DNA from: Nakamurella alba
GTDB lineage: Bacteria > Actinomycetota > Actinomycetes > Mycobacteriales > Nakamurellaceae
Length of the DNA stretch: 64,000 nt
NCBI RefSeq assembly: GCF_009707545.1
Contig: NZ_WLYK01000005.1
Span: 62,001 to 126,000 of the forward strand
Direction: 5' to 3'
Position 1 is the first letter of the stretch; each line of letters opens with the position of its first letter. The position numbers and the translations under genes are program-made. The notes under the pieces are model-generated. The model was not told where the DNA came from. It searched no databases and saw only the letters and a program-made list of their open reading frames with translations. This document shows, piece after piece, positions 1 through 64,000 of this stretch.

Positions 1-276
1 TACCGGGCGTTGCAGGACATGGCCGGCACCGGTGACCTGGACACCGTGCGCAACGAGTCCGGCGAGGTGCTCTACCGACGGTGCGTCGAGGCCAGTCATC
101 ATCACCACCTGGTCTGCCGCTCCTGCGGCCTGACCAAGGAGGTCGCCGCCCCGCAGGTGGAGAAGTGGGCGCGGGCCGTGGCGGACGAGTTCGGCTACGT
201 CGACATCGACCATCAGGTGGAGCTCTTCGGGCTGTGCGCCGCATGTGCCGCACGTCGCACTCCCGGCGGGGAATAG
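1..276 (+). CDS. zur: Zur/FurB-type Fur family regulator, C-terminal part (5' end outside window)
   Basis: The reading frame is open from the first base of the window to a TAG at 274-276, so the N-terminal winged-helix part lies upstream. The 91 visible residues carry the Fur metal-binding half: a YRRC segment, the run SHHHHLVCRSCG with a CxxC pair, and a second pair, CAAC, near the end. These are the structural zinc cysteines and the histidine-rich sensing loop of the family. The HHHHLVCRSCG form is typical of actinobacterial zinc uptake repressors (Zur, also FurB) more than of iron Fur. Family knowledge predicts zinc-dependent repression of zinc uptake genes. The subtype is inferred. Confidence 0.85.
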   Translation, partial: YRALQDMAGTGDLDTVRNESGEVLYRRCVEASHHHHLVCRSCGLTKEVAAPQVEKWARAVADEFGYVDIDHQVELFGLCAACAARRTPGGE

Positions 277-304
277 CTCCTCACGGACGGGGATTGGACA
301 CGAA

Positions 305-982
305 ATGAGTGGTCCGATCGCCATCGACATCTGGTCCGACATCGCCTGCCCGTGGTGCTACATCGGCAAGCGGCGACTGGAGTCCGGTCTCGCCGAGTAC
401 GCCGCGTCCGAGGATGCCGTCCCGGTGGAGATCACCTATCACAGCTTCGAACTCGCGCCCGAGACGCCGGTCGACTTCGCCGGCGGGGTCGTCGACCACC
501 TGGTGAAGGCCAAGGGCCTCGCGCCCGCCCAGGTGCAGCAGATGCTCGAGCGGGTGACCGGGCTGGCCGCCGACGAGGGGCTGGACTACCACTTCGAGAA
601 CGTGCAGCACACCAACACGGTGAAGGCCCATCAGCTGCTGCACCTGGCGAAGGCCCACGGGCTGCAGCTGGAGATGAAGGAGCGCCTGCTCAAGGCGTAC
701 TTCGAGCAGGGCCGGCACGTGGGTCATGTCGAGGACCTCGCGGACCTGGCCGTCGAGGTCGGTCTCGACCGCGACGAGGTCGTCCGCGAGCTGACCGCCG
801 ACACCTACCTCGACGCCGTGCACGCCGACCAGGCGCAGGCCCGCGCGTACGGGATCAACGGCGTGCCCTTCTTCGTCATCGACGGCAAGTACGGCGTCTC
901 CGGTGCCCAGGAGCCGGCCACCTTCGTCGAGGTGCTCTCCACCGTCGCCCGCGAGCGCGCCGGTCTCGTCAGCCAGTCCTGA
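305..982 (+). CDS. FrnE-like DsbA family oxidoreductase
   Basis: A 225-residue cytoplasmic protein of the DsbA/2-hydroxychromene-2-carboxylate isomerase fold. The thioredoxin-like active site CPWC is at about residues 17-20 (SDIACPWCYIGKRRL), followed by a helical insertion and the cis-proline segment GVPFFVIDGKYGVSGAQ near residue 200. There is no signal peptide, as usual for FrnE-type proteins linked to thiol stress. I chose the ATG at 305 because the family begins just before the IDIWSDIACPWCY strand; an in-frame ATG at 245 would add 20 unconserved residues that overlap the zur end. It lies 28 bases after zur, and a small cysteine peptide gene follows after 38 bases. Confidence 0.9.
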   Translation: MSGPIAIDIWSDIACPWCYIGKRRLESGLAEYAASEDAVPVEITYHSFELAPETPVDFAGGVVDHLVKAKGLAPAQVQQMLERVTGLAADEGLDYHFENVQHTNTVKAHQLLHLAKAHGLQLEMKERLLKAYFEQGRHVGHVEDLADLAVEVGLDRDEVVRELTADTYLDAVHADQAQARAYGINGVPFFVIDGKYGVSGAQEPATFVEVLSTVARERAGLVSQS

Positions 983-1020
983 TCCCACCCTGTTCCCACT
1001 CAGCTACCCCGGAGGTTCCG

Positions 1021-1203
1021 ATGACCGAGATGACCGTCACCGAGGCAACTCTCACCACGCCGGTGGCCAACCCGCGGCGTACCGTGCTGCAGCCGCCGGT
1101 GGTCGTGCCGGCCGAGGCGGTACTGGCCGGCGGTCTGGTGATGGCGGGTGCGACCGACGCCGACGCCTGCGTGGACGGGGTCTGCGCGGTCCCGACCGCC
1201 TGA
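1021..1203 (+). CDS. 60-aa cysteine-tailed small protein, function unknown
   Basis: This short ORF has a strong ribosome binding site, CGGAGG at about 1010-1015, six bases before its ATG. The peptide starts with an acidic, Thr-rich stretch, has a Val/Ala-rich middle, and ends in DADACVDGVCAVPTA with cysteines at residues 50 and 55. There is no obvious signal peptide or transmembrane helix. It lies 38 bases after the FrnE-like thiol oxidoreductase on the same strand, so co-transcription is likely, and it ends 7 bases before the convergent TerD gene. The conserved-looking Cys tail suggests a metal- or thiol-linked role or a RiPP-like precursor, but no maturation enzyme is visible nearby. I do not recognise a named family. 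Confidence 0.65.
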   Translation: MTEMTVTEATLTTPVANPRRTVLQPPVVVPAEAVLAGGLVMAGATDADACVDGVCAVPTA

Positions 1204-1210
1204 TGTCTCG

Positions 1211-2476
1211 TCAGGCGACCGGGATGTGCGGGACCGCCAGCTTGGCCGCCTTGTTCGGCAGCCGGGCGCTGATCCCCTGACCGACCGCCTGCATGCGCCA
1301 GCCCGACGGGCCGCGGACCAGGAACGCCATCACCATCGCGGTGGTCGGCGTGCGCTCGTCGAGTTCGAAGCGGACCAGCTCACTGCCGTCGGTGTCGTCC
1401 ACGAGCCGGCAGAACGCCCGGGCGATCTTCGAGAACGCCTGCCCCTGGAACGATGTCACCACGAACCCGACCGAGCTGACCTGCGCGGGCACTCGGTCCA
1501 GGTCGACCGAGATGATCTCGTCATCGCCCTCGCCGTGGCCGGTCAGGTTGTCGCCGGAGTGGGTGATCGAGCCGTCGTCGCTGCGCAGGTGCGTGAACGC
1601 GACGATGTCGACCTTGCTCGTGCCCTGGTACAGCACCGCCGAGGCGTCCAGGTCGATCGATCCGCGGCCGTTGATCGGGTCCCAGCCCAGGCACATCCGC
1701 ACCCGGGTGAGCGGCCGCCCGTCCTCCTTCCGCAGCTCGACCTTCTGCCCCTTGGTCAGCCGGACCGGTGCGCCCTTCTTCAGCAGCAGGGTGCCGGGCG
1801 GTGTGGCGGGGCCGGTCGCCGTCGAGCCGGTCGTTGTCGGGCCGGCCGGGGCGGCGGGTGACCACGGGGGTGCCGACGCCGGCGGGGAGGGCGTCGACGT
1901 CGGGGAGGGCTGCGCGCGGGGTGGTGGCGTCGAGGGTGGTGGCGTCGAGGGTGGTGCCGTGGCCGGACCCGCCGCAGGCTCGTCGTCGACGCTGACCCCG
2001 TGGTCCCGGACCAGGGCGGCGAAACCACCGGCGTACCCCTGGCCGACGGCCCGGACCTTCCAGGCGTCGCCGCGCCGGTAGATCTCCAGCGCGATGACGA
2101 TGGACTCGGCGGCCAGCCCGGTCAGCTCGAACTCGACCAGCGGCGCACCGCCCGCGTCGTGCAGCCGGGCGACCGGCGCTGCGATTCCGCCGAACCGGGA
2201 TCCGCTGTCGGCCAGGGTCAGCACGGTGCGGACCTGGGTGATGTCGGACGGGACCGCGGCCGGGTCGACGGTGATCCGCCAGCTGCCGGCGACCTGCTCG
2301 CACCGCACACCGGGACCGTCGGGTTGGTTGTAGAAGACGAAATCCGCGTCACTGCGCACCTTTCCGGCGTCGGTGACCAGCAAGGCGAACAGGTCGGCCG
2401 GGGCGGCGCACTGCACGGTGACCGACACCCGACCCTCGGGCAGCGGTGCGTTCTGGCCCTTGGACAGGGTCGTCAT
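1211..2476 (-). CDS. Double TerD-domain stress protein
   Basis: A 421-residue cytoplasmic protein with two TerD domains joined by a Pro/Ser/Thr linker. The N-terminal domain (about residues 1-170) includes DADFVFYNQPDGPG and ends with YRRGDAWKVRAVGQGY. The linker (about 180-235) has repeats of the PPSTPP type. The C-terminal domain starts at LLLKKGAPVRLTKGQKVEL and has the DDGSITHSGDNLTG calcium-binding loop and a closing GPSGWRMQAVGQG. TerD proteins bind calcium and belong to tellurite and chemical-stress systems, though their mechanism is unresolved. I chose ATG 2476 because MTTLSKGQNAPLP is the usual TerD beginning and GAAGGA lies just upstream. Other ter genes are absent here. Confidence 0.9.
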   Translation of the reverse strand: MTTLSKGQNAPLPEGRVSVTVQCAAPADLFALLVTDAGKVRSDADFVFYNQPDGPGVRCEQVAGSWRITVDPAAVPSDITQVRTVLTLADSGSRFGGIAAPVARLHDAGGAPLVEFELTGLAAESIVIALEIYRRGDAWKVRAVGQGYAGGFAALVRDHGVSVDDEPAAGPATAPPSTPPPSTPPPRAQPSPTSTPSPPASAPPWSPAAPAGPTTTGSTATGPATPPGTLLLKKGAPVRLTKGQKVELRKEDGRPLTRVRMCLGWDPINGRGSIDLDASAVLYQGTSKVDIVAFTHLRSDDGSITHSGDNLTGHGEGDDEIISVDLDRVPAQVSSVGFVVTSFQGQAFSKIARAFCRLVDDTDGSELVRFELDERTPTTAMVMAFLVRGPSGWRMQAVGQGISARLPNKAAKLAVPHIPVA

Positions 2477-2695
2477 GCTCGTCCTTCTCGCCGGTGACAA
2501 CTCGGGCGGTGCGGTTGCCGTCGACGCTAATGGACGCCCGGTCCGTGTGCGGGGGTTCGCGCGCGACGGCTCGGGTCGCCTCGCCTCGTCCGGCCCGTCA
2601 CAGCCCGGCGCCTCGCAGTCCCGCCCTCGCGGGCCGGCACCTCGCGGCCCGGCCTCGCACTGCCGGTCCGAGCTGCCGGTCCCGGCCGCCGTGTC

Positions 2696-2701
2696 TATGG
2701 T
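2696..2701 (+). promoter_or_regulatory. Candidate -10 hexamer of a leaderless promoter (aldo/keto reductase)
   Basis: TATGGT lies exactly six bases before ATG 2708, and no Shine-Dalgarno-like sequence precedes the start. The same spacing recurs before genes at 6241, 11335 and 60871. This arrangement places the transcription start at or next to the start codon, as in actinobacterial leaderless mRNAs. I see no clear -35 box. The rest of the 231-bp gap to the divergent TerD gene is GC-rich and shows no other convincing motif. Confidence 0.4.
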
Positions 2702-2707
2702 CGGATC

Positions 2708-3718
2708 ATGGAATTCCGCTACCTCGGCCGGTCCGGACTGAAGATCTCGGCGATCACCTACGGCAACTGGATCACCCACGGCTCGCAGGTGGAGGCCGAC
2801 GTGGCCACCGCCTGCGTGAAGGCCGCGCTGGACGCCGGCATCAGCAGCTTCGACACCGCCGACGTCTACGCGAACGGCGCTGCCGAGGAGGTCCTCGGCC
2901 GGGCGCTGGCCGGTGAGCGGCGGGAGTCGCTGGAGATCTTCACCAAGGTCTACTGGCCGGTGGGACCCAAGGGGCACAACGACACCGGGCTGAGCCGCAA
3001 GCACATCATGGAGGGGATCGACGGTTCGCTGCGCCGGCTCGGACTCGACCACGTCGATCTCTACCAGGCGCACCGCTACGACGTGGAGACGCCGCTGGAG
3101 GAGACGATCCGGGCGTTCGCGGACGTGGTCCGGGCGGGCAAGGCGCTCTACATCGGGGTCTCCGAATGGACCGCCGACCAGCTGCGCGCCGGGCAGCACC
3201 TGGCGAAGGAGGCCGGGATCAGCCTGATCTCCAACCAGCCGCAGTACTCGGCGCTGTGGCGGGTGATCGAGGAGAAGGTCATCCCGACGTCGCAGGAGCT
3301 CGGGATCAGCCAGATCGTCTTCTCCCCGGTGGCGCAGGGTGTGCTGTCCGGCAAGTACCTGCCGGGTGCCGCGCTGCCGGCCGGCTCGCGGGCGACGGAC
3401 AGCAAGGGCGGGGCGAACTTCATCCGCGACCATCTGAACGACGAGAAGATGACCGCGGTGCAGCGGCTGGTGCCGATCGCCGAGGAGGCCGGCCTGACCC
3501 TGCCGCAGCTCGCGGTGGCCTGGGTGCTGCAGAACTCCAACGTCGCCTCGGCGATCATCGGGGCGTCCCGGCCGGAGCAGGTGGCGGAGAACGTGAAGGC
3601 CGTCGGCGTCAACCTCTCCCTCGACACCCTCACCGCCATCGACGACCTCCTCGAGGACGTGGCCGTCCGCGACCACACCCGCACCGCCGCCGACGCCCCG
3701 CACACCCGCCCCGCCTGA
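2708..3718 (+). CDS. Aldo/keto reductase (YghZ/Kv-beta-like)
   Basis: A 336-residue NADPH-dependent oxidoreductase of the AKR superfamily, probably acting on aldehydes or ketones in the cytoplasm. The (beta/alpha)8 barrel carries the catalytic tetrad: Asp49 and Tyr54 in FDTADVYANG, Lys80 in IFTKVYWP, and His122 in YQAHRYD. The N-terminus MEFRYLGRSGLKISAITYG and the C-terminal cofactor segment IIGASRPEQVAENVKA match the Kv channel beta-subunit-like branch. The gene stands alone, transcribed away from the TerD gene. Its 3' end is followed after nine bases by a GTTCCAGCTGGAAC palindrome and then by a strong hairpin at 3756-3800. The substrate cannot be told. Confidence 0.93.
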   Translation: MEFRYLGRSGLKISAITYGNWITHGSQVEADVATACVKAALDAGISSFDTADVYANGAAEEVLGRALAGERRESLEIFTKVYWPVGPKGHNDTGLSRKHIMEGIDGSLRRLGLDHVDLYQAHRYDVETPLEETIRAFADVVRAGKALYIGVSEWTADQLRAGQHLAKEAGISLISNQPQYSALWRVIEEKVIPTSQELGISQIVFSPVAQGVLSGKYLPGAALPAGSRATDSKGGANFIRDHLNDEKMTAVQRLVPIAEEAGLTLPQLAVAWVLQNSNVASAIIGASRPEQVAENVKAVGVNLSLDTLTAIDDLLEDVAVRDHTRTAADAPHTRPA

Positions 3719-3727
3719 TCCGCAGAC

Positions 3728-3888
3728 GTTCCAGCTGGAACGCCTCCGATTGGTGATCCGGGACCGTTTCCCGCGTGTCAGACGGGAAACGGTCCCGGAT
3801 TGGCGGCGGGGGAACGTTCCAGCTGGAACATGCCGGTGCCAGACGGGAAACGGTCCCCGATCAGTGGCGTGGGCGTTCCAGCTGGAAC
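3728..3888. repeat. Three copies of the 14-bp palindrome GTTCCAGCTGGAAC with a 60-bp tandem unit
   Basis: Perfect copies are at 3728-3741, 3816-3829 and 3875-3888. The second and third are embedded in a tandem unit of about 60 bp. Each unit also carries CAGACGGGAAACGGTCCC, at 3779 and 3840, upstream of the palindrome. The first copy begins nine bases after the aldo/keto reductase stop codon. No coding potential is apparent. Confidence 0.9.
3756..3800 (+). terminator. 18-bp perfect stem hairpin, probable terminator of the aldo/keto reductase gene
   Basis: The arm at 3756-3773 (ATCCGGGACCGTTTCCCG) is the exact reverse complement of the arm at 3783-3800, with a nine-base loop between. It lies 38 bases after the reductase stop. 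No T-run follows, as is common for hairpin terminators in high-GC actinobacteria. Part of the right arm recurs at 3840-3861 in the next 60-bp repeat, so the hairpin may also have arisen from repeat duplication. Confidence 0.55.
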
Positions 3889-3924
3889 ATGCCCGGGTGG
3901 CCGGCCCGAGGGAGTTGGCTTCCC

Positions 3925-4269
3925 GGTCCCTTCAACGACACTGAGTGTGGTTGTAGGGACACCGATGGCGAGATCCGGTTGCAGGAACCGCTTCCCGGCC
4001 CCGCAGCCACATCCACCCGGCCGGCGAACTGCATCCGGCCCCGTCCTCCCATCTGCGCGCGTTCACCCGGCGCACCCACCGACGACCCACAGGATCTGCT
4101 GACTTCCCGGTCCCTTCAACGACACTCACTGTCGGCGAACGGACCAGGAATGCGGAACCGCCACCCATCCCTCCTCTTTGCGCAGTTCACCCGGCGCACC
4201 CACCGACGACCCACAGGATCTGCTGACTTCCCTTTCCCTTCAACGACACTCACTGTGGCTGAGGGGACC
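3925..4269. repeat. Cluster 1 of the 37-bp hairpin / ~183-bp composite intergenic repeat
   Basis: Three imperfect hairpins follow the pattern GGTCCCTTCAACGACACT then CACTGT-GCTGAA-GGACC: about 3925-3960 (divergent right arm), 4109-4145 and 4233-4269. The first interval is 184 bp, the second 124 bp. Each hairpin is preceded by a TGACTTCC-like tail. Before the second and third comes a shared block starting GTTCACCCGGCGCACCCACC, at about 4057 and 4183. A diverged version of the same unit is found at 57304-57708. No coding sequence is supported in this gap. Confidence 0.85.
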
Positions 4270-4325
4270 GCGAGTCCGGACCCGCCGCACTGCAACCGCT
4301 ACCCATCCGCCACCCGGGAATACCA

Positions 4326-4361
4326 CCGCCGCCGACGTTCCAGCTGGAACGTCGGCGGCGG
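4326..4361 (-). terminator. 36-bp perfect palindrome after the ABC permease gene
   Basis: A copy of GTTCCAGCTGGAAC at 4337-4350 is extended by 11 perfectly paired GC-rich bases on each side, giving uninterrupted dyad symmetry over 4326-4361. It begins 19 bases beyond the stop codon of the minus-strand permease gene, so it is well placed to terminate that operon. There is no U-tract. It is also the longest form of the dispersed palindrome in this window. Confidence 0.6.
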
Positions 4362-4380
4362 CGCGCACCCAGGGATCGAG

Positions 4381-5166
4381 CTACTTCACCTCGCGGCGCA
4401 TGCTGCGGACCACGCCGGCGGTGATGGGCAGCACGACCCAGAGCAGGACCGACACGACGGTCGGGCCGAGGTCGACCCACGGGTTGCCGGAGGAGAGCCG
4501 GTCGTAGGTCTGGAAGACGTTGAGCCACTTGGCGTTCTCGCCGAGCAGCTGGTCGGAGAGGATCAGCACCACGGTCGGCGCCATGAAGTAGGTGACGACC
4601 GCGACGGCGGTCTGCGCGACGAGGGCACCGAAGCCCAGCGCCATGGTCACCTGCAGCACGGTCAGGATCGCCATCGAGCGGAGACTGTCGCCGAAGCCGG
4701 TCATGTCGGCGGTCCCGCCGCTGATCATCGCGTCGATGTAGACGGCGGCGACGGCCAGCCCGATGACCACCACGAACACCGCCATCGCCAGCGCCACCGA
4801 CGCGACGAACTTCGCCAGCAGCACCCGGCCACGGCGCGGGCTGAGGGTGAAGGTGGTGAGCGCCGTGCGCTGGCTCCACTCGGAGGTGATGCCGAGCAGG
4901 CCGATGACCGGGATCAGCATCCCGGCGAACTGCATGACGCCGGAGAACCGCATCCAGGACGACGAGCCGTCGCGGACGACCAGCCAGCCGAGGATGCCGA
5001 TCACCAGCAGGAAGGTGACGCCGAGAACGGCGACGCCGCTGCGGGTGTCGACCATCTTGCGGAGCTCGACGGTGAGCAGGCGGGAGAAGCGCTGCGGGCG
5101 GACGGGGGCGTCCGGCAGCCGGTGCTGGGCGAGCGTGGTGCCCGGCGCGGGGGTGAGGGTGGTCAT
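4381..5166 (-). CDS. ABC-2 type transporter permease
   Basis: A 261-residue polytopic membrane protein with about six hydrophobic segments: near residues 40-60 (VAVLGVTFLLVIGILGWLVV), 75-95, 125-150, 170-200, 210-225 and 235-250. The amphipathic N-terminus FSRLLTVELRKMVDTRSG is typical of ABC-2 export permeases. It lies 37 bases downstream of its ATPase partner on the same strand, so the two should form one exporter. A GGAATTCCTTCCGGG stretch precedes ATG 5166. The substrate is unknown; a divergent sensor kinase and regulator suggest control by membrane or envelope signals. Confidence 0.9.
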   Translation of the reverse strand: MTTLTPAPGTTLAQHRLPDAPVRPQRFSRLLTVELRKMVDTRSGVAVLGVTFLLVIGILGWLVVRDGSSSWMRFSGVMQFAGMLIPVIGLLGITSEWSQRTALTTFTLSPRRGRVLLAKFVASVALAMAVFVVVIGLAVAAVYIDAMISGGTADMTGFGDSLRSMAILTVLQVTMALGFGALVAQTAVAVVTYFMAPTVVLILSDQLLGENAKWLNVFQTYDRLSSGNPWVDLGPTVVSVLLWVVLPITAGVVRSMRREVK

Positions 5167-5203
5167 GACGAGGAATTCCTTCCGGGAAGCGAGGGGGTCG
5201 GGA

Positions 5204-6097
5204 TCAGGCGGCGACGGGGACGGCGGCCTGGTCGCCGGTCAGGGTGAAGAACAGGTCCTCCAGCGCGGCCCGGCCCTCGCGGAGCTCCACGATCACCTGG
5301 CCGGACGCCAGTGCGACGCGGCCGACCTGCTCCGGTGAACCGTCGACGGCGAGGGTGCCGTCGGGCTGCGGGGTGGCGGTCAACCCGGCACCGGTGAGCG
5401 CGGCGAGCAGCCCGGCCGGTTCCAGCCCGCGGACGATCGCCCCCTGCCCGACGAGCAGCTCGTCGAGCGCACCCTGCGCCACGATCCGGCCGTGACCGAT
5501 CATCACCAGCCGGTCGACGGTGGCCTGCACCTCGCCGAGCAGGTGCGAGGACAGCAGCACCGTGCCGCCGCGGTCGGCGAAGTCGCGGAGCAGCCCGCGC
5601 ATCCAGCGGATGCCCTCGGGGTCCATGCCGTTGGCCGGTTCGTCCAGTACCAGCAGCGCCGGGTCGCCCATCAGCGCGGTGGCGATGCCGAGCCGCTGCC
5701 GCATGCCGAGCGAGTAGTTGCCGACCCGGCGCTTGCCGGCGCCGGACAGGCCGACCAGCTCCAGCATCTCGTCGGCCCGGGTCCGCGGCAGGTCCAGCAG
5801 GCTGGCGGCCACCTTCAGGGTCTCCCGGCCGGTGCGGCCCGGGTGCTGCGCGGCGGCGTCCAGCATGACGCCGACGGACCGCCCGGGATTGGGCAGCTCG
5901 GTGTAGTGCCGGCCGTCGATGGTCACCGTGCCGGAGGTCGGCGGGGTGAGCCCGGTCAGCATCCGCAGGGTGGTCGACTTGCCGGCGCCGTTCGGCCCGA
6001 GGAAGCCGGTGACGGTGCCCGGCCGGCACTCGAAGCTCACGTCGTCGACGGCGGTGTAGTTGCCGTAGCGCTTGGTCAGGTGGGTCGCTGTGATCAT
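5204..6097 (-). CDS. ABC transporter ATP-binding protein (ABC-2 export type)
   Basis: A 297-residue ATPase energising the permease downstream. Walker A is GPNGAGKST at residues 34-42, the signature region is YSLGMRQRLGIA near residue 135, Walker B is ALLVLDEPANGMDPEG, and the switch histidine is in LLSSHLLGEVQ. The C-terminal 80 residues form the regulatory extension common in drug and lantibiotic-type exporters. The start MITATHLTKRYGNYTAVDDVSF matches the family. It is transcribed divergently from a histidine kinase with a 143-bp gap that contains a 22-bp inverted repeat, which points to control by that two-component system. Confidence 0.93.
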   Translation of the reverse strand: MITATHLTKRYGNYTAVDDVSFECRPGTVTGFLGPNGAGKSTTLRMLTGLTPPTSGTVTIDGRHYTELPNPGRSVGVMLDAAAQHPGRTGRETLKVAASLLDLPRTRADEMLELVGLSGAGKRRVGNYSLGMRQRLGIATALMGDPALLVLDEPANGMDPEGIRWMRGLLRDFADRGGTVLLSSHLLGEVQATVDRLVMIGHGRIVAQGALDELLVGQGAIVRGLEPAGLLAALTGAGLTATPQPDGTLAVDGSPEQVGRVALASGQVIVELREGRAALEDLFFTLTGDQAAVPVAA

Positions 6098-6153
6098 GCC
6101 GAGGACTCTGCCGATCGACCCCGGGCCAGCACATCCGCCGCCGGTCGCCCTTG

Positions 6154-6175
6154 CCCTACGACGAAAGTCGTAGGG
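6154..6175. promoter_or_regulatory. Inverted repeat CCCTACGAC-GAAA-GTCGTAGGG, candidate operator
   Basis: Two perfect 9-bp arms are separated by GAAA in the gap between the divergent ABC and histidine kinase operons, 56 bases before the ATPase start and 65 before the kinase start. NarL/LuxR-type regulators bind such short dyads, so the response regulator encoded at 7434 is the natural candidate. The binding itself is inferred. Confidence 0.55.
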
Positions 6176-6228
6176 GTCACCCCCCGGGCAGCGACCTCCG
6201 GCCGATCGAACCGCCGCGGTCCCCGCCC

Positions 6229-6234
6229 TACGCT
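6229..6234 (+). promoter_or_regulatory. Candidate -10 hexamer of a leaderless promoter (histidine kinase)
   Basis: TACGCT lies six bases before ATG 6241, with no ribosome binding site in between. This matches the spacing seen at 2696, 11323 and 60859. Confidence 0.4.
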
Positions 6235-6240
6235 GGTCGG

Positions 6241-7452
6241 ATGGACGACGCCCGGACCCGCTGGTGGGTCCGCGCCTGGTCGAAGGTCAGCGGACCCCGC
6301 GGCCGCGACATCTTCGTCGTCACCGTCTCCGCGATCTCCACCCTGCTGCAGACGCTGGCCCTGCTCGACATCGGGCGGCTCGGCGGCGGCTGGGCGATGG
6401 CGGCGGTGATCCTCACCAGCAATGCGATCGCGACCGTCGCCCTCTGGTGGCGGCGCCGGTTCCCGCTGTTGGTGACCTCGGTCGCCGCGGCCACCGCCCT
6501 GCTGGGCACCGCGTTCGTCCCGCTCGGACTGGGTCTGATGACGATCGCGGTGCAGCGGCGGGACCGGGTGCTCGTCGTCTACTCGGCGATCGCCGCGCTG
6601 GCCTTCTCCACGGACGGGCTGTGGCGCAGCGGTTGGCAGCCGCAGCAGCTGGTCGGCGGGGCGGTCGCGGCCACCATGTGCGCGCTGTTCGGCGCCTATG
6701 TCGGTGTCCGGCGGGACCTGCTCGCCTCGCTGCGGGAGCGGGCCGACCGGGCCGAGCGGGAGCGGGAGCTGCGGGCCGAGCAGGCCCGGGTCTCCGAGCG
6801 GGCCCGGATCGCCCGGGAGATGCACGACGTGCTGGCGCACAAGGTCTCGCTGATCGCACTGCAGGCCGGTGCCCTCGAGGTGAACCCGGACCGGCCACCG
6901 GAGAAGATCGAGGAGACGGCCGGGCTGATCCGGTCCACCGCCCGGGCGACGCTGGAGGACCTTCGCGGCGTGCTGGGTGTGCTCCGGTCGGACGCCGACT
7001 CCGACGCCCCGCTCGCCCCGCAGCCGGGCATTGCCGACCTCGAGCAGCTGGTCGGCCAGTCCCGCGCGGCCGGGGTCCAGGTGGACCTCGAACTCGGGCT
7101 CGATCCTGCGGAGCTGACGGTCTCGGACACGCTGGGCCGCACGGTCTACCGGGTGGTCCAGGAGGCGCTGACCAACGTGCACAAGCACGCCCGCGGTGCC
7201 CGTACGCGCGTGGTGGTCACCCTCGACGGCGACCGGATCCGCATCGAGGTGACCAACGCCCGGCCGGTGGCGTCCGGCAGCCTGCTTCCAGGGTCCGGTG
7301 CCGGGCTCACCGGGCTCCGCGAGCGGGTGGAACTGGCCGGCGGCACCCTGGACGCCGGGCCGGCGGGGAACGGTGGCTGGCGGGTCACGGCGCTGCTGCC
7401 CGTTCCGGCCGCCGACCGTGCCACCATCAGCGGGTGGCCGTCCGCATCCTGA
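6241..7452 (+). CDS. Sensor histidine kinase, HisKA_3 (DesK/LiaS) type
   Basis: A 403-residue membrane sensor kinase. Four to five hydrophobic segments lie in residues 20-160, then a short coiled region rich in Arg and Glu. The dimerisation domain has the phospho-accepting His195 in AREMHDVLAHKVS. The ATPase domain has the N box ALTNVHKHARG and the G box GAGLTGLRERVELAGG. There is no large extracellular sensor, so it probably senses within the membrane, as DesK and LiaS types do. ATG 6241 was chosen because a -10-like box sits six bases upstream and earlier in-frame codons are unconserved. Its end overlaps the response regulator gene by 19 bases, and an ABC exporter is divergent. Confidence 0.9.
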   Translation: MDDARTRWWVRAWSKVSGPRGRDIFVVTVSAISTLLQTLALLDIGRLGGGWAMAAVILTSNAIATVALWWRRRFPLLVTSVAAATALLGTAFVPLGLGLMTIAVQRRDRVLVVYSAIAALAFSTDGLWRSGWQPQQLVGGAVAATMCALFGAYVGVRRDLLASLRERADRAERERELRAEQARVSERARIAREMHDVLAHKVSLIALQAGALEVNPDRPPEKIEETAGLIRSTARATLEDLRGVLGVLRSDADSDAPLAPQPGIADLEQLVGQSRAAGVQVDLELGLDPAELTVSDTLGRTVYRVVQEALTNVHKHARGARTRVVVTLDGDRIRIEVTNARPVASGSLLPGSGAGLTGLRERVELAGGTLDAGPAGNGGWRVTALLPVPAADRATISGWPSAS

Positions 7453-8093
7453 TCGTCGACGACGACGCCCTGGTCCGTGCCGGCCTGACGATGATCGTCG
7501 AGTCCGCCGACGACCTCGAGGTGGTCGCCGAGGTCGGCGACGGTGCGGATGCCGTCGGCGCCGTGCAGGCGCACCGTCCCGACCTGGTGCTGATGGACAT
7601 CCGGATGCCGCGGATGGACGGGCTGGCCGCCACCGCCGCGGTGCGGGCCCTGCCGGATCCGCCGAAGGTCATCGTGCTGACCACCTTCGACCTCGACGAC
7701 TACGTGTTCCGCGCACTGCAGGCCGGCGCCGCCGGGTTCCTGCTCAAGGACACCCCGCCGAAGGACCTGATCGCCGGGATCCGGGTGGTCGCCGCCGGCG
7801 AGGCCATGCTCTCCCCCGGTGTCACCCGCACCCTGATCCAGCACTTCGCCGACGACTCCCGGTCCGACCGGCAGCACGCCGCCGCCGCCCGACTGACCGG
7901 CCTCACCGACCGCGAGACCGAGGTGCTGGTGCAGCTCGGCCACGGGATGTCGAACGCCGAGATCGGGCGCACCCTGTTCATGTCCGAGGCCACGGTGAAG
8001 ACGCACGTGTCCCGGCTGCTGGACAAGGTGCAGGCCGGCAACCGGGTGCAGCTGGCGATCGTCGCGCACGAGGCCGGGCTGCTGGAGAAGTAG
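7434..8093 (+). CDS. NarL/FixJ-type response regulator
   Basis: A 219-residue DNA-binding regulator partnered with the kinase upstream. The receiver domain (MAVRILIVDDDALVRAGL) has the phospho-acceptor Asp55 in VLMDIRMPRMDG, Thr in VLTTFDLDDY, and Lys in FLLKDTPP. The C-terminal LuxR helix-turn-helix is LTDRETEVLVQLGHGMSNAEIGRTLFMSEATVKTHVSRLL. I chose GTG 7434 because it begins directly at the first receiver strand and gives the overlap usual for translational coupling. It likely controls the divergent ABC exporter through the dyad at 6154-6175. Confidence 0.93.
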   Translation: MAVRILIVDDDALVRAGLTMIVESADDLEVVAEVGDGADAVGAVQAHRPDLVLMDIRMPRMDGLAATAAVRALPDPPKVIVLTTFDLDDYVFRALQAGAAGFLLKDTPPKDLIAGIRVVAAGEAMLSPGVTRTLIQHFADDSRSDRQHAAAARLTGLTDRETEVLVQLGHGMSNAEIGRTLFMSEATVKTHVSRLLDKVQAGNRVQLAIVAHEAGLLEK

Positions 8094-8138
8094 GACGGCG
8101 GTCTGCACAGGATCGCCGCCCACCGCGTTGGAGGTGAT

Positions 8139-8645
8139 GTGCCGGAGTTCGAGCAGTTCGTCGCGGAGCGGGGCCACGGGTGGCAGCGTTACGCCCGCGC
8201 GCTCACCGGCAACGACGTCGCCGCCCAGGACCTGGTGCAGTCCGTGCTGCTCAAGGCCTACCGGCAGTGGCGGCGGATCACCGCGATGGAGTTCCCGGAC
8301 GCCTACGTCCGGCGGATGCTGACCAGCACCTTCCTGGACGGCAAGCGGCGGCGCAGCGACTCCGAAGTGCTGCTGGCCGAGCTTCCCGAACCGGGTCCGG
8401 CTGCGCCCGATCCGGCGATCCGGGTGACCGACCGCGATTCGCTGCGCCGGGCACTGGCCACGCTCAGCGACCGGCAGCGCGCGGTCGTCGTCCTCCGCTA
8501 CCTCGAGGACCTGCCGGATGCCGAGATCGCCGCCGAGCTCGGCTGTTCCGAGGCGACCGTCCGCAGTCACGCCGCCCAGGGCCGGGCCCGTTTCCGGGAC
8601 GCGCTGCTGGCTCTCGACCACGACCGCACCGAGGAGTCCCTGTGA
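8139..8645 (+). CDS. SigE-family ECF RNA polymerase sigma factor
   Basis: A 168-residue alternative sigma factor. Region 2 is at residues 8-70 (RYARALTGNDVAAQDLVQSVLLKAYRQW) and region 4 at about 110-160 (LSDRQRAVVVLRYLEDLPDAEIAAELGCSEATVRSHAAQGRARF). The short form with this region 4 matches actinobacterial SigE-family sigma factors. The start codon is GTG 8139, preceded by GGAGGTGAT. The last four bases overlap the start of a membrane protein gene (GTGA), so the two are translationally coupled. That partner is the likely modulator of the sigma factor. A second pair of the same layout is at 12963-15123. Confidence 0.92.
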   Translation: MPEFEQFVAERGHGWQRYARALTGNDVAAQDLVQSVLLKAYRQWRRITAMEFPDAYVRRMLTSTFLDGKRRRSDSEVLLAELPEPGPAAPDPAIRVTDRDSLRRALATLSDRQRAVVVLRYLEDLPDAEIAAELGCSEATVRSHAAQGRARFRDALLALDHDRTEESL

Positions 8646-9304
8646 GTCCTGTGAACGACGACGAGATCGACCGGCTGCTCCGCACCGCGGTGCTGGATGC
8701 GGCCGATGCGGAATCGCCTGTCCCCCGGCCGGTGTCGCTGCTGCCTGTGGTCGACGGCGGGCGGCCGGCGGGTAGGCGACGGCGGGCCTGGTGGCTCGCG
8801 CCACTGGGCGTGGCCGCCGCGGTGGCCCTGGCCGTCGGCATCACCATGCTGGTCCGGCCGGCCTCGGCACCGGTCGGCACCTCGGAGCCGCTGTCGGCCT
8901 GCGCGCCGGTGCCGTCCCGGGTTCTTCCCGAGTGGGCCCGCGGCGGGTTCTCCGATCCGGAACCCGAGATGCCCTACGTGCTCGGCGATGCCGGCAACAT
9001 AGTGGCCATCCTCTTCGTCGACCCGATGATCGCGCCGACCCCGGACGGATCCGGGAACAAGATCCTCTGGGTCCCGCACACCGGCGCGACACCCGGTGCG
9101 GACCTGCGCATCACCGGCACCCTGGAGGGGGCGGTCGCCGGGTCGGCCGGATCGACGATGTCCGCCGTGGTCGCCGGCGGCCCGGGACCGTCAGGGATCG
9201 AGGCGCCGCGAGCCGGATGCTGGCTGCTGCAACTCGCCTGGGGCGACACCACCGACTCCATGGCGCTGCGTTGGTACCCGCCGGACACCCCGGCGAGCCG
9301 CTGA
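8642..9304 (+). CDS. Single-pass membrane protein coupled to SigE-type sigma factor (putative anti-sigma or sensor)
   Basis: A 220-residue protein: a charged cytoplasmic N-terminus (MSPVNDDEIDRLLRTAVLDAADAE), one transmembrane helix at about residues 50-72 (WWLAPLGVAAAVALAVGITMLV), then an exported domain. The exported part ends in a segment with PSGIEAPRAGCWLLQLAWG. A GCW motif followed by alternating hydrophobic residues occurs in uncharacterised actinobacterial exported domains. The gene overlaps the sigma factor by four bases. By layout it could hold the sigma factor at the membrane, but there is no zinc-binding HxxxCxxC motif, so the anti-sigma role is an inference from position. Confidence 0.7.
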   Translation: MSPVNDDEIDRLLRTAVLDAADAESPVPRPVSLLPVVDGGRPAGRRRRAWWLAPLGVAAAVALAVGITMLVRPASAPVGTSEPLSACAPVPSRVLPEWARGGFSDPEPEMPYVLGDAGNIVAILFVDPMIAPTPDGSGNKILWVPHTGATPGADLRITGTLEGAVAGSAGSTMSAVVAGGPGPSGIEAPRAGCWLLQLAWGDTTDSMALRWYPPDTPASR

Positions 9305-9309
9305 AACGG

Positions 9310-9678
9310 TCAGCCGGGGTGGTGCTCGGACACCGGTAGTTTGACCGCCAGCACCGGGACCGGCGACTCCATCAGCAGTCTCGAGCTGATCGACCCGATG
9401 AAGGCCTTGCCGACCCGACTCCGCCGGCGCACCCCGATGACCAGCCGGTCGACGGTGCGGCCGGCGATCTCGTCGAGCACGGCGTCCACCGGATCCCGAT
9501 CGGCCGGGCCGCTGCGCTCGACCACCGTCGCCCCGGCCGGCACCGTCCGCCGGTCCAGCGGTTTCAGCGCCAGGTTCAGGATCACCAGATCGGTGCCCAG
9601 CATCTCCGCCTCCTGCGCAGCGGCCACGAGAGCGGCTGTCCCTTCGGCACTGTCGGGCACCGCAACCAGAACCGACAT
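9310..9678 (-). CDS. Universal stress protein (UspA family)
   Basis: A 122-residue single-domain cytoplasmic Usp. It starts with the beta-strand SVLVAVPDSAEGTAAL and ends with the nucleotide-loop region VIGVRRRSRVGKAFIGSISSRLLMESPVPVLAVKL. The GxxxxGxxxG(S)-type ATP-binding loop is present in a degenerate form (GVRRRSRVGKAFIGSIS). It is somewhat shorter than the usual 140 residues. GGAGGAGGGA precedes the ATG. It lies 31 bases downstream of the sugar transporter gene on the same strand and may be co-transcribed with it. Its end is five bases from the convergent membrane protein gene. Confidence 0.85.
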   Translation of the reverse strand: MSVLVAVPDSAEGTAALVAAAQEAEMLGTDLVILNLALKPLDRRTVPAGATVVERSGPADRDPVDAVLDEIAGRTVDRLVIGVRRRSRVGKAFIGSISSRLLMESPVPVLAVKLPVSEHHPG

Positions 9679-9709
9679 GTTCCCTCCTCCTGACGTGTGA
9701 TCGCTGGGG

Positions 9710-11143
9710 TCAGCTGTGCTTGCTCGAGAACTGCTCCTCGAACTCCTCGAGCGAGAGTCCCCGCGTCTCCGGGACGGTGGTGGCGATGAAGATCAGCGCC
9801 AGCACGCCGAGCCCGCAGAAGACGAAGAACGTCGGCGCGATGCCGAGCGCCTCCACGACCGGCGGGAAGCCCAGCGCGACAACGGCATTCGCCAGCCAGA
9901 GGGCGAAGACGCAGACACCCATCGCGAAGGAGCGGATCTTCAGCGGGAACATCTCGGCCAGCAGCAGCCAGACCAGCGGTCCGATGGTGCCCTGCATGGA
10001 GAAGACGAAACACACGACGAAGACCAGGATGGTGTAGGCCTTCGCGGTGCCGTCCGGTAGCAGGAGTGCCGAGAGCCCCACCAACAGATGGAATGTCGTG
10101 GTGAGCGAGAACCCGATCAGCAGCAGCTTCCGCCGGTCGATCTTGTTCATCACGATGATGCCGACGGTAATGCCCAGCACGCTGAACAGGCCGTTGAGGG
10201 TGTTCGCGATGATCGCGCCGTTGCTCGAGAACCCGGAGTCCTGCAGGAGTTGCGTGCCGTAGTACATGATCGAGTTGATCCCGGTCAGCTGCTGGAACAC
10301 GCCCAACCCGATGCCGACCAGCACCAGCCGGCGGATCCACTTCACCCCGAGGTCCGACCAGCCGCCGGTGCGCGCCTCGACCTCCTCCTCGGCCAGCGCG
10401 GTCACCTCCGCCATCTCGGCCTCGGCGCGTTCGGGCGAGCGGACCTGGCGGAGCACCTGCAGCGCCTCGTCCGTCCGACCCTGGGAGACCAGCCATCTCG
10501 GACTCTCCGGCATCCGCAGCATGCCGATGAACAACACGATCGCCGGCAGCACCGCGACCAGCAACATGTAGCGCCAGACGTCGGTGTTCTCGCCCCAGAC
10601 GTTGAAGATGACTGCGTTGATCACGAACGCCGCGAACTGGCCGGAGACGATCATGACCTCGTTGCGGGTGACCAGACTGCCGCGCCGCTCGGACGGCGAC
10701 ACCTCCGCCAGGTACACCGGCACCGTCGCCGACGCGCCGCCGACGGCCAGGCCCAGGATGAACCGGAAGACCGCCAGCAGTTCCCAGTTCGGCGAGAGGA
10801 CGCAGCCGACGGTGCCGAGCACGAAGACGATCGCCAGCAGCAGGATGTTGTGCCGGCGACCGTAGCGGTCGGAGAGCCGGCCACCGATGAGGGCGCCGAA
10901 CGCGGCACCGACGATGAGGATGCTGACCACGATGCCCTCGGTGGTCGAGGTGAGGGCCAGGTCGGCCTTCATCGGCTCCAGCGCGCCGTTGATGACGCCG
11001 GTGTCGTAACCGAAGAGCAGGCCGCCGAAGGTGACGACGACCGCGATCAGGCCGAGCCGTTTGGAGTGGGATCCCTTCACGTCCGGCGGCAGCTCGCCGC
11101 CGGCCGTTCTTCGTGCGGCACTGATTCCCTGCGGTCCACTCAC
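9710..11143 (-). CDS. Sugar porter family MFS transporter
   Basis: A 477-residue, 12-helix secondary transporter of the sugar porter family, probably a proton symporter for a pentose or hexose. Diagnostic motifs are GGLLFGYDTGVINGAL in helix 1, GGRLSDRYGRRHNIL after helix 2, PESPRWLVSQGRTDEAL before the central loop, QQLTGINSIMYYG in helix 7, and PETRGLSLEEFEEQF at the C-terminus. I chose GTG 11143 because GAGGAGG lies eight bases upstream and the product begins MSGPQGIS; longer versions add basic, unconserved sequence. Sugar specificity cannot be read from the sequence. Confidence 0.92.
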   Translation of the reverse strand: MSGPQGISAARRTAGGELPPDVKGSHSKRLGLIAVVVTFGGLLFGYDTGVINGALEPMKADLALTSTTEGIVVSILIVGAAFGALIGGRLSDRYGRRHNILLLAIVFVLGTVGCVLSPNWELLAVFRFILGLAVGGASATVPVYLAEVSPSERRGSLVTRNEVMIVSGQFAAFVINAVIFNVWGENTDVWRYMLLVAVLPAIVLFIGMLRMPESPRWLVSQGRTDEALQVLRQVRSPERAEAEMAEVTALAEEEVEARTGGWSDLGVKWIRRLVLVGIGLGVFQQLTGINSIMYYGTQLLQDSGFSSNGAIIANTLNGLFSVLGITVGIIVMNKIDRRKLLLIGFSLTTTFHLLVGLSALLLPDGTAKAYTILVFVVCFVFSMQGTIGPLVWLLLAEMFPLKIRSFAMGVCVFALWLANAVVALGFPPVVEALGIAPTFFVFCGLGVLALIFIATTVPETRGLSLEEFEEQFSSKHS

Positions 11144-11322
11144 GTGCGCGTCCTCCTCGTCGCGGGCACTGCTCGCCGGCAGCGGCGTGACCTGCACCGA
11201 CGGGCGACTCGCACCGCATCCGCCAGAGGTTGTCACGACAGAATGTCTGAACAAACTCACAGGCAGTATGCCTCACGGTCGGGCAACCGAAACCTGGCCC
11301 GTGCGTCCAGGCGGGTTTTCGC

Positions 11323-11328
11323 TACGGT
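11323..11328 (+). promoter_or_regulatory. Candidate -10 hexamer of a leaderless promoter (acyl-CoA dehydrogenase-like gene)
   Basis: TACGGT lies six bases before ATG 11335 in the divergent gap with the sugar porter. No Shine-Dalgarno sequence intervenes. It matches the arrangement at 2696, 6229 and 60859. Confidence 0.4.
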
Positions 11329-11334
11329 CGGGTC

Positions 11335-12318
11335 ATGGCGATCCGGGAGGTGCTGCGCGAGCGGGCGCACGCACTCGCGCACGACCTCCTCTTCCCCTCC
11401 GCAGCCGCCGTCGACGCTGCCGACCGCCTCCCGGACGAGCACTGGTCGGCCCTGGCCGGGGCCGGTCTGCTGGCCCTGGCCGCGGATTCCGACGACCTTG
11501 GTCCGGAGTCGTTCGCACTCGCCGGCGACGTACTGGCGAGCCTGGCCGGCGGCTGCCTGTCGACCGGGTTCCTGTGGATCCAGCACGAGGGCACGGCGAT
11601 GGCGGTGGCCCGGTCATCGTTACGGGATCGGTACCTGCCGGGGCTCGTCGACGGCTCGGTGCGGTCCGGGATCGCGCTCGGCGGCCTGCGTCCCGGTCCG
11701 GACCAACTGCGCGTTCGCGCGGTCGACGGTGGGTTCGTGCTCGACGGCTCGGTGCCCTGGGTGTCCGGCTGGGGCATGCTCGACGTTCTGCAGGTCGCGG
11801 CGGTGTGCGGGGACGAGGTCGTCTTCCTGCTCATCGACGCGGTCCCGTCGGACGGGCTGACAGGCACGCTGTTGTCGTTGGTCGCGGCGCAGGCCTCCCG
11901 GACGGTGACCCTGCACTGTGCCGGGCTGTTCGTCCCGGGCGATCGTGAACTGGCCCGGATGCCGCTGGACGACTGGAACGAGATGCAGCGCTGGGGGTCG
12001 CCGCTCAACGGGTTCCTGGCGCTGGGTGTGGCCGGGCGCTGCGCGCTGCTGCTGGGTGATGAGGCCGGGGACCTGCCCGACGCGATCGTCCGAACCCGAG
12101 CCGACCTGCTCGCCGCCGACCCGCCCGCGGTCCCGGCCGCCCGGGCCGCGGCCTCGGTGCTGGCCGACCGGGCAGCGGCGAGGTTGGCAGTGCGCACCGG
12201 TGCGGCGTCGGTGCTCCGCGGGTCCGACGCCGAGCGCCTGCGGCGGGAAGCCGGGTTCCTCCTGGTCTTCGCCTCCCGCCCCCTCATCCGCGCCGAGACA
12301 ATGGACCGACTGGGCTGA
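11335..12318 (+). CDS. Acyl-CoA dehydrogenase family protein, short form
   Basis: A 327-residue flavoprotein homologue. The N-terminal helical domain (REVLRERAHALAHDL, then DEHWSALAGAGLLAL) and the middle beta-domain (GSVPWVSGWGMLDVLQVAAV, VVFLLIDA) follow the acyl-CoA dehydrogenase plan. The C-terminal domain is reduced and lacks the usual QxxGGxGY-type segment, and the protein is about 50 residues shorter than typical family members. It may therefore act as a monooxygenase-like or divergent dehydrogenase. It stands alone, with a GTTCCAGCTGGAAC palindrome eight bases after its stop. Function on a specific acyl substrate is not supported. Confidence 0.75.
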   Translation: MAIREVLRERAHALAHDLLFPSAAAVDAADRLPDEHWSALAGAGLLALAADSDDLGPESFALAGDVLASLAGGCLSTGFLWIQHEGTAMAVARSSLRDRYLPGLVDGSVRSGIALGGLRPGPDQLRVRAVDGGFVLDGSVPWVSGWGMLDVLQVAAVCGDEVVFLLIDAVPSDGLTGTLLSLVAAQASRTVTLHCAGLFVPGDRELARMPLDDWNEMQRWGSPLNGFLALGVAGRCALLLGDEAGDLPDAIVRTRADLLAADPPAVPAARAAASVLADRAAARLAVRTGAASVLRGSDAERLRREAGFLLVFASRPLIRAETMDRLG

Positions 12319-12326
12319 GGTCGGGC

Positions 12327-12853
12327 GTTCCAGCTGGAACGCGCCGGGACGGTTCGACGTCGGGGTCGGGTGGCGGGGGTCGAGGCGTTCCAGTTGGAAC
12401 ATCCGGACCGGTCCCCATCGATCTGTTGCCACCAGCCTCGCCCGGCGTGGCCCACCGCACCGGATCGGAATCTGGACGGTGGTCGGAGCAGTGCTGGGCG
12501 TTCCAGCTGCAACATCCCGACCGGTCCCCATCGATCCGTTGCCACCAGCCTCGCCCGACGTGGCCCACCGCACCGGATCTGGATCGAAACAGTCTCCGGA
12601 GCCGGGGCAACTGATACGGACGTACCAGCTGGAACATCCGGAGGGTTCCTGACCCTGGCGAGGCGGTAGGCGCCGGGCTCACGACGTTCCAGCTGGAACA
12701 TCCGGACGGGCCCATCCGATCCGTTGCCACCAGCCTCGCCCGACGTGGTGCACCGCACCGGATCGGAATCTGGACTGTGGTCGGAGCAGTGCTGGACGTT
12801 CCAGCTGGAACGTCGCGGGGAGATCTCTGACCCTGCGGCGTTCCAGCTGGAAC
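12327..12853. repeat. Palindrome cluster with about 112-bp mosaic modules
   Basis: Seven palindromes lie in a 640-bp gap: perfect GTTCCAGCTGGAAC at 12327, 12686, 12798 and 12840, and one-base variants at 12387 (GTTCCAGTTGGAAC), 12500 (GTTCCAGCTGCAAC) and 12622 (GTACCAGCTGGAAC). Between 12387-12513 and again 12686-12811, two palindromes bound near-identical spacers that contain GTTGCCACCAGCCTCGCCCG and end GGTCGGAGCAGTGCTGG. A partial third copy of the spacer starts at about 12514. The modules look like mosaic, REP/BIME-type elements. I find no gene in this gap apart from the sigma factor start at 12963. Confidence 0.9.
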
Positions 12854-12962
12854 GTCCGGCGGCAGCATCCGATCCTGCACCCGTGCAACAGAACGGGGCC
12901 GTCGACCCGTCAGGGATGCAGACCGCCGACCGGCGGTCGTCGGGGGATGGACGGGAGGGCCG

Positions 12963-13487
12963 GTGGACGATCTCGCCGGCCTGGTCGACCGGCACGGGCT
13001 GATGCTGCTGCGCGTCGCCTACCAACTGACCGGCGACCGCGACTCCGCCCAGGACCTGGTGCAGGAGGTGCTGCTCAGCATGATCACCCGCACCCGTACG
13101 GGCATCTCGAATCCTGCGGGCTACCTGCGCCGGGCCGTGGTCAACGCCCACATCGACCGGCACCGCTTGCGGTCGAGCAGTGAGGTGCTGCTCGCCGAGC
13201 CGGAGGCCGATGGCGGCACCGCAGCCCCTGCGGCCGCCACGGGCGGAGATGAGTTCGCCGACACGGTGGCCGATCGCGACCGGCTCTGGCGCGCGCTCGG
13301 CACCCTCGATCCGCGCAGCCGCACCGTGCTGGTGCTGCGCCACTACCTGGATCTGCCCGACGACGAGATCGCCCAGACCCTCGGCTGCAGTCGGAGCACC
13401 GTGCGCAGCATCGCCGCCAGGGCGATCCACAAGCTCCGATCAACTGCCGCGACCGAACCGGAGGAGGCCGACCGTGGACGAGCCTGA
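12963..13487 (+). CDS. SigE-family ECF RNA polymerase sigma factor
   Basis: A 174-residue alternative sigma factor. Region 2 is LRVAYQLTGDRDSAQDLVQEVLLSMI and region 4 is LDPRSRTVLVLRHYLDLPDDEIAQTLGCSRSTVRSIAARAIHKL. It begins at GTG 12963 behind GGGAGGG. Its last 14 bases overlap the start of a 549-residue membrane-anchored protein. The arrangement repeats the pair at 8139-9304, although the two sigma factors differ clearly in sequence. Its targets are unknown. Confidence 0.9.
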   Translation: MDDLAGLVDRHGLMLLRVAYQLTGDRDSAQDLVQEVLLSMITRTRTGISNPAGYLRRAVVNAHIDRHRLRSSSEVLLAEPEADGGTAAPAAATGGDEFADTVADRDRLWRALGTLDPRSRTVLVLRHYLDLPDDEIAQTLGCSRSTVRSIAARAIHKLRSTAATEPEEADRGRA

Positions 13488-15123
13488 CCTGCATCCGGAC
13501 CTGATCGCCCGGACCATGTCCGAGCACGACTCCGACCTCGGCGCCGCCGACCTCGCGACGCTCCGCCGCACGGTGGTGGGCAGTCGTGCCGCACGCCGGC
13601 GCCGGCTGCTGACCCCGCTGCTCGCCGCGGCCGCGGTGACGGTGCTGCTTGCCGGCGGGTTGACCCTCCTGCTCAGCACCCGGTCCGACGGACCCGCGAC
13701 CTCGCCGCCGAGCACCACCGCAACTACTGATCCCACGCCAGGGAGCACGTCCGCAACGTCGTCACCATTGCCCGTGATGTTGCAGAAGGTGTCCGACGCG
13801 TGCGGCCATCCGCTCGACCGACTGCCGACGTCGGCGGGACAGGGCATTCGGGCGACGGTGTCGGAAGAAGGCGCGGGCTATTCGACGGTGACCTTGCTCA
13901 ACGACGCCATGACGACCGTCAGCCAAGTGGGGTGGGAGTCTGCGATCCTGGGTCTCGTCGATCGCTCCGGCACGGTGATCGGCTACTCCACCAGCACGCT
14001 CGACTACGGGGCCACACCGGCTGACCTCCTGCCCGGAAAGTCGCTGGAGGCATTGCTGTACCCCGCCGCATCCACGGCGTGCGGCCTGACAACTCCGGCC
14101 CCGCCGGGCAGCTACACGGTCTTCCCCTTCGTGAAGATCAACGGGGTGCTGTACGCCGGGACGGCGTTCCCGGCATTGCTCGACGGCGCCGGCGCCATCA
14201 GCTTCGGCAAACTGGGGCTCAGCGGGAGCAATGGTGCCTGCGGTCTCGCGGCAGCGGACCTGCCCGCTCTCGGCGCAGCCGGGATCGCCGCCTCGGTCAA
14301 CCCCGGAGCCGGCGGGCGACCGGAAGTGCAGTTGATGAACCTGGCCGAGCCGTCCGCGGCCGTGGTGGTGTCGGTCGGCGCGGGGATCGTCCTCCTCGAC
14401 GGGAGCGGGACCGTGGTGGCCAGATCATCCGGCCGGACACCGGGCGACCCTGAGGTGCGCCTCGACACCAGCCGGTCGGTGGTCCTGGAGACATCTGCCG
14501 ATCTCTCTGATCTCGACTGGTGCTCGCCCAAGAACGGGAGCGCAGATCGCATCGACGAGTCTTGGCGGATCGCCGGTGTCGTCGGCACCGGGCTCGGCGT
14601 GAAGTTCACCGATCGCGCACCGTTCGGCCTTGCAGGGGGATCGATCTACACAGGCGAGCCGGCAGCGGCCGCCTGTGGACGGTCGGTCGCGTCATGGCCC
14701 ACCCTCATCGGTGTCGGCGTCCAGTCCGAAGTGGTCGGCGTCGTCCAACATGTGCTGCAGTACTCCCTGTTCAACCGGTCCGCGGTCACCGTCCCCGGTG
14801 TCATCGGCAGCTCCACATCGGTCGCTGTGCTGGACACGTCAGGAACCGTGGTCGCCGTGCTGACAGGTACGCCCGTCGTCGGCGAGCCGGGCACCGATCT
14901 GCCGCGCGGTGGCTACCGGGTACTCGGTTCCGTCAGGACGACCGGGGTGACGCTGTGCGGTTCTGCGGACCTCGTGCCGGTGGGCACCTACCGGGTGGTC
15001 GGCCTGGTCCAGGCGGCCGGAGCGGATCGGACCACCGTCGTCACCGGGGCAACCGTGACCGCCCCCGGATCGGTGACCTTCGACATCATCGAGATGGTGC
15101 CGGCAGCCGGCCCCGGTGGGTGA
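13474..15123 (+). CDS. Membrane-anchored protein with three tandem ~146-residue repeats, partner of SigE-type sigma
   Basis: A 549-residue protein with an acidic cytoplasmic N-terminus (MDEPDLHPDLIARTMSEHDS), one transmembrane helix near residues 48-72 (LLTPLLAAAAVTVLLAGGLTLLLST), a Thr/Ser/Pro linker, and a large exported region. That region has three diverged repeats beginning at cysteines 110, 256 and 401 (DACG, GACG, AACG). Each contains an SGTV(V/I) strand, and the first and third end in a YxVxxxV-type strand. GGAGGAGG precedes GTG 13474, which overlaps the sigma gene. The topology suits a sensor that anchors or regulates the sigma factor. I do not recognise a named domain. Confidence 0.75.
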   Translation: MDEPDLHPDLIARTMSEHDSDLGAADLATLRRTVVGSRAARRRRLLTPLLAAAAVTVLLAGGLTLLLSTRSDGPATSPPSTTATTDPTPGSTSATSSPLPVMLQKVSDACGHPLDRLPTSAGQGIRATVSEEGAGYSTVTLLNDAMTTVSQVGWESAILGLVDRSGTVIGYSTSTLDYGATPADLLPGKSLEALLYPAASTACGLTTPAPPGSYTVFPFVKINGVLYAGTAFPALLDGAGAISFGKLGLSGSNGACGLAAADLPALGAAGIAASVNPGAGGRPEVQLMNLAEPSAAVVVSVGAGIVLLDGSGTVVARSSGRTPGDPEVRLDTSRSVVLETSADLSDLDWCSPKNGSADRIDESWRIAGVVGTGLGVKFTDRAPFGLAGGSIYTGEPAAAACGRSVASWPTLIGVGVQSEVVGVVQHVLQYSLFNRSAVTVPGVIGSSTSVAVLDTSGTVVAVLTGTPVVGEPGTDLPRGGYRVLGSVRTTGVTLCGSADLVPVGTYRVVGLVQAAGADRTTVVTGATVTAPGSVTFDIIEMVPAAGPGG

Positions 15124-15190
15124 ACGACAGCCGTTCTCTGCCCTCCGGCGGTATCACCGACCGCCCGCCTGCCCTCTCCAGAACCGTGAC

Positions 15191-15248
15191 CATCGGGATG
15201 TCTCAACCATCGGGACCACACCATCGAAATGGTGGCGGCATCCCGATG
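15191..15248. promoter_or_regulatory. Nested inverted repeats upstream of the TetR gene, candidate operator
   Basis: The outer arms CATCGGGATG (15191-15200) and CATCCCGATG (15239-15248) are exact reverse complements. An inner hairpin, CACCAT-CGAA-ATGGTG, is at 15219-15234. The block sits 58 bases before the TetR-type start at 15307. TetR proteins commonly bind dyads next to their own gene, so autoregulation is plausible but inferred. Confidence 0.45.
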
Positions 15249-15306
15249 ATGGAAGTACGGTCCGCAGAACGGGGAAACGGGCAGCACACGGTTAGGGGGA
15301 TCGTCG

Positions 15307-16377
15307 ATGACACGCATGAGCAGGGGTGAGACCCAGCAGCGCACCCGGGCCCGAGTGTTGTCCGCCGCACGCAGCGAGTTCGTCGAGCACGGTTTCCGGT
15401 CGGCCCGGATCGACTCCATCGCCGACCGGGCCGAGATGACGCGCGGCGCTGTCTACTCGAACTTCCCCGGCAAGCTGGCCCTGTACTTCTCCGTTCTCGC
15501 CGCCGACGCCGCGGCCGAACCCCTCCCGCTCCCGCCCGCCGTGGTCTCGGGACTGGACGACGCGCTCGGCCGGATCGCCCGCGGCCACCTCGCACGACTC
15601 CCGCTGGCCGTCGACGAGCGCCGGTCCCCCGACTTCCTGGGCGGCGACCTGCTGCCCGAGGTGGCGGACGACAACGGCGCCCGGGCCGCGATGAGCCAGC
15701 TCGTCGGCCTGCAGGCGATCGTGCTCGGCATCGCGTTCGAGTCGCTGCACGGCCGGCGGGTGACCCGGCAGCGCATGGTGCGGGTGGCCGAGGCGCTGCT
15801 CACCGTCTTCGCCGGCGCCCGCCAACTGGCCCACTCCGCGCCCGGCGCGGTGGACGCCATCCGGCTCGCCGAGGTGTGCGGCCGGCTGGAGATGGATCCC
15901 GACGATCGTTGGGACCCACCGCATCTCCCGTTCGTCGAGCCGGCGGAACGGGTCGACGACGAGTGGGTCACGCCGGTCGGGCTGGACCTGCTGCGGCGGT
16001 CGGTGGCCCGGCCCGGCACCGATGGTCTGGTCGCCGTGCTCGGCACCGCACGGCTGGCCGCGATCGAGGAGGCGCTGCGATCGACCGGCGCCCTGGAGCC
16101 GGTGCTGCTGGTGGTGGTCAGCTCCGAGCCGGCCGAGCTGATCCCGCTGGTCGAGCTGCAGATCGCCGAACTGGCACGGTATCTCGCGGACGGTGTGCCT
16201 GCCCGCTACTGGCCGCCGATGCGGATCGTCACCGACCGGACCGGGCAGCTGGCGGCGTCCTGCGGGATCGTCGAGGTGAACGAGCGCACCGAGGCGGCGG
16301 TGCGGATCCAGGACCGCCGGATCGTCGCCCGGGCCGCCGGTCCCGGCGCCTGCCACGCAGCGGCCATCGCCCGCTGA
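15307..16377 (+). CDS. TetR/AcrR family transcriptional regulator, extended C-terminus
   Basis: A 356-residue regulator. The N-terminal TetR helix-turn-helix is clear (TRARVLSAARSEFVEHGFRSARIDSIADRAEMTRGAVYSNFPGKLALY, about residues 13-60). The remaining 290 residues are much longer than the usual 150-residue ligand domain. The last third (ALEPVLLVVVSSEPAEL, ARYWPPMRIVTDRTGQLAASCGIVEVNER) looks like an added alpha/beta domain. A GGGGG run precedes the ATG, and a nested dyad at 15191-15248 lies upstream. It ends 24 bases before a convergent MFS gene. Its ligand and targets are not evident. Confidence 0.85.
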   Translation: MTRMSRGETQQRTRARVLSAARSEFVEHGFRSARIDSIADRAEMTRGAVYSNFPGKLALYFSVLAADAAAEPLPLPPAVVSGLDDALGRIARGHLARLPLAVDERRSPDFLGGDLLPEVADDNGARAAMSQLVGLQAIVLGIAFESLHGRRVTRQRMVRVAEALLTVFAGARQLAHSAPGAVDAIRLAEVCGRLEMDPDDRWDPPHLPFVEPAERVDDEWVTPVGLDLLRRSVARPGTDGLVAVLGTARLAAIEEALRSTGALEPVLLVVVSSEPAELIPLVELQIAELARYLADGVPARYWPPMRIVTDRTGQLAASCGIVEVNERTEAAVRIQDRRIVARAAGPGACHAAAIAR

Positions 16378-16401
16378 GTTCCCGCCGAGAGCTATTCGGA
16401 G

Positions 16402-17748
16402 TCAGGCGGTCTCGGGCGTCCCGCCGGACCGCGAGGTCCCGGACACCCCGGTCGGCAGCCGGCGGATCTGGAAGGAGACCAGCGCCGCCACCAGACACAT
16501 CCCGGCCGCTCCGAACCAGGCGATCGTGTAGGCACCGGTCTGGTCGCGCAGAAACCCGGCCGCCACCGACATCGCGGCCGCGCCCAACTGGTGCGAGGCG
16601 AACACCCAGCCGAAGACGATGGTCCCGTTCTCGCCGAACGCCTGCCGGCACAGCGCGACGGTCGGCGGCACCGTGGCCACCCAGTCCAGCCCGTAGACGA
16701 TGACGAACGCGATCACGCTGGGATGCACCGAGTCGCTGAGCATCCCGGGCAGCATCACCAGCCCGACACCCCGGAGGCCGTAGTAGACGGCGAGCAGCAC
16801 GCGCGGGTTGAAGCGGTCGGTGAGGTACCCCGAGGCGATGGTGCCGACGATGTCGAAGACGCCGACCACCGCGAGCAGGCCGGCGGCGGTCACCTCGCCC
16901 ATCCCGTGGTCGTGCGCGGCCGGGATGAAATGGGTGCCGATCAGGCCGTTCGTCGTCGCCCCGCAGATCGCGAAACCGGCCACCAGCGCCCAGAACGTGC
17001 GGTGGTGCGACGCCTCGCGCAGCACCCGGATGGCCCGCATCGCGGAGCCCTTCTGCCGCGTCGGCGGCACCACGATCTCGTCGGCCGGGGCACCGTAGGG
17101 AGTCACCTGCCGGTCGGCGGGGTGGTTGTGCAGGAACAGCAGCACCAGCGGCACCACCGCCAGGGCGGCGATCGCGATGATGATCGAGGCGGTGCGCCAG
17201 CCGCTGCTCTGCGTCGCGGCCGCGATGATCGGCAGGAAGATCAGCTGACCGGTCGCCGACCCGGCGGTCAGCACGCCGGTGACCAGACCGCGTCGCTTCA
17301 CGAACCACCGGCCGGCGATCGTCGCGGCGAAAACCAGTGCCATGGAACCTGTCCCGAGGCCGATCAGGACACCCCACAGCAACACCAACTGCCAGCTGGC
17401 GGTGACGAACACCGCGAAGCCACTGCCGGCGGCGATCACCACCAGCGCGACCGAGACCACCTGCTTGATGCCGAACCGGTCCATCAGCGCCGCGGCGAAC
17501 GGCGCGGTGAGGCCGAACAGCACCAGGTTGATGCCGACCGCCAGCGACAGCACCCCGCGGGACCAGCCGAACTCCTCCTGCAGCGGCACCATGAGCACGC
17601 TCGGCGCCGCACGGAAGCCGGCGGCACCGAGCAACGCGATGAAAGCGACTGCAGCGACCAGGATCCCGGGATGCACACGCCGCCGCCGGGGCGCCGGTGC
17701 GACGGGATCCACCAACAGGTCGGCGGGCGGGGTCTCGCGAGAGGTCAT
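16402..17748 (-). CDS. MFS transporter (OFA/monocarboxylate-like)
   Basis: A 448-residue transporter with 12 hydrophobic helices. After the basic N-terminus, helix 1 is HPGILVAAVAFIALLGAAG, followed by QEEFGWSRGVLSLAVGINLVLFGLTAPFAAALMDRFGIKQV, a signature of the oxalate/formate and monocarboxylate branch of the superfamily. The central cytoplasmic loop (DRQVTPYGAPADEIVVPPTRQKGSA cut at helix 7) separates the two halves. It is transcribed divergently from an HxlR regulator with a 90-bp gap, so that regulator is its probable controller. The substrate is unknown, likely an organic acid. Confidence 0.88.
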   Translation of the reverse strand: MTSRETPPADLLVDPVAPAPRRRRVHPGILVAAVAFIALLGAAGFRAAPSVLMVPLQEEFGWSRGVLSLAVGINLVLFGLTAPFAAALMDRFGIKQVVSVALVVIAAGSGFAVFVTASWQLVLLWGVLIGLGTGSMALVFAATIAGRWFVKRRGLVTGVLTAGSATGQLIFLPIIAAATQSSGWRTASIIIAIAALAVVPLVLLFLHNHPADRQVTPYGAPADEIVVPPTRQKGSAMRAIRVLREASHHRTFWALVAGFAICGATTNGLIGTHFIPAAHDHGMGEVTAAGLLAVVGVFDIVGTIASGYLTDRFNPRVLLAVYYGLRGVGLVMLPGMLSDSVHPSVIAFVIVYGLDWVATVPPTVALCRQAFGENGTIVFGWVFASHQLGAAAMSVAAGFLRDQTGAYTIAWFGAAGMCLVAALVSFQIRRLPTGVSGTSRSGGTPETA

Positions 17749-17838
17749 CGCACGGCCCTTCGATCGGGATGCTTCGGGTTGCCGGGCGCGAGCATGCCAC
17801 CTAAACTGTCTTCAAGCAAGCCAGAAAGTGAGGTCCAC

Positions 17839-18324
17839 ATGCCGCTGCGTTCCGACTGGTCCGAGGACCGGTGCCCGATCGCCCGGTCGCTGGACATCGT
17901 CGGCGACCCGTGGGTGCTGCTGATCCTGCGCCAGGCGCTGTCCGGTGTGCGCCGGTTCGACGACTTCCGCACCCAGATCGGCGTCGCCGACACCGTTCTC
18001 TCCCGGCGGCTGCGCGGCATGGTCGACGCCGGACTGCTGCGCCGCTCGCCCTACCTCGACGGCAATCGCACCCGGCAGGAGTACCTGCTCACCGAGGCCG
18101 GCGCGGACCTGTTGCCGGTACTCAACCAGCTCACGCTGTGGGGCGAGAAGCACCGCCCGCACACTGATCCCGGCGTGCACATGACCATCGTGCACGTCGG
18201 CTGCGGCGCCGTCAGCGACACCGCCGAGGTCTGCTCGTCCTGCGGTCAGGAGCTCACCCCGGACCAGGTCCGCTGGCGCAAGACCTGGCGCGAGGGGGAC
18301 CTGCAGCTCGTCGGTCCCGGCTGA
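17839..18324 (+). CDS. HxlR family winged-helix transcriptional regulator
   Basis: A 161-residue regulator. The HxlR signature is at the N-terminus: RCPIARSLDIVGDPWVLLILRQALSGVRRFDDFRTQ with the metal/redox-type Cys in CPIA. The wing helix is DTVLSRRLRGMVDAGLLRRSPY. The C-terminal 40 residues add a VGCG...CSSCGQ cysteine cluster beyond the usual domain, which may bind zinc. GTGAGG precedes ATG 17839. It is divergent from an MFS carrier and convergent with an aromatic FAD monooxygenase, which suggests control of uptake or turnover of a small organic compound. Confidence 0.9.
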   Translation: MPLRSDWSEDRCPIARSLDIVGDPWVLLILRQALSGVRRFDDFRTQIGVADTVLSRRLRGMVDAGLLRRSPYLDGNRTRQEYLLTEAGADLLPVLNQLTLWGEKHRPHTDPGVHMTIVHVGCGAVSDTAEVCSSCGQELTPDQVRWRKTWREGDLQLVGPG

Positions 18325-18337
18325 TCCGGCGGGACCG

Positions 18338-19987
18338 TCAGCGGCGGGGCACACCGACCGTGAGCAGCAGGTGGTGCGCCACCGCCTCGTCCGCGATGCC
18401 CGCCGACCGGAAGGACAGGTACCCGTCGGGCCGGATCAGCACCGTCGCCGGTTCCGGCCCGAAGCCGTAGTTGGCGGCCAGATGTCCGTGCACGTCGGCG
18501 ATCTCGCGACCGGCCGCGAGCGGGCGGGTCGGATCCGAGCCGCCGATCGTCCCGGGCCGCACCACGTAGGTGCGGACGTTCTCGATCGAGACGTCCTGTG
18601 CCGCATCAGCGGTCGCCGCGTCGGGCGCCCAGAGCAGCAGCACATGGCCGGTGCCGCGCAGGAACTCGTGCCAGCGGAGCGGTCCGGCGACGCCGTCCTG
18701 CTCGAGTCCGGTCGCGTCCGGCGCCCGGTCCCCGGGCAGCGGGCCCGTACCGTCCTCCGCAACACCGCCGTCCACAGCAGCGTTGAGCGGGGAGTCCGGG
18801 TAGCCGACCAGCAGCTGGGCCTCCCGCAGGATGATGGTGTCCCGGCCGCCACCACCGGTCTCGATGCCGCCACCGCGAGCCGCCCGCACGGTCCGGCCGA
18901 CCACCTCCTCGCCCACGGGATGCCGTTCGGCGTGGTAGCTGTCGAGCAGCCCGGGCGCGCCGTGACCGCTCACCGCCTGGGCGAGCTTCCAACCAAGGTT
19001 GTACGCGTCCTGCAGGCCGGTGTTCATGCCCTGGGCACCGGTCGGCGGATGGATGTGCGCGGCGTCGCCGGCGATGAAGGCCCGCCCGACCGAGTAGCGG
19101 TCGGCGAGGCGGTGGCTGATCCGGAACACCGACGACCAGCGCAGCCGGCCGGCGGTCACCGGCACCGGGGACAACCGGTCCAGCACCTCCTGGATGTGGT
19201 GCAGCTCCGGCTCCCGCCCGCCGGTGAAGCCATGGGTGATGCCGTCGGCACCGGTCGAACCCTGCGGCGCGAGCTCCGGCGGCACCAGCATCGACATCCG
19301 GTAGCGCTTGCGGCCGGGCAGCGGGATGGCGACCAGCAGGTCGTCGACCGCACCGTCGCCGGTCGTCCGGCTCGACCTGACCGCGTACCCCTGGGGCAGG
19401 TCCCAGTCGACCTCGACGTCGCCGAGCATGTAGGACTCCGGGAAGGCGTCGCCCTCGAACCCGATGCCCAGCGTCTTCCGGACGATGCTGTGCGCACCGT
19501 CCGCGCCGACGAGATACTCCGCCCGGACCGTCTTCTCGCCCGCGGGCGTCTGCAGCACGGCGGTGACACCGGCATCGTCCTGGGTGAACGAGAGGAGCCG
19601 GACCTCCCGCTGCAGCCGCCCACCGAGCCGCTCCAGATGCTCCTCGAGCACCCGCTCGGTCTCGTACTGCGGCAGCGCGGCGAACCGGTACGGCACCTGG
19701 TCGGGCACCTCGATGTCGATCTGGCCGACCAGCGCGCCGTCCTTGTAGACCTGCTGACCGCGCATCACGGTGCCGGCGTCCAGGGCCGACCGGACGATGC
19801 CGATCTGGTCGAGGATCTCCAGCGTGCGCGGCTGCACGCCGATGGCCTTGGCCCACAGCGGTCGCGCGGCCAGTGCATCGACGATCAGCACGTCGACCCC
19901 GCGCCGGCGCAGCTCGACCGCCGCCATCAGACCGATCGGTCCACCTCCGGCGACCAGGACCTGGGTCTGGGTGGGCAGGGTCGTCAC
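18338..19987 (-). CDS. FAD-dependent aromatic ring monooxygenase (PheA/TfdB type)
   Basis: A 549-residue flavoprotein hydroxylase. The FAD-binding Rossmann motif is VAGGGPIGLMAAVELRRRG at residues 11-29. The NADPH/FAD motif is EYLVGADGAHSIVRKTLG, and the second FAD motif is AFIAGDAAHIHPPTGAQGMNTGLQDAYNLGWKLA near residue 310. The C-terminal 170 residues form the thioredoxin-like domain of phenol hydroxylase relatives (HVLLLWAPDA, ATVLIRPDGYLSFR). Such enzymes hydroxylate phenols, or polyketide and antibiotic substrates, with NAD(P)H. The gene is convergent with hxlR-type regulator 17839. The substrate is not predictable. Confidence 0.9.
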   Translation of the reverse strand: MTTLPTQTQVLVAGGGPIGLMAAVELRRRGVDVLIVDALAARPLWAKAIGVQPRTLEILDQIGIVRSALDAGTVMRGQQVYKDGALVGQIDIEVPDQVPYRFAALPQYETERVLEEHLERLGGRLQREVRLLSFTQDDAGVTAVLQTPAGEKTVRAEYLVGADGAHSIVRKTLGIGFEGDAFPESYMLGDVEVDWDLPQGYAVRSSRTTGDGAVDDLLVAIPLPGRKRYRMSMLVPPELAPQGSTGADGITHGFTGGREPELHHIQEVLDRLSPVPVTAGRLRWSSVFRISHRLADRYSVGRAFIAGDAAHIHPPTGAQGMNTGLQDAYNLGWKLAQAVSGHGAPGLLDSYHAERHPVGEEVVGRTVRAARGGGIETGGGGRDTIILREAQLLVGYPDSPLNAAVDGGVAEDGTGPLPGDRAPDATGLEQDGVAGPLRWHEFLRGTGHVLLLWAPDAATADAAQDVSIENVRTYVVRPGTIGGSDPTRPLAAGREIADVHGHLAANYGFGPEPATVLIRPDGYLSFRSAGIADEAVAHHLLLTVGVPRR

Positions 19988-20164
19988 AGGAACCTCCGGA
20001 TGGGATGCACACGGGCACGATCACGAGCGGTCACACCGGCGGAGGCCGCACAGGCGTCCGGACCAGTGCGAACCGGACAGAACGGTGTTCTCCGCACCTG
20101 TAGTGGATGCTAACGGCCGAGTGGCGGGGCTGCAGGGGCGGCCTCCCGTGTGACGGGCGGGGAT

Positions 20165-20178
20165 GATCCAGTTGGAAC
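20165..20178. repeat. Variant 14-bp palindrome after the NUDIX gene
   Basis: GATCCAGTTGGAAC differs at two positions from the family consensus. It lies 11 bases beyond the minus-strand NUDIX stop codon, a position like that seen at five other genes. The remainder of the 200-bp gap to the monooxygenase start shows nothing distinct. Confidence 0.6.
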
Positions 20179-20189
20179 GTCCCCCGCGC

Positions 20190-20660
20190 CTACGGCGTAC
20201 CGAGCAGTGCAGCCAGCCGCTCGAGGAAAGGACGCTGCCCGGCCAGGATCTTGACCGCGGCGGCATCCAGGTCGAACCACTCGGCGCGGTCGACCTCGGG
20301 CACCCGGATGGTCCGTCCCGAGCGGGGCGGCCATTCGAGCTCGATCTCGTTCGACACCACCGTCGCCGGGTCCAGGTCTGCCTCCCGTGCCCAGCACAGC
20401 ACCGTCTTGGCCGACGACTGGCGGACGCTGCCGAGGTCCAGGTCGGGACCGACCCCGTCGGGCAGGGACCCCGTCTCCTCGGCGAACTCGCGCAGTGCCG
20501 CGGCGTGCGGCTCCTCCTCGCCCGGCACGAACTCGCCCTTCGGCACCGACCAGGCGCCATCGTCCTTGCGCGCCCAGAACGGCCCGCCGGGATGGGCCAG
20601 CAACACCTCGACCTTTCCTGCACCGCGCCGGAACAGCAGCAGTCCCGCGCTCGTCCTCAT
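20190..20660 (-). CDS. NUDIX hydrolase
   Basis: A 156-residue single-domain hydrolase. The Nudix box is GEFVPGEEEPHAAALREFAEETG (shown in part: GX5EX7REFAEETG), with the helix REFAEETG providing the metal-binding glutamates. N-terminal strands SAGLLLFRRGAGKVEVLLAHPGGPFWARKD are typical of small Nudix phosphohydrolases with DUF4916/YjhB-like features. It probably hydrolyses a nucleoside diphosphate derivative. Its ATG overlaps the CDF transporter stop (ATGA), so it is the third gene of an emfourin-CDF-NUDIX unit. Confidence 0.9.
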   Translation of the reverse strand: MRTSAGLLLFRRGAGKVEVLLAHPGGPFWARKDDGAWSVPKGEFVPGEEEPHAAALREFAEETGSLPDGVGPDLDLGSVRQSSAKTVLCWAREADLDPATVVSNEIELEWPPRSGRTIRVPEVDRAEWFDLDAAAVKILAGQRPFLERLAALLGTP

Positions 20661-21772
20661 TGCTGCACCCCCCGCTCCTCCGGCGGTGCCGGATCAGTGC
20701 GCGCCACCAGCGACGGCTCGTCCGGCGCCGACAGGCTCAGCGTGGCGGCCACGATCACCGGCGACTCGCAGATCCGCGCCTCCAGCGCCCGCAGCCGGAC
20801 GGCGGTCCGGTGCTCGACGTCGTCGCCTGCCAGGTCGACGTCGGCCACCAGGTACATCCGCCGCGGACCGACCACCTCCAGCCGCAGCGCGGTCACCCGG
20901 TCCACCTCGGGCATCCGGAGCAGCGCCGCGATGGTCGCCGACCGCACCCGTGGATCGGCCTCCTGACCGACCAGGAACCGGCGGTTCCGGTTGATCAGCA
21001 CGATCGCGACCACGCCGAGCATCACACCCAGCAGGATCGAGGCGATCGCGTCCGGCGTGCTGGACCCGGTCAGCTGGTGGGCAAGCAGGCCGGCGGCGGC
21101 GATGACCAGGCCGATGAGCGCGGCGGCGTCCTCGGCGAAGACCGCGCGCAAGGTCGGGTCCGAGGTCACCATCACATGTTCGAGCAGGTCGCGGTCCATC
21201 CCGGCGGCCTCCCGCCGGGCCTGCCGGACCGATTGCAGGAAGCTGATGCCCTCCAGCACGAAGGCGACCGCCAGCACCAGGTAGCCGAGCAGGAAGTGCT
21301 CGGCCGGCTCCGGGCTGCGCAACTCGTTGATGCCGTGGGTGATGCTCACCGCCGATCCCGCGGCGAACAGACCGAGCGCCGCGAACAGCGCCCAGACGTA
21401 GGCCTCCCGGCCGTAGCCCAGCGGCTGGCGTTCGTCCGGCGCTTTGCGCGCGCGGCGCTCGGCGATGAGCAGGAAGACCTCGTTGCCGGTGTCGGCCCAG
21501 GAGTGCGCGGCCTCGGCCAGCAGCGACGCGGACCCGGTGATGCCGGCGACGATCGACTTCGCGATCGCCACCAGCAGGTTCGCGGTGAAGGCGACCACGA
21601 CGGTGACGAAGCTCTGCGGGGTTTCCCCGTTCCCGTCCGGTCGCGCGGTGCCCGGCCGTTCGTAGCCCGGTTCGTGCAGGGCGTCGAGGTCGGCGGGGGC
21701 GGTCGGGACCGTCACCGTGCGATCGGTGGCCGGCACCTCAGCCCTGTCCGCTCCCGGTTCGTCGGCGGTCAC
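20657..21772 (-). CDS. Cation diffusion facilitator family transporter
   Basis: A 371-residue membrane transporter with a 45-residue polar N-terminus and five to six helices. Helix 2 carries SASLLAEAAHSWADTGNEVFLL, and helix 5 carries AVFAEDAAALIGLVIAAAG; the H/D pairs in these helices form the metal site of CDF exporters. The C-terminal cytoplasmic domain (RVTALRLEVVGPRRMYLVADVDLAGD) fits the CDF dimerisation module. The expected role is efflux of zinc, manganese or another divalent cation. GTG 21772 overlaps the emfourin stop and the gene's own stop overlaps the NUDIX start, both by four bases. Confidence 0.88.
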   Translation of the reverse strand: MTADEPGADRAEVPATDRTVTVPTAPADLDALHEPGYERPGTARPDGNGETPQSFVTVVVAFTANLLVAIAKSIVAGITGSASLLAEAAHSWADTGNEVFLLIAERRARKAPDERQPLGYGREAYVWALFAALGLFAAGSAVSITHGINELRSPEPAEHFLLGYLVLAVAFVLEGISFLQSVRQARREAAGMDRDLLEHVMVTSDPTLRAVFAEDAAALIGLVIAAAGLLAHQLTGSSTPDAIASILLGVMLGVVAIVLINRNRRFLVGQEADPRVRSATIAALLRMPEVDRVTALRLEVVGPRRMYLVADVDLAGDDVEHRTAVRLRALEARICESPVIVAATLSLSAPDEPSLVARTDPAPPEERGVQQ

Positions 21773-22104
21773 AGCGGTGGTGCGGGGACGGCGCGTCGGG
21801 TGAGCGCGGACAGCAGCGGGCGGACGTCGTCGGGAACCGACCGGTCCGGCCAGGCGAACTGCTCGGCCCGCTCCCCGTCGTCCAGCCGCAGCAGGTAGGT
21901 GAAGCCGTCCGCCATCCCCGGCCGACCGAACGGCCCGGAGGGCTCCCCGTCCGACGCAGGCGGCAGCGCGTCAGCCAGGTCCCCGGTCCACAGCCGGAAC
22001 GCGATGCCGGCCGGCTCGGCGTCCAGGGCCTCGACCTCGAGATCGGCGCGCAGCACGATCCCGGCCAGCCCGCCGGAGCGGTCGAAGGCGATGCGCAGCG
22101 CCAC
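21769..22104 (-). CDS. Emfourin-like protealysin inhibitor
   Basis: A 111-residue protein starting VALRIAFDRSGGLAGIVLRADLEV and ending FAWPDRSVPDDVRPLLSALTRRA. The FxRSGGxAG start, the YLLRLDDGE strand and the closing P..LRPLL helix are features of emfourins, small protein inhibitors of protealysin-like M4 peptidases. GTG 22104 is preceded by GGAGG at the right distance; GTG 22125 is an alternative. It begins an operon with a CDF transporter and a NUDIX hydrolase through a four-base overlap. A protealysin-like M4 peptidase is encoded 1 kb away at 23108-24166, separated by an oppositely oriented LLM gene. Confidence 0.75.
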   Translation of the reverse strand: MALRIAFDRSGGLAGIVLRADLEVEALDAEPAGIAFRLWTGDLADALPPASDGEPSGPFGRPGMADGFTYLLRLDDGERAEQFAWPDRSVPDDVRPLLSALTRRAVPAPPL

Positions 22105-22148
22105 GCCCACCTCCCGTCCGGTCACCTTGCAGCGTAGGCCCGCCGCCG

Positions 22149-22168
22149 GACGTTCCAGCTGGAACGTC
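22149..22168. repeat. 20-bp perfect palindrome containing GTTCCAGCTGGAAC
   Basis: The 14-bp palindrome at 22152-22165 is extended to GACGTTCCAGCTGGAACGTC at 22149-22168. It lies between divergent genes, 45 bases before the emfourin start and 53 before the LLM oxidoreductase start. Here it cannot act as a simple 3' element, so an operator or barrier role is possible. Confidence 0.75.
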
Positions 22169-22221
22169 GCCCGCGATGTCCCGGCCGGAATGGTGACGCC
22201 GCCGGCCGGGTTGGTCCGGAC

Positions 22222-23094
22222 ATGACTTCTGCGACCACCGGATCCGGCGACACCCTCCACGACATCGGTCAGTTCGGCGTGTGGCGCGGCTACCAGCACG
22301 TCTCGCCCGAGCTCGCGGCGGAGATCGAGAAGCTGGGCTTCGGTGCGGTGTGGCTGGGCAGTTCACCGGGCGAGGACCTGGAGACGGTCGAAGGTCTGCT
22401 GGCCGCCACCGAGCACCTGGTGGTCGCCACCGGGATCGTCAACGTCTGGGCCGCGGCGCCGGCGGCCACCGCCGCGTCGTACCACCGGATCGAGCAGCGG
22501 TTCCCCGGCCGGTTCCTGCTGGGCATCGGTATCGGCCACCCGGAACACACCGCCGAGTACCGGTCGCCCTACGAGGCACTGGTCGAGTACCTCGACGTGC
22601 TCGACGCGGAAGGGGTGCCGGCCGACCGCCGGGTGCTGGCCGCGCTCGGCCCCCGCGTGCTCCGGCTGGCCCGGGACCGCACCCGCGGCGCCCACCCGTA
22701 CCTGGTGCCCGCCACCTACACCCGGCAGGCCCGGGAGATCCTCGGCGTCGGGCCGCTGCTCGCGCCCGAGCACAAAGTGGTGCTGGAGACCGACCCGGTG
22801 GCCGCCCGGGCCGTCGGACGCCCGCCGGTGGACCGCCCGTACCTGCACCTGCGGAACTACGTCAGCAATCTCGAGCGACTCGGCTGGACCGAGGCCGACA
22901 TCGCCGACGGCGGGTCGGACGCACTGATCGACGCGCTGGTCGCCCACGGCACGGCGAGTGCCGTGGCCGCACAGCTGCGGGAGCACCTGGCCGCCGGGGC
23001 GGACCACGTCCCGGTGCAGGTGCTGCCGCAGTCCGGTGACCCGCTGCCCGCGCTGCGCGAGCTCGCCGCGGCGCTGGAGCTACCAGGCGCCTGA
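22222..23094 (+). CDS. LLM-class (F420-type) oxidoreductase
   Basis: A 290-residue protein of the luciferase-like monooxygenase fold. Motifs include EIEKLGFGAVWLGSSPGEDLETVEGLLAATEHLVVATGIVNVWAA near residues 30-80 and RFPGRFLLGIGIGHPEH, which are typical of actinobacterial F420-dependent TIGR03620-type proteins. Such enzymes reduce or oxidise substrates with coenzyme F420. The gene is inserted, in the opposite direction, between the emfourin inhibitor and M4 protease genes. No ribosome binding site is clear upstream of the ATG. The substrate is unknown. Confidence 0.88.
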   Translation: MTSATTGSGDTLHDIGQFGVWRGYQHVSPELAAEIEKLGFGAVWLGSSPGEDLETVEGLLAATEHLVVATGIVNVWAAAPAATAASYHRIEQRFPGRFLLGIGIGHPEHTAEYRSPYEALVEYLDVLDAEGVPADRRVLAALGPRVLRLARDRTRGAHPYLVPATYTRQAREILGVGPLLAPEHKVVLETDPVAARAVGRPPVDRPYLHLRNYVSNLERLGWTEADIADGGSDALIDALVAHGTASAVAAQLREHLAAGADHVPVQVLPQSGDPLPALRELAAALELPGA

Positions 23095-23107
23095 CCCCGG
23101 CACCGGT

Positions 23108-24166
23108 TCAGGAAGCCGGGACCACCTTCACCGCGTCCCACCCGGCACGGACGGCGTCGGCCTCGGCGGAGTCGTCGCCGAACGCGGTGACGGCGTGGGT
23201 GACGGTGAGCCCGGCGAACGCGGCGAAGTCGGCATCCGCGGACAGCGCCGGGTCGGTGAGCGTGGAGTACCAGATCTGCGCCGGCGCCTCCCAGGCGTTC
23301 CCGCCCAGCGCCATCGCCGCGGTGCAGAACGCCAGGTTCGGGATGCCGGAGTTGATGTGCACACCGCCGTTGTCGGCGGAGGTCTCGACGTACTCGTCCA
23401 TGGTGGCCGGCTGGTTGTCGTACTTGTTCGCGGTCCCCGGTGCCTTCATCGACCGCAGGGCCGGCAGCAGCAGCGGGCCGACCACGTCGGCGCCGATCAG
23501 CCAGTCGGCGTCGACCGCGGACTGGCCCAGCAACCGCTGCCGGACCAGGATCCCGAACACGTCGGACACCGACTCGTTGAGCGCGCCGGACTGTCCCTGA
23601 TAGGTGAGGTTCGCGGTGTACTGGGTGACGCCGTGGCTCAGCTCGTGGCCGATGACGTCGAGCCCGGCGGTGGTGTCCAGCAAGGTCTGGCCGTCCCCGT
23701 CGCCGAAGTACATGTACTGCCCGTCCCAGAACGCGTTGTCGTAGTCGGTGCCGTAGTGCACCAGCCCGACCAGCGGGGAGCCGGCGTCGTCGATCGAGTT
23801 GCGGCCCAGCACCTGCCAGAAGAAGTCGTAGGTGTGGCCGAAGGCGTCGTACGCCTGGTTGACCGACACGTCGTCGACGGGATCGTCACCCTCGCCGCGG
23901 ACCAGCACCCCCGGCTCGTAGGCGGTGGAGTGCTGCTGGTCGTGGATCCGGCGGGTGGGCGTGCCGCCCGGAGCGACGGCGACCGCAGGACGCTGCTGCG
24001 GCAGCAGCGAGGCGAGCTGGGCGCGGCGGGCCCGGAAGTCGCCGTCCAGCTCGACGGTGCGCAGCACGGCGCTCTCCACCTGGCGCAGACCCGGTGCACC
24101 GGCGGCACTGTCGCGGATCACCCGCAGCAGCAGGTCCGGCGGAAGGATGCAGTTCAGGTGACCCAT
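23108..24166 (-). CDS. Protealysin-like M4 family metallopeptidase
   Basis: A 352-residue thermolysin-family zinc protease. A short N-terminal propeptide of about 50 residues contains ILPPDLLLRVI, the conserved motif of protealysin-like precursors. The zinc site HELSH is at residues 174-178, the third ligand is in GALNESVSD, and the catalytic histidine is in DNGGVHINSGIPN. There is no signal peptide, as in protealysins, which leave the cell by an unknown route or act inside. The paired inhibitor (emfourin) gene is at 21769-22104 on the same strand, separated by an LLM gene on the other strand. A 284-bp upstream gap has no gene. Confidence 0.92.
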   Translation of the reverse strand: MGHLNCILPPDLLLRVIRDSAAGAPGLRQVESAVLRTVELDGDFRARRAQLASLLPQQRPAVAVAPGGTPTRRIHDQQHSTAYEPGVLVRGEGDDPVDDVSVNQAYDAFGHTYDFFWQVLGRNSIDDAGSPLVGLVHYGTDYDNAFWDGQYMYFGDGDGQTLLDTTAGLDVIGHELSHGVTQYTANLTYQGQSGALNESVSDVFGILVRQRLLGQSAVDADWLIGADVVGPLLLPALRSMKAPGTANKYDNQPATMDEYVETSADNGGVHINSGIPNLAFCTAAMALGGNAWEAPAQIWYSTLTDPALSADADFAAFAGLTVTHAVTAFGDDSAEADAVRAGWDAVKVVPAS

Positions 24167-24450
24167 ACCCAGAAGGTAACCACGGGGGCCTGACAGTGCT
24201 GCCCGGTGCCCGTGTCGGGTGCGGTGCCGGTGGACTCACGGCGGAAAGAGTGGGTGACGGCCCCTGCCAGTGCGCCTCTCGGCACGTGGTCGCTCTCGGC
24301 GACAAAAGGGGTGGAGCCCGGGGCATGTCCAGGGGCCGCCATGTCCATCCAACCGCATCCCGGCCGCAGTGCTTCCCGAGCAGCCTGTGGTCTGGGTCAC
24401 CTTCACCCGAACGGAGCAGGATCGGCGCAGGTCAGCGGCGCTGAGCGAGG

Positions 24451-24789
24451 TCAGTCCAGATGGAAGTACTCCTCCAGCCGCAGCGAACCCTCGTCCGGGC
24501 GGAGCTGTCCGTCAGGTCCGTCCAGGCCCTCGAAGTACGGGGCCATGGTGGCCTGCCAGCGGGTGTTCACGTCGGTCTCCGCCATCCGGCGCTGCGCGGC
24601 GGCGTAGTCGTCGGTCTCCAGGTAGCCGACCACCAGCCCGTCCGGCTTCCGGACGAAGAGCGAGTAGTTGCGCCAGCCGGTCTCCGACAGCGCCTGCAGC
24701 ATCTCCGCCCAGACCGTCTCGTGCACCGTCAGGTACTCCTCGAGCCGATCGGCGCGCACCTGCATCAGGAAGCACACCCGCTCGCTCAT
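24451..24789 (-). CDS. rhaM: L-rhamnose mutarotase
   Basis: A 112-residue ferredoxin-like dimeric protein that interconverts the alpha and beta anomers of L-rhamnose. Family markers are RVCFLMQVRADRLEEYLTVHETVWAEMLQAL, GWRNYSLFVR with the catalytic region, GLVVGYLETDD, and the C-terminal LRLEEYFHLD. Its ATG overlaps the azoreductase-like stop (ATGA), so it is translated from the same message as that gene and perhaps the GGDEF-EAL gene upstream. No rhamnose isomerase or kinase is present in the window. Confidence 0.92.
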   Translation of the reverse strand: MSERVCFLMQVRADRLEEYLTVHETVWAEMLQALSETGWRNYSLFVRKPDGLVVGYLETDDYAAAQRRMAETDVNTRWQATMAPYFEGLDGPDGQLRPDEGSLRLEEYFHLD

Positions 24790-25433
24790 GCGCCGGATCC
24801 GAGAAGTGCTGCCAGTCGGTCGATCTCGACCTCGGCGGCGGCCAACGACGCCTCCGCGGCGGGCACGAACGGGGCCATCGCGTCCAGCCGGGAGGCCAGC
24901 GTCAGCTCGGCCGTCACCGGGTACATCCGCATGCCGAACGCGGCGACGAACAGCTGCTCCAGCGCCGGGATCTGCACGTCCGGGTTACCACCGGTCGCCT
25001 CTCTGTAGCCGGCGCCGCGGGCCGAGACCACCACGGCCGGCCGCCCGGTCAACGGCCCGGTCGGGGTGCCGAACGGTGCGGTGGTGCCGGGCACGTGCAC
25101 CCAGTCGATCCAGGCCTTCAGCGTCGACGGGACCGACCAGTTGTACATCGGCGCGCCCACCAGCACGACGTCCGCGGCCAGCAGCTCCTCGACCAGCAGC
25201 TGCTGGTAGGCGTCGTCCTGCTCGGCGACCTGCTCGCCGGGTGAGCGCAGGGCCGGCGGCCAGTGCAGGCCGGGCGACGGCAGGTGCGGCGGCGGATCGA
25301 GGGTCAGGTCACGACGGACGACCGTGTGGCCGGCGCCGAGCGCGGTCCAGGCCGCGGCGAATCGGGCGGTGAGACGGCGGCTGACCGAGGCGTCGCCGGC
25401 GGTCGAGGAGTCCAGATGCAGGAGGGTGGGCAC
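24786..25433 (-). CDS. FMN-dependent NADH:quinone/azo oxidoreductase (AzoR-like)
   Basis: A 215-residue flavodoxin-fold protein. It starts PTLLHLDSSTAGDASVSRRL, whose SS..S loop binds FMN phosphate. The central FMN motif is APMYNWSVPSTLKAWIDWVHVPGTT (residues about 95-120), which is diagnostic of AzoR. It reduces quinones and azo compounds at the expense of NADH. The GTG 25433 start places the first beta-strand at residue 2, though no strong ribosome binding site is visible. It is 26 bases after the GGDEF-EAL gene and overlaps rhaM by four bases. Confidence 0.88.
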   Translation of the reverse strand: MPTLLHLDSSTAGDASVSRRLTARFAAAWTALGAGHTVVRRDLTLDPPPHLPSPGLHWPPALRSPGEQVAEQDDAYQQLLVEELLAADVVLVGAPMYNWSVPSTLKAWIDWVHVPGTTAPFGTPTGPLTGRPAVVVSARGAGYREATGGNPDVQIPALEQLFVAAFGMRMYPVTAELTLASRLDAMAPFVPAAEASLAAAEVEIDRLAALLGSGA

Positions 25434-25459
25434 GCCGAGCAGTGTGGCAGGGCGGTCGA

Positions 25460-27790
25460 TCAGCGGGCGGGCGTGGCCCGTCCCGGCACCCCGGCCACGC
25501 CGGCGAAGGTGCCGCCGGAGGCCAGCAGTGCGCCGAGTTCGGCGGCCGGCAACGGCGGGCTGAACAGGTTGCCCTGCGCCCGGTGACAGCCCAGCGCCAT
25601 CAGGATCCGTGCCTGCTCGGGCCGCTCCACCCCCTCGGCGGTGACGGCCAGCTCGAGTTCCCGGCCCATCACCAGCAGGGCGTTGAGGAACCGCTCCGCC
25701 TCCCGGTCCTGGTCCAGGTTGGCGACGAACGCGCGGTCGATCTTCACCGCGTGCAGCGCGATCTGGCGCAGCGAGAGCAGCGAGGAGTAGCCCTTGCCGA
25801 AGTCGTCGACGCTGAGCTCGACGCCCAGCTCCTCCAGTCGCCCGGTGACGCTCTTCGCGGTGGCCGGGTCGTCGACCAGCGCGTCCTCGGTCAGCTCCAG
25901 GGTGAGCCGGGCCGGCGCGATGCCCTCCTGCCGCAGGATCCGGGCGACGCGGCCGGGCAGCTCCGGGTCGACCACCAGCGCGGGCGGGAGGTTGACGCTG
26001 ATCCGGGTGTGCTCGCCGCCGGGCAGCACCGACCAGCGGTGCAGGGCGGCACAGGCCTTGCCCAGCATCAGGTCGGTGAACTCGGAGAGCACCCCGGCCC
26101 GGCCGGCCAGCGGGACGAAGTAGTCGGGCGGGATCGCCTCGCCGGAGTGCGTCCACCGGGCCAGCGTCTCCACCTCGACGATCCGGCCGTCGGACAGGTC
26201 GATGATCGGCTGGAAGACCGCGGTGATCTCGTCCCGCTGCACCGCCTTGACCAGCGCGGGCCGCAGCTGCAGGTCCGCGGCCTCGGGCAGCACCATGTCC
26301 GTGTCGTAGAGCGCGAGCTGTCCCTTGCCGGCCCGCTTCGCCGAGTACATGGCCATGTCGGCCTGCGCCAGCACCCGGTCCAGGGACGGGCTCTGCTGCT
26401 CGGGCAGCACCTCGGACACCCCGACACTCGCGCCGATCGAGACGATCCCGGCGGAGAGGGCGAACGGTTCGCGCAGTGCGTCGATGATCCGGGACGCGAC
26501 GAAGGTGCCCTCGCCGCCGTCCTCCAGCAGCACCGCGAACTCGTCGCCGCCGAACCGGGCCACGGTGTCGCCGCGCCGCACCGCGCCGTGCAGCCGCTCC
26601 GACACCCGGACCAGCAGCTCGTCGCCGGCCCCGTGCCCGTAGGTGTCGTTGACCGCCTTGAAGTCGTCCAGGTCGATGAAGACCACGGCGAGCGGACGGA
26701 GGTCGCGGGCGTGCAACTCCAGGGCGTGGGCGACCCGGTTGCCGAACAGGCCGCGGTTGGCCAGCCCGGTCAGCTGGTCGTAGAAGGCCTGCTTCTCCAG
26801 CTGTTCCTCACGGCTGGCCAGCTCCTGCAGCAGCGTGTGGTTGTCCTTGTTGGACAGGTACTGCCGGGCCAGCACGGCGGCGGTGCCGATCAGGAAGGCG
26901 ACCGAGGCGGTGCCGCCCGGTGACCGGCCCTCCAGTGCCTCGACGGTGATCACCAGCGCGGCGAACAGCAGCGGGACGTACGGCAGCGCGGTGACCGGCG
27001 TGGCCGGCCGCCGGATCGCCGTCGTCGTTCCGGAACCGTCGTCCTGGGTGCCGGCCATGGCGGCCAGCGCCAGCAGCAGCAGACCGGCGATCCAGCCGAG
27101 ATCGGTGAAGGCGCCGGTGTTGTAGTCGGTGGTGGTGTTCAGGTACAGGAACCCGATGTCGGCGACGGCCATGCAGGTCAGCGCCGCGGACAGCAGCCCG
27201 AGGGCGGACCGCGCGGGGGTGGGCCGGGTGACGGCGGAGACCACCATCGTCAGCAGCAGCATGTCGCCGATCGGGTAGGCCAGGGCGACGGCGAGGGCGA
27301 ACGCACTGTCCTCGTTGGCGGCGACCACGTCCGAGATCAGGGTGGGCCACAGCACCGCGACCAGCGCGGCGCCGACGATGCAACCGTCCAGCAGGCTGCG
27401 CAGCCGGCTGGCCGACGACCCGGCCGGCCCGGGGTAGGCGACGAGCCCGAAGGCCGCGCCGATCGGCAGCAGCAGGTAGCCGATGTCGGCCAGGCTCGGC
27501 GCCGGGACGTCGGCGCCGAGCACCAGCTCGTACCAGCACCAGATCAACTGCCCGGATCCCCAGCCGGCCGCGGCGACGGCGATGCCGCGCCAGGTCCACC
27601 GCATGCGGCCCTGGCTGCGGCGCGCGGCCACCACCGAGAAACCGGCCGCGATCCACGGCGGGATCAGCTGGGCCAGGTCGTCGACCCAGAGCGTCAACGT
27701 CGAGTCCGGCGCGACCATCAGCAGGACGGCACAGATCAGCACCGTGCTGACCGAGAGCAGCACGGCGATGCGGAAGGCGCGCCGGGACAT
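25460..27790 (-). CDS. Membrane GGDEF-EAL protein (cyclic di-GMP turnover)
   Basis: A 776-residue protein. Residues 1-315 have nine to ten hydrophobic helices forming a membrane sensor. The GGDEF domain has the intact active site GGDEF at 414-418 and an RxxD inhibitory site (RRGD) five residues earlier. The EAL domain begins near 520; its signature reads ETLARW (541-546) rather than EAL, but NLPP, LELTE, DDFGKGYSSL and KIDRAFV are present. Both synthesis and hydrolysis of cyclic di-GMP are therefore possible. ATG 27790 was chosen because it directly precedes the first basic residues and helix 1. It probably heads a unit with the azoreductase and rhaM genes. Confidence 0.9.
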   Translation of the reverse strand: MSRRAFRIAVLLSVSTVLICAVLLMVAPDSTLTLWVDDLAQLIPPWIAAGFSVVAARRSQGRMRWTWRGIAVAAAGWGSGQLIWCWYELVLGADVPAPSLADIGYLLLPIGAAFGLVAYPGPAGSSASRLRSLLDGCIVGAALVAVLWPTLISDVVAANEDSAFALAVALAYPIGDMLLLTMVVSAVTRPTPARSALGLLSAALTCMAVADIGFLYLNTTTDYNTGAFTDLGWIAGLLLLALAAMAGTQDDGSGTTTAIRRPATPVTALPYVPLLFAALVITVEALEGRSPGGTASVAFLIGTAAVLARQYLSNKDNHTLLQELASREEQLEKQAFYDQLTGLANRGLFGNRVAHALELHARDLRPLAVVFIDLDDFKAVNDTYGHGAGDELLVRVSERLHGAVRRGDTVARFGGDEFAVLLEDGGEGTFVASRIIDALREPFALSAGIVSIGASVGVSEVLPEQQSPSLDRVLAQADMAMYSAKRAGKGQLALYDTDMVLPEAADLQLRPALVKAVQRDEITAVFQPIIDLSDGRIVEVETLARWTHSGEAIPPDYFVPLAGRAGVLSEFTDLMLGKACAALHRWSVLPGGEHTRISVNLPPALVVDPELPGRVARILRQEGIAPARLTLELTEDALVDDPATAKSVTGRLEELGVELSVDDFGKGYSSLLSLRQIALHAVKIDRAFVANLDQDREAERFLNALLVMGRELELAVTAEGVERPEQARILMALGCHRAQGNLFSPPLPAAELGALLASGGTFAGVAGVPGRATPAR

Positions 27791-27887
27791 GTCAACGAAG
27801 ATGCTGGTCAACCGGTTCGGCAGGCAAGGGCGCCACGCCGTTTCGACACCTCCGGGACACCGACTCGACGCCCTGGAGGGAACGCGG

Positions 27888-30800
27888 TCACGCTGGGTGA
27901 TCGCCGCTCGACGTTTCGAGGAGGAGACCACGCGCCCGAGCGAGGGCGGCGGCCTCCGTTCGGCTGGTGGCGCCCAGTTTGGCGAGGATGTGCGAGACGT
28001 GGACGCTGGCCGTTTTGGCCGAGATGAACAACTTCTTCCCGATCGCACCGTTGGACAGACCGGCCGCGACCAGCGCCAACACCTCGAGCTCCCGCGGCGT
28101 CAGCACATCCTGTGATCGAGTGTCACTCTCCGCGTTCGATCCCACCTTCGTGGTGGCGGTCGCCTGGCCGGGTGACCCCGGCTGCGTCCTGTCCGTGCGC
28201 CGGTCGCCGGCGGGTCGCAACCGCAGCCGGGCCCGGTCGGCCAGCCCGGTCACCTGGTCGACCAGCCACGGGATGCGCAGCGCGGTGGCATCGGCAAGCG
28301 CCTGCCGCCCCAGCTCGACGGTGTCCGGCCCTCGATCGCCGGCGGTCAGCTGCGCCGCGAACTGCCGCGCGGTGGCGTAGCCGCGCTCCGGGACCCGACC
28401 GGACACGACCGCGGTCCGGGCCATCTCGGCCCAGTCGGCGGCGGTGTCGGTGCCGGCCAGCCGGGCCGCCTCGGCGCGCACCCGGGCCAGCAACAGGTCG
28501 CCGTAGGGCCCGGCCAGCGACGGTGCACGGGTGATCCGCTCCGCCTGTCCCAGGTAGAGCTCGGCCGCCGCCAGGTGTCCGGCCACCGCCTCGTCGTCCC
28601 CGGCCGCCCGGGCCCGGTCGGCCAGCTGCGCCCGGGCCGCCAGCTCGGACCCGATCATCAGCAGGTATTCGGTGCCGAAGCCGCCTTCGGCGCCGGCCTC
28701 CGGACGTACCCGGTCGGCGATCGCGAGCGCGTCCTCCGGTCGCAGCTGCTGCACCCGCAGCTGCATCTCCGACAGATCGATCTGCAGGCCGAGGAACCAG
28801 TCGCCGGTGGCCCGCAGCCGGACGATCAGCTGCTCCACCGCCGGGTCGCCGCGCTGGGCGAGCACCCAGACCGCCTGCGAGGCCAGGATCCGGCCGGCCG
28901 CGTTCGGCGACCAGACGGCGCCGAGCCCGCGCTCCAGCACCTCGTCCCAGCGGCCGGCGGCCATCAGCACCCAGCCGCGCATCATCTGCAGGTCCTGGCC
29001 GTACGGGGTCCAGGTGAGGCCGACGTCGTTGGCCAGCTCCACGCCGGCGTCGGCGGCGGCGAGAGCCGCGTCCAGCTCGCCGTTCTCCAGGCGCATGTGG
29101 GAGATGAACCGCAGCGCGCGGATCCGGATGGCATCGGCCCCGGTCCCGGTGCCGATGCGGGCGAGCGCGGACTCCATCATCTCGGCCCCGTCGCCGCCAC
29201 CGATGCCCCGGCGGGCCAGCAGCGCCCGGGAGATCGACGCGTCGGCGGCCAGGTGCGGCGCCCCGATCCGGTCGGCCACCGCGATCGCCTGGCCGAGCAG
29301 GTCACCGGCCTTGGCGACGTCACGCCAGAGCAGGGTGCGGGCCCAGGTGGCCAAGGTCTGGGCGGTCAGCGGCTGCTCCGGGAGGTCGGCCATCAGCGCC
29401 ACCGCTTCGGCCGCCGGGCCGGAGACATCGCCCTCCTCGGCCTCCAGCAGGTAGTGCGAGATGCGTTCCCGGGCGGACGCCCGCTGTTCGACGGTGCCGG
29501 TCGCGTCCACCTCGGTGATCGCCGCCCGCTGCAGCACGACTGCGCGGCGGGCATCGCCGGTGGCGTAGGCGTCGTGCGCGGCCCGGGACAGCAGGTCGAC
29601 CCGGTCGGCCCCGGTCCCGAGCTGGTCCAACAGGTCCAGCGCCTGCTCCAGGTGCTGCAGCGCCTCGGCCGGCGCGGCCAGCTTCTCGGCCTCGTCGGCC
29701 GCCCGGATCAGCGTCTGCAGGGCGCCCTCCCGGTCGTGCGCGGCCAGCTGGTGATGGGCGAGCTCGGCGGCATTGCCGGCGCCCGCGGCCCGGGCGGCCA
29801 GGACCTCGGCGAACCGGGCATGTCGGCGCGCGCGTTCGCCGGGGAGCAGGTCGCCGTAGACCGCCTCCTGCAGCAGCGCGTGCCGGAACGAGTAGCTCTC
29901 CCCCGGCCCGGACGGGACCAGTAGCCCGGACTCGACAGCCTGGCGCAGGCCGGCGTCGGTGACCGCCTGGCCGGCCACGGCGGCGAGCAGTCCCTCGTCC
30001 ACCCGGCGACCGGCGACCGCAGCCACCCGCAGCACCTCCTGGCCGTCCTCGGGCAACGCGGCGACCCGGTCCAGCAGCAGGTCGGCCAGGTCCGTCGGCA
30101 GGTCGCCGACCGGCATCCGGTCGGGCCCCTTGCGCGGCGCGCAGCCGATCAGTTCCTCGGCGTAGAACGGGTTGCCCTCGCTGCGTTGGTGCAGGGCATC
30201 GACGGAGGCGGGATCGGCCGGGCGCCCGGAGATCTGCTCGAGCAGTTCGGCCAGCTCGGCGCGGCCCAGCGCGGGCACGGTGATCCGGTTGATCTGCGGG
30301 AGCCGGGCCAGCTCGGCGAGCAGCGGCCGGAGCGGGTGGCGGCGGTGCAGGTCGTCGGACCGGTAGCTGGCGATCACCGCGATCCGGCCGGTGCGCAGCG
30401 TGCGGGCGAGGAAGGACAGCAGGTCCCGGGTGGAGCGGTCGGCCCAGTGCAGGTCCTCGATCACCAGCAGCACCGGGGTGGTGGCGGCGAGATCGGTGAG
30501 GATGCGGTGCACGGCCTCGAACAGCTGACCCTGGACGAGGGCGTCGCCGTCGCGGTCGGGTCCGGTCGTGGAGCCGCCCGGCTCACGGTCGGCGGCGTCG
30601 ACCAGGTGCGGCAGCAGCCGGCCCAGCGCGGGCCGGCGGGCCACCTGCTCGGCCAGCAGGGCGTGACCTTCGGGGGTGGACTCGACGTCGCGCAGGGCGT
30701 CGATCACCGGGAGGTAGGGCAGGCCGAAATCGCCGACCTGCACGCAGTTCCCGGTCAGCACGGTGAACCCGAGCTCGCGGGCCTGACCGGTGACCACTTC

Positions 30801-30977
30801 CAGCAACCGGGTCTTGCCGACCCCGGCGTCACCGCCGACGATCGCGGCGCCGGCGGTGCCGTCCGCGGCCGCCGTGAGCAGCGCGCGCAGTTCCGCCAGC
30901 TCGGCCTTCCGGCCGATCATCCGCGAGCTCGAGGTGCGGGCCACCACTGCATCGTGGCCCATCACCCCGACACTCAC
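27888..30977 (-). CDS. Large ATP-binding LuxR-family regulator (LAL type)
   Basis: A regulator of about 1029 residues. An N-terminal AAA/NB-ARC-like ATPase has Walker A GGDAGVGKTRLL near residue 40 and Walker B VLLVIEDLHWADRST near 145. A long helical, TPR-like middle (about residues 400-930) follows. The C-terminal LuxR domain is LTPRELEVLALVAAGLSNGAIGKKLFISAKTASVHVSHILAKLG. Such proteins act like MalT, integrating a ligand signal with ATP. GTG 30977 overlaps the stop of a 37-residue ORF (GTGA), which supports translational coupling; ATG 30962 is an alternative. Its targets are unknown. Confidence 0.88.
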   Translation of the reverse strand: MSVGVMGHDAVVARTSSSRMIGRKAELAELRALLTAAADGTAGAAIVGGDAGVGKTRLLEVVTGQARELGFTVLTGNCVQVGDFGLPYLPVIDALRDVESTPEGHALLAEQVARRPALGRLLPHLVDAADREPGGSTTGPDRDGDALVQGQLFEAVHRILTDLAATTPVLLVIEDLHWADRSTRDLLSFLARTLRTGRIAVIASYRSDDLHRRHPLRPLLAELARLPQINRITVPALGRAELAELLEQISGRPADPASVDALHQRSEGNPFYAEELIGCAPRKGPDRMPVGDLPTDLADLLLDRVAALPEDGQEVLRVAAVAGRRVDEGLLAAVAGQAVTDAGLRQAVESGLLVPSGPGESYSFRHALLQEAVYGDLLPGERARRHARFAEVLAARAAGAGNAAELAHHQLAAHDREGALQTLIRAADEAEKLAAPAEALQHLEQALDLLDQLGTGADRVDLLSRAAHDAYATGDARRAVVLQRAAITEVDATGTVEQRASARERISHYLLEAEEGDVSGPAAEAVALMADLPEQPLTAQTLATWARTLLWRDVAKAGDLLGQAIAVADRIGAPHLAADASISRALLARRGIGGGDGAEMMESALARIGTGTGADAIRIRALRFISHMRLENGELDAALAAADAGVELANDVGLTWTPYGQDLQMMRGWVLMAAGRWDEVLERGLGAVWSPNAAGRILASQAVWVLAQRGDPAVEQLIVRLRATGDWFLGLQIDLSEMQLRVQQLRPEDALAIADRVRPEAGAEGGFGTEYLLMIGSELAARAQLADRARAAGDDEAVAGHLAAAELYLGQAERITRAPSLAGPYGDLLLARVRAEAARLAGTDTAADWAEMARTAVVSGRVPERGYATARQFAAQLTAGDRGPDTVELGRQALADATALRIPWLVDQVTGLADRARLRLRPAGDRRTDRTQPGSPGQATATTKVGSNAESDTRSQDVLTPRELEVLALVAAGLSNGAIGKKLFISAKTASVHVSHILAKLGATSRTEAAALARARGLLLETSSGDHPA

Positions 30978-31087
30978 TTGCGGCGGTGCCGGCGGATCCG
31001 GTCCTGGCGGGGCTGCCGGTAGGACTCGCGCAGCTCGCGCTGCTGCTGACGGACGATGTACTCGGTCTCGAACCAGGTGTGTGTCAT
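30974..31087 (-). CDS. 37-residue basic peptide coupled to LAL regulator gene
   Basis: This short ORF begins MTHTWFETEYIVRQQQREL and ends with a highly basic tail rich in Arg (RIRRHRRK). The TGA overlaps the GTG of the LuxR-type regulator by four bases, so reading it should deliver ribosomes to the regulator start, which has no strong ribosome binding site of its own. Codon use and GC3 are like neighbouring genes. It may be a leader for translational coupling or a small regulatory protein. I know of no named family. Confidence 0.55.
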   Translation of the reverse strand: MTHTWFETEYIVRQQQRELRESYRQPRQDRIRRHRRK

Positions 31088-31133
31088 GGGAACAAGATTC
31101 GTCCGCAGACACCGCTTTTCCATCGGGAGAACG

Positions 31134-31205
31134 CCTCATCCCCTACCTCAACTGCAGCGGCTGTGACGGCGTCGGTGCAGGTCAGCAGGGGATGAGGTAC
31201 CTCAT
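31134..31205. promoter_or_regulatory. Inverted repeats upstream of the 37-aa/LAL operon
   Basis: CCTCATCCCCT (31134-31144) pairs exactly with AGGGGATGAGG (31187-31197). A perfect 14-bp palindrome, ATGAGGTACCTCAT, occupies 31192-31205. The block lies 47 bases upstream of the small ORF and eight bases after the stop of the minus-strand phosphatase gene. It may be the terminator of the phosphatase or an operator for the downstream regulator. Confidence 0.45.
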
Positions 31206-31213
31206 GACGGGTC

Positions 31214-33037
31214 TCAGCCGATGGTGAGGGGGGTGCCGTTGTACGTGAGTGCCCAGTCCTCCGCGGCGAACTGCGCCGGGTCGATGACCTCGTTCGCGGT
31301 GACCCAGTCGATGATCAGCTGCCGGATCTCCACCTGGGCGTTGTAGATCGCGGTGTTGCCGGCGGTGTGCGGGAAGTTGCCGCCGCCGCTGGCCCGGTAG
31401 TTGTTGATCGCGATCACGAACTGCTGGTCGGCGGCGACCGGGGTGCCGCCGTACGCCAGGTCGGTGATCCGGCTGCCGACCGGCTTGCCCAGGTCGATCG
31501 TGTACGTCAGGGGGGCGTCCAGACCGCCCATGATGTCGTAGTTGTAGTCCGGGGTGCCGCTGGGCGCGGTGTCGGTGACGGCGTTGGTCACCTGGTCCGG
31601 GGTGAACGGGCCGGCCGAGGTGACCGCCTTGAAGTACCGGGCGGAGTACTCCAGGTACTCCTTGACGTCGGCGCCGGACATCAGCACCGCCTGCAACGTG
31701 TTGTCGAAGATGTACAGCCCGGCCACGTCGCGCACGCTGACGTCGCCCTGCGGGATCGCGGCGTCGCGGTTGAACGGCGCGGCGATGGAGAGCACCGGCA
31801 GGTCGGCGTACTCGCCGCCGGCCAGCACCGTCTTCACCGCGTCGGCCTGGACGAAGTTGATGAAGTCGATCGCCGCGGTGTCCTCGTACCGGGCGGTGGC
31901 CGCGGACATCGGCGCGGTGCTGGTGCCGATCACCGAGTTCACGTAGTCCAGCACGGTCTGATGGTTGGCCTGCAGCAGCTTCGTGATCGCCGGGTCCTCC
32001 GGCACGGTGTTGCTGTTCAGCACCTGGCTGGCGACCTGGTTCACCGTCCACTTGCCCTTGGCGAAGCTGAGGTCGATGTCGAAGACGGACAGCCGCTGGC
32101 CCCACATCTTCGGCTCGCTGAGCACCACCGGCCTGCCGGTCTTCTTGTTCGTGACGATGCGCTGCGGGACGTCCTGGTGGGCGTGGCCGACCAGGATCGC
32201 GTCGATGCCCGGGACCTGCTCGGCGACAAGGGTGGACGCGTTCTCCGGGTAGGGCAGGCTGTCGCCGTAGGAGCTGCTGGTGTCGGCGCCGGAGTGGGCG
32301 GCGACGAGCAGCACGTCGACGTACGGGCGGATCCGGGGGACGTAGAGCTTGGCCTGCTCGACCAGGCCCGGGAACTTCATCTTCCCCTCGACGTTCGCCT
32401 TGTCCCAGATGGCGATGCCCGGATTGGTCAGGCCGAGGATCGCCACCACGATCGGCCGCGAGAAGCCCTGCGGCTGCACGATCTTCACGGTGAACGGCAG
32501 GAAGGCCGGCAGCTTGGTCCTCGCATCGACGGCGTTGGCGGCGAGCAGCGGGAACTTGAGCTGGCTCGCGTAGGTGCGCAGCAGCGGGATGCCGTAGTTG
32601 AACTCGTGGTTGCCCAGGGCCGCGGCGTCGAAGCCCATCTTGTTCATCGCGGCGGCCATCGGGTGGACGACCTTCTTGCTGATGGGCTGGATCTTGGCGT
32701 AGTAGTACGCCAGCGGGGTGCCCTGGATGGTGTCACCGGCGTCGATCAGCAGCGTGTTCCGGTCGCCCCGCTCCTTGCGCAGGGCGGTGACCAGGCTCGA
32801 CACCTTCGCCAGGCCGACGTCGTTGTGGGCGGCGTCGTCGAACTCGGCGCCCTTGAAGTAGTCCCAGTTGAAGACGTTGCCGTGCAGGTCCGACGTGCCC
32901 ATGACGGTCAGCCGGTAGGGCTTGCTGCCGGCCGGGGCCGCTGCGGCGGGGGTGGCGGTGAAACCGACGCCGGCAAGAATTGTTGCGGCGCCGGTGGCGG
33001 TCGACGCAAGGAACGTACGGCGGGACACGGGGCTCAT
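31214..33037 (-). CDS. Tat-exported CpdB-like 2',3'-cyclic phosphodiesterase/3'-nucleotidase
   Basis: A 607-residue secreted enzyme. The N-terminus MSPVSRRTFLASTATGAATILAG carries a twin-arginine signal ending near AAAAPAG. The calcineurin-like metal site includes TSDLHGNVFNWDYF, DAGDTIQGTP, LGNHEFNYG and AHSGAD plus VGHAHQD. The C-terminal nucleotidase domain includes DYNYDIMGG and VIAINNYRASGGGNFP, a CpdB-type substrate pocket. These enzymes recover phosphate and nucleosides from extracellular nucleotides. ATG 33037 was chosen because GAAGG lies seven bases upstream; GTG 33043 is possible. No cell-wall anchor is present, unlike the homologue at 36531. Confidence 0.92.
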   Translation of the reverse strand: MSPVSRRTFLASTATGAATILAGVGFTATPAAAAPAGSKPYRLTVMGTSDLHGNVFNWDYFKGAEFDDAAHNDVGLAKVSSLVTALRKERGDRNTLLIDAGDTIQGTPLAYYYAKIQPISKKVVHPMAAAMNKMGFDAAALGNHEFNYGIPLLRTYASQLKFPLLAANAVDARTKLPAFLPFTVKIVQPQGFSRPIVVAILGLTNPGIAIWDKANVEGKMKFPGLVEQAKLYVPRIRPYVDVLLVAAHSGADTSSSYGDSLPYPENASTLVAEQVPGIDAILVGHAHQDVPQRIVTNKKTGRPVVLSEPKMWGQRLSVFDIDLSFAKGKWTVNQVASQVLNSNTVPEDPAITKLLQANHQTVLDYVNSVIGTSTAPMSAATARYEDTAAIDFINFVQADAVKTVLAGGEYADLPVLSIAAPFNRDAAIPQGDVSVRDVAGLYIFDNTLQAVLMSGADVKEYLEYSARYFKAVTSAGPFTPDQVTNAVTDTAPSGTPDYNYDIMGGLDAPLTYTIDLGKPVGSRITDLAYGGTPVAADQQFVIAINNYRASGGGNFPHTAGNTAIYNAQVEIRQLIIDWVTANEVIDPAQFAAEDWALTYNGTPLTIG

Positions 33038-33156
33038 GATCACACCTTCGGCATCAGGGTCTCCGGCTCGCCTGCTGCGGGCCGTGCGTCACAGTAGGGA
33101 AACTGCTGCGCGACCGACAGGGCCTGTCCGCGAGATGTCCGATATGTACGGGTGTT

Positions 33157-34134
33157 TCATCCGTTCGCTGGCGGGCGTTCCGCTGCCGTTCCCCGACCGG
33201 TCCAGTGCTGCAGGGTGCGGCGGGTGGCGAAGTGACGGGGCTCGTCGGTGAACGGGTCGGTGAAGGCGAGGGTCTCGGCGAGCAGTTGCAACGGGCGGGA
33301 GAAGTCCCGGGGGTCCGGGTCGGTGAGGGTCGGGTAGAACGGGTCGTGCAGGATCGGCAGCCCGAGCGAGGCCATGTGCACCCGGATCTGGTGGGTGCGG
33401 CCGGTGTGCGGCCTGATCCGGTACAGCGCGAGATCCCTGTCGATGTCGATCATCTCGATGTCGGTGCGGCTGTTCGGCGGGGCGCCGGGGCCCTCGTGGG
33501 CGACGGGCGTGCCGCGTTCCTTGACCAGGTGGGACTCGACGCTGCGCGGGAAGGTGAGGCCGGGGTCGTGCCGGGCGAGGGCGAGGTAGGTCTTGGTCAC
33601 CTCGCGGCGGGCGAAGAGCTGCTGGTAGGCGCCGCGCTGGGTGCGGTCGACGGAGAAGGCGAGGACTCCGGCGGTGACCCGGTCCAGTCGGTGCAAGGGG
33701 CTGAGGTCGGGCAGGTCCAGCTCGCGGCGCAGCCGGACCAGCGCCGTCTCGGTGACGTACATGCCGCGTGGCGTGGTGGCCAGGAAGTGCGGCTTGTCGA
33801 CGACCAGCAGACTCCCGTCGTGGTGCAGGATGTCGATCCCGAACGGGATCGGCAGTTCGACCGGTGGGTCCCGGTACAGGTACACGAACATGCCGGTGGC
33901 GTACGGCGTGGCGTCGTCGATGGGGGTGCCGTCGTCGTCCACGACTTCGCGGGCGGCGACCTTCTCCAGCAGCCGGGCGTGGTCGTCGGCGAAGCGGTCG
34001 AGGAGGTGGCCGAGAACGGTGGCGGGGCCTTCACCGGGTGGCAGGGCAGGCAGGCGCAGCCGGGTCGGGTTCAGTCCCTCCCGCACCGGGAGCGGGGCCG
34101 GACGCCGTCCCGTCCGCGGCTGCTTCCGTCCCAT
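33157..34134 (-). CDS. RluA-family RNA pseudouridine synthase
   Basis: A 325-residue enzyme that isomerises uridine to pseudouridine in rRNA or tRNA. The catalytic motif is PLHRLDRVTAGVLAFS, with the nucleophilic Asp in HRLDR at about residue 158. Flanking motifs are ILHHDGSLLVVDKPHFLATTP and IRPHTGRTHQIRVHMASLGLPI. There is no S4 domain; a 100-residue N-terminal extension replaces it, including the wall segment FVYLYRDPP. It is followed after a palindrome-containing 38-bp gap by the ECF42-type sigma gene's 3' end. Target RNA unknown. Confidence 0.92.
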   Translation of the reverse strand: MGRKQPRTGRRPAPLPVREGLNPTRLRLPALPPGEGPATVLGHLLDRFADDHARLLEKVAAREVVDDDGTPIDDATPYATGMFVYLYRDPPVELPIPFGIDILHHDGSLLVVDKPHFLATTPRGMYVTETALVRLRRELDLPDLSPLHRLDRVTAGVLAFSVDRTQRGAYQQLFARREVTKTYLALARHDPGLTFPRSVESHLVKERGTPVAHEGPGAPPNSRTDIEMIDIDRDLALYRIRPHTGRTHQIRVHMASLGLPILHDPFYPTLTDPDPRDFSRPLQLLAETLAFTDPFTDEPRHFATRRTLQHWTGRGTAAERPPANG

Positions 34135-34155
34135 GGGCGACGATTCTGCCCGGAC

Positions 34156-34169
34156 GTTCCCGCTGGAAC
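34156..34169. repeat. Variant 14-bp palindrome after the ECF42 sigma gene
   Basis: GTTCCCGCTGGAAC differs by one base from the family consensus. It starts three bases after the minus-strand sigma factor stop codon and before the RluA-type gene. Confidence 0.65.
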
Positions 34170-34172
34170 GCC

Positions 34173-35318
34173 TCATCCCCCCGTCGGCTGCCGGAGCCGG
34201 GCGGCCTGTCGGGTCAGGTGATCCCGCTCCGCGGCATTCCCGGCGACCCGCGCGGCATCCGCGTAGAGCTGCGCTGCGGCAACGGCGTCGCCGGCCTTCT
34301 CGTGCAGGTGTGCCGACACCGCAGCGAACCTCGGCAGCCCGGGATCGATCTCGCCCAGCGCCGCCAACCCAGCCCGGCCGCCGTCGGCCTCGCCCACCGC
34401 CACCGCGCGGTTGAGCCGCGCCACCGGATTGTCGGTGAGCCGCACGAGTTCGTCGTACCAGCCGACGATCTGCACCCAGTCGGTCTCGCCCACGCTGCGC
34501 GCATCGGCGTGCAGCGCCGCGATCGCGGCCTGCGCCTGGTATTCCTCCAGCCGGTCCCGGGACAGCGCCGCCTGCAGGATCTCCACGCCCTCGGCGATCA
34601 GCGAGGTGTTCCAGCGGGAACGGTCCTGCTCGGCCAGCGGGATCAGCCGGCCGTCGGCACCGAACCGCGCGGGGCGGCGGGCCTGGTGCAGCAGCATCAG
34701 CGCGAGCAGCCCCGCCACCTCCTCGTCGTCGGTCAGGCCGGCCAGCTGCCGGGTGAGCCGGATCGCCTCGAGGGTCAGATCGACGTCCCCGGAGTAGCCC
34801 TCGTTGAAGACGAGGTAGAGCACCTTCAGCACGGTGGAGAAGTCGCCCGGGCGGTCCCACCGCACCTCCGCCACCGCCCGCTTCGCCCGGCTGATCCGTT
34901 GCGCCATCGTCGCTTCCGGCACCAGGTACGCCGCGGCGATCTGCCGTGTCGTCAGCCCGCCGACCGCCCGCAGGGTGAGCGCGAGCGCCGACGCCGGCGA
35001 GAGCGACGGGTGCGCACAGAGGAAGTACAGCCGCAGCGTGTCGTCGGCCTGTTCGGTCGGACCGGGTGCGGGTTCGAGGTCCAGCTTCTCCTCGCGCCCG
35101 CGTCGCGCCACATCCGAACGAACCGCGTCGAGGTACTTCCGCCACGCCGTGGTCACCAGCCAGCCCTTGGGATCAGCAGGCAGATCGGACACGCCGGCCT
35201 GCCAGGCCTTGAGCAGCGCCTCCTGCACGGCGTCCTCGGCCGACGCGAAGTCCGCGCCGCGCCGGACGAGGACGCCGATCACCTGCGGGGCCAGCTCCCG
35301 GACCAGCTGCGGATCCAT
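34173..35318 (-). CDS. ECF42-type RNA polymerase sigma factor with C-terminal TPR-like extension
   Basis: A 381-residue sigma factor. Region 2 is DFASAEDAVQEALLKAWQAG and region 4 is LTTRQIAAAYLVPEATMAQRISRAKRAV. A C-terminal extension of about 200 residues (DUF6596/TPR-like) holds VLYLVFNEGYSGD, RLNRAVAVGEADGGRAGL and the ALSRDRLEEYQAQAAIAALHA helix. Published work on group ECF42 shows such sigma factors need the extension for activity and are linked to DGPF proteins, with no anti-sigma factor. A DGPF/YCII gene lies 28 bases upstream here, which fits. GGGAGG precedes ATG 35318. Confidence 0.9.
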   Translation of the reverse strand: MDPQLVRELAPQVIGVLVRRGADFASAEDAVQEALLKAWQAGVSDLPADPKGWLVTTAWRKYLDAVRSDVARRGREEKLDLEPAPGPTEQADDTLRLYFLCAHPSLSPASALALTLRAVGGLTTRQIAAAYLVPEATMAQRISRAKRAVAEVRWDRPGDFSTVLKVLYLVFNEGYSGDVDLTLEAIRLTRQLAGLTDDEEVAGLLALMLLHQARRPARFGADGRLIPLAEQDRSRWNTSLIAEGVEILQAALSRDRLEEYQAQAAIAALHADARSVGETDWVQIVGWYDELVRLTDNPVARLNRAVAVGEADGGRAGLAALGEIDPGLPRFAAVSAHLHEKAGDAVAAAQLYADAARVAGNAAERDHLTRQAARLRQPTGG

Positions 35319-35346
35319 CGGCGCCGTACCTCCCGGTTGCACCCGG

Positions 35347-35754
35347 TCAGTCGGTGACGGTCGGCGGGTGCGCCAGGAAGGGCCGGACCTCCAGCCACTC
35401 GTGCAGCGGCTTCCCACCCCGACCCGGCGCGGCGGACAGCTCGCCGGCCAGTTCCAGTGCCCGGTCGTAGGACTCGACGTCGATGACCATCCACCCGGCG
35501 ATCAGGTCCTTGGTCTCGGCGAACGGGCCGTCGGTCACCGGCGGCCGGCCCTCGCCGTCGTAGCGGACGAAGGTGCCCTCGGGGGACAGCGCCTGCCCGT
35601 CGACGAACTCGCCTGTGCCCTCCAGCCGCACCGCGAAGTCCTGCATGTACTGGATGTGCGCGTCGATCTCGGCCGGCGTCCAGCGGTCCATCGGCACGTC
35701 GTCGCCGACCGGGGCCGGGTTGCCGCGGTAGTGCTTCAGCAGGAGGTACTTCAT
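35347..35754 (-). CDS. YCII/DGPF-domain protein
   Basis: A 135-residue protein with the DGPF signature in TDGPFAETKDLIAGWMVIDV. It begins MKYLLLKHYRGN, and the middle has PEGTFVRYDGEGRPP. YCII-related proteins have a ferredoxin-like fold; their reaction is not known. This type is often encoded next to ECF42 sigma factors, as here, with a 28-bp gap to the sigma gene at 34173. The ATG 35754 is preceded by GGACACCACC, a weak site. It is probably the target or partner of that sigma factor. A paralogue is at 60430. Confidence 0.9.
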   Translation of the reverse strand: MKYLLLKHYRGNPAPVGDDVPMDRWTPAEIDAHIQYMQDFAVRLEGTGEFVDGQALSPEGTFVRYDGEGRPPVTDGPFAETKDLIAGWMVIDVESYDRALELAGELSAAPGRGGKPLHEWLEVRPFLAHPPTVTD

Positions 35755-35860
35755 GGTGGTGTCCTCTCGTCCGTGCGGCCCATTCTGGCCGCCTGCACCC
35801 CTGGGACGGAGCCGGGTCCGGCTTCTCGACATCGCCGACCAGAAACCGGCCAGAAAAGTT

Positions 35861-36514
35861 TCAGGACGACAGGTGCGTGGTCACCACACCGACCAGGATC
35901 GCCACGATCAGCGAGTTGAAGACGAACGCCAGGATGCCGTGCAACAGCACGTGCCGTCGCAGTCTCGAGCTCGTCACCTCGACGTCGGTCGTCGCGAAGG
36001 TCGTGCCCACCGCGCAGGCGAAGTAGGCGAAGTCGACGGCGAGCGGCTGCGGGGTGCCGGGGAAGGAGAGCCCGCCCTCCTTGGCGTAGATGCCCAGGTA
36101 GGCCAGCAGGTAGCCGGCCTGCAGCATCATCCAGGACGTCACGATCGCCAGGCCGCACTGGGCGAACGCCAGCCAGACCGGGACGCCCTGCTCCTCGATC
36201 CGCGGCAGCGCCACCGCCGCGGCGATCAGCGCGAACGCCGCCGCCACCTGCGGGATCTGCTGGGGCTTCGAGGCGACCAGCCGGTCGAACCACCGACGCC
36301 GTTCCGAGAGGCGGGCCAGGGTCCGCAGTTGGACCGACGAACGCTCGCGGAAGGTCAGCCAGACCAGCAGCAGGTACACGATCGCGCCGAGGTTCCAGGC
36401 GGCGAGCAACTTCATCGTCACGCCGCCCGGAACCTGCAGCACGGAGCCGAGCAACACCACCGGGATCATGGCGATCTGCCGGTTGGAGTCGCGGTACCAC
36501 CAGTGCATCCGCAT
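35861..36514 (-). CDS. DUF1345 family membrane protein
   Basis: A 217-residue inner-membrane protein with five to six helices. The family pattern is visible: WNLGAIVYLLLVWLTF, PLAVDFAYFACAVGTTFATTDVEVTSSRLRRHVLLHGILAFVFNSLIVA. The last block, with F(A/V)TTDVxVxSxxxRR, is strongly conserved in DUF1345. Function is unknown. It lies 16 bases after the cell-wall nucleotidase gene and may be co-transcribed with it. Confidence 0.85.
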   Translation of the reverse strand: MRMHWWYRDSNRQIAMIPVVLLGSVLQVPGGVTMKLLAAWNLGAIVYLLLVWLTFRERSSVQLRTLARLSERRRWFDRLVASKPQQIPQVAAAFALIAAAVALPRIEEQGVPVWLAFAQCGLAIVTSWMMLQAGYLLAYLGIYAKEGGLSFPGTPQPLAVDFAYFACAVGTTFATTDVEVTSSRLRRHVLLHGILAFVFNSLIVAILVGVVTTHLSS

Positions 36515-36530
36515 CAGCGAGGGCAGGACC

Positions 36531-38900
36531 TCAGTGCTTGCGCCCCACCGTCCGCCGCCGCGCCAGGACCAGCACGCCCCCGCCGGCCACGATCAGCACC
36601 ACCGCGAGTACCAGTGCACCCTCGCCACCGGCCTGCGAGAGACCGGTCGCGCTCAGCGAGCTGGACATGGAGGTGGTGGTGGGCAGATCGCTGGACGCCA
36701 CCGGGGTGCTGGTGGTGACAGTGGTGCCCGTGGTCGGGACGGCGGTGGTGGGCTCCGTCGTCACGGTGGTCGGCGCCGAGGTCGGGGTCGTCGGCGCGCT
36801 GGTGGTGACCACCGGGGCGGCCGCGACCTGCAGCGGGATGCGGATCACCGACCCGGCCGGGGTCACGCCGAGGACCAGGTCCCAGGCGCCGGCGGCGGTG
36901 TCGTCGGGGATGTCCGCCTCGACGACGGCCGTGCCACCGCTGACCGTGAACTCGGCCGGCAGCTCGGCCTGCACCGAAGGCCCGTCCACAGATCCGACGG
37001 CGCCACCGGACGGGACCAGGGTCGCGACGATCGCGGTGTTCGCCGGCGCACCCAGGCTGGTCATGTCCAGGCCGGAGAGCTCGACGGTCACCGTGTCACC
37101 GGCGGTCGGCGTGGTGTCGACGTCGCCGGTGGCCACCGCGTGCTTGGAGAAGTTCGGCGTCAGACCCGGGTTGTCACCGAGGTAGGCGATCCAGGCGTCC
37201 CGGTCGATCAGCCCGGAGTCCCGGAAGTCGGTGCCGTCGGTGAAGGCGAAGAAGTTGTCGCCGCCCTGCAGCAGGAAGGAGAAGGTGCCGACCCGGTAGG
37301 ACGCGGTCGGATCCAGCGGCGCGCCGTTGATGCTGACGGTGCGGATGTGCTTGCCCTGGTCGTCCAGGTCGCCGACGGTCACGCCGTCGCCGTCCGGGTC
37401 CGGGTCGAAGGTGTACGACATGTTCGACGACGTGCCGAGCTGCAGGTACGGACGGGTGGGTACCTCGCCCTCGTCGTCGATCTGCCACTGCTGCTCCAGC
37501 ACCTCGAGCACCTGGGCGCCGGTCAGCGAGATGGTGCCCAGGTTGTTGACGAACGGCAGCACACCGTTGGCCTCGGCGTAGGTGATCACACCGTCCGGGT
37601 CGAACAGCAGCTCCGCGCGCAGGCCACCCGGGTTGACCAGGGAGATCTCCGCGCCGCCGCGCAGGTCGCTGGACATCGAGTCGAGCAGGGCGTCCGCGAC
37701 GAGGTTGCCGAGCGCGGACTCACCCGCTCTGTCGTCCCGTTCCGCCTCGGTACCGCCGTACCCGTCCGGCCCGTAGGCGCCGCCGCTGAAGGCGGTGGTG
37801 ATGTCCCCGGTGATCGAGCCGACCGGCACGCTGCCGATCTCGTCCGCGTAGGCCTGGGCCGCGGCGACGATGTCCTCGACCTCGCCGATCGACGCCGGCT
37901 CCGGGTTCAGCACGATGTCGGTCTCCCGGGCCACGTAGGCCACGGTGGAGTCGAGCACGGCGAACGGCGGGGTGGTGTCGACGTCGACGGTCAGCTCGAT
38001 CTGGCCGACGTTCGCGGCGTAGTTGCCGGTCTGCAGCACCGGGCGGGTCGCGCCCTGCACGCCCGGCACCGGCGCCTCCCAGGCGTAGGCCTGGTGGGTG
38101 TGGCCGTTGACGATCGCGGACACCTTCGGCGAGGTCTGCTGCACGATCTCGGCGAACACCGGGCTCACCGCCAGCTGCTCGGCCAGCGTGGAGTCCTCGT
38201 CGCCCTCGGGGGCGCCCTCGTGGAACAGCGCGATCAGCACGTCGGCCTCGCCGTTGCCCGGATCGCCGTCGGTCAGCTCGTCGGCCACCCGGTTGACCGC
38301 CTCGACCGGATCGCCGAAGGTCAGGCCGGTGATGCCGCCGGGCGAGACCAGTTGCGGGGTCTCCTCGGTGACGACACCGATGACGCCGACGTCGATCCCG
38401 TTGACCGGGTAGATGCCGTAGGGCTGCAGCGCCGGGTCACCGGTCGCGGTGTCGTAGACGTTCGCGCCCAGGTAGTCCCACTGGGCGTTGTTCCCGCCGT
38501 CGATGACGCGGTCACGCAGGTCGGCGAAGCCCTGGTCGAACTCGTGGTTGCCGACCGCGGACGCGACCAGGCCCAGGGAGTTGAAGACGTCGATGGTCGG
38601 CTGGTCCTGCTGGATCGCCGAGGTGAACTCGGAGGCTCCGATGAAGTCACCGGCACCCAGCAGCAGCGTGTTGTCCACGCCGGCGTTGGCGGTCGCCGAC
38701 TCGGCGCGCAGCTTCTCGATGGTCTTGGCGAAGTCGACGGTGTCGTCGTTGATCCGCCCGTGGAAGTCGTTGACGGTGAGGATGTTCAGCGTCACCGGCG
38801 TGAGCGCCAGCGCCGACGGCACCGCTCCCACCAGGGCCGGTGTGACGACGAGGACGGCGGCGGCCGCCACCGCCCCGGTTCTGCGCAGTACACGTCCCAT
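36531..38900 (-). CDS. Cell wall-anchored 5'-nucleotidase (UshA-like)
   Basis: A 789-residue exported phosphoesterase. The N-terminal Sec signal is MGRVLRRTGAVAAAAVLVVTPALVGAVPSALA. The metal site includes TVNDFHGRIND, GAGDFIGASE, VGNHEFDQG and NGHTHQAYAW. The nucleotidase domain includes SLVNPGGLRAELL and GTFSFLLQGGDNFF. The C-terminus has a sortase-type signal, LSATG, then a hydrophobic helix ALVLAVVLIVAGGGVLVLA and a basic tail. This should place it on the cell wall. It probably releases nucleosides and phosphate outside the cell. GGGAG precedes ATG 38900. Confidence 0.93.
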   Translation of the reverse strand: MGRVLRRTGAVAAAAVLVVTPALVGAVPSALALTPVTLNILTVNDFHGRINDDTVDFAKTIEKLRAESATANAGVDNTLLLGAGDFIGASEFTSAIQQDQPTIDVFNSLGLVASAVGNHEFDQGFADLRDRVIDGGNNAQWDYLGANVYDTATGDPALQPYGIYPVNGIDVGVIGVVTEETPQLVSPGGITGLTFGDPVEAVNRVADELTDGDPGNGEADVLIALFHEGAPEGDEDSTLAEQLAVSPVFAEIVQQTSPKVSAIVNGHTHQAYAWEAPVPGVQGATRPVLQTGNYAANVGQIELTVDVDTTPPFAVLDSTVAYVARETDIVLNPEPASIGEVEDIVAAAQAYADEIGSVPVGSITGDITTAFSGGAYGPDGYGGTEAERDDRAGESALGNLVADALLDSMSSDLRGGAEISLVNPGGLRAELLFDPDGVITYAEANGVLPFVNNLGTISLTGAQVLEVLEQQWQIDDEGEVPTRPYLQLGTSSNMSYTFDPDPDGDGVTVGDLDDQGKHIRTVSINGAPLDPTASYRVGTFSFLLQGGDNFFAFTDGTDFRDSGLIDRDAWIAYLGDNPGLTPNFSKHAVATGDVDTTPTAGDTVTVELSGLDMTSLGAPANTAIVATLVPSGGAVGSVDGPSVQAELPAEFTVSGGTAVVEADIPDDTAAGAWDLVLGVTPAGSVIRIPLQVAAAPVVTTSAPTTPTSAPTTVTTEPTTAVPTTGTTVTTSTPVASSDLPTTTSMSSSLSATGLSQAGGEGALVLAVVLIVAGGGVLVLARRRTVGRKH

Positions 38901-39017
38901 GAACGGCAACTCCCTGTTCCTCACCACGACCTCACATCCGACCTGGCGGACGCTACGTCACCCGTCCGTGGCGGGGCCAGACCTGCCATGTGAACAAAAG
39001 GCTTCACAATCTGGGTC

Positions 39018-41246
39018 ATGGACCGGCTGAGGAACTGGTGGCGGACGCGCGATCCCGAGGGCGAGGCGCTGCGCAAGGCGGTCCGGGTGGCGATCGTCGC
39101 GCCGGCCCTGCTGGCGGTGATCCGCCTGTTCAGCGACAACACGCAGCTGATGGCGTTCGCCGTCTTCGGCAGCGTCGCGATGTTGCTGTTCACCGATCTG
39201 CCCGGCGACCGGCCGGCCCGGTTCGCGGGCTACCTCGGCCTGACGCTGGCCGGGGTGGTGCTGATCACGGTCGCCACCCTGCTCGCCACGCCGTGGTGGG
39301 TGGCCGGCCTGGGCATGGCGGTGGTCGGCTTCCTGATCACCTTCTCCGGGGTGCTCAGTGCGGCGGCCGCGGCGAGCGGCCGGGCGGCGCTGCTCGCGTT
39401 CATCCTGCCGGTGACCCTGCCCGGCGGCTGGGACGACCTGGCGCCCCGGCTGACCGGATGGCTGCTCGCCGCGGTCGTGGCGATCCCCGCGGCACTGTTC
39501 CTGCTGCCGGCCCGGCACCACGACGCCCTGCGCTCGCGGATCGCCGACGCCTGCCGGGCCATCTGCACGCTGCTGCGGTCCGCCGACGATTCCTCCCGGA
39601 CCACCGCCGACGCCGCCGCGCTGGCCTCGATCCAGCGGCTGCGGGCCGAGTTCGCCCGGACCGACGCGCGGCCGGTCGGGCTGAGCACCGGCAGCCGGTT
39701 CCTGATCCGGGTGATCGATGACCTGGGCTGGCTGCGGGCAGCCATCAGTGCGGCGAACAACACGGGAGACAGCACCGCGAGCGACCATCGGCAGCACCGG
39801 CCCGGCACCCCGGTGGAGCGGGAACGGCTGCGCGAGGGGGTCCGGGCGATCCTGGCCGACGCGGCGGACACCATCGACCCGGCGCGGTCCGCGGCACTGC
39901 GGACGGAGGCGCGGCAGCGCCTGGAGCAGGCGCTGGACGACCTGGACGCACTGCGCCGGTTGCTCGGCGGTCGCACCCTGTCCGCCCTGGTCGCAGCGGA
40001 TGACGCCGCAGTCGACACAGCGGACGACGCAGCTGACGGCACCGCCGATCTGATGGACGCACTGCGGATCGACCGCACGTGGCACACCGGTCTGCACGCG
40101 GCCGCGCTGGTCGGCGCGACCGTGGCGGTGGCGGCGGAGGCCGACGCCCGGTCGCCGCTGGCCAAGATCCTGGGGCGGCGGCCGCAGGCCCGGCCGGGCG
40201 CCGACCCGATGGGCATCCTGCCGACCGCGCGCAGCATCGCCGGCGGCCAGCTGGCCCGGCACTCGGTGGCCCTGCGCAACGCGCTGCGGATGGGCCTGGG
40301 GCTGGGCATCGCGATCGGCGCGGCGGAACTGCTGAGCGTCGACCACGCCTTCTGGGTCGGGCTGGGCGCCATGTCGGTGCTCCGGTCGCGCGCCCTGGCC
40401 ACCACGGCGAGCGCCTGGCGCGCGTTGCTCGGCACCACCCTCGGCTTCGTCGTCGGATCGCTGGTCATCGTGCTGCTCGGCACCTCGCCGGCGGTGCTCT
40501 GGCCGGTGATCCCGGTGGCGCTGCTGGTGGCCGCGCTGGCGCCCCGGGCGATCTCGTTCACCGCCGGCCAGGCGGCCTTCACGGTGATGGTGGTGGCGCT
40601 GTTCAACCTGCTGCAGCCGGTGGGCTGGAGCGTCGGGGTGGTGCGGATCCAGGACGTCGCGCTGGGCTGCGCCTCCGGGCTGATCGCCGGCTTCCTGACC
40701 TGGCCGCGCGGTGCCGCCGGCGCGCTGGACGACGCCGTCCGCGACTCCATCCGGGCCGGCGCCGACGAGCTGGCGCTCGCGCTGCAGGGTCACGGCATCG
40801 ACCACGCGACCGACCAGGCGGTGAAGGCGGCGAACACCCGCGCCGACGACGCGCTGCGCGGGCTGCTCGCCGAACGGCCGGGCGGCGTCTCCTCGATCGA
40901 CCTGCTCAACGCCCGGGTGGCCGCCGGGGTGCGGCTGCGACTCGTGGCCGACGCGGTCGCGGTGCTGGCGGAGCGGGCCGGCGCCGAGGACGGAGGGCCG
41001 GCCTACGACCTGGTCGCGGCACGGACGTCCCGGATCGTCACGGCCTTCCGCGAGGTGGCCGAGGAGCACGCACCGACCCCGCGGCCGCCGGCCGACCACG
41101 ACGCGCAATTGCTCGGCGCGCTGCGGCAGGCGCCGCCGGAGCAGGCGGCCGCGACGCTCTGGATCGACCTCTACCTGGACGACCTGGTCCGGCTGCTCGG
41201 GGTGCTGGGCGAGAAGCTGCGGGCGGTCCGCGAGCCCCGGGCCTGA
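39018..41246 (+). CDS. FUSC family membrane transporter-like protein
   Basis: A 742-residue polytopic protein with two hydrophobic blocks, each of five to six helices, at about residues 25-165 and 410-560, separated by cytoplasmic helical regions. The pattern (FGSVAMLLFTDLPGDRPARFAGYLGLTLAGVVLI; later FWVGLGAMSVLRSRALATTASAWRALLGTTLGFVVG) is that of FUSC/aromatic acid exporter-like proteins, which are thought to export aromatic acids or fusaric acid-like compounds. It is divergent from the nucleotidase gene with a 117-bp gap that has CACAAT seven bases upstream of the ATG and no clear ribosome binding site. Substrate unknown. Confidence 0.85.
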   Translation: MDRLRNWWRTRDPEGEALRKAVRVAIVAPALLAVIRLFSDNTQLMAFAVFGSVAMLLFTDLPGDRPARFAGYLGLTLAGVVLITVATLLATPWWVAGLGMAVVGFLITFSGVLSAAAAASGRAALLAFILPVTLPGGWDDLAPRLTGWLLAAVVAIPAALFLLPARHHDALRSRIADACRAICTLLRSADDSSRTTADAAALASIQRLRAEFARTDARPVGLSTGSRFLIRVIDDLGWLRAAISAANNTGDSTASDHRQHRPGTPVERERLREGVRAILADAADTIDPARSAALRTEARQRLEQALDDLDALRRLLGGRTLSALVAADDAAVDTADDAADGTADLMDALRIDRTWHTGLHAAALVGATVAVAAEADARSPLAKILGRRPQARPGADPMGILPTARSIAGGQLARHSVALRNALRMGLGLGIAIGAAELLSVDHAFWVGLGAMSVLRSRALATTASAWRALLGTTLGFVVGSLVIVLLGTSPAVLWPVIPVALLVAALAPRAISFTAGQAAFTVMVVALFNLLQPVGWSVGVVRIQDVALGCASGLIAGFLTWPRGAAGALDDAVRDSIRAGADELALALQGHGIDHATDQAVKAANTRADDALRGLLAERPGGVSSIDLLNARVAAGVRLRLVADAVAVLAERAGAEDGGPAYDLVAARTSRIVTAFREVAEEHAPTPRPPADHDAQLLGALRQAPPEQAAATLWIDLYLDDLVRLLGVLGEKLRAVREPRA

Positions 41247-41312
41247 AGAGCCCGAGCGGCTGTCGGTTCGGTGTCGGTAGCTGTGTCGGACCTTCAGGGC
41301 ATCATGACCGGC

Positions 41313-42887
41313 ATGCTCCTCGCCAGGCTTGCCGAAACCTCGGCCGGGCTCGCCGCCACCCGGTCCCGGCTGGCCAAACGCGCCCTGCTCGCTGCCTGCA
41401 TCGCCGAGGCCGACGCGGACGAGATCGGTCTCGTCGTCGGCTACCTGTCCGGATCCCTACGGCAGCGCCGGACCGGGGTCGGCTGGGCCACCCTCGGCGA
41501 ACTGCCGCCACCCGCCGACACCCCCGCCCTGCAGGTCGCCGACGTCGACGGGGCCTTCGAGCGGATCAGCGGGATGGCCGGTGCCGGATCCGCACAGCAA
41601 CGCACCGCCGCCGTCGAGCAGCTGTTCGCCCGGGCGACGGCGGAGGAGCAGGGGTTCCTCCGCGGGCTGGTCTTCGGCGAACTCCGGCAGGGAGCGCTGG
41701 TCTCGCTGGTGCAGGACGGTCTCGCCGCCGCCTTCGACACCCCGGCCGCCGGGGTGCAACGGGCCGCGATGCTGCTCGGTTCCACCGCCGACACCGCCAC
41801 CCTGCTGGCCACCTCCGGGCCGACTGCGCTCGCGCAGGTCGGCCTGCGGGTCGGGGTACCGATCGGGCCGATGCTGGCTGCGCCGGCCCCGGACGCGGCG
41901 GCCGCCGTCGCGAAGTCCGGACTACCGGCCGTCGTCGACACCAAGCTGGACGGCATCCGGGTGCAGGTGCACCGCAACGGTGACGAGATCCACCTCTACA
42001 CCAGGAGTCTGGACGAGATCACCGACCGGCTGCCGGAGGTGGTCGAGGCCGTGGCCCGGTTGCCGATCACCTCGGCGGTGATCGACGGCGAGGTGGTCGG
42101 GCTGGACCACCGCACCGGCCGTCCGCTGCCGTTCCAGGTGATCTCCGCCCGCACCGCCAGTTCCGCCGACCCGGCGGCCGGCCGGGCGCGGACACCGTTG
42201 CGGCTCTTCGCCTTCGACCTGCTGCACCTCGACGGCCGGGACCTGCTGGACGAGCCGCTGCAGGTGCGCGCCGAGGTGATGGCTGCGGCGATCCCGGACA
42301 CCATGACGGTGCCCCGGCGCACGGTCGGCACCGTCGAGGAACTCGTCGAGACCTTCGCCGAGGCCGTCACCGGCGGCTGGGAGGGGCTGGTCGTCAAGCG
42401 ACTGTCGACCCCCTACGCCGCCGGTCGCCGGGACTCCGGCTGGATCAAGCTGAAACCGCGGCACACCTTCGATCTCGCGGTGATCGGTGCCGAATGGGGC
42501 TACGGCCGCCGGCAGGGATGGCTGTCCAACCTGCACCTGGCCGCCCGCGGTGACGACGGGTCGCTGGTGATGCTCGGGAAGACCTTCAAGGGGCTCACCG
42601 ACAAGACGCTGACCTGGCAGACCGAGCAGTTCCTGGCCCGTGAGTCGCGCCGCACGTCGACCACCGTGTTCGTGGATCCGCCACTGGTCGCCGAGATCGC
42701 CTTCGACGGTGTGCAACGGTCCAGCCGGTATCCCGGCGGGGTGGCGCTGCGGTTCGCCCGGGTGCTGCGCTACCGCGAGGACAAGGGACCGGACGAGATC
42801 GACGCGCTGTCACAGATCCTGGCGCTGAGCCCGCCCGACCCGTTCGATCAGGACGAGGAGGAGGGCGCACCGGACCCGGCGGGCTGA
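41313..42887 (+). CDS. ligB: ATP-dependent DNA ligase, LigB type
   Basis: A 524-residue ligase. An N-terminal DNA-binding domain (about residues 1-195) starts MLLARLAETSAGLAATRSRLAKRALLAACI and includes YLSGSLRQRRTGVGWATL. The nucleotidyltransferase motif I is DTKLDGIRVQVHR with the adenylated Lys. Further motifs include DGEVVG, FDLLHLDGRDLLD, EGLVVKRL and GWIKLKPRH; the OB-fold C-terminus holds VAEIAFDGVQRSSRYPGGVALRFARVLRYREDK. This matches mycobacterial LigB-type enzymes that back up NAD-dependent LigA. ATG 41313 was preferred over GTG 41271 because homology begins at MLLARL. Its end overlaps the convergent membrane protein gene by 40 bases. Confidence 0.92.
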   Translation: MLLARLAETSAGLAATRSRLAKRALLAACIAEADADEIGLVVGYLSGSLRQRRTGVGWATLGELPPPADTPALQVADVDGAFERISGMAGAGSAQQRTAAVEQLFARATAEEQGFLRGLVFGELRQGALVSLVQDGLAAAFDTPAAGVQRAAMLLGSTADTATLLATSGPTALAQVGLRVGVPIGPMLAAPAPDAAAAVAKSGLPAVVDTKLDGIRVQVHRNGDEIHLYTRSLDEITDRLPEVVEAVARLPITSAVIDGEVVGLDHRTGRPLPFQVISARTASSADPAAGRARTPLRLFAFDLLHLDGRDLLDEPLQVRAEVMAAAIPDTMTVPRRTVGTVEELVETFAEAVTGGWEGLVVKRLSTPYAAGRRDSGWIKLKPRHTFDLAVIGAEWGYGRRQGWLSNLHLAARGDDGSLVMLGKTFKGLTDKTLTWQTEQFLARESRRTSTTVFVDPPLVAEIAFDGVQRSSRYPGGVALRFARVLRYREDKGPDEIDALSQILALSPPDPFDQDEEEGAPDPAG

Positions 42888-44719
42888 GCAGGTGCAGGAG
42901 CGGGCCCCGGCACCGGACGCCGGCGCAGCAACCGCACCAGGAACGCCGCCATGATCGCCAGCGTCAGCGAGTCGCCGAGCGCGGCCCGGGCGGCCTCGCC
43001 GATCCCGGCGGTGCCCAGCCCGACCGCGGCCAGATCCCCGCCGAACGCCGGCCAGAGCGCCAGCGTCGCACCGAGCCCGAGATAGCCCAGCACCAACAGC
43101 GACCGGCCGAGCCCGTCGGTACCGGAGCCCTCGGCGTGACCGCCGGTGGTCAGCAGCGCCCAGACCGCGGCGAGCACCGGACCGGCGGCACCGAGGAACC
43201 CGACGGCGGTCCCGATCGCCCCGGCATCGGCGAAGTCCTGCTGCACGACCAGGCCGCTGAACAGCAGCGCGGCGGCCGCGAGCACCAGGAACCGGCGCGA
43301 CGGCAACCGGTGACCGACCCACTCGATGACCACGCAGACGGTCACCACCACGACCAGCACGTCCTGCCAGACCGCGACCCCGGCCGGCGACGGCTCGCCC
43401 GAGACCTGTTGGTACACCGCGCGGATCAGGTCCAGCGCGCCGAAGATCCCGACCCAGGCGGTCAGCGCACCGGGCTGCCCCCGCCGGATCCGCAGCAGCG
43501 CCCAGCCGACCGCGCCGCCGGCGACGAGCACCCGGCACCAGAACGCCGGGCCGGTCGAGCCCAGCCAGTCCGAGACGCCGAGAGCCGCGTCCCCGAACGC
43601 GGTGGTGGCGACCGTGCCCGGCCCGGCACTCCAGGCGTCGACCTGATCGGCGAGCACCACGGCGACGGCGGCCAGCAGGGCCGGCGCGAGCACCGCCACG
43701 GTCACCACGGGGATGCCGCGGGCGCTGCCCTCCTCCGGGTCGTCGTCGTCCGCGCCGCCACCGCGGGCCACCCGAAACCACCACCAGGTCGCGAGCGCCA
43801 GCGTTGCCACCCCGATCAGCACCTGCAGCAGCAGGACCACCGGATCCTCACCGGTGCGCACCCGGACCACCCGGTACCAGCGCCAGCCGAGCAGGGCCAG
43901 CACCGCCGCGAGCAGCACCCACACCGTCCGGCCGCCGGCCGTGCGCACCGACCGGGACAGGAACCGGCTGGTGGTCACCGCGACCAGCACCAGGCCGGCG
44001 CCGCCGAGGTAGACCAGGGGCGCGAAGAACGGCAGCACCTGCGAGACCGATGCCCGCCACAGCACGCCCAGGGTCTGCCGCGCCTCGGCCGGGGTGGACA
44101 GGTCCAGCCGCAGGAAGACCGCCAGCGTCGGGGCGACGACAGCGCCGCTGACCAGCACCGCGCACACCGGCAGCAGGGCGGCGACCGTCAGGTGCACCCG
44201 GTCCGCGGCCGGCGGCGGGCCGGCCGTCGGTGCGAGCAACGGTCGGAGCACCCACGGCAGCGCCGCCGCCAGCACCGTGCACACCACCCCGGTCACCGCC
44301 AGGAACGGCTCGGAGTCGAACCGGTGCGCCGACGCCGACATGGATCCGCCGACCACCAGCACCAGCACCGAGCCGAGGACCCGGGGCACCGGCGCGGCGA
44401 ACACCGACCCGGCCAGCCCGACCGTCCCGGCCAGCACCAGCAGGGCGAGGGTCACCGGCACCAGGCCGGACAGCTCGAACGTCGGCGCACCGGGCAGCCC
44501 GTCGGCGCCGAACCCGCTCGCCGACCGCTGCAGCGGGCCGAGGAACGCCAGCATGACCGTCGGGACCGCAACTCCGATCGTCCCCAGCACCACCGCGACC
44601 ACCGCCGGCACCCCGCCGCCGTGCGCACGCACCACGTTCGCCCGGACCGGCCCGGTGACGAAGGTGTGCACCGCGTCCCGCGCGATCCGGCGGGCCGCGG
44701 CGCCGGGCCCGGAGGCCAT
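42848..44719 (-). CDS. Polytopic membrane protein of unknown function, coupled to beta-propeller gene
   Basis: A 623-residue protein with about 14 hydrophobic helices spread along the whole length (for example VPAVVAVVLGTIGVAVPTVMLAFLGPL, VLGSVLVLVVGGSMSAS, VVTVAVLAPALLAAVAVVLADQV). A polar loop GGGADDDDPEEGSAR occurs near residue 360, and the tail is Pro/Ala/Ser rich. No known transporter motif is visible. Its ATG overlaps the preceding propeller gene's stop (TGATG), so translation is coupled and the two products likely act together. The gene overlaps the convergent ligB end. Confidence 0.75.
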   Translation of the reverse strand: MASGPGAAARRIARDAVHTFVTGPVRANVVRAHGGGVPAVVAVVLGTIGVAVPTVMLAFLGPLQRSASGFGADGLPGAPTFELSGLVPVTLALLVLAGTVGLAGSVFAAPVPRVLGSVLVLVVGGSMSASAHRFDSEPFLAVTGVVCTVLAAALPWVLRPLLAPTAGPPPAADRVHLTVAALLPVCAVLVSGAVVAPTLAVFLRLDLSTPAEARQTLGVLWRASVSQVLPFFAPLVYLGGAGLVLVAVTTSRFLSRSVRTAGGRTVWVLLAAVLALLGWRWYRVVRVRTGEDPVVLLLQVLIGVATLALATWWWFRVARGGGADDDDPEEGSARGIPVVTVAVLAPALLAAVAVVLADQVDAWSAGPGTVATTAFGDAALGVSDWLGSTGPAFWCRVLVAGGAVGWALLRIRRGQPGALTAWVGIFGALDLIRAVYQQVSGEPSPAGVAVWQDVLVVVVTVCVVIEWVGHRLPSRRFLVLAAAALLFSGLVVQQDFADAGAIGTAVGFLGAAGPVLAAVWALLTTGGHAEGSGTDGLGRSLLVLGYLGLGATLALWPAFGGDLAAVGLGTAGIGEAARAALGDSLTLAIMAAFLVRLLRRRPVPGPAPAPAQPAGSGAPSSSS

Positions 44720-46694
44720 CACCCGTCCTCCCCGGCGAGCCGGACCGCGCCGGCGAAGGCGCTGACCCACCAGTCCCCGCCGACGGCCACCGGCGCGCCG
44801 ACGTCGTAGAAGGACGCCGCGTACGGCGCATCCGGCAGCGCCCGTTCCCCGGTCACGGCCCCGTCGGCATCCAGCCGCACCAGCACGGCCGCGGCCCCCT
44901 CGGGGGTCGCGCCGGCGCCGCGGCCGGTCGCGGGCGGCGCCACCACGGCCAGCCACCCGTCGGTCATCGGCCCTGCGGACAGCACCCGGGTGGTGTCCGC
45001 TACCGGGATCGTGCCGTCGGCGCCGAGCACCGCGGCGCGCCCCGAGAACCGTCCCACGCCAGCACCGTCCCGTCCGGACCGGGCGTCACCCGGGCCGCCC
45101 CGGACCCTCCGGGACCGGCCGGCCGCACATCGAGCAGCACCGTCACCGCGCCGTCCGCCGCGACCAACCGCCGCAGCACGGCACCGTCGGCCGCGGCCGC
45201 CACCACCAGTTCCCCACCGGACGTCGGTACCGCGGCGAGCGCGCCGTCCCAGCGCACTGCGCCGACGTCCAGGGTCGTCCCGACGACCGCGCCGAGGTCG
45301 ACATGTCGCCAGCCACCGTCCTCCGCGGTCGTCCACCACCCGGTACCGGCGACGTCGGCGACAAGTCCGCGCACCGGGGATCCGAGATCCGCTGTGCCAC
45401 GCGGAGTCCCGTCGACAGCGTCGAGCACCACCACCCGGCCGTCCCAGAACCCGACGGCGACCCGGTCCCCGGACACCGCCACCCGGGTCGCGTGCCCGCC
45501 GACCGCCTGCTGCCACCGCACCACACCGGAGGCGGTGTCGAACGCCCACACCCCGCCGGTCGCGTCCACCGCCACCACGGCGCCGCCGGACGTCGCGACG
45601 GGATCGACCCGCACCCCGTCCGGCAGCTGGGCGGCCCAGACCAGCACCCCGGACTCGTCCCAGGCCCGCAGTTCACCGGCCCCGGCGTCGGCGGCCACCA
45701 CCCGCGGTCGGGCACCGGGCGCGACCACCAGGTTCGTCGCGAGCTGCTGCCCGAAAGCCGGCCAGGTGTCGGTGATCTCGGCCCCCGGCGGGGACCCTGG
45801 GGCCGCTGGGTTCACCACTCCCGGACGCTCACCACCGGTCGACCGGTCGAACAAGACCAGCGCGTCCCGCACCTGCTCCGGGGTGGGCACCGCGAGTGCG
45901 AGGTCGTCGACGGTCAACCGGGTGCGCCAGCCACCCGGGCACCAGCGGTCGGTGCCCCGCGAGGTCATCGGGTCACCGCCGTCCGGCGGCACCTGCTCGT
46001 GCTCCGCGGCGACGTCAAGACACCCACTGTCGGCGGCGATCACGGTGAAGGTGCTGCGCAGTGTGCCGCGCGGCTCCAGGTAGTTCCCGAGCGACGCCGC
46101 GCTCAGCACCGACTCGGAGCTCCAGGTCGACCCGAGGACCGCACCCTCCTGCAGCGTCAGCTCCGCCGGCACGAGATCGACCGGCTCGCCGTCGATCTCG
46201 TAGCGAGTGGTGTGCACCCCGGCGGCGTCGAGGTCGAGATCGGTCCGGCTGCTGCTGCTCCTACTGTCCGGGCCGGCAGCGGTCGCCGCCGCGAGCGACT
46301 CGGTGACCGAGACGAGTCCGTCCGGCGGCGCCGCGGAGTCGTGGCCGCCGGCGGCGAGGAGCGCCCGATCGGGTCGGGCGGCCGGGCCCGGGCGGCCGGC
46401 CACCACCACCGACCACACCCCGCTGAACCCGCGGGTGTCGTCCGGTAGGCCCGACCAGCGCACCGGGGCACTCGGCAGCCACCGCTGCGCGGCCGGCCCG
46501 TCGGGCTGTTCCGACCACACCGCCCAGGTGCCGGCACCCACGCCGACCAGCAGCAGGACGGCCAGCAGCGGCCCACCCACCAGCACCGTCCGCCGCCCCA
46601 CCGGGGCATCCTGGCAGAGCGGACCGGCCGCCGGAACACCGATCGCGCGCCGTGCACGCCATCGGGTGGCCACGCCCCGGACACCCACGGCCAT
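44719..46694 (-). pseudogene. Beta-propeller (PQQ/WD-like) membrane-anchored protein, interrupted by a frameshift
   Basis: The gene encodes an N-terminal helix (VLVGGPLLAVLLLVGVGAGTWAVW) and an exported domain of about 600 residues. Repeats such as GGVWAFDTASGVVRWQQAV, DGRVVVLDAVDGTPRGTADL and DGTVLAWDG indicate a PQQ-like propeller. After GTVLAWDG the frame would end at 45000, but the next frame continues with FSGRAAVLGADGTIPVADT through to a TGA at 44719. The switch is at 45048-45051, where one base (probably a G) seems missing. Both sides are intact and the stop overlaps the next gene by one base (TGATG), so the frameshift is recent, a sequencing error, or programmed. ATG 46694 is one of several possible starts. 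Confidence 0.7.
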
Positions 46695-46728
46695 GTGCTC
46701 GTCACAGATCGGTGGCACGATTCAACCC

Positions 46729-48228
46729 GTGGCCGAGACCAAACCGCAGACGATCGCCTACCCCGCTCCCGGAGCCCGACCGCACCGGCGTGGCGACGAG
46801 GCGCTGGACCCGCACGTCATCGTGCTGTTCGGCGCCACCGGCGACCTCGCCCGGCGCAAGCTGATCCCCGGGCTGGCGCACCTCGAGCTGTCCGCCCTCG
46901 CCCCGGACATCCGCATCGTCGGCACCTCGCTGGAGGAGTTCACCGACGACGAGTTCCGCGAGGTCGCCAAGCAGGCGGTGGCCGACTTCGGCACGCACCC
47001 GCTGTCCGACGAACAGTGGGCCAGCTTCGCCTCGAAGTTGCACTACGTCGCGCAGGGCGCCGGACCGAAGGCGCTCGCCGAGGTGGTGTCCAAGGCGGAG
47101 GTCGAGCTCGGCGAGGACGTGCGCCGGCTGCACTACCTGTCGGTGCCGCCGAAGGCCGCCGAGGCGGTCATCACCATGCTGCGCAAGGCGAACCTGGTCG
47201 ACCGCTCCCGGGTGGTCATGGAGAAGCCGTTCGGCACCGACCTGGGCAGCGCGATCAAGCTCAACGACTTCGTCCACGAGACGTTCCGCGAGTCGCAGAT
47301 CTTCCGGATCGACCACTTCCTCGGCAAGGAGGCGGCGCAGAACATCCTGGCGTTCCGCTTCGCCAACGGCCTGTTCGAGCCGATCTGGAACCGCAACTTC
47401 ATCGACCACATCCAGATCGACATCCCGGAGACGCTCGGCCTGGACCGGCGGGCGAACTTCTACGAGTCGACCGGCGCCTACAAGGACATGGTGGTCACCC
47501 ACCTGCTCCAGGTGCTGGCGTTCGTCGCGATGGAGCCGCCGACGGCCCTGGAGCCGCGCGCCATCAGCGAGGAGAAGAACAAGGTCTTCCGCTCGATGCT
47601 GCCGATCCTGCCCGCGGACGTGGTGCGCGGGCAGTACTCCGGCTACCGCGAGGAGGAAGGTGTCGCAAGGGATTCCGACACCGAGACCTTCATCGCGCTG
47701 CGGGTCGGCATCGACAACTGGCGGTGGGCCGGGGTGCCGTTCTACCTGCGCACCGGCAAGAAGATGGCCGAGGGCCAGCGGATCATCTCGATCGCCTTCA
47801 AGGAGGCGCCGCGGACGATGTTCCCGCAGGGCTCCGGGGTCGGGTCGCAGGGCCCGGACCACCTGACGTTCGACCTGGCCGACTCGTCCAAGGTGTCGTT
47901 GTCCTTCTACGGCAAGCGCCCCGGGCCGGGCATGAAGTTGGACAAGCTGTCCATGCAGTTCTCCACCCAGGAGACCGACCGGGCCGGCGACGTGCTCGAG
48001 GCCTACGAGCGGCTGATCCTGGACGCGATGCGCGGCGACCACACCCTGTTCACCACCGCCGAGGGCATCGAGTCGCTCTGGGAGCGCTCGATCCCGCTGC
48101 TGGAGGACCCGCCGCCGGTCAAGTCGTACCCGCCGGGCACCTGGGGGCCGAACGCGATCCACCAGCTCGTCGCACCGAACGCGTGGCGGCTGCCGTTCGA
48201 GCGGGCCTGGCGCGAGAAGCGCACCTGA
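46729..48228 (+). CDS. zwf: Glucose-6-phosphate dehydrogenase
   Basis: A 499-residue enzyme that converts glucose 6-phosphate to 6-phosphogluconolactone with NADP+, the entry to the oxidative pentose phosphate pathway. The Rossmann motif is VLFGATGDLARRKLIPGL near residue 28. The substrate site RIDHFLGKE is at about residues 196-204. The C-terminal half includes PFYLRTGKKM and WGPNAIHQLVAP. GTG 46729 begins MAETKPQTIAYP; a CACGAT box lies seven bases upstream and no ribosome binding site is clear. opcA, tal and tkt are not adjacent. It is divergent from the propeller gene. Confidence 0.95.
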   Translation: MAETKPQTIAYPAPGARPHRRGDEALDPHVIVLFGATGDLARRKLIPGLAHLELSALAPDIRIVGTSLEEFTDDEFREVAKQAVADFGTHPLSDEQWASFASKLHYVAQGAGPKALAEVVSKAEVELGEDVRRLHYLSVPPKAAEAVITMLRKANLVDRSRVVMEKPFGTDLGSAIKLNDFVHETFRESQIFRIDHFLGKEAAQNILAFRFANGLFEPIWNRNFIDHIQIDIPETLGLDRRANFYESTGAYKDMVVTHLLQVLAFVAMEPPTALEPRAISEEKNKVFRSMLPILPADVVRGQYSGYREEEGVARDSDTETFIALRVGIDNWRWAGVPFYLRTGKKMAEGQRIISIAFKEAPRTMFPQGSGVGSQGPDHLTFDLADSSKVSLSFYGKRPGPGMKLDKLSMQFSTQETDRAGDVLEAYERLILDAMRGDHTLFTTAEGIESLWERSIPLLEDPPPVKSYPPGTWGPNAIHQLVAPNAWRLPFERAWREKRT

Positions 48229-48277
48229 TCGCGCCGAACGACCGTGCGCTCCCCCGGAGTGGCCTAGCCTTCCGGGT

Positions 48278-49435
48278 GTGAGGACCTCCATTCGCCCCCA
48301 GTCCGCGCGGCGCCCGGCGCTGCGATCGGCCGTTCCGGTCGCCCTGCTCACCGCGGCCGCGCTGCTGGTCGGCGGGTGCGCGAAGAGTGTCTCCGGGACC
48401 GCCGCGACCGAACCGGGCGCCGCCCTGCCGACCACCTCGGTGCCGTCGCCGACCACCGGGACGAGCACCACCGGGTCAACGGAGAGCACCGAATCGACCG
48501 AGACCACGGAATCGACCGAGAGCACGGAATCCACCGACACCACGGAATCCACCGAGTCGACCGAGACCACGGAGTCGACGGAGACCACCGAGACCACGGA
48601 GAGCACCGACGGCCCCTCCGCATCCGGTGAGGTCAAGTTCGGCGGCACCTTCACCTGGTCCGACGGACTGTCGGTGTCGGTCGCGGCGCCGAAGGACTAC
48701 ACCCCGTCGGAGACCGCCAGCGCCGACCCGGCCGAGGCCTACCTGGCCTTCTCGGTGACGGTGAAGAACGACAGCGGCGTCACCTTCGACCCGAGCTCGC
48801 TGTACTTCACCGTGCAGAGCGGTGGCGAGGAGTCCGACCAGGTCTTCGACTCCGGCGGCGGGATCCGCTTCCCGTCCACCGGCGTGCTGGACGGCCGCAG
48901 CAGCACCTTCACCATCGCGTTCGGCGTGGCCGACCCGAAGGACCTGGTGCTGGAGGTCTCCCCCGGCTACGACTACGACGAGGCGTTCTTCACCTCGCGC
49001 GGCGCCGAGGCCGCCGGCACCGGGACCGCCCCGGAGCCCACCGGGGAGCCGGCGAAGGACCAGGCCAAGTTCGGCGAGGGCTTCAGCTGGACCGACGGTC
49101 TCGAGGTGTCGGTGTCCGCGCCGAAGGAGTTCACCCCGTCCGAGTACGCCACCGTCGAGGGCGCGAAGGTCTACCTGCGGTTCACCGTGACCATCGCGAA
49201 CAAGACCGGCGCGGCCTTCGACCAGTCGGTGTTCCTGGCCGACGCGATCAGCGGCTCCACCGAGGGCGACCAGATCTTCGACTCGGCGAACAAGCTCGAG
49301 GGCTCGCCCACGGGCAAGCTGCTGGACGGCAAGTCCTCGACCTTCGACATCGGGTTCGGCCTCGCCGCCAAGGACGACCTGGTGCTGCAGATCCAGCCCG
49401 GGTTTGACTACGACCCGGCCTACTTCGTCGGCTGA
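48278..49435 (+). CDS. Lipoprotein with Thr-Glu-Ser linker and two duplicated DUF4352-like domains
   Basis: A 385-residue exported lipoprotein. The signal ends in the lipobox LLVGGCAKS, with Cys34 as the lipidation site. Residues 60-110 form a low-complexity linker of TEST/TETT repeats, encoded by short imperfect DNA repeats at 48477-48610. Two similar domains follow: FTWSDGLSVSVAAPKDYTPSE (about 127) and FSWTDGLEVSVSAPKEFTPSE (about 267), each ending with a DYDxAxF motif. The fold resembles immunoglobulin-like DUF4352 domains. The role is unknown. A TAGCCT box lies seven bases before GTG 48278. Its end overlaps the convergent MFS gene by 16 bases. Confidence 0.85.
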   Translation: MRTSIRPQSARRPALRSAVPVALLTAAALLVGGCAKSVSGTAATEPGAALPTTSVPSPTTGTSTTGSTESTESTETTESTESTESTDTTESTESTETTESTETTETTESTDGPSASGEVKFGGTFTWSDGLSVSVAAPKDYTPSETASADPAEAYLAFSVTVKNDSGVTFDPSSLYFTVQSGGEESDQVFDSGGGIRFPSTGVLDGRSSTFTIAFGVADPKDLVLEVSPGYDYDEAFFTSRGAEAAGTGTAPEPTGEPAKDQAKFGEGFSWTDGLEVSVSAPKEFTPSEYATVEGAKVYLRFTVTIANKTGAAFDQSVFLADAISGSTEGDQIFDSANKLEGSPTGKLLDGKSSTFDIGFGLAAKDDLVLQIQPGFDYDPAYFVG

Positions 49436-50661
49436 TCCGGGCCCTGCTCCTCGGCGGCGGTGATGGTCCGTTCATTGACCACCCGCACCACCGCCAGCGT
49501 GGCGAGCAGCAACGATCCGGCCATGATCAGGAAGACCGACCGGATGCCGAACCATTGCGCCAGCAGTCCGCCGACGACGGTGCCGACCGACATCGGACCC
49601 CAGGCGAACAGCCGGTAGGCGCTGTTCAGCCGGCCGAGCAGGCGGGCCGGGGTGATCCGCTGGCGGAGCGACACGGTGATCACGTTCCAGATGACCACCC
49701 CGAAGCCGCCGAGGAACCAGCAACCGGCGATCACCCACGGGTTGGTGGTGAACCCGGGGACCGCCAGCATCAGGATCCCGAACAGCAGCGCCACCACCAG
49801 CGCCCGGCCGCGGCCGAGCAGCCGCTCCACGTGCTCGGCTACCAGCGAGCCGGCCAGACTGCCGATCGCCAGGGTGGTGAGCAGCAACCCGTACGCGGAC
49901 TCGGTCAGCCGCATCGGCGAGTCCGGCCCGACCGCGTACAGCACCATCAGCGTGAACGCGGCATTGGTGGTGAAGTTGAAGGCGCCGACCATCAGCGCCA
50001 GCGCCCGCAGCACCGGGCGCGCCCAGAGGAAGCGCAGCCCTTCGGCGATGTCGGCCCGCAGTGTCGTCCGCGGGCCCTCCCGCACCACCCGGAAGGATCC
50101 CGGCACCCAGGCCAGCACCACCAGCGCCAGCAGCCAGAGACCGCCGGGGACCAGCACGGCGACGGCGGTGCCGATCGGCAGCAGCAGGCCGGCCAGCGGC
50201 GGCCCGACGAACTGGTTGGCCGTCAGCTCCACGGCGTACAGCCGGCCGTTCGCGCGAGAGAGCTGGTCGGGCGCCACCATCTGCGGCACGATCGACTGCG
50301 CCGAGGTGTCGTAGAGCGTCTCGGCCATGCCGATCGCGAAACCCGCGATGTAGAGCAGCGGCAGTGATCCGATGTCGAGGGCAAGGGTGGCCACCAGCAG
50401 GCCGAGCACCAGCACGCGCACGGTGTTGGCCACCAGCATCGCCCGGCGCCGGTCCACCCGGTCGGCGATGGCGCCGGCCTGCAGCGCGAACACCAGCCAG
50501 GGCAGGGTCATCGCGAACCCGAGACCGGCGATCAGTGCGGGCGAGCGGGTGTACTGGATCGCGACCAGCGGCAGCGCCAGCTTGACGATGCCGTCGGCGA
50601 GGTTCGACAGCCCCGAGGATCCCCAGAGACGCCAGTAGGCAGTTCCGAGTGGGGCGGGCAT
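49420..50661 (-). CDS. MFS exporter (EntS/MFS_3-like)
   Basis: A 413-residue, 12-helix transporter. The N-terminus GTAYWRLWGSSGLSNLADGIVKLALPLVAIQYTRSPALIAGL and the following AGAIADRVDRRRAMLVANTVR loop define the MFS_3 group, which includes EntS siderophore exporters and macrolide pumps. The middle motif LYDTSAQSIVPQMV and the second-half GGFGVVIWNVITVSLRQRITP are also typical. I chose ATG 50661; an upstream GTG would add six residues. It overlaps the lipoprotein 3' end. Substrate unknown, likely a small organic compound or drug. Confidence 0.88.
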   Translation of the reverse strand: MPAPLGTAYWRLWGSSGLSNLADGIVKLALPLVAIQYTRSPALIAGLGFAMTLPWLVFALQAGAIADRVDRRRAMLVANTVRVLVLGLLVATLALDIGSLPLLYIAGFAIGMAETLYDTSAQSIVPQMVAPDQLSRANGRLYAVELTANQFVGPPLAGLLLPIGTAVAVLVPGGLWLLALVVLAWVPGSFRVVREGPRTTLRADIAEGLRFLWARPVLRALALMVGAFNFTTNAAFTLMVLYAVGPDSPMRLTESAYGLLLTTLAIGSLAGSLVAEHVERLLGRGRALVVALLFGILMLAVPGFTTNPWVIAGCWFLGGFGVVIWNVITVSLRQRITPARLLGRLNSAYRLFAWGPMSVGTVVGGLLAQWFGIRSVFLIMAGSLLLATLAVVRVVNERTITAAEEQGPDQPTK

Positions 50662-50775
50662 CGTCCGGAAGCATTCCACCTTCGCCGGGGCCGTGGGGGA
50701 CGGATGTCCGGGACGTCCGGTTCTGTGCCGGATTTCCTCCGTTGGGGCGATCCGCCCGGGACGGGCTCGCCGGGA

Positions 50776-52581
50776 TCAGACGGAGGTGTGCACGGTGAGC
50801 GGCGGCGACTCCGGCGCGGTCCCGTCCCCGTTGACCTGCACGCCGACGGTCACCGACTGCCCGGCACCCAGGGCTCCCGCCCAGTCCGCACCGGTGCAGG
50901 TGATCACCCCGATCTCCGCGGCGCAGCTCATCCCGTAGGGGTCGGCGACGCCGATCGCGTGGCCGTCCGGCCAGCTGACCGACCAGCCGGTGACCCCGAC
51001 CGTCGCGGTGATCTCCAGCTGCACGGTGTAGCCGGTGCCCCAGGTCGAGGGCTGCTTCCAGCCGATCGACAGCGCGTCGTCCGGCCCCTCCGCCGCCCCG
51101 GTGGCTGCCGTTGTGGTGGCCGCGCCAGTGGTCGCAGTGGTCGCTGCCGGCGTCACCGGGGCAGGCACCTGCGGATCCGGCTCGCTGCCCAGCAACGGCG
51201 CCAGCATCTGCAGCTTGGCCGTCTCCGGGGTGATCCAGTCGTCCTGGACAAGGCCGCCGGTGTCACCGCTGTTCGGGTTGAAGGCCCAGTAGCCGAAGCT
51301 CATCCGGTTGGTGTTGAGGTACTCGACGAGGGTGGCCATCCAGACCTTGTCGGACTCGGTCTCCAGCTTGCTGCCGAACTCGCCGAGCAGCACCGGGGCG
51401 ATGCCCTGCTGCTGGATGAAACCCCAGTTCCGGTCCCAGAACGGTGCCAGGTTGGCCGGGTAGGCCGGGTCGTCGAACCAGTCCCGCGGCCAGATCGTCG
51501 ACGGGTAGTCGTGCGGGGAGTAGACCAGCCGACCCGGGACCGAGAGCGAGATCGGGTGAGTCGCAACATCGGACAGCCCACCGCCCCACCAGGTGGTGCT
51601 GCCGTCACCGGGCTTCTCCACCCCCTCGACCACGATCAGCAGGTCGGGATTCGCTGCCAGCACCGCATTCCCGCCGCGCACCGCGGCCGCGGCCCAGTCG
51701 CGGGCCGGGTCGCCGCAGCCCCAGCAGGCGGCGCCGTGCGGTTCGTTGTGCAGGTCGGCGCCGATCACCGTGGTGTCGTCGGCGTACCGCTCGACCACGC
51801 GCACCCAGTCGTCGATCCACTGCTGCTCGGAGACGGTGTCGGTGTACCAGAGCTCGGACTGGGTGTTCACGTCCGGACGGTGCCGGTCCAGCAGCACGGT
51901 CAGGCCGTGATCCTTCGCGGCGGCGACCACCGCGTCCAGCACCTCGATGCCGGTGCGGCCGGTCAGCTCCGGGTTGAGCCCGGGATCGAAGGACGTGGCC
52001 GGCTTGTCGAGACACTCGTTGGACCACGGGACCCGGACGGTGGTGAACCCGAACGCCGCGAGCTCGGCCATGCCCTGGTCCAGCGAGATCTGCCAGAGGC
52101 CGTGCGGGGCACAGTCGGTGATCTCCAGGCCGAACCAGTTCGCCATCCGGATCCGCACCGGGCGGTCGTTTACGTCCAGGATCGTGGAGCCCTCGGTGTG
52201 CAGCGGGCCTTCCCAGTCCAACAACTCGCCGGTGGCGGCGTCGACCCGAGGGGTGTCGTCGGACGGCTGTGCCGGGCTCGACCGGGTGACCGCCGGTGCG
52301 GCGCCGCCGCTGCGGGTGCCCGCGACCGCGGATCCGTGACCGCCGTAGCTCGTGACCTGTCCTGCCGTGTCGGCCGTGGTGGTGGCGGCGGTAGTGGCCG
52401 GGCTCGCGGTCGTACCGGTCGGCGTCGCGGCCCCCGCCGCACCCGCGTCTGGACTCTCGGTGTTCTGAGCCGATGGCAGTCTCACGATGCCGATGGTCGC
52501 AGCGGCCACCAGCACGACGATCCCGACGACGAGCCACACGATCCGGGTACGCCGGACGTTGTCCGGCACGGGTGTGGTCAC
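50776..52581 (-). CDS. Exported GH5 family glycoside hydrolase with C-terminal CBM2
   Basis: A 601-residue enzyme, probably an endo-glucanase or mannanase. A membrane helix (RIVWLVVGIVVLVAAATIGIV) at residues 13-33 anchors or exports it. A Thr/Ala linker precedes the GH5 barrel. Catalytic residues are the acid/base Glu in DLHNEPHG and the nucleophile Glu in LLGEFGS; VRVPWSNECL and YSPHDYPSTIWP are further GH5 segments. A second Thr-rich linker leads to a CBM2-like domain (YTVQLEITATVGVTGWSVSWPDG), although its C-terminal strand is short. GTG 52581 is the start. It likely degrades plant cell-wall polysaccharides. It stands alone. Confidence 0.93.
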   Translation of the reverse strand: MTTPVPDNVRRTRIVWLVVGIVVLVAAATIGIVRLPSAQNTESPDAGAAGAATPTGTTASPATTAATTTADTAGQVTSYGGHGSAVAGTRSGGAAPAVTRSSPAQPSDDTPRVDAATGELLDWEGPLHTEGSTILDVNDRPVRIRMANWFGLEITDCAPHGLWQISLDQGMAELAAFGFTTVRVPWSNECLDKPATSFDPGLNPELTGRTGIEVLDAVVAAAKDHGLTVLLDRHRPDVNTQSELWYTDTVSEQQWIDDWVRVVERYADDTTVIGADLHNEPHGAACWGCGDPARDWAAAAVRGGNAVLAANPDLLIVVEGVEKPGDGSTTWWGGGLSDVATHPISLSVPGRLVYSPHDYPSTIWPRDWFDDPAYPANLAPFWDRNWGFIQQQGIAPVLLGEFGSKLETESDKVWMATLVEYLNTNRMSFGYWAFNPNSGDTGGLVQDDWITPETAKLQMLAPLLGSEPDPQVPAPVTPAATTATTGAATTTAATGAAEGPDDALSIGWKQPSTWGTGYTVQLEITATVGVTGWSVSWPDGHAIGVADPYGMSCAAEIGVITCTGADWAGALGAGQSVTVGVQVNGDGTAPESPPLTVHTSV

Positions 52582-52788
52582 GCATTCAGACTAATGCCGA
52601 TCGCCTCCGCCATCATGATCGAGTTCGACGCAATGCATGCGTCTGATCACTCTCGGTGTTCGTCGCGCGAACGCTGTCGAGCCGAAGGGTGGGTGCGACC
52701 GGCGGGGGGACGTGCCCGTCCGCTCAGGATCTTCCGGGCGGTCCGTGCGGTCGGGACGCGACGGTCAGGATTCCCCCGAACGAGCGCG

Positions 52789-54885
52789 TCACAGAGCGGC
52801 CAGCACCTTGTCGAGCCGCACGGGCAGGTCTCGGATCCGCACGCCCACCGCGTCGTGGACGGCGGCGGTGACCGCGGCCGCGGTCCCGACGATGCCGATC
52901 TCCCCGATGCCCTTGGAGCCCATCGGGTTCAGGTGGTCGTCCTGTTCGTCGAGCCAGTGGACGTCGATGTCACCGATGTCGGCATTGGCGGCGATGTGGT
53001 AGTCCGCGAAGTTGTCGTTGACAGTGTCGCCGAACGCCGGATCCCACCGACCCTCCTCCAGCAGTGCCATCGACAGACCCATCGTCATCCCGCCGATCAA
53101 CTGCGACCGGGCCAGCCGCGGGTTGACCACCCGGCCGACGGCGAACGTGCCCAGGGCCCGCGGCACCCGGACCTCACCGGTGATCGTGTTGACCCGCGCT
53201 TCGACGAACTGTGCACCGTAGGCGAACCGGGCCAGCGCGGGTTGTGCCGAGAGCTCGTCGGTGGTGTCGGCCTCCGCCGACAGACCGTCGAACGGCACGG
53301 CGCCGCCGACTGCCGTCAGCCGGTCGCACAACTGCTCGCTCGCGCGCGTCACCGCCCGACCCCAGGAGGCAGTGCCGGACGAGCCCCCGGCGCCCGACGC
53401 CTGCGGCAGGGCGCTGGACCCGACGTGCATCCGAACCCGGTCGATCGGGACCTGCAGGGCATCGGCGGCGATCTGGCGCAGCACGGTGCGCGCACCCGTG
53501 CCGATGTCGGCGGCGGCGATCTCCACGTCGAAGGTGCCATCGGCACGGGCGGTCGCCCGCGCCGAGCTCGGCTGCTGGTAGGCCGGGTAGGTGGAACCGG
53601 CGACTCCGCGGCCGACCCGCCACGGACCGGTCCCCTGCGGCCTCGGCCGGGACCAGCCGAACAGCCGCGCGCCCTCCCGGAGGCACTCGACGTAGTGCCG
53701 ACTCGAGAACCGCAGCCCGCTGTCCGGGTCGGTCTCCGGCTCGTTGGCGATCCGCAGCTCGACCGGGTCCAGGCCGAGCTGCTCGGCCAGCTCGTCCATC
53801 GCCGCTTCGACCGCGAACATTCCCGGCGCCTCCCCGGGTGCGCGCAACCAGCGCGGGGTGGGCACATCGAGGCGTGACAGCCGGTGTGTGACCCGCCGGG
53901 CCGGCGCCGCATACATGTGCCGGGTGGATTCACCGGTCTGCTCGGCGAAGTCCAGCAGCCGCGAGCTCTGTTCGACCGTTTCGTGCACGATCGCGGTCAG
54001 CCGACCTGCGGCCGTGGCACCGAGGCGGACCCGTTGGATCGTCGGCGTGCGGTAGCCGACCAGATGAAAGGTCATCTCGCGGGTCAGTGTGACGGTGACC
54101 GGCCGATCGACCAGCCGGGCGGCGAGCAGGGCAAGGATCACGTTGGGCCGGGTCGTCCCCTTTGAACCGAACCCACCGCCGACGTGCTCCGAGTGCACGG
54201 TCACCGCCCCGGCTCCCAGCCCGAACGCCTGTGCCGCGGTCCGGCTCACCTCGGAGCTGTTCTGCGTCGAGTCGTACACCGTGGCCTGGTCCGCAGCGTC
54301 CCATCGGGCGGTGGTCGCGTGCGGTTCCATCGGAACGTTGTGCAGGTGCGGCGTCCGGTACTCCTGGTCGACGACCACGTCCGCCCGGGTCAGCCCGGCC
54401 TCGACATCGCCGGACTCGGTGTCGGTCGGGAAGCCCGCATTGAGCTCGTCCGGGACCACGAGATCCGGGTCATGGGCGGACAGCTGGACGTGGAACGGCT
54501 CGACGTCGTAGTCGATGCGCAGGGCCGCGGCTCCGGCCCGGGCGGCTTCCAGGGTCCGTCCGATCACCACCGCCACGGGACGACCGTGGTACTGCACCCG
54601 GTCGTCCTGCAGCACCATCAACTCGGCGTCGTCCACCTCGGTCAGCCGGTGTGCGTTGCCGTGCCACAGCACGTCGATCACCCCGGGGACGGCGGCGGCG
54701 GTCGCGGTGTCGACTTCGGTGATCCGGCCGCGGGCGACCGTCGACCCGACGATCCAGCCGTGGCAGGCCTCGTCGCGGACGAATTCCGCCGCGTACCGGG
54801 CTGCTCCGACGACCTTGTCACGGCCCTCCACCCGTTCGTACGCCGATCCCACAGCGTGCGGGCGACGCAGCTCGGCGCGTGTCAT
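52789..54885 (-). CDS. paoC: Molybdopterin-binding subunit of a PaoABC-like aldehyde/xanthine dehydrogenase
   Basis: A 698-residue catalytic subunit of the xanthine dehydrogenase family. It starts with [30 protein letters not shown]. Moco-binding motifs are [33 protein letters not shown] and SSGTASWG. The active-site Glu is in [15 protein letters not shown] near residue 650. The closest described complex is E. coli PaoABC (YagTSR), which oxidises aromatic aldehydes. No signal peptide is present. Its ATG overlaps the FAD subunit stop (ATGA). Substrate assignment is by family only. Confidence 0.9.
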
Positions 54886-55868
54886 CGGGCACCCCCGGCG
54901 AGTCCGCCCAAGGTGTCGGCCACCAGCCGGACGGTCAATGGCACCTTGAACGCGTTGTCCGGCAGCGGGTCCGCAGCGGCGAACTCGGCATTCAGGGCGT
55001 CGACGACCGAGTCGGTCGTCGGCGCGGTACCCCGCAGCACCGCCTCCGCGGTCCGCGCCCGCCACGGGCGCGGTGCCACGCCGCCGAGCGCGATGCGCAG
55101 GTCCACGGCCGTGGGGCCGTCCCAGCGGACCAGGACCGCGGTCGAGACCACCGCGAACGCGTAGGACGCCCGGTCGCGCACCTTCCGGTAGGTGGACCGG
55201 GTGCCGTCCACCAGCGGCGGGAGGTGGATGCCGGTCACCACTTCCCCGGCCCGCAGCGTGGTCTCCACCTGCGGGGTGTCACCGGGCAGCAGATACAGCT
55301 CCTCCAACGACAACCGGCGCCGGCCGGCCGGGCCCTGCACGTCCACCTCGGCATCGAGCGCCGCCAGCGCCACGGCCATGTCCGAGGGGTGGGTGGCGAT
55401 GCAGGAGGTCGAGGTGCCGAGCACGCCGAGCATGCGGTGCTCGCCGTTGCGGGCCGGGCAGCCCGATCCCGGGTCCCGCTTGTTGCAGGGTTTGCCGACG
55501 TCCATGAAGTACCCGCACCTGGTGCGCTGCAGCAGATTCCCGCCTGTCGTGGCCATGTTGCGCAGCTGGCCCGATGCCCCCGCCAGCAGTGCCTCTGCCA
55601 AGGCGGGGTAGTACCGACGGACCACCGGGTCGGCGGCCAGGTCGCTGTTCCGGACCATGGCGCCGACGTCCACCCCGCCGTGATCGTCCCGCACCACCCC
55701 GGTCAACGGCAGGTGCGAGACATCGACGACGATGTCGGGCTCCTCCGCTCCCAACTTCATCAGATCGACCAGATTGGTGCCGCCACCCAGCAGGCGCGCC
55801 CCCGACCGGCCGGCCAGCGCGACCGCCTGCTCCAGGTCGGTGGGACGTTCGTAGGTGAAGGTCCTCAT
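54882..55868 (-). CDS. paoB: FAD-binding subunit with extra iron-sulfur Cys motif (PaoB-like)
   Basis: A 328-residue subunit carrying electrons between the molybdenum and iron-sulfur subunits. It begins [20 protein letters not shown], followed by the FAD loop [17 protein letters not shown] and [21 protein letters not shown]. Cysteines in [15 protein letters not shown] and [10 protein letters not shown] match the additional [4Fe-4S] cluster known in E. coli PaoB. The C-terminal domain holds [31 protein letters not shown]. Four-base overlaps link it to both neighbours, so the three subunits are translated together. Confidence 0.9.
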
Positions 55869-56521
55869 CGGTTCGCCCCGTCCATCTGCGCCGGGACCCC
55901 CGGCGACGGCTCGGCGGGCGGGGCGGGCTCGGCGCCACCGGCCGAACGGTCCATGGCGGCCATCACCGCCGGCACGATGTGCGCGTACGCCCCGCACCGA
56001 CACAGGTTTCCGCTCATCCGCTCCCGGATCTCGGCGGCCTCCCACCGGGGTTCCGCGGCGACGTCCGGGGTGACCGCGCTCGGCCGGCCCTCGGCCAGCT
56101 CGGCCAACGCACCGACCGCCGAGCAGATCTGACCGGGTGTGCAGTAGCCGCACTGGAATGCGTCGTGGTCCAGGAACGCCTGCTGCACCGGGTGCAGGCG
56201 GTCACCGTCGGCCAACCCCTCCACCGTCGTCACCTCGCTGCCGGCGGCGCTCGCCGCCAGCAACAGGCAGCTGTTCACCCGGCGGCCGTCGACCAGGACT
56301 GTGCATGCGCCGCACTGCCCGCGGTCGCACCCCTTCTTCGACCCGGTCAGATCCAGGCGCTCACGCAGGGCATCCAGCAGCGTGGTCCGCGGGTCGAGGG
56401 TCAACTCGTGCCGGGTGCCGTTGATGGTCAGCACGGTGTGCACGCCACGATCGGGACCCGGGCGGGTCATCCGCCGTGAGTCGCTGTCGGCGGGGGCGGT
56501 GCCGTGCGGGTGTGGACTCAT
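55865..56521 (-). CDS. paoA: [2Fe-2S] subunit of PaoABC-like dehydrogenase
   Basis: A 218-residue electron-transfer subunit. A plant-type ferredoxin domain has the cluster motif [21 protein letters not shown] (in two parts, near residues 64-84). The C-terminal helical domain binds the second cluster with [11 protein letters not shown] and GNLCRCGAY. The first 30 residues are polar and carry no Tat signal, unlike E. coli PaoA, so the complex is probably cytoplasmic. ATG 56521 was chosen; an ATG 17 codons downstream is possible. It is the first gene of the operon. The PaoD/XdhC-type maturation factor is not in the window. Confidence 0.9.
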
Positions 56522-56582
56522 GCCGTGGCGATCCCCGACACCCGCCGCCGGCAAACGGAAGGCTGCCCTTGCCCGGTCCGGG

Positions 56583-57158
56583 TCAGGCCTTGGCGGCGTC
56601 CTCCTCGTCGGCGTTGCGGCCCTCGTCGGGCTCGCGCTCCTTGCGGCGGAGCAGCCAGGCGGTGAGGCCCAGTACCAGGACCAGCGCCCCCAGGATCGCG
56701 ATCTCGCGCATGGAGTCGGAGAACTCCGCCCCCTTGCCGACGTCCTCCGCCGCCTTCACCGACAGCACCACGATCTCCTTGATCGAGGCGATGATGCCGA
56801 CGATCAGGAACGGTTCGGCGATGAGTTCACGGCGGGCGATGGTCGTCCGGACGGCGTAGAGCAACTCGACCACGATGAAGATGAGCAGCAGCAGATCGAG
56901 CACCGCGACCGCCGCGTTGCCGTTGGCGGCGTCGCCGGCGAACATGCTGCCGGTCTCCCGGACGGCCGCAACCAGCAGCGACACCGCCGTGACCACCAGC
57001 AGGATCGCGATGCCGATGTAGACGGCCGTCTCCGCCCACTCCAGGATCCGGTTGCCGATCCGGATGTGCGCCGGCGCCTCCGCCTCGTCGCCCTCCCCAC
57101 CCTCGTTGCGCGGCCAGGTGCCACCTCTTCCGGGTCGGCGACGGTTCCGGTCGGTCAT
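56583..57158 (-). CDS. PsiE-like phosphate-starvation-inducible family membrane protein
   Basis: A 191-residue membrane protein with an N-terminal polar segment of 45 residues, four hydrophobic helices (AVYIGIAILLVVTAVSLLVAAV, AAVAVLDLLLLIFIVVELLYAV, FLIVGIIASIKEIVVLSVKAA, EIAILGALVLVLGLTAWLL) and a charged tail. The pattern VELLYAVRTTIARRE...EPFLIVGIIASIKEIVV matches the PsiE family. Function is not known. ATG 57158 follows a weak purine stretch. It is 61 bases downstream of the paoA start on the same strand but upstream in orientation to nothing else. A palindrome at 57228 lies 69 bases upstream. Confidence 0.82.
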   Translation of the reverse strand: MTDRNRRRPGRGGTWPRNEGGEGDEAEAPAHIRIGNRILEWAETAVYIGIAILLVVTAVSLLVAAVRETGSMFAGDAANGNAAVAVLDLLLLIFIVVELLYAVRTTIARRELIAEPFLIVGIIASIKEIVVLSVKAAEDVGKGAEFSDSMREIAILGALVLVLGLTAWLLRRKEREPDEGRNADEEDAAKA

Positions 57159-57227
57159 CTCCGCATCCTGCACGAGCACGCCGGTTCCCGCCGGGGTCGC
57201 GACCCACGCCCGGGTCCTGGTTCCCAC

Positions 57228-57241
57228 GTTCCAGCTGGAAC
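57228..57241. repeat. GTTCCAGCTGGAAC palindrome upstream of the PsiE-like gene
   Basis: A perfect copy of the dispersed palindrome, extended by one base on each side to 16 bp. It lies upstream of the minus-strand PsiE-like gene and at the edge of the second composite repeat cluster. Confidence 0.85.
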
Positions 57242-57303
57242 GCGTGTCGGCGATCCGTGAGGGGTCGGCCGCCCGGGCCCGTCCCGACCGGACTCGACTT
57301 CCC

Positions 57304-57708
57304 GGTCCCCTCAACCACACTCTCACTGTCGCTGAAAGGACCGTGAAGAGTGGCACCTTCCCTTCGGCGCCTTCCCTGGCCCGTCGGCCACATCCGCCCG
57401 GCCGCCGAACCCGCCACGACTCCGAACCTCGTCCGGGGCGCAGTTCACCCCGACCGGCCACCCACGAACCGCAAGGTCCCGACTTCCGGGTCCCTTCAGC
57501 CACACTCACTGTCGCTGAAAGGACCGTGAAGAGTGGCACCTCCCTTTCGGCGCCTTCCCTGGCCCGTCGGCCACATCCGCCCGGCCGCCGAACCCGCCAC
57601 GACTCCGAACCTCGTCCGGGGCGCAGTTCACCCCGACCGGCCACCCACGAACCGCAAGGTCCCGACTTCCGGGTCCCCTCAGCCACACTCACTGTCACTG
57701 AAGGGACC
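57304..57708. repeat. Cluster 2 of the 37-bp hairpin / 183-bp composite repeat
   Basis: Two nearly identical tandem units of 183 bp occupy 57323-57505 and 57506-57688. Hairpins of the type GGTCCCTTCAGCCACACT then CACTGTCGCTGAAAGGACC lie at 57304-57342, 57489-57525 and 57672-57708. Inside each unit are CGGCCACATCCGCCCGGCCG and GGGGCGCAGTTCACCCCGAC, which match diverged copies at 4010-4060 and 4180-4200. The units are open in more than one frame but show no start, ribosome binding site or family match, so I regard them as non-coding. Confidence 0.9.
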
Positions 57709-57738
57709 GCAACGACAGGCACCGACACCCCGCCCCAC

Positions 57739-57752
57739 GTTCCAGCTGGAAC
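57739..57752. repeat. GTTCCAGCTGGAAC palindrome after the lipase-like gene
   Basis: A perfect copy with flanking C and G (57738-57753), ten bases after the stop of the minus-strand lipase-like gene. Its position suggests a 3'-end element. Confidence 0.85.
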
Positions 57753-57762
57753 GCCCACCCCC

Positions 57763-60249
57763 TCAGACCGGCGGGTACGCCGGCCAATCGGCATCGAGGC
57801 GGCGGTCGGAGAGGTAGCGGACGACAGCCGGCCAGACGGGATCGCGGTAGTAGGAACCGTGCCCGAGCGGGCCGGCGGTCGGCGCGAGCATGGGATCGAC
57901 GGGCACCGGGTCGAGCAGGACCACCTCCCGGCCGCAGATCCGCACCGGCGGATCCCGCCGCAGCTCGTCGGCCACCCGCGCCGCCTCGGGACCACCTGCA
58001 CCAGCACCAGCACCAGCACTGCCCAGCCACCGCAGGGACGTCGGGGTCCCGCCTTGCGACCGGCCGTAGGAGAAGACCGGCCCGCCGATGGGGTCCGTCT
58101 CCCGTACCAGCGAGATCCAGCCCTCCGGCTCGGTCACCGGCCCGCCCGGCTGCAACGGCCGCAGCCCGACGAGCACCTCGCGCAGCACCCGCTCGTTGAC
58201 GTATGCCGGGAACGCCCGCGAGTAGGCGAACTGCAGCTGCGACCCGAAGGTCAGCAGCGACAACCGCTTCCGGACCGCCGGCGACAACCGGGTCAGCGCG
58301 GCGACGGTCAGCAGACTGCCCTGGCTGTGTGCGGCCAGCACCAGCCGGACGTCGTCGCCGTCCGGCAGTCCTGCTCCGGTGTCCGGGTCCGCACCGAGGT
58401 GGTGGTGGATCCGCCGGCGCAGGGTGTCGATGGCCCGGGCGGTGTACGGCGGCGGCACCAGCGGGTGCGCGGCGCGCGGCCAGAAGGCGATCACGTCCCA
58501 GATGACGTTCGCGCCCCGCCGCACCCCCTGCGCCCGCAGCCCGGCCCGACCCAGGTACAGCAGGCCGAGCCCCACGCCGAGCAGCACGAGCGTGCCGAGC
58601 ACCGCCATCGGGTCCGGGGTCTCCGGCGCCGGCTCGCGCGCCGTCAACCAGGAGAAGGCCGGACTGCGGATCCACCGGCTCACCGGCTCCAGCCAGCCCG
58701 CCCACCCCGGCACGACCTCGCCCCTCCACGGCGCCGCGACCGTTCCCGCCGCGCCGGCCGTGGTCAGCACGATCCCGGCCGCGGCGAACACCGCCAGCAC
58801 CGCCTGCACCACGTACTTCAGCCGGGCCAGGAACCAGGCCGTGGCGAGCCCCCGGATCGACGACGCCTCGGCGGTCCGGCGGTCGTCCGGGTCCTTGGCC
58901 GTGCCGAAGAAGGCCGGCTGCTGCGCCCAGGCCACCTCGGCCCGCAGCCGACGGCCGGAGGCCAGCTTCACCGCGATCACAACCAGCCCGATGACCACCA
59001 CCAGCAGCGCCGTCAGTCCCCACGCGTGCGCGGTGCGGACGAACACCGCCGGCAACTCCGGACCGCCGGCGCCGAGCCCGAGCACCCGGTTCACTCCGTA
59101 GACCAGCGCCGCGCCGAAGCCGACGCCCAGCAGCACGCCCACCGGGGCGACCACCGCCGCGCCCATCCCGGCCAGGTACCGCCGCACCGGCGCCGCGCCC
59201 GCCTCCCCCGCCGTCGCGGCGGCCAGCAGCCCGGTCGCCAGCAGCAGGACGAGCATCCCCATCAGGGCGAGGGCCATCAGCGGCAGCACCAGGTCGCGGA
59301 ACCCCGGGAACACACCGGGGCCGGCGGGATCCGGCCGCTCCGGCAACGACACCCGGGCCAAGGTGATCACCGCGCCGACCGCCGCCACCACCCCGGCCAC
59401 CAGCAGCAGCCAACTCAGCACACTCAGCCGCAGGTCACGGGAGCGATTGCGGTGCAACGGGTTCCCGGTCACCGCCACCAACAGGACCGCGGCGCCCAGG
59501 ACGATCCAGGACCCGGTGCCGAGCGGTCCGGAGCCGGCCAGGGCGCCGCCGAGCACACCGACCACCCCGCACGAGGCCGCCGCGTGCAGCAGCTGCAGCC
59601 GGAAGGTGTCGTTGTCGCCGTAGGCGAACTCGTCGGCGGCCAACCGGCTGGTGCGGGCGAGCGGGTCGTCCACCGGAGGTCCCGATCCGGCCCCGGACGA
59701 GCGCACCCGACGCGAGCCGCCGCCGCCGAACCAGATCAGCAAAGGCACCAACGCCCCGGTCAGCACCATCGCGGCGATGATCCAGCCACGGGCACATCCC
59801 GAGGTGGTGCACACCGGGTCGGTGCCGCTGCGGATCCACTGCCAGGCCAGCTGGTCGATCCCGGCCTCGGCGACGGCCAGGGTCAGCGTGACGGTCAACA
59901 GGATCCCGAGTCCGCGCAGCGCCGCCTCGGCGACCACCCGGAGCATCCTGGACATCCCGGACCGCGCGGCCGGCAGCATGAAGTGGGCGGCATTGACCAG
60001 GCCGAACGGCACGGACAGCAGCCAGAACGCGGTCTTCCACGAGCCGGAGGTCAACTGTCCCCAGTGGTAGGCCTCGACGATCTCGCCGTCCGGCCCGCGC
60101 AGCTCCTGCCCGGCCGGATCGACGGCCCGGAAGAACCGGGTGCGCTCGTCCCCCGCGACCTGACGCACCAGTGGCGCGTCCAGCAGCTGGTCCGGCGGCG
60201 TCCCGCTGACGCCGTGGATGCGCAGTTCGATCACCTGCGGTGCGGTCAT
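57763..60249 (-). CDS. Lipase-like alpha/beta-hydrolase fused to a polytopic membrane domain
   Basis: An 828-residue protein. The N-terminus VIELRIHGVSGTPPDQLLDAP is an esterase-like strand with oxyanion segment. About eight to ten hydrophobic helices follow (residues 85-560). The C-terminal part returns to a hydrolase fold with the nucleophile elbow LVLAAHSQGSLLTVAALTRL (Ser in HSQGS) and SLLTFGSQLQFAYSRAFPAYV. A late Asp and a His (HGSYYRDPVW) could complete the triad. The catalytic fold is thus split by a membrane insert. Substrate unknown, perhaps a lipid. ATG 60249 is the start; no partner gene is on this strand nearby. Confidence 0.75.
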   Translation of the reverse strand: MTAPQVIELRIHGVSGTPPDQLLDAPLVRQVAGDERTRFFRAVDPAGQELRGPDGEIVEAYHWGQLTSGSWKTAFWLLSVPFGLVNAAHFMLPAARSGMSRMLRVVAEAALRGLGILLTVTLTLAVAEAGIDQLAWQWIRSGTDPVCTTSGCARGWIIAAMVLTGALVPLLIWFGGGGSRRVRSSGAGSGPPVDDPLARTSRLAADEFAYGDNDTFRLQLLHAAASCGVVGVLGGALAGSGPLGTGSWIVLGAAVLLVAVTGNPLHRNRSRDLRLSVLSWLLLVAGVVAAVGAVITLARVSLPERPDPAGPGVFPGFRDLVLPLMALALMGMLVLLLATGLLAAATAGEAGAAPVRRYLAGMGAAVVAPVGVLLGVGFGAALVYGVNRVLGLGAGGPELPAVFVRTAHAWGLTALLVVVIGLVVIAVKLASGRRLRAEVAWAQQPAFFGTAKDPDDRRTAEASSIRGLATAWFLARLKYVVQAVLAVFAAAGIVLTTAGAAGTVAAPWRGEVVPGWAGWLEPVSRWIRSPAFSWLTAREPAPETPDPMAVLGTLVLLGVGLGLLYLGRAGLRAQGVRRGANVIWDVIAFWPRAAHPLVPPPYTARAIDTLRRRIHHHLGADPDTGAGLPDGDDVRLVLAAHSQGSLLTVAALTRLSPAVRKRLSLLTFGSQLQFAYSRAFPAYVNERVLREVLVGLRPLQPGGPVTEPEGWISLVRETDPIGGPVFSYGRSQGGTPTSLRWLGSAGAGAGAGGPEAARVADELRRDPPVRICGREVVLLDPVPVDPMLAPTAGPLGHGSYYRDPVWPAVVRYLSDRRLDADWPAYPPV

Positions 60250-60429
60250 CACCAGGAGAGGATCCGCCGCAGCGCCTGATGCACGAGCTGCGCCGAACGG
60301 GTGAACTCGGGATCCGGACGTCGATGCTGTCGATTCCGGGCGGGGCCCGATCGACGCGTTGTCGAGCGGCCCGGAAGATGGTTCCGGCCGGCACCCGTGG
60401 CCGAGGCCACCCGAGACAAGGAGCACCCC

Positions 60430-60828
60430 ATGCCCCAGTACCTGATGTACGCGACCGGCGACGACTCCGTCCCCACCCCGCCGCCCACCCCGGAGCTGAT
60501 GGCCGAGATGGGCCGGTTCTCCGAGGAGGCGACCAAGGCCGGCGTGCTGCTGGCCACCGGCGGATTCGCACCCAGCGCCACCGAGACCCGCGTGCAGCTC
60601 GACGCATCCGGTGACGCCACCGTGCTCGACGGCCCCTACGCCGAGGCCAAGGAACTGATCGGCGGCTGGGCGCTGATGGAGTGCCGAGACATCGACGAGG
60701 CGGTCGAGTACGCCAAGCGCTTCCTGCGCATCGCCGGCCCGGGCGAGTCCCGGATCCGGCAGGTCTTCGGCCCGGGCGTGGTGGCCTTCGGGACCCCGCA
60801 GGAGATCCCCGGCTTCCCACAGGGCTGA
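60430..60828 (+). CDS. YCII/DGPF-domain protein (ECF42-linked)
   Basis: A 132-residue protein beginning MPQYLMYATGDDS, with the DGPY(A)-type signature in LDGPYAEAKELIGGWALMECRDIDEA. It is a paralogue of the product at 35347. ATG 60430 is preceded by ACAAGGAGCACC, a good ribosome binding site. Downstream lie a VOC-fold gene (43 bases) and an ECF42 sigma factor, so the three form one operon and the DGPF protein is a likely partner or target of that sigma factor. Confidence 0.9.
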   Translation: MPQYLMYATGDDSVPTPPPTPELMAEMGRFSEEATKAGVLLATGGFAPSATETRVQLDASGDATVLDGPYAEAKELIGGWALMECRDIDEAVEYAKRFLRIAGPGESRIRQVFGPGVVAFGTPQEIPGFPQG

Positions 60829-60858
60829 GCAGCCCTGACCGGGTCGAGAGGCATGGCC

Positions 60859-60864
60859 TACCGT
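60859..60864 (+). promoter_or_regulatory. Candidate -10 hexamer of an internal leaderless promoter (VOC gene)
   Basis: TACCGT is six bases before ATG 60871. The spacing equals that at 2696, 6229 and 11323, so the VOC-sigma pair may have its own promoter inside the operon. Confidence 0.35.
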
Positions 60865-60870
60865 GGGGCC

Positions 60871-61272
60871 ATGCATCTCGACCTGGTCGCCGTGATCGTC
60901 CCCGACTACGACGTGGCCATCGACTTCTACGTCAGGGTATTGGGTTTCGAGCTCGCCGAGGACTCACCGGCGGAGACGAACGACGGCCGGCCCAAGCGCT
61001 GGGTGGTGGTCCGGCCGCCAGGTGGCGGCACCGGGCTGCTGCTCGCGCTGGCCGACGGGGACAAGCAGGCGGCCGCGGTCGGCGACCAGTTCGCCGGCCG
61101 GGTCGGTCTGTTCCTCCGGGTGGACGAGTTCGACCGGACCTACGACCGGATGGTCGCCGCCGGGGTGCGGTTCCACTCGGCCCCGCGACTCGAGGAGTAC
61201 GGGTCGGTCGCCGTGTTCGAGGACGTGGCGGGCAACAAGTGGGACCTGCTCGGGCCGCGACCCGGCGCGTGA
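60871..61272 (+). CDS. VOC (glyoxalase/bleomycin resistance) superfamily protein
   Basis: A 133-residue protein of the vicinal oxygen chelate fold. It begins MHLDLVAVIVPDYDVAIDFYVRVLGFELAED and ends SVAVFEDVAGNKWDLLGP, whose Glu/Asp and His-region residues can bind a metal. The reaction is not predictable: such domains serve as glyoxalases, dioxygenases or resistance proteins. The ATG 61272-side stop overlaps the sigma factor GTG (GTGA). ATG 60871 was preferred because of the six-base spacing from a -10-like box; ATG 60853 is possible. Confidence 0.88.
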   Translation: MHLDLVAVIVPDYDVAIDFYVRVLGFELAEDSPAETNDGRPKRWVVVRPPGGGTGLLLALADGDKQAAAVGDQFAGRVGLFLRVDEFDRTYDRMVAAGVRFHSAPRLEEYGSVAVFEDVAGNKWDLLGPRPGA

Positions 61273-62540
61273 CGGGCCCGACCGAGCACCCGCATGCCGC
61301 CCTGGATGCGGTCGTCCGGATCGAGCTGCCCCGGCTGATCGGCGCGCTGGCGCGGATGACCGGGGATGTCGGCACGGCCGAGGAGCTGGCGCAGGAGGCG
61401 ACGGTGGCCGCACTCGAGCAGTGGCCACGCGACGGCGTGCCGCGCAATCCGGGCGCCTGGCTGACCACCACCGCGAAGCGCCGTGCGGTGGACCTGTTCC
61501 GCCGCAACGACTCCCTGCGCGACAAGTACGCGCAACTCGCACACGAGCTGGACCGCGAGCGCCCCGGCGGCGCCGTGTCGACCGACTTCGACGCAGCCCT
61601 GGACGACCGGATCGACGACGACCTGCTGCGGTTGATCTTCACCTCCTGCCACCCGGTGCTGGCGCCCGAGGGCCGCGCGGCCCTCACCCTCCGGGTGGTC
61701 GGCGGCCTCAGCGTCGCCGAGATCGCCCGCGCCTACCTGGTTCCCGAGCCGACCATGGCGGCGCGGATCACCCGGGCGAAGAAGGCGCTGACCAAGGCCG
61801 GTGTGCCGTTCGAGGTCCCGGAAGGGCCCGACCGTGCGGCCCGACTGTCCTCCGTGCTGCAGGTGATCTATCTCGTCTTCAACGAGGGCTACTCGGCGAC
61901 CTTCGGGTCCGACTGGCTGCGCACGGACCTCACCCTGGAGGCGGTGCGACTGGCCAGGGTGCTGGCCGGCCTGATGCCGGACGAGCCCGAGGTGTTCGGC
62001 CTGGCAGCGCTTCTGGAGATCCAGGCATCCCGGAACGCCGCGCGGGTCGGCCCCGACGGTACGCCGGTGCTGCTGCTGGACCAGGACCGCACCCGCTGGG
62101 ACCCGCTGCTGATCCGCCGCGGGCTGTCCGCCCTGGCCCGCGCCGAGCAGCTGGGCGGGGCCGGCGGGCACTACGCCCTGCAGGCAGCGGTGGCCGCCTG
62201 CCACGCCCGGGCCGCCCGCCCGGAGGACACCGACTGGCAACGCATCGCGATGCTGTACCAGGCGATCTCGTCCCGCTGGCCGTCGCCGGTGGTCGAGATC
62301 AACCGTGCGGTGGCCGTCTCGTTCGCCGACGGCCCGGCGGCCGCGCTGGAGATCCTGGACCGGCTGCCGGACTCGCCGGCGCTGCGCAGCTACCACCTGT
62401 TGCCCAGCGTGCGCGGCGACCTGCTGTCGAAGCTGGGACGCACCGCCGACGCCCGCGCGGAATTCCAGCGGGCGGCGGCACTCTCGCGCAACGAACAGGA
62501 GCGCGCCCTGTTGCTGGCCCGGGCCGACGGGCTGACCTGA
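61269..62540 (+). CDS. ECF42-type RNA polymerase sigma factor with C-terminal extension
   Basis: A 423-residue sigma factor. Region 2 is MTGDVGTAEELAQEATVAALEQW and region 4 is LSVAEIARAYLVPEPTMAARITRAKKALTKAG. The extension (about residues 185-423) holds VIYLVFNEGYSAT, LGGAGGHYALQAAVAACHARA, PVVEINRAVAVSFADGPAAALEIL and closing repeats SYHLLPSVRGDLLSKLGR. It belongs to the same group as the product at 34173 and has the same DGPF association. GTG 61269 overlaps the VOC stop by four bases, so the two are coupled. Confidence 0.9.
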   Translation: MTGPTEHPHAALDAVVRIELPRLIGALARMTGDVGTAEELAQEATVAALEQWPRDGVPRNPGAWLTTTAKRRAVDLFRRNDSLRDKYAQLAHELDRERPGGAVSTDFDAALDDRIDDDLLRLIFTSCHPVLAPEGRAALTLRVVGGLSVAEIARAYLVPEPTMAARITRAKKALTKAGVPFEVPEGPDRAARLSSVLQVIYLVFNEGYSATFGSDWLRTDLTLEAVRLARVLAGLMPDEPEVFGLAALLEIQASRNAARVGPDGTPVLLLDQDRTRWDPLLIRRGLSALARAEQLGGAGGHYALQAAVAACHARAARPEDTDWQRIAMLYQAISSRWPSPVVEINRAVAVSFADGPAAALEILDRLPDSPALRSYHLLPSVRGDLLSKLGRTADARAEFQRAAALSRNEQERALLLARADGLT

Positions 62541-62560
62541 CCGCGCCCCGCCGCCGACAG

Positions 62561-63169
62561 TCAGCGGAGGACCCGGTACACCTGGTGCGTCACCAGCGAG
62601 GTCGCCCGGGACGACACCTGCTCCAGGTCGACCGACGGCACCCGGTCGAAGAGCCGCTCACCGGAGCCCAGCACGACCGGCGAGATATGCAGGCGCAGTT
62701 CGTCGATCAGCCCGGCGGCCAGGAACTGGTTGACCGTGGTCGCGCCGCCGGCGATCGCCACCCGGTCACTGCCGGCCGCCTGCGCCGCGGCGACCGCGAG
62801 GTCGAAAGCCGGCCGGATCCCGTTCACGAAGGTGAACGAGGTCCCGCCGGCCAGCTCGAACGACTCCCGCTCGTGGTGACTGAGCACGAACACCGGCGCG
62901 CCGTACGGCGGGGTGTCGCCCCACCAACCGGTCCAGGACAGGTCGAACGACCCGCGGTCCGGGCCGAACATGTTGCGCCCCATGATGTACGAACCGGCGC
63001 CGCCGATACCGGCCAGTTCCGCGGCGCTGGCCTCGCCGTCCTCGAACATCCAGCGGATCAGCGCGTCGACCTTGCCGTCGCCGAAAGGCTTCTCGGCGCT
63101 CTGCCGCGGTCCGGCGGCGAAACCGTCGATCGAGATGCTGAGGTCGGTGGTGACCATCGGGGTAGCCAT
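62561..63169 (-). CDS. Dihydrofolate reductase-fold (RibD C-terminal) family protein
   Basis: A 202-residue reductase of the DHFR/RibD superfamily. It starts MATPMVTTDLSISIDGFAAG, the standard first strand, and has SYIMGRNMF, PVFVLSHHERESF and VAIAGGATTVNQFLAAGLIDELRLHISPVVLGSGERLF, the NADPH-binding and C-terminal signature of the family. It reduces an unknown substrate with NADPH. It is convergent with the sigma operon, 20 bases from it, and lies ten bases downstream of the YdeI-like gene on the same strand. Confidence 0.9.
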   Translation of the reverse strand: MATPMVTTDLSISIDGFAAGPRQSAEKPFGDGKVDALIRWMFEDGEASAAELAGIGGAGSYIMGRNMFGPDRGSFDLSWTGWWGDTPPYGAPVFVLSHHERESFELAGGTSFTFVNGIRPAFDLAVAAAQAAGSDRVAIAGGATTVNQFLAAGLIDELRLHISPVVLGSGERLFDRVPSVDLEQVSSRATSLVTHQVYRVLR

Positions 63170-63179
63170 GCGCTCCAGG

Positions 63180-63752
63180 CTACTTGTAGTGCAGCTCGCC
63201 CACCGCGGCCTTGGCCACCACGTCGGCGATCCGGGCGGCCCGGGTGGCCGGGGTCTTGATGGCGGAGATCCGGAAGTAGACGCGGAACCGCTCCACCGCC
63301 GGCAACCCGGCGAGGAACGCTGCCGCAGCGGGATTCTCGTCGAGCGCGGCCTGCAGGTCCGGCGGAGCTGCCGCACCCTTCTGCCGGTACGCCGCGTCCC
63401 ACCGGCCGTCCGCCTTCGCCCGCTCGATCTCGGCCAACCCGCCGGGGCGCATCCGGCCCTCGTCGATCAGCCGGGCCACGTGCCCCTGGTTGATCTGCGA
63501 CCACGGGCTGTTCTTCCGCCGCGGGGTGAAGGCCTGCAACGTGTAGTCGTCGTCGAGCCGGCCGGCCTGACCGTCGATCCAGCCGTGGCACAGGGCCACG
63601 TCCAGCGCCTCGGACCAGGTCATGCCCGGTGCCGACGAGCTCTTCTTCCGCAGTTTGAGCCGCACCCCGCCGTCGTCCGGCTCTCCGGACAGGTAGGCCT
63701 CCCACTCCGGCACGGTGAGATCCAGGATCGGCTTGTCCGCGAAGCTCACCAT
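63180..63752 (-). CDS. YdeI/OmpD-associated family protein
   Basis: A 190-residue protein with the YdeI features: WSEALDVALCHGWIDGQAGRLDDDYTLQAFTPRRKNSPWSQINQGHVARLI (conserved WIDG and TPRRxxSxWS blocks) and a C-terminal domain VERFRVYFRISAIKTPATRAARIADVVA. The biochemical function is unresolved. It lies upstream of the DHFR-fold gene and downstream of an SRPBCC gene on the same strand, so the three could be one transcript. Confidence 0.88.
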   Translation of the reverse strand: MVSFADKPILDLTVPEWEAYLSGEPDDGGVRLKLRKKSSSAPGMTWSEALDVALCHGWIDGQAGRLDDDYTLQAFTPRRKNSPWSQINQGHVARLIDEGRMRPGGLAEIERAKADGRWDAAYRQKGAAAPPDLQAALDENPAAAAFLAGLPAVERFRVYFRISAIKTPATRAARIADVVAKAAVGELHYK

Positions 63753-63770
63753 GTGTGGGATCGTCCCACG

Positions 63771-64000
63771 TCAGGAGGCGGCGAGCCCGCCCGCCACCGT
63801 CTCCAGCGCGTCGTAGGACTCCTGCATGCCGTCCTCCATGCCGCTGGCGACGATCATGTCGCGGGTCTGCTGGTCCGGGCAGTCGACGAGCACGGACAGC
63901 TGGGTGCCGCCGCCGGCGTCGGCGAAGGTGTCGGTGTTGACCGCCACGCCGTCCGGCGCACCCTCGAAGATCTCCGTCTTGACGATCTTCTCGCCGTCGA
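63771..64000 (-). CDS. SRPBCC (AHSA1/polyketide cyclase-like) protein, C-terminal part
   Basis: The minus-strand frame is open from the window end to a TGA at 63771-63773; no start is in view. The 75 visible residues read DGEKIVKTEIFEGAPDGVAV near the start and contain GGGTQLSVLVDCPDQQTRDM, then SGMEDGMQESYDALETVAGG. The strand order and the final GMxxGxxxSYDxLE helix are features of the AHSA1/START-like (SRPBCC) family, which bind hydrophobic ligands. The N-terminal half is outside the window. Confidence 0.8.
   Translation of the reverse strand, partial: DGEKIVKTEIFEGAPDGVAVNTDTFADAGGGTQLSVLVDCPDQQTRDMIVASGMEDGMQESYDALETVAGGLAAS

Follow-up and report, generated by a model that had tools for sequence, protein, structure and literature searches.

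A 20-bp palindrome private to Nakamurella alba as a putative protein-binding site with REP-like placement

The window considered here, a stretch of 64,000 nucleotides corresponding to positions 62001-126000 of contig C5 of Nakamurella alba, carries repeated intergenic copies of a 14-bp palindrome. Exact copies at 3728-3741, 3816-3829 and 3875-3888 share one convergent intergenic region, the first of them lying 10 bp past the stop of an aldo/keto reductase gene (2708-3718, forward strand). Between the first two is a hairpin, element 3 (CCGGGACCGTTTCC...GGAAACGGTCCCGG, 3756-3800), while repeat units of element 2, with the imperfect hairpin core ACACTSASTGT, occupy 3916-4286 with palindromes on both sides. 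At 4326-4361 there is a perfect palindrome of 36 bp, whose exact core (4337-4350) is 31 bp, and whose extended form is about 20 bp, from the stop of the reverse-strand gene 4381-5166. The next region begins with an exact copy (12327-12340) 9 bp past the stop of an acyl-CoA dehydrogenase-like gene (11335-12318, forward strand). It continues as an array of repeats ahead of an ECF-type sigma gene, with one-mismatch copies at 12387-12400, 12500-12513 and 12622-12635 and an exact copy at 12686-12699; a further exact copy at 12798-12811 is embedded in a perfect 20-bp form, GACGTTCCAGCTGGAACGTC (12795-12814), and the last (12840-12853, exact) lies 110 bp upstream of the start called for that sigma gene (12963-13487, forward strand). 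A two-mismatch copy at 20165-20178 is 12 bp from the stop of a Nudix gene (20190-20606, reverse strand), and an exact copy at 22152-22165 lies between divergent Emfourin-like and luciferase-like genes. The copy at 34156-34169, which has a CGCT loop and one mismatch, is 4 bp from the stop of a sigma/DUF6596 gene (34173-35318, reverse strand). The last two copies, both exact, flank an element 2 array with units of about 183 nt (57295-57710): on its left edge, 57228-57241 lies on the 5' side of a PsiE-like gene and abuts its called start, which is itself uncertain, and on its right edge 57739-57752 is 11 bp from the stop of the reverse-strand gene 57763-60252.

All 16 coordinates listed in the original prediction proved correct (11 exact copies, four with one mismatch and one with two), and its statement that none lies inside a gene holds for each of them with respect to the called genes. 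They are not 16 independent events, because seven share the region 12327-12840, which consists partly of 111-nt repeats. One additional copy, at 34608 (GTTCCAGCGGGAAC, one mismatch), falls within the called gene 34173-35318. At up to three mismatches the window contains 22 matches, whereas 100 shuffles give an expectation of 2.26 and none of them has more than 6. Across the genome (6.05 Mb) we found 17 exact copies and none of the reversed control, which is far above chance. All 17 are intergenic by the gene calls made in this analysis, and frequent occurrence in coding sequence is thus not a property of the exact form. Fourteen of them are confined to a single 67-kb stretch of the chromosome (C5:52609-119752), one is on contig C7 and two are on contig C13. 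Of the 280 core positions in the 20 intergenic copies between 52 and 120 kb of C5, 7 deviate, while the repeat units in which some of these copies are set are alike to about 69-94%. With at most one mismatch, the genome holds 23 copies of the 20-bp form. A sister form with an AGCG loop is spread over the genome.

The bias toward gene 3' ends that had been suggested from six genes is real. In a 166-kb stretch of C5, seven of the nine copy-bearing intergenic regions have a copy, with one loop or the other, no more than 35 bp from a stop codon (p 0.0012), the nearest copies in these seven being 2-31 bp away. Convergent gene pairs flank three of the nine. The bias is not absolute: the copy at 22152 and the C13 cluster are each placed between divergent genes, and two divergent copy-bearing regions are a counterweight to reading the palindrome as a DNA site. 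Some copies are upstream of genes, seven of them before the ECF-type sigma gene.

The conserved unit is GRCGTTCC-MGCK-GGAACGYC, and conservation stops three bases beyond the 14-mer. In a profile built on 32 intergenic copies that represent both forms (64 half-sites; the copy at 82165 and three mismatched C13 copies being left out), these three positions carry 0.90, 1.07 and 0.55 bits, and none from +4 to +45 exceeds 0.11; the same pooled copies have no second conserved box within 45 bp of the site. An ECF sigma -35 element (GGAAC) was rejected as the identity of the unit, positions +4 to +45 being devoid of conservation. Change is position-specific, with +2 freely variable and the core nearly invariant. 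All 34 half-sites of exact copies have a pyrimidine at +2 (T 20, C 14), and the choice between T and C is independent between the halves, which are alike in 9 of 17 copies against 8.3 expected. Pairing between the flanks of exact copies is likewise at chance (51 of 102 against 48.4 expected by shuffling, p 0.30; 45 of 96 against 44.4 when the 36-bp site is omitted), and 16 of the 17 have an uninterrupted stem of 5-9 bp. These tests are of modest power, since they rest on 17 sites, some of them related by tandem duplication. The lack of stem-like co-variation in the flanks of the exact copies favors a DNA site for a dimeric protein.

Comparison with related genomes revealed the palindrome to be private rather than conserved: 15 of 16 congeners have none, and among 395 other genomes from the phylum no single one has more than 2 copies of the 20-bp form (at most one mismatch), against 23 here. 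As far as searched, the 20-bp site is private to the species, and there is no phylogenetic footprint behind it because it is nearly absent from congeners. In a genome-contig database search, in which records of this genome itself were possibly left out, copies paired 28-58 bases apart occurred in one Acidobacteria MAG only. The C7 and C13 loci, mapped on the available congener stretches, showed no synteny, and the 14-mer string had no mention in the literature searched. A phage origin was considered and set aside; the 20-mer is present at one place in each of two viral contigs.

The palindrome forms mosaics with elements 2 and 3, which are themselves private repeats. For the stretch 3750-3805, which holds element 3, the fold energy is -41.9 kcal/mol (z -7.4), and the 14-base arm of the element is found at 14 places in the genome and at none in the 16 congeners. 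Mosaics of extragenic palindromes with other repeats are known as BIMEs. A REP-like dispersed repeat, namely a short extragenic palindrome multiplied by local duplication, recombination or some transposase, with no function or an incidental one, is a possible though doubtful account of the palindrome. It would suit a species-private, intergenic site downstream of genes, mosaics resembling BIMEs or those of Neisseria, and the long homologous units common to three intergenic regions along with a region made of 111-nt repeats. Spread by copying of long segments applies to the regions with element 2 and to the array of 111-nt repeats, and was rejected for the pooled copies. In passages of one paper (PMC3733652), REP elements are described as lying mostly downstream of genes, between convergent or unidirectional genes, some being species-specific, and clustered REPs and mosaic blocks with other repeats are documented; the downstream and species-specific occurrence of REPs is a counterweight to the DNA-site reading. 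Against a REP-like repeat, a search for the RAYT-type Y1 transposase (PF01797) that accompanies GTAG-type REPs gave no match in the genome at E 0.001, while the control search was positive in 5 of 14 named genomes, and a RAYT-mobilized REP was accordingly rejected. We saw no convincing target-site duplication: among 30 combinations tried, three lay over 1.5 above the null (p 0.15, 0.04 and 0.02), which we take as no signal. Furthermore, +2 varies freely while the core hardly changes, and the 32 pooled copies have nothing in common beyond 20 bp. The copy number is low (17 exact copies, 23 as the 20-mer with at most one mismatch) where that of REPs is high, and whereas one end of a REP carries a GTAG or CGTC tag, the consensus has neither, its conservation ending at +3.

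That the palindrome as a whole serves as a stem-loop in transcripts at the 3' ends of genes, whether as a terminator or as an mRNA-stabilizing hairpin, is unlikely. The distances of 2-31 bp from stops in seven of nine regions would suit it, as would the 36-bp palindrome, which folds at -36.7 kcal/mol (z -6.7), and the sister form. In the latter, flank pairing exceeds chance (43 of 72 against 33.6 expected, p 0.003), three of the 12 copies have uninterrupted stems as long as 18, 14 and 10 bp, and the two halves tend to match at +2 (8 of 12 against 5.0 expected, p 0.057). With both forms pooled (36 intergenic copies) pairing is also above chance (114 of 216 against 99.1, p 0.007). Analyzing the two forms apart was our own choice, and the flank preference is common to both, the AGCG form keeping that of the exact form at +1 to +3 in 20, 22 and 20 of 24 half-sites. 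The extended stems of the AGCG form and of the copy at 4337, the pairing in the pool and the matching halves of the AGCG form are a counterweight to the DNA-site reading. The exact form, however, pairs no more than chance, and six folds of five other copies have z values from -0.98 to -2.43. Hairpins downstream of copy-bearing stops are no stronger than elsewhere (median of the strongest -30.1, n 9, against -29.0 at other stops, n 47), and at five of the nine the palindrome is not part of the strongest one within 150 bp. No Rfam covariance model reached its gathering score within the window. A general 3'-end element is also disfavored because it would not predict that 14 of the 17 exact copies share a 67-kb stretch. 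Hence, among the three roles originally proposed, a protein-binding barrier fits best, whereas terminator and mRNA stabilizer fit the exact form poorly, given its short stems, chance-level pairing, position-specific conservation and the hairpins that lie elsewhere at five stops. The extended forms had been offered as support for structure; the 36-bp palindrome is real, but an exception among the exact copies.

That the sites are ordinary transcription-factor operators is very unlikely. The two-fold symmetry over 20 bp with tolerated positions, the seven copies before the ECF-type sigma gene and the placement of some between divergent genes are what an operator might show. Nevertheless, most C5 regions have a 3'-end site and three of nine are convergent, and the missing second box within 45 bp speaks against an operator as it does against an ECF -35 element. 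An operator regulon is further disfavored because the genes flanking the copies are functionally mixed and have no common theme.

Very unlikely too is a chromosome-organizing site comparable to parS or matS that defines a local domain: the palindrome resembles parS in being short, exact, regionally clustered and intergenic and is identical to it (GTTTCACGTGAAAC) at 10 of 14 bases, parS is the sole comparable repeated palindrome in a congener (4 copies in G013, from a single scan of intergenic stretches for 5-4-5 palindromes), and half-changed parS sites with GTTCCA occur in the genus, yet the genome's own parS cluster (C5:350366-355312) lies 230-300 kb away beside parAB (parB, C5:348254-349405) and differs in its flanks, the genome yielded one ParB_N protein, and the site is missing from other genomes. 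Identity with parS itself, or with the site of a second ParB system, was rejected, 4 of 14 bases differing and the copies not being beside parAB.

The palindromic sequence with its sharp 20-bp boundary, independent halves in the exact form, regional clustering, 3'-end bias and privacy is, in our tentative preference, best explained as a species-private putative protein-binding site with REP-like placement. That a protein binds the palindrome, and what such binding would do, are inferences from these sequence features. Most likely the site would act as double-stranded DNA, each copy being bound by a symmetric, presumably dimeric, sequence-specific protein. Since most of the regions have a site right behind a stop and three of nine are convergent, the most plausible targets of the bound protein would be DNA or elongating RNA polymerase rather than promoters, by way of a roadblock, insulation or local chromosome organization. 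A more specific version, in which a putative private protein marks 3' ends in one neighborhood and, as a roadblock, halts convergent transcription or insulates against it, is improbable as it stands.

Palindromes after genes are customarily classed as REPs or terminators. The flank statistics seem to separate such readings by sequence, the exact form behaving as a DNA site and the AGCG form as a stem-loop. If this is true, a simple flank test could be applied to other 'REP-like' families, and one genome would offer a possible protein-based marker of gene ends or of a domain in the form of a 20-bp site. Like REP elements, the palindrome is extragenic and mainly 3' of genes (17 of 17 exact copies intergenic; seven of nine C5 regions). 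REPs form a paired hairpin of 20-40 bp; pairing in the 20-bp palindrome is at chance in the exact form and above it in the AGCG form and the pool. The perfect 14-bp core and the concentration of 14 of the 17 exact copies in a 67-kb stretch set it apart from REPs. The AGCG form and the 36-bp copy resemble the bidirectional stem-loops near stops that serve as intrinsic terminators in high-GC bacteria, but 16 of 17 exact copies have no extended stem, and compensatory maintenance of the stem is seen in the AGCG form (p 0.003) and not in the exact form (p 0.30). Unlike operators, the copies on C5 are mostly at 3' ends and not at the promoters of a themed gene set. parS is read as DNA by a dimer; the palindrome differs from it in its GC rather than CG center and in its GRC/GYC flanks. 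The matS/MatP and Noc sites are domain-restricted palindromes for nucleoid-associated proteins, whose sequences we take to differ from the 20-bp palindrome. Site-specific terminator proteins are known from eukaryotes, for example Reb1 and TTF-I, and the proposed roadblock would be a bacterial counterpart of these, restricted to one domain.

The palindrome GTTCCAGCTGGAAC was recovered at all 16 places at which the original prediction had located it in the window, with 11 copies exact, four bearing one mismatch and one bearing two. Allowing up to three mismatches brings the number of matches in the window to 22, against 2.26 expected from shuffles. A search of all 29 contigs (6,051,944 bases) gave 17 exact copies of the palindrome and not one match to its reversed control, which bears out a count above chance; at up to two mismatches 94 matches compare with 75 for the control, and loose matches are thus mostly background. 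Fourteen of the exact copies fall in 67 kb of the window's contig (C5:52609-119752), with one on contig C7 and two on C13. None of 20,000 random placements, which treated the genome as a single line, reached this concentration, and the same held when each copy-bearing intergenic region was counted once, six of eight such regions lying in this stretch. All 17 exact copies are intergenic, in keeping with the claim that none lies inside a gene, but an unlisted one-mismatch copy at window position 34608 lies within a called gene.

The palindrome is a real, private and unusual feature of this genome. Related genomes mostly lack it: the 14-mer is absent from 15 of 16 congeners, the remaining one (G011) having a single copy, and is present in only four of 121 genomes searched, the present one included. 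One enzyme finds its closest counterparts in eight congeners at 71-74% identity. The 20-bp form, which adds three positions to each side of the core, occurs 23 times here at up to one mismatch, and in 12 of 395 other genomes of the phylum, a set that includes no congener, with at most two copies each. The 14-mer string was not found in the limited collection of papers searched, and no Rfam family matched within the window at the gathering score.

The general motif GTTCC-N4-GGAAC occurs at 51 places in this genome versus two for the reversed control, and at 3-17 places in each of the 16 congeners (169 in sum, versus 44). The loop is AGCT, as in the exact form, at 17 of the 51 places here, and AGCG or its reverse, CGCT, at 17 more. 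This AGCG form, GTTCCAGCGGGAAC, is scattered across seven contigs (including places on C1, C3, C5, C6 and C8, loci L030, L031, L033 and L035-L038; C5:14734, 54122 and 96156), with 12 of its 17 places intergenic and five inside genes. Its 12 intergenic copies show pairing between left and right flanks at 43 of 72 positions (33.6 expected, p 0.003); in three of them the stem runs without interruption for 18, 14 and 10 bp, and the form is terminator-like. Several copies with long stems were also seen near stops.

In the exact form, flank pairing does not exceed chance, at 51 of 102 positions versus 48.4 by shuffling (p 0.30), or 45 of 96 versus 44.4 (p 0.49) once the perfect 36-bp palindrome at window 4326-4361 is set aside. 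Pooling both forms (36 intergenic copies) gives 114 of 216 versus 99.1 (p 0.007); because the AGCG form and the pool pair above chance, the case for a DNA site is carried by the exact form. When 64 half-sites from 32 copies were aligned outward, conservation was confined to G at +1, a pyrimidine at +2 and C at +3, with none from +4 to +45. The pyrimidine at +2 is T in 20 of the exact form's 34 half-sites and C in the other 14, and the two halves of an exact copy vary independently (alike in 9 of 17, 8.3 expected); those of the AGCG form are alike in 8 of 12 (5.0 expected, p 0.057). The core differs at just 7 of 280 positions among 20 intergenic copies in C5 52-120 kb. Such a pattern of flank and core is what we would expect of a putative dimer on double-stranded DNA. 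Hairpins within 150 bp downstream of copy-bearing stops are not stronger than others (median -30.1, n=9, versus -29.0, n=47), and the strongest excludes the palindrome at five of the nine.

Placement was assessed with gene calls from our own codon-usage script, which leave gene starts uncertain but are more secure for stops. In a 166-kb stretch of C5, nine of 86 intergenic regions of at least 30 bp bear an intergenic copy of either form, one of the copies counted having two mismatches. The proposed bias to gene 3' ends stands, since in seven of the nine a copy is no more than 35 bp from a stop codon (2.57 expected from random placement within the same regions, p 0.0012), but is not absolute, as the copy at window 22152 sits between divergent genes and those on C13 in a divergent region. 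Convergent regions make up three of the nine versus eight of the 86 (hypergeometric p 0.035, length-weighted p 0.11). In two of them (C5 53816-54136 and 65719-66380) both genes have their own copy near their own stop, one in the former being of the AGCG form. The window also contains two sigma-factor genes with DUF6596 (34173-35754 and 60430-62540), each with a YCII-domain gene nearby.

Repeat units of roughly 120-185 nt, containing an imperfect hairpin around ACACTSASTGT, are common to three intergenic regions that also carry the palindrome (C5 53.8-54.1, 65.7-66.4 and 119.2-119.8 kb; units at window 3916-4286 and 57295-57710 and at C5:53922-54064). In these arrays the palindromes occupy the edges. 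Genome-wide, matches to ACACTSASTGT with no or one mismatch occur in those regions only; elsewhere there are four, all with two mismatches (control, one). On C7, 40 nt with about 80% similarity to the units may be a distant or weak relative. The hairpin CCGGGACCGTTTCC...GGAAACGGTCCCGG (window 3756-3800; also C1, C3, C5, C8, C11 and C13) is a third repeat, whose 14-base arm occurs at 14 places here and at none in the 16 congeners; two places are inside called genes and several between convergent genes. Minisatellite-like intergenic arrays were seen at C13:24.3-24.7 kb (L012) and C7:44.9-45.2 kb (L011), with offsets of about 93 and 72 nt respectively. In the 40 kb examined, the congeners G014 (L021, L022) and G005 (L025, L026) have intergenic repeats of their own, with GCGCGTCGAGATCCCG units and CTCTGGCAATGCTC...GAGCATTGCCAGAG respectively.

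The best-supported reading, which we hold tentatively at somewhat short of even chances, is a 20-bp DNA site putatively bound by a protein and positioned in the manner of REP elements, with its function inferred. Its main rival, a passive REP-like repeat, is less likely. REPs are reported to lie mostly downstream of genes, and some to be species-specific (PMC3733652; PMC12306157), so neither position nor privacy by itself distinguishes the palindrome from them. Mobilization by a RAYT, the Y1-type transposase tied to REP elements, was rejected, as no Y1 transposase was found in the genome, there is no tag and copies are few. The palindrome is not parS, which has its own cluster beside parAB (C5:350366-355312) with different flanks. 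Clusters of parS in the genus include half-changed sites, GTTTCACGTGGAAC / GTTCCACGTGAAAC (L083, C5:338001-358000; G013:C6 ~297.6-299.6 kb). In a scan for intergenic 5-4-5 palindromes with 4-base loops, over stretches of this genome and of four congeners (G002, G005, G013 and G014), parS in G013 was the sole comparable repeated palindrome that did not belong to the present family. The mosaics of the palindrome and its neighbouring repeats resemble BIMEs. What sets its exact form apart from REPs is the flank statistics.
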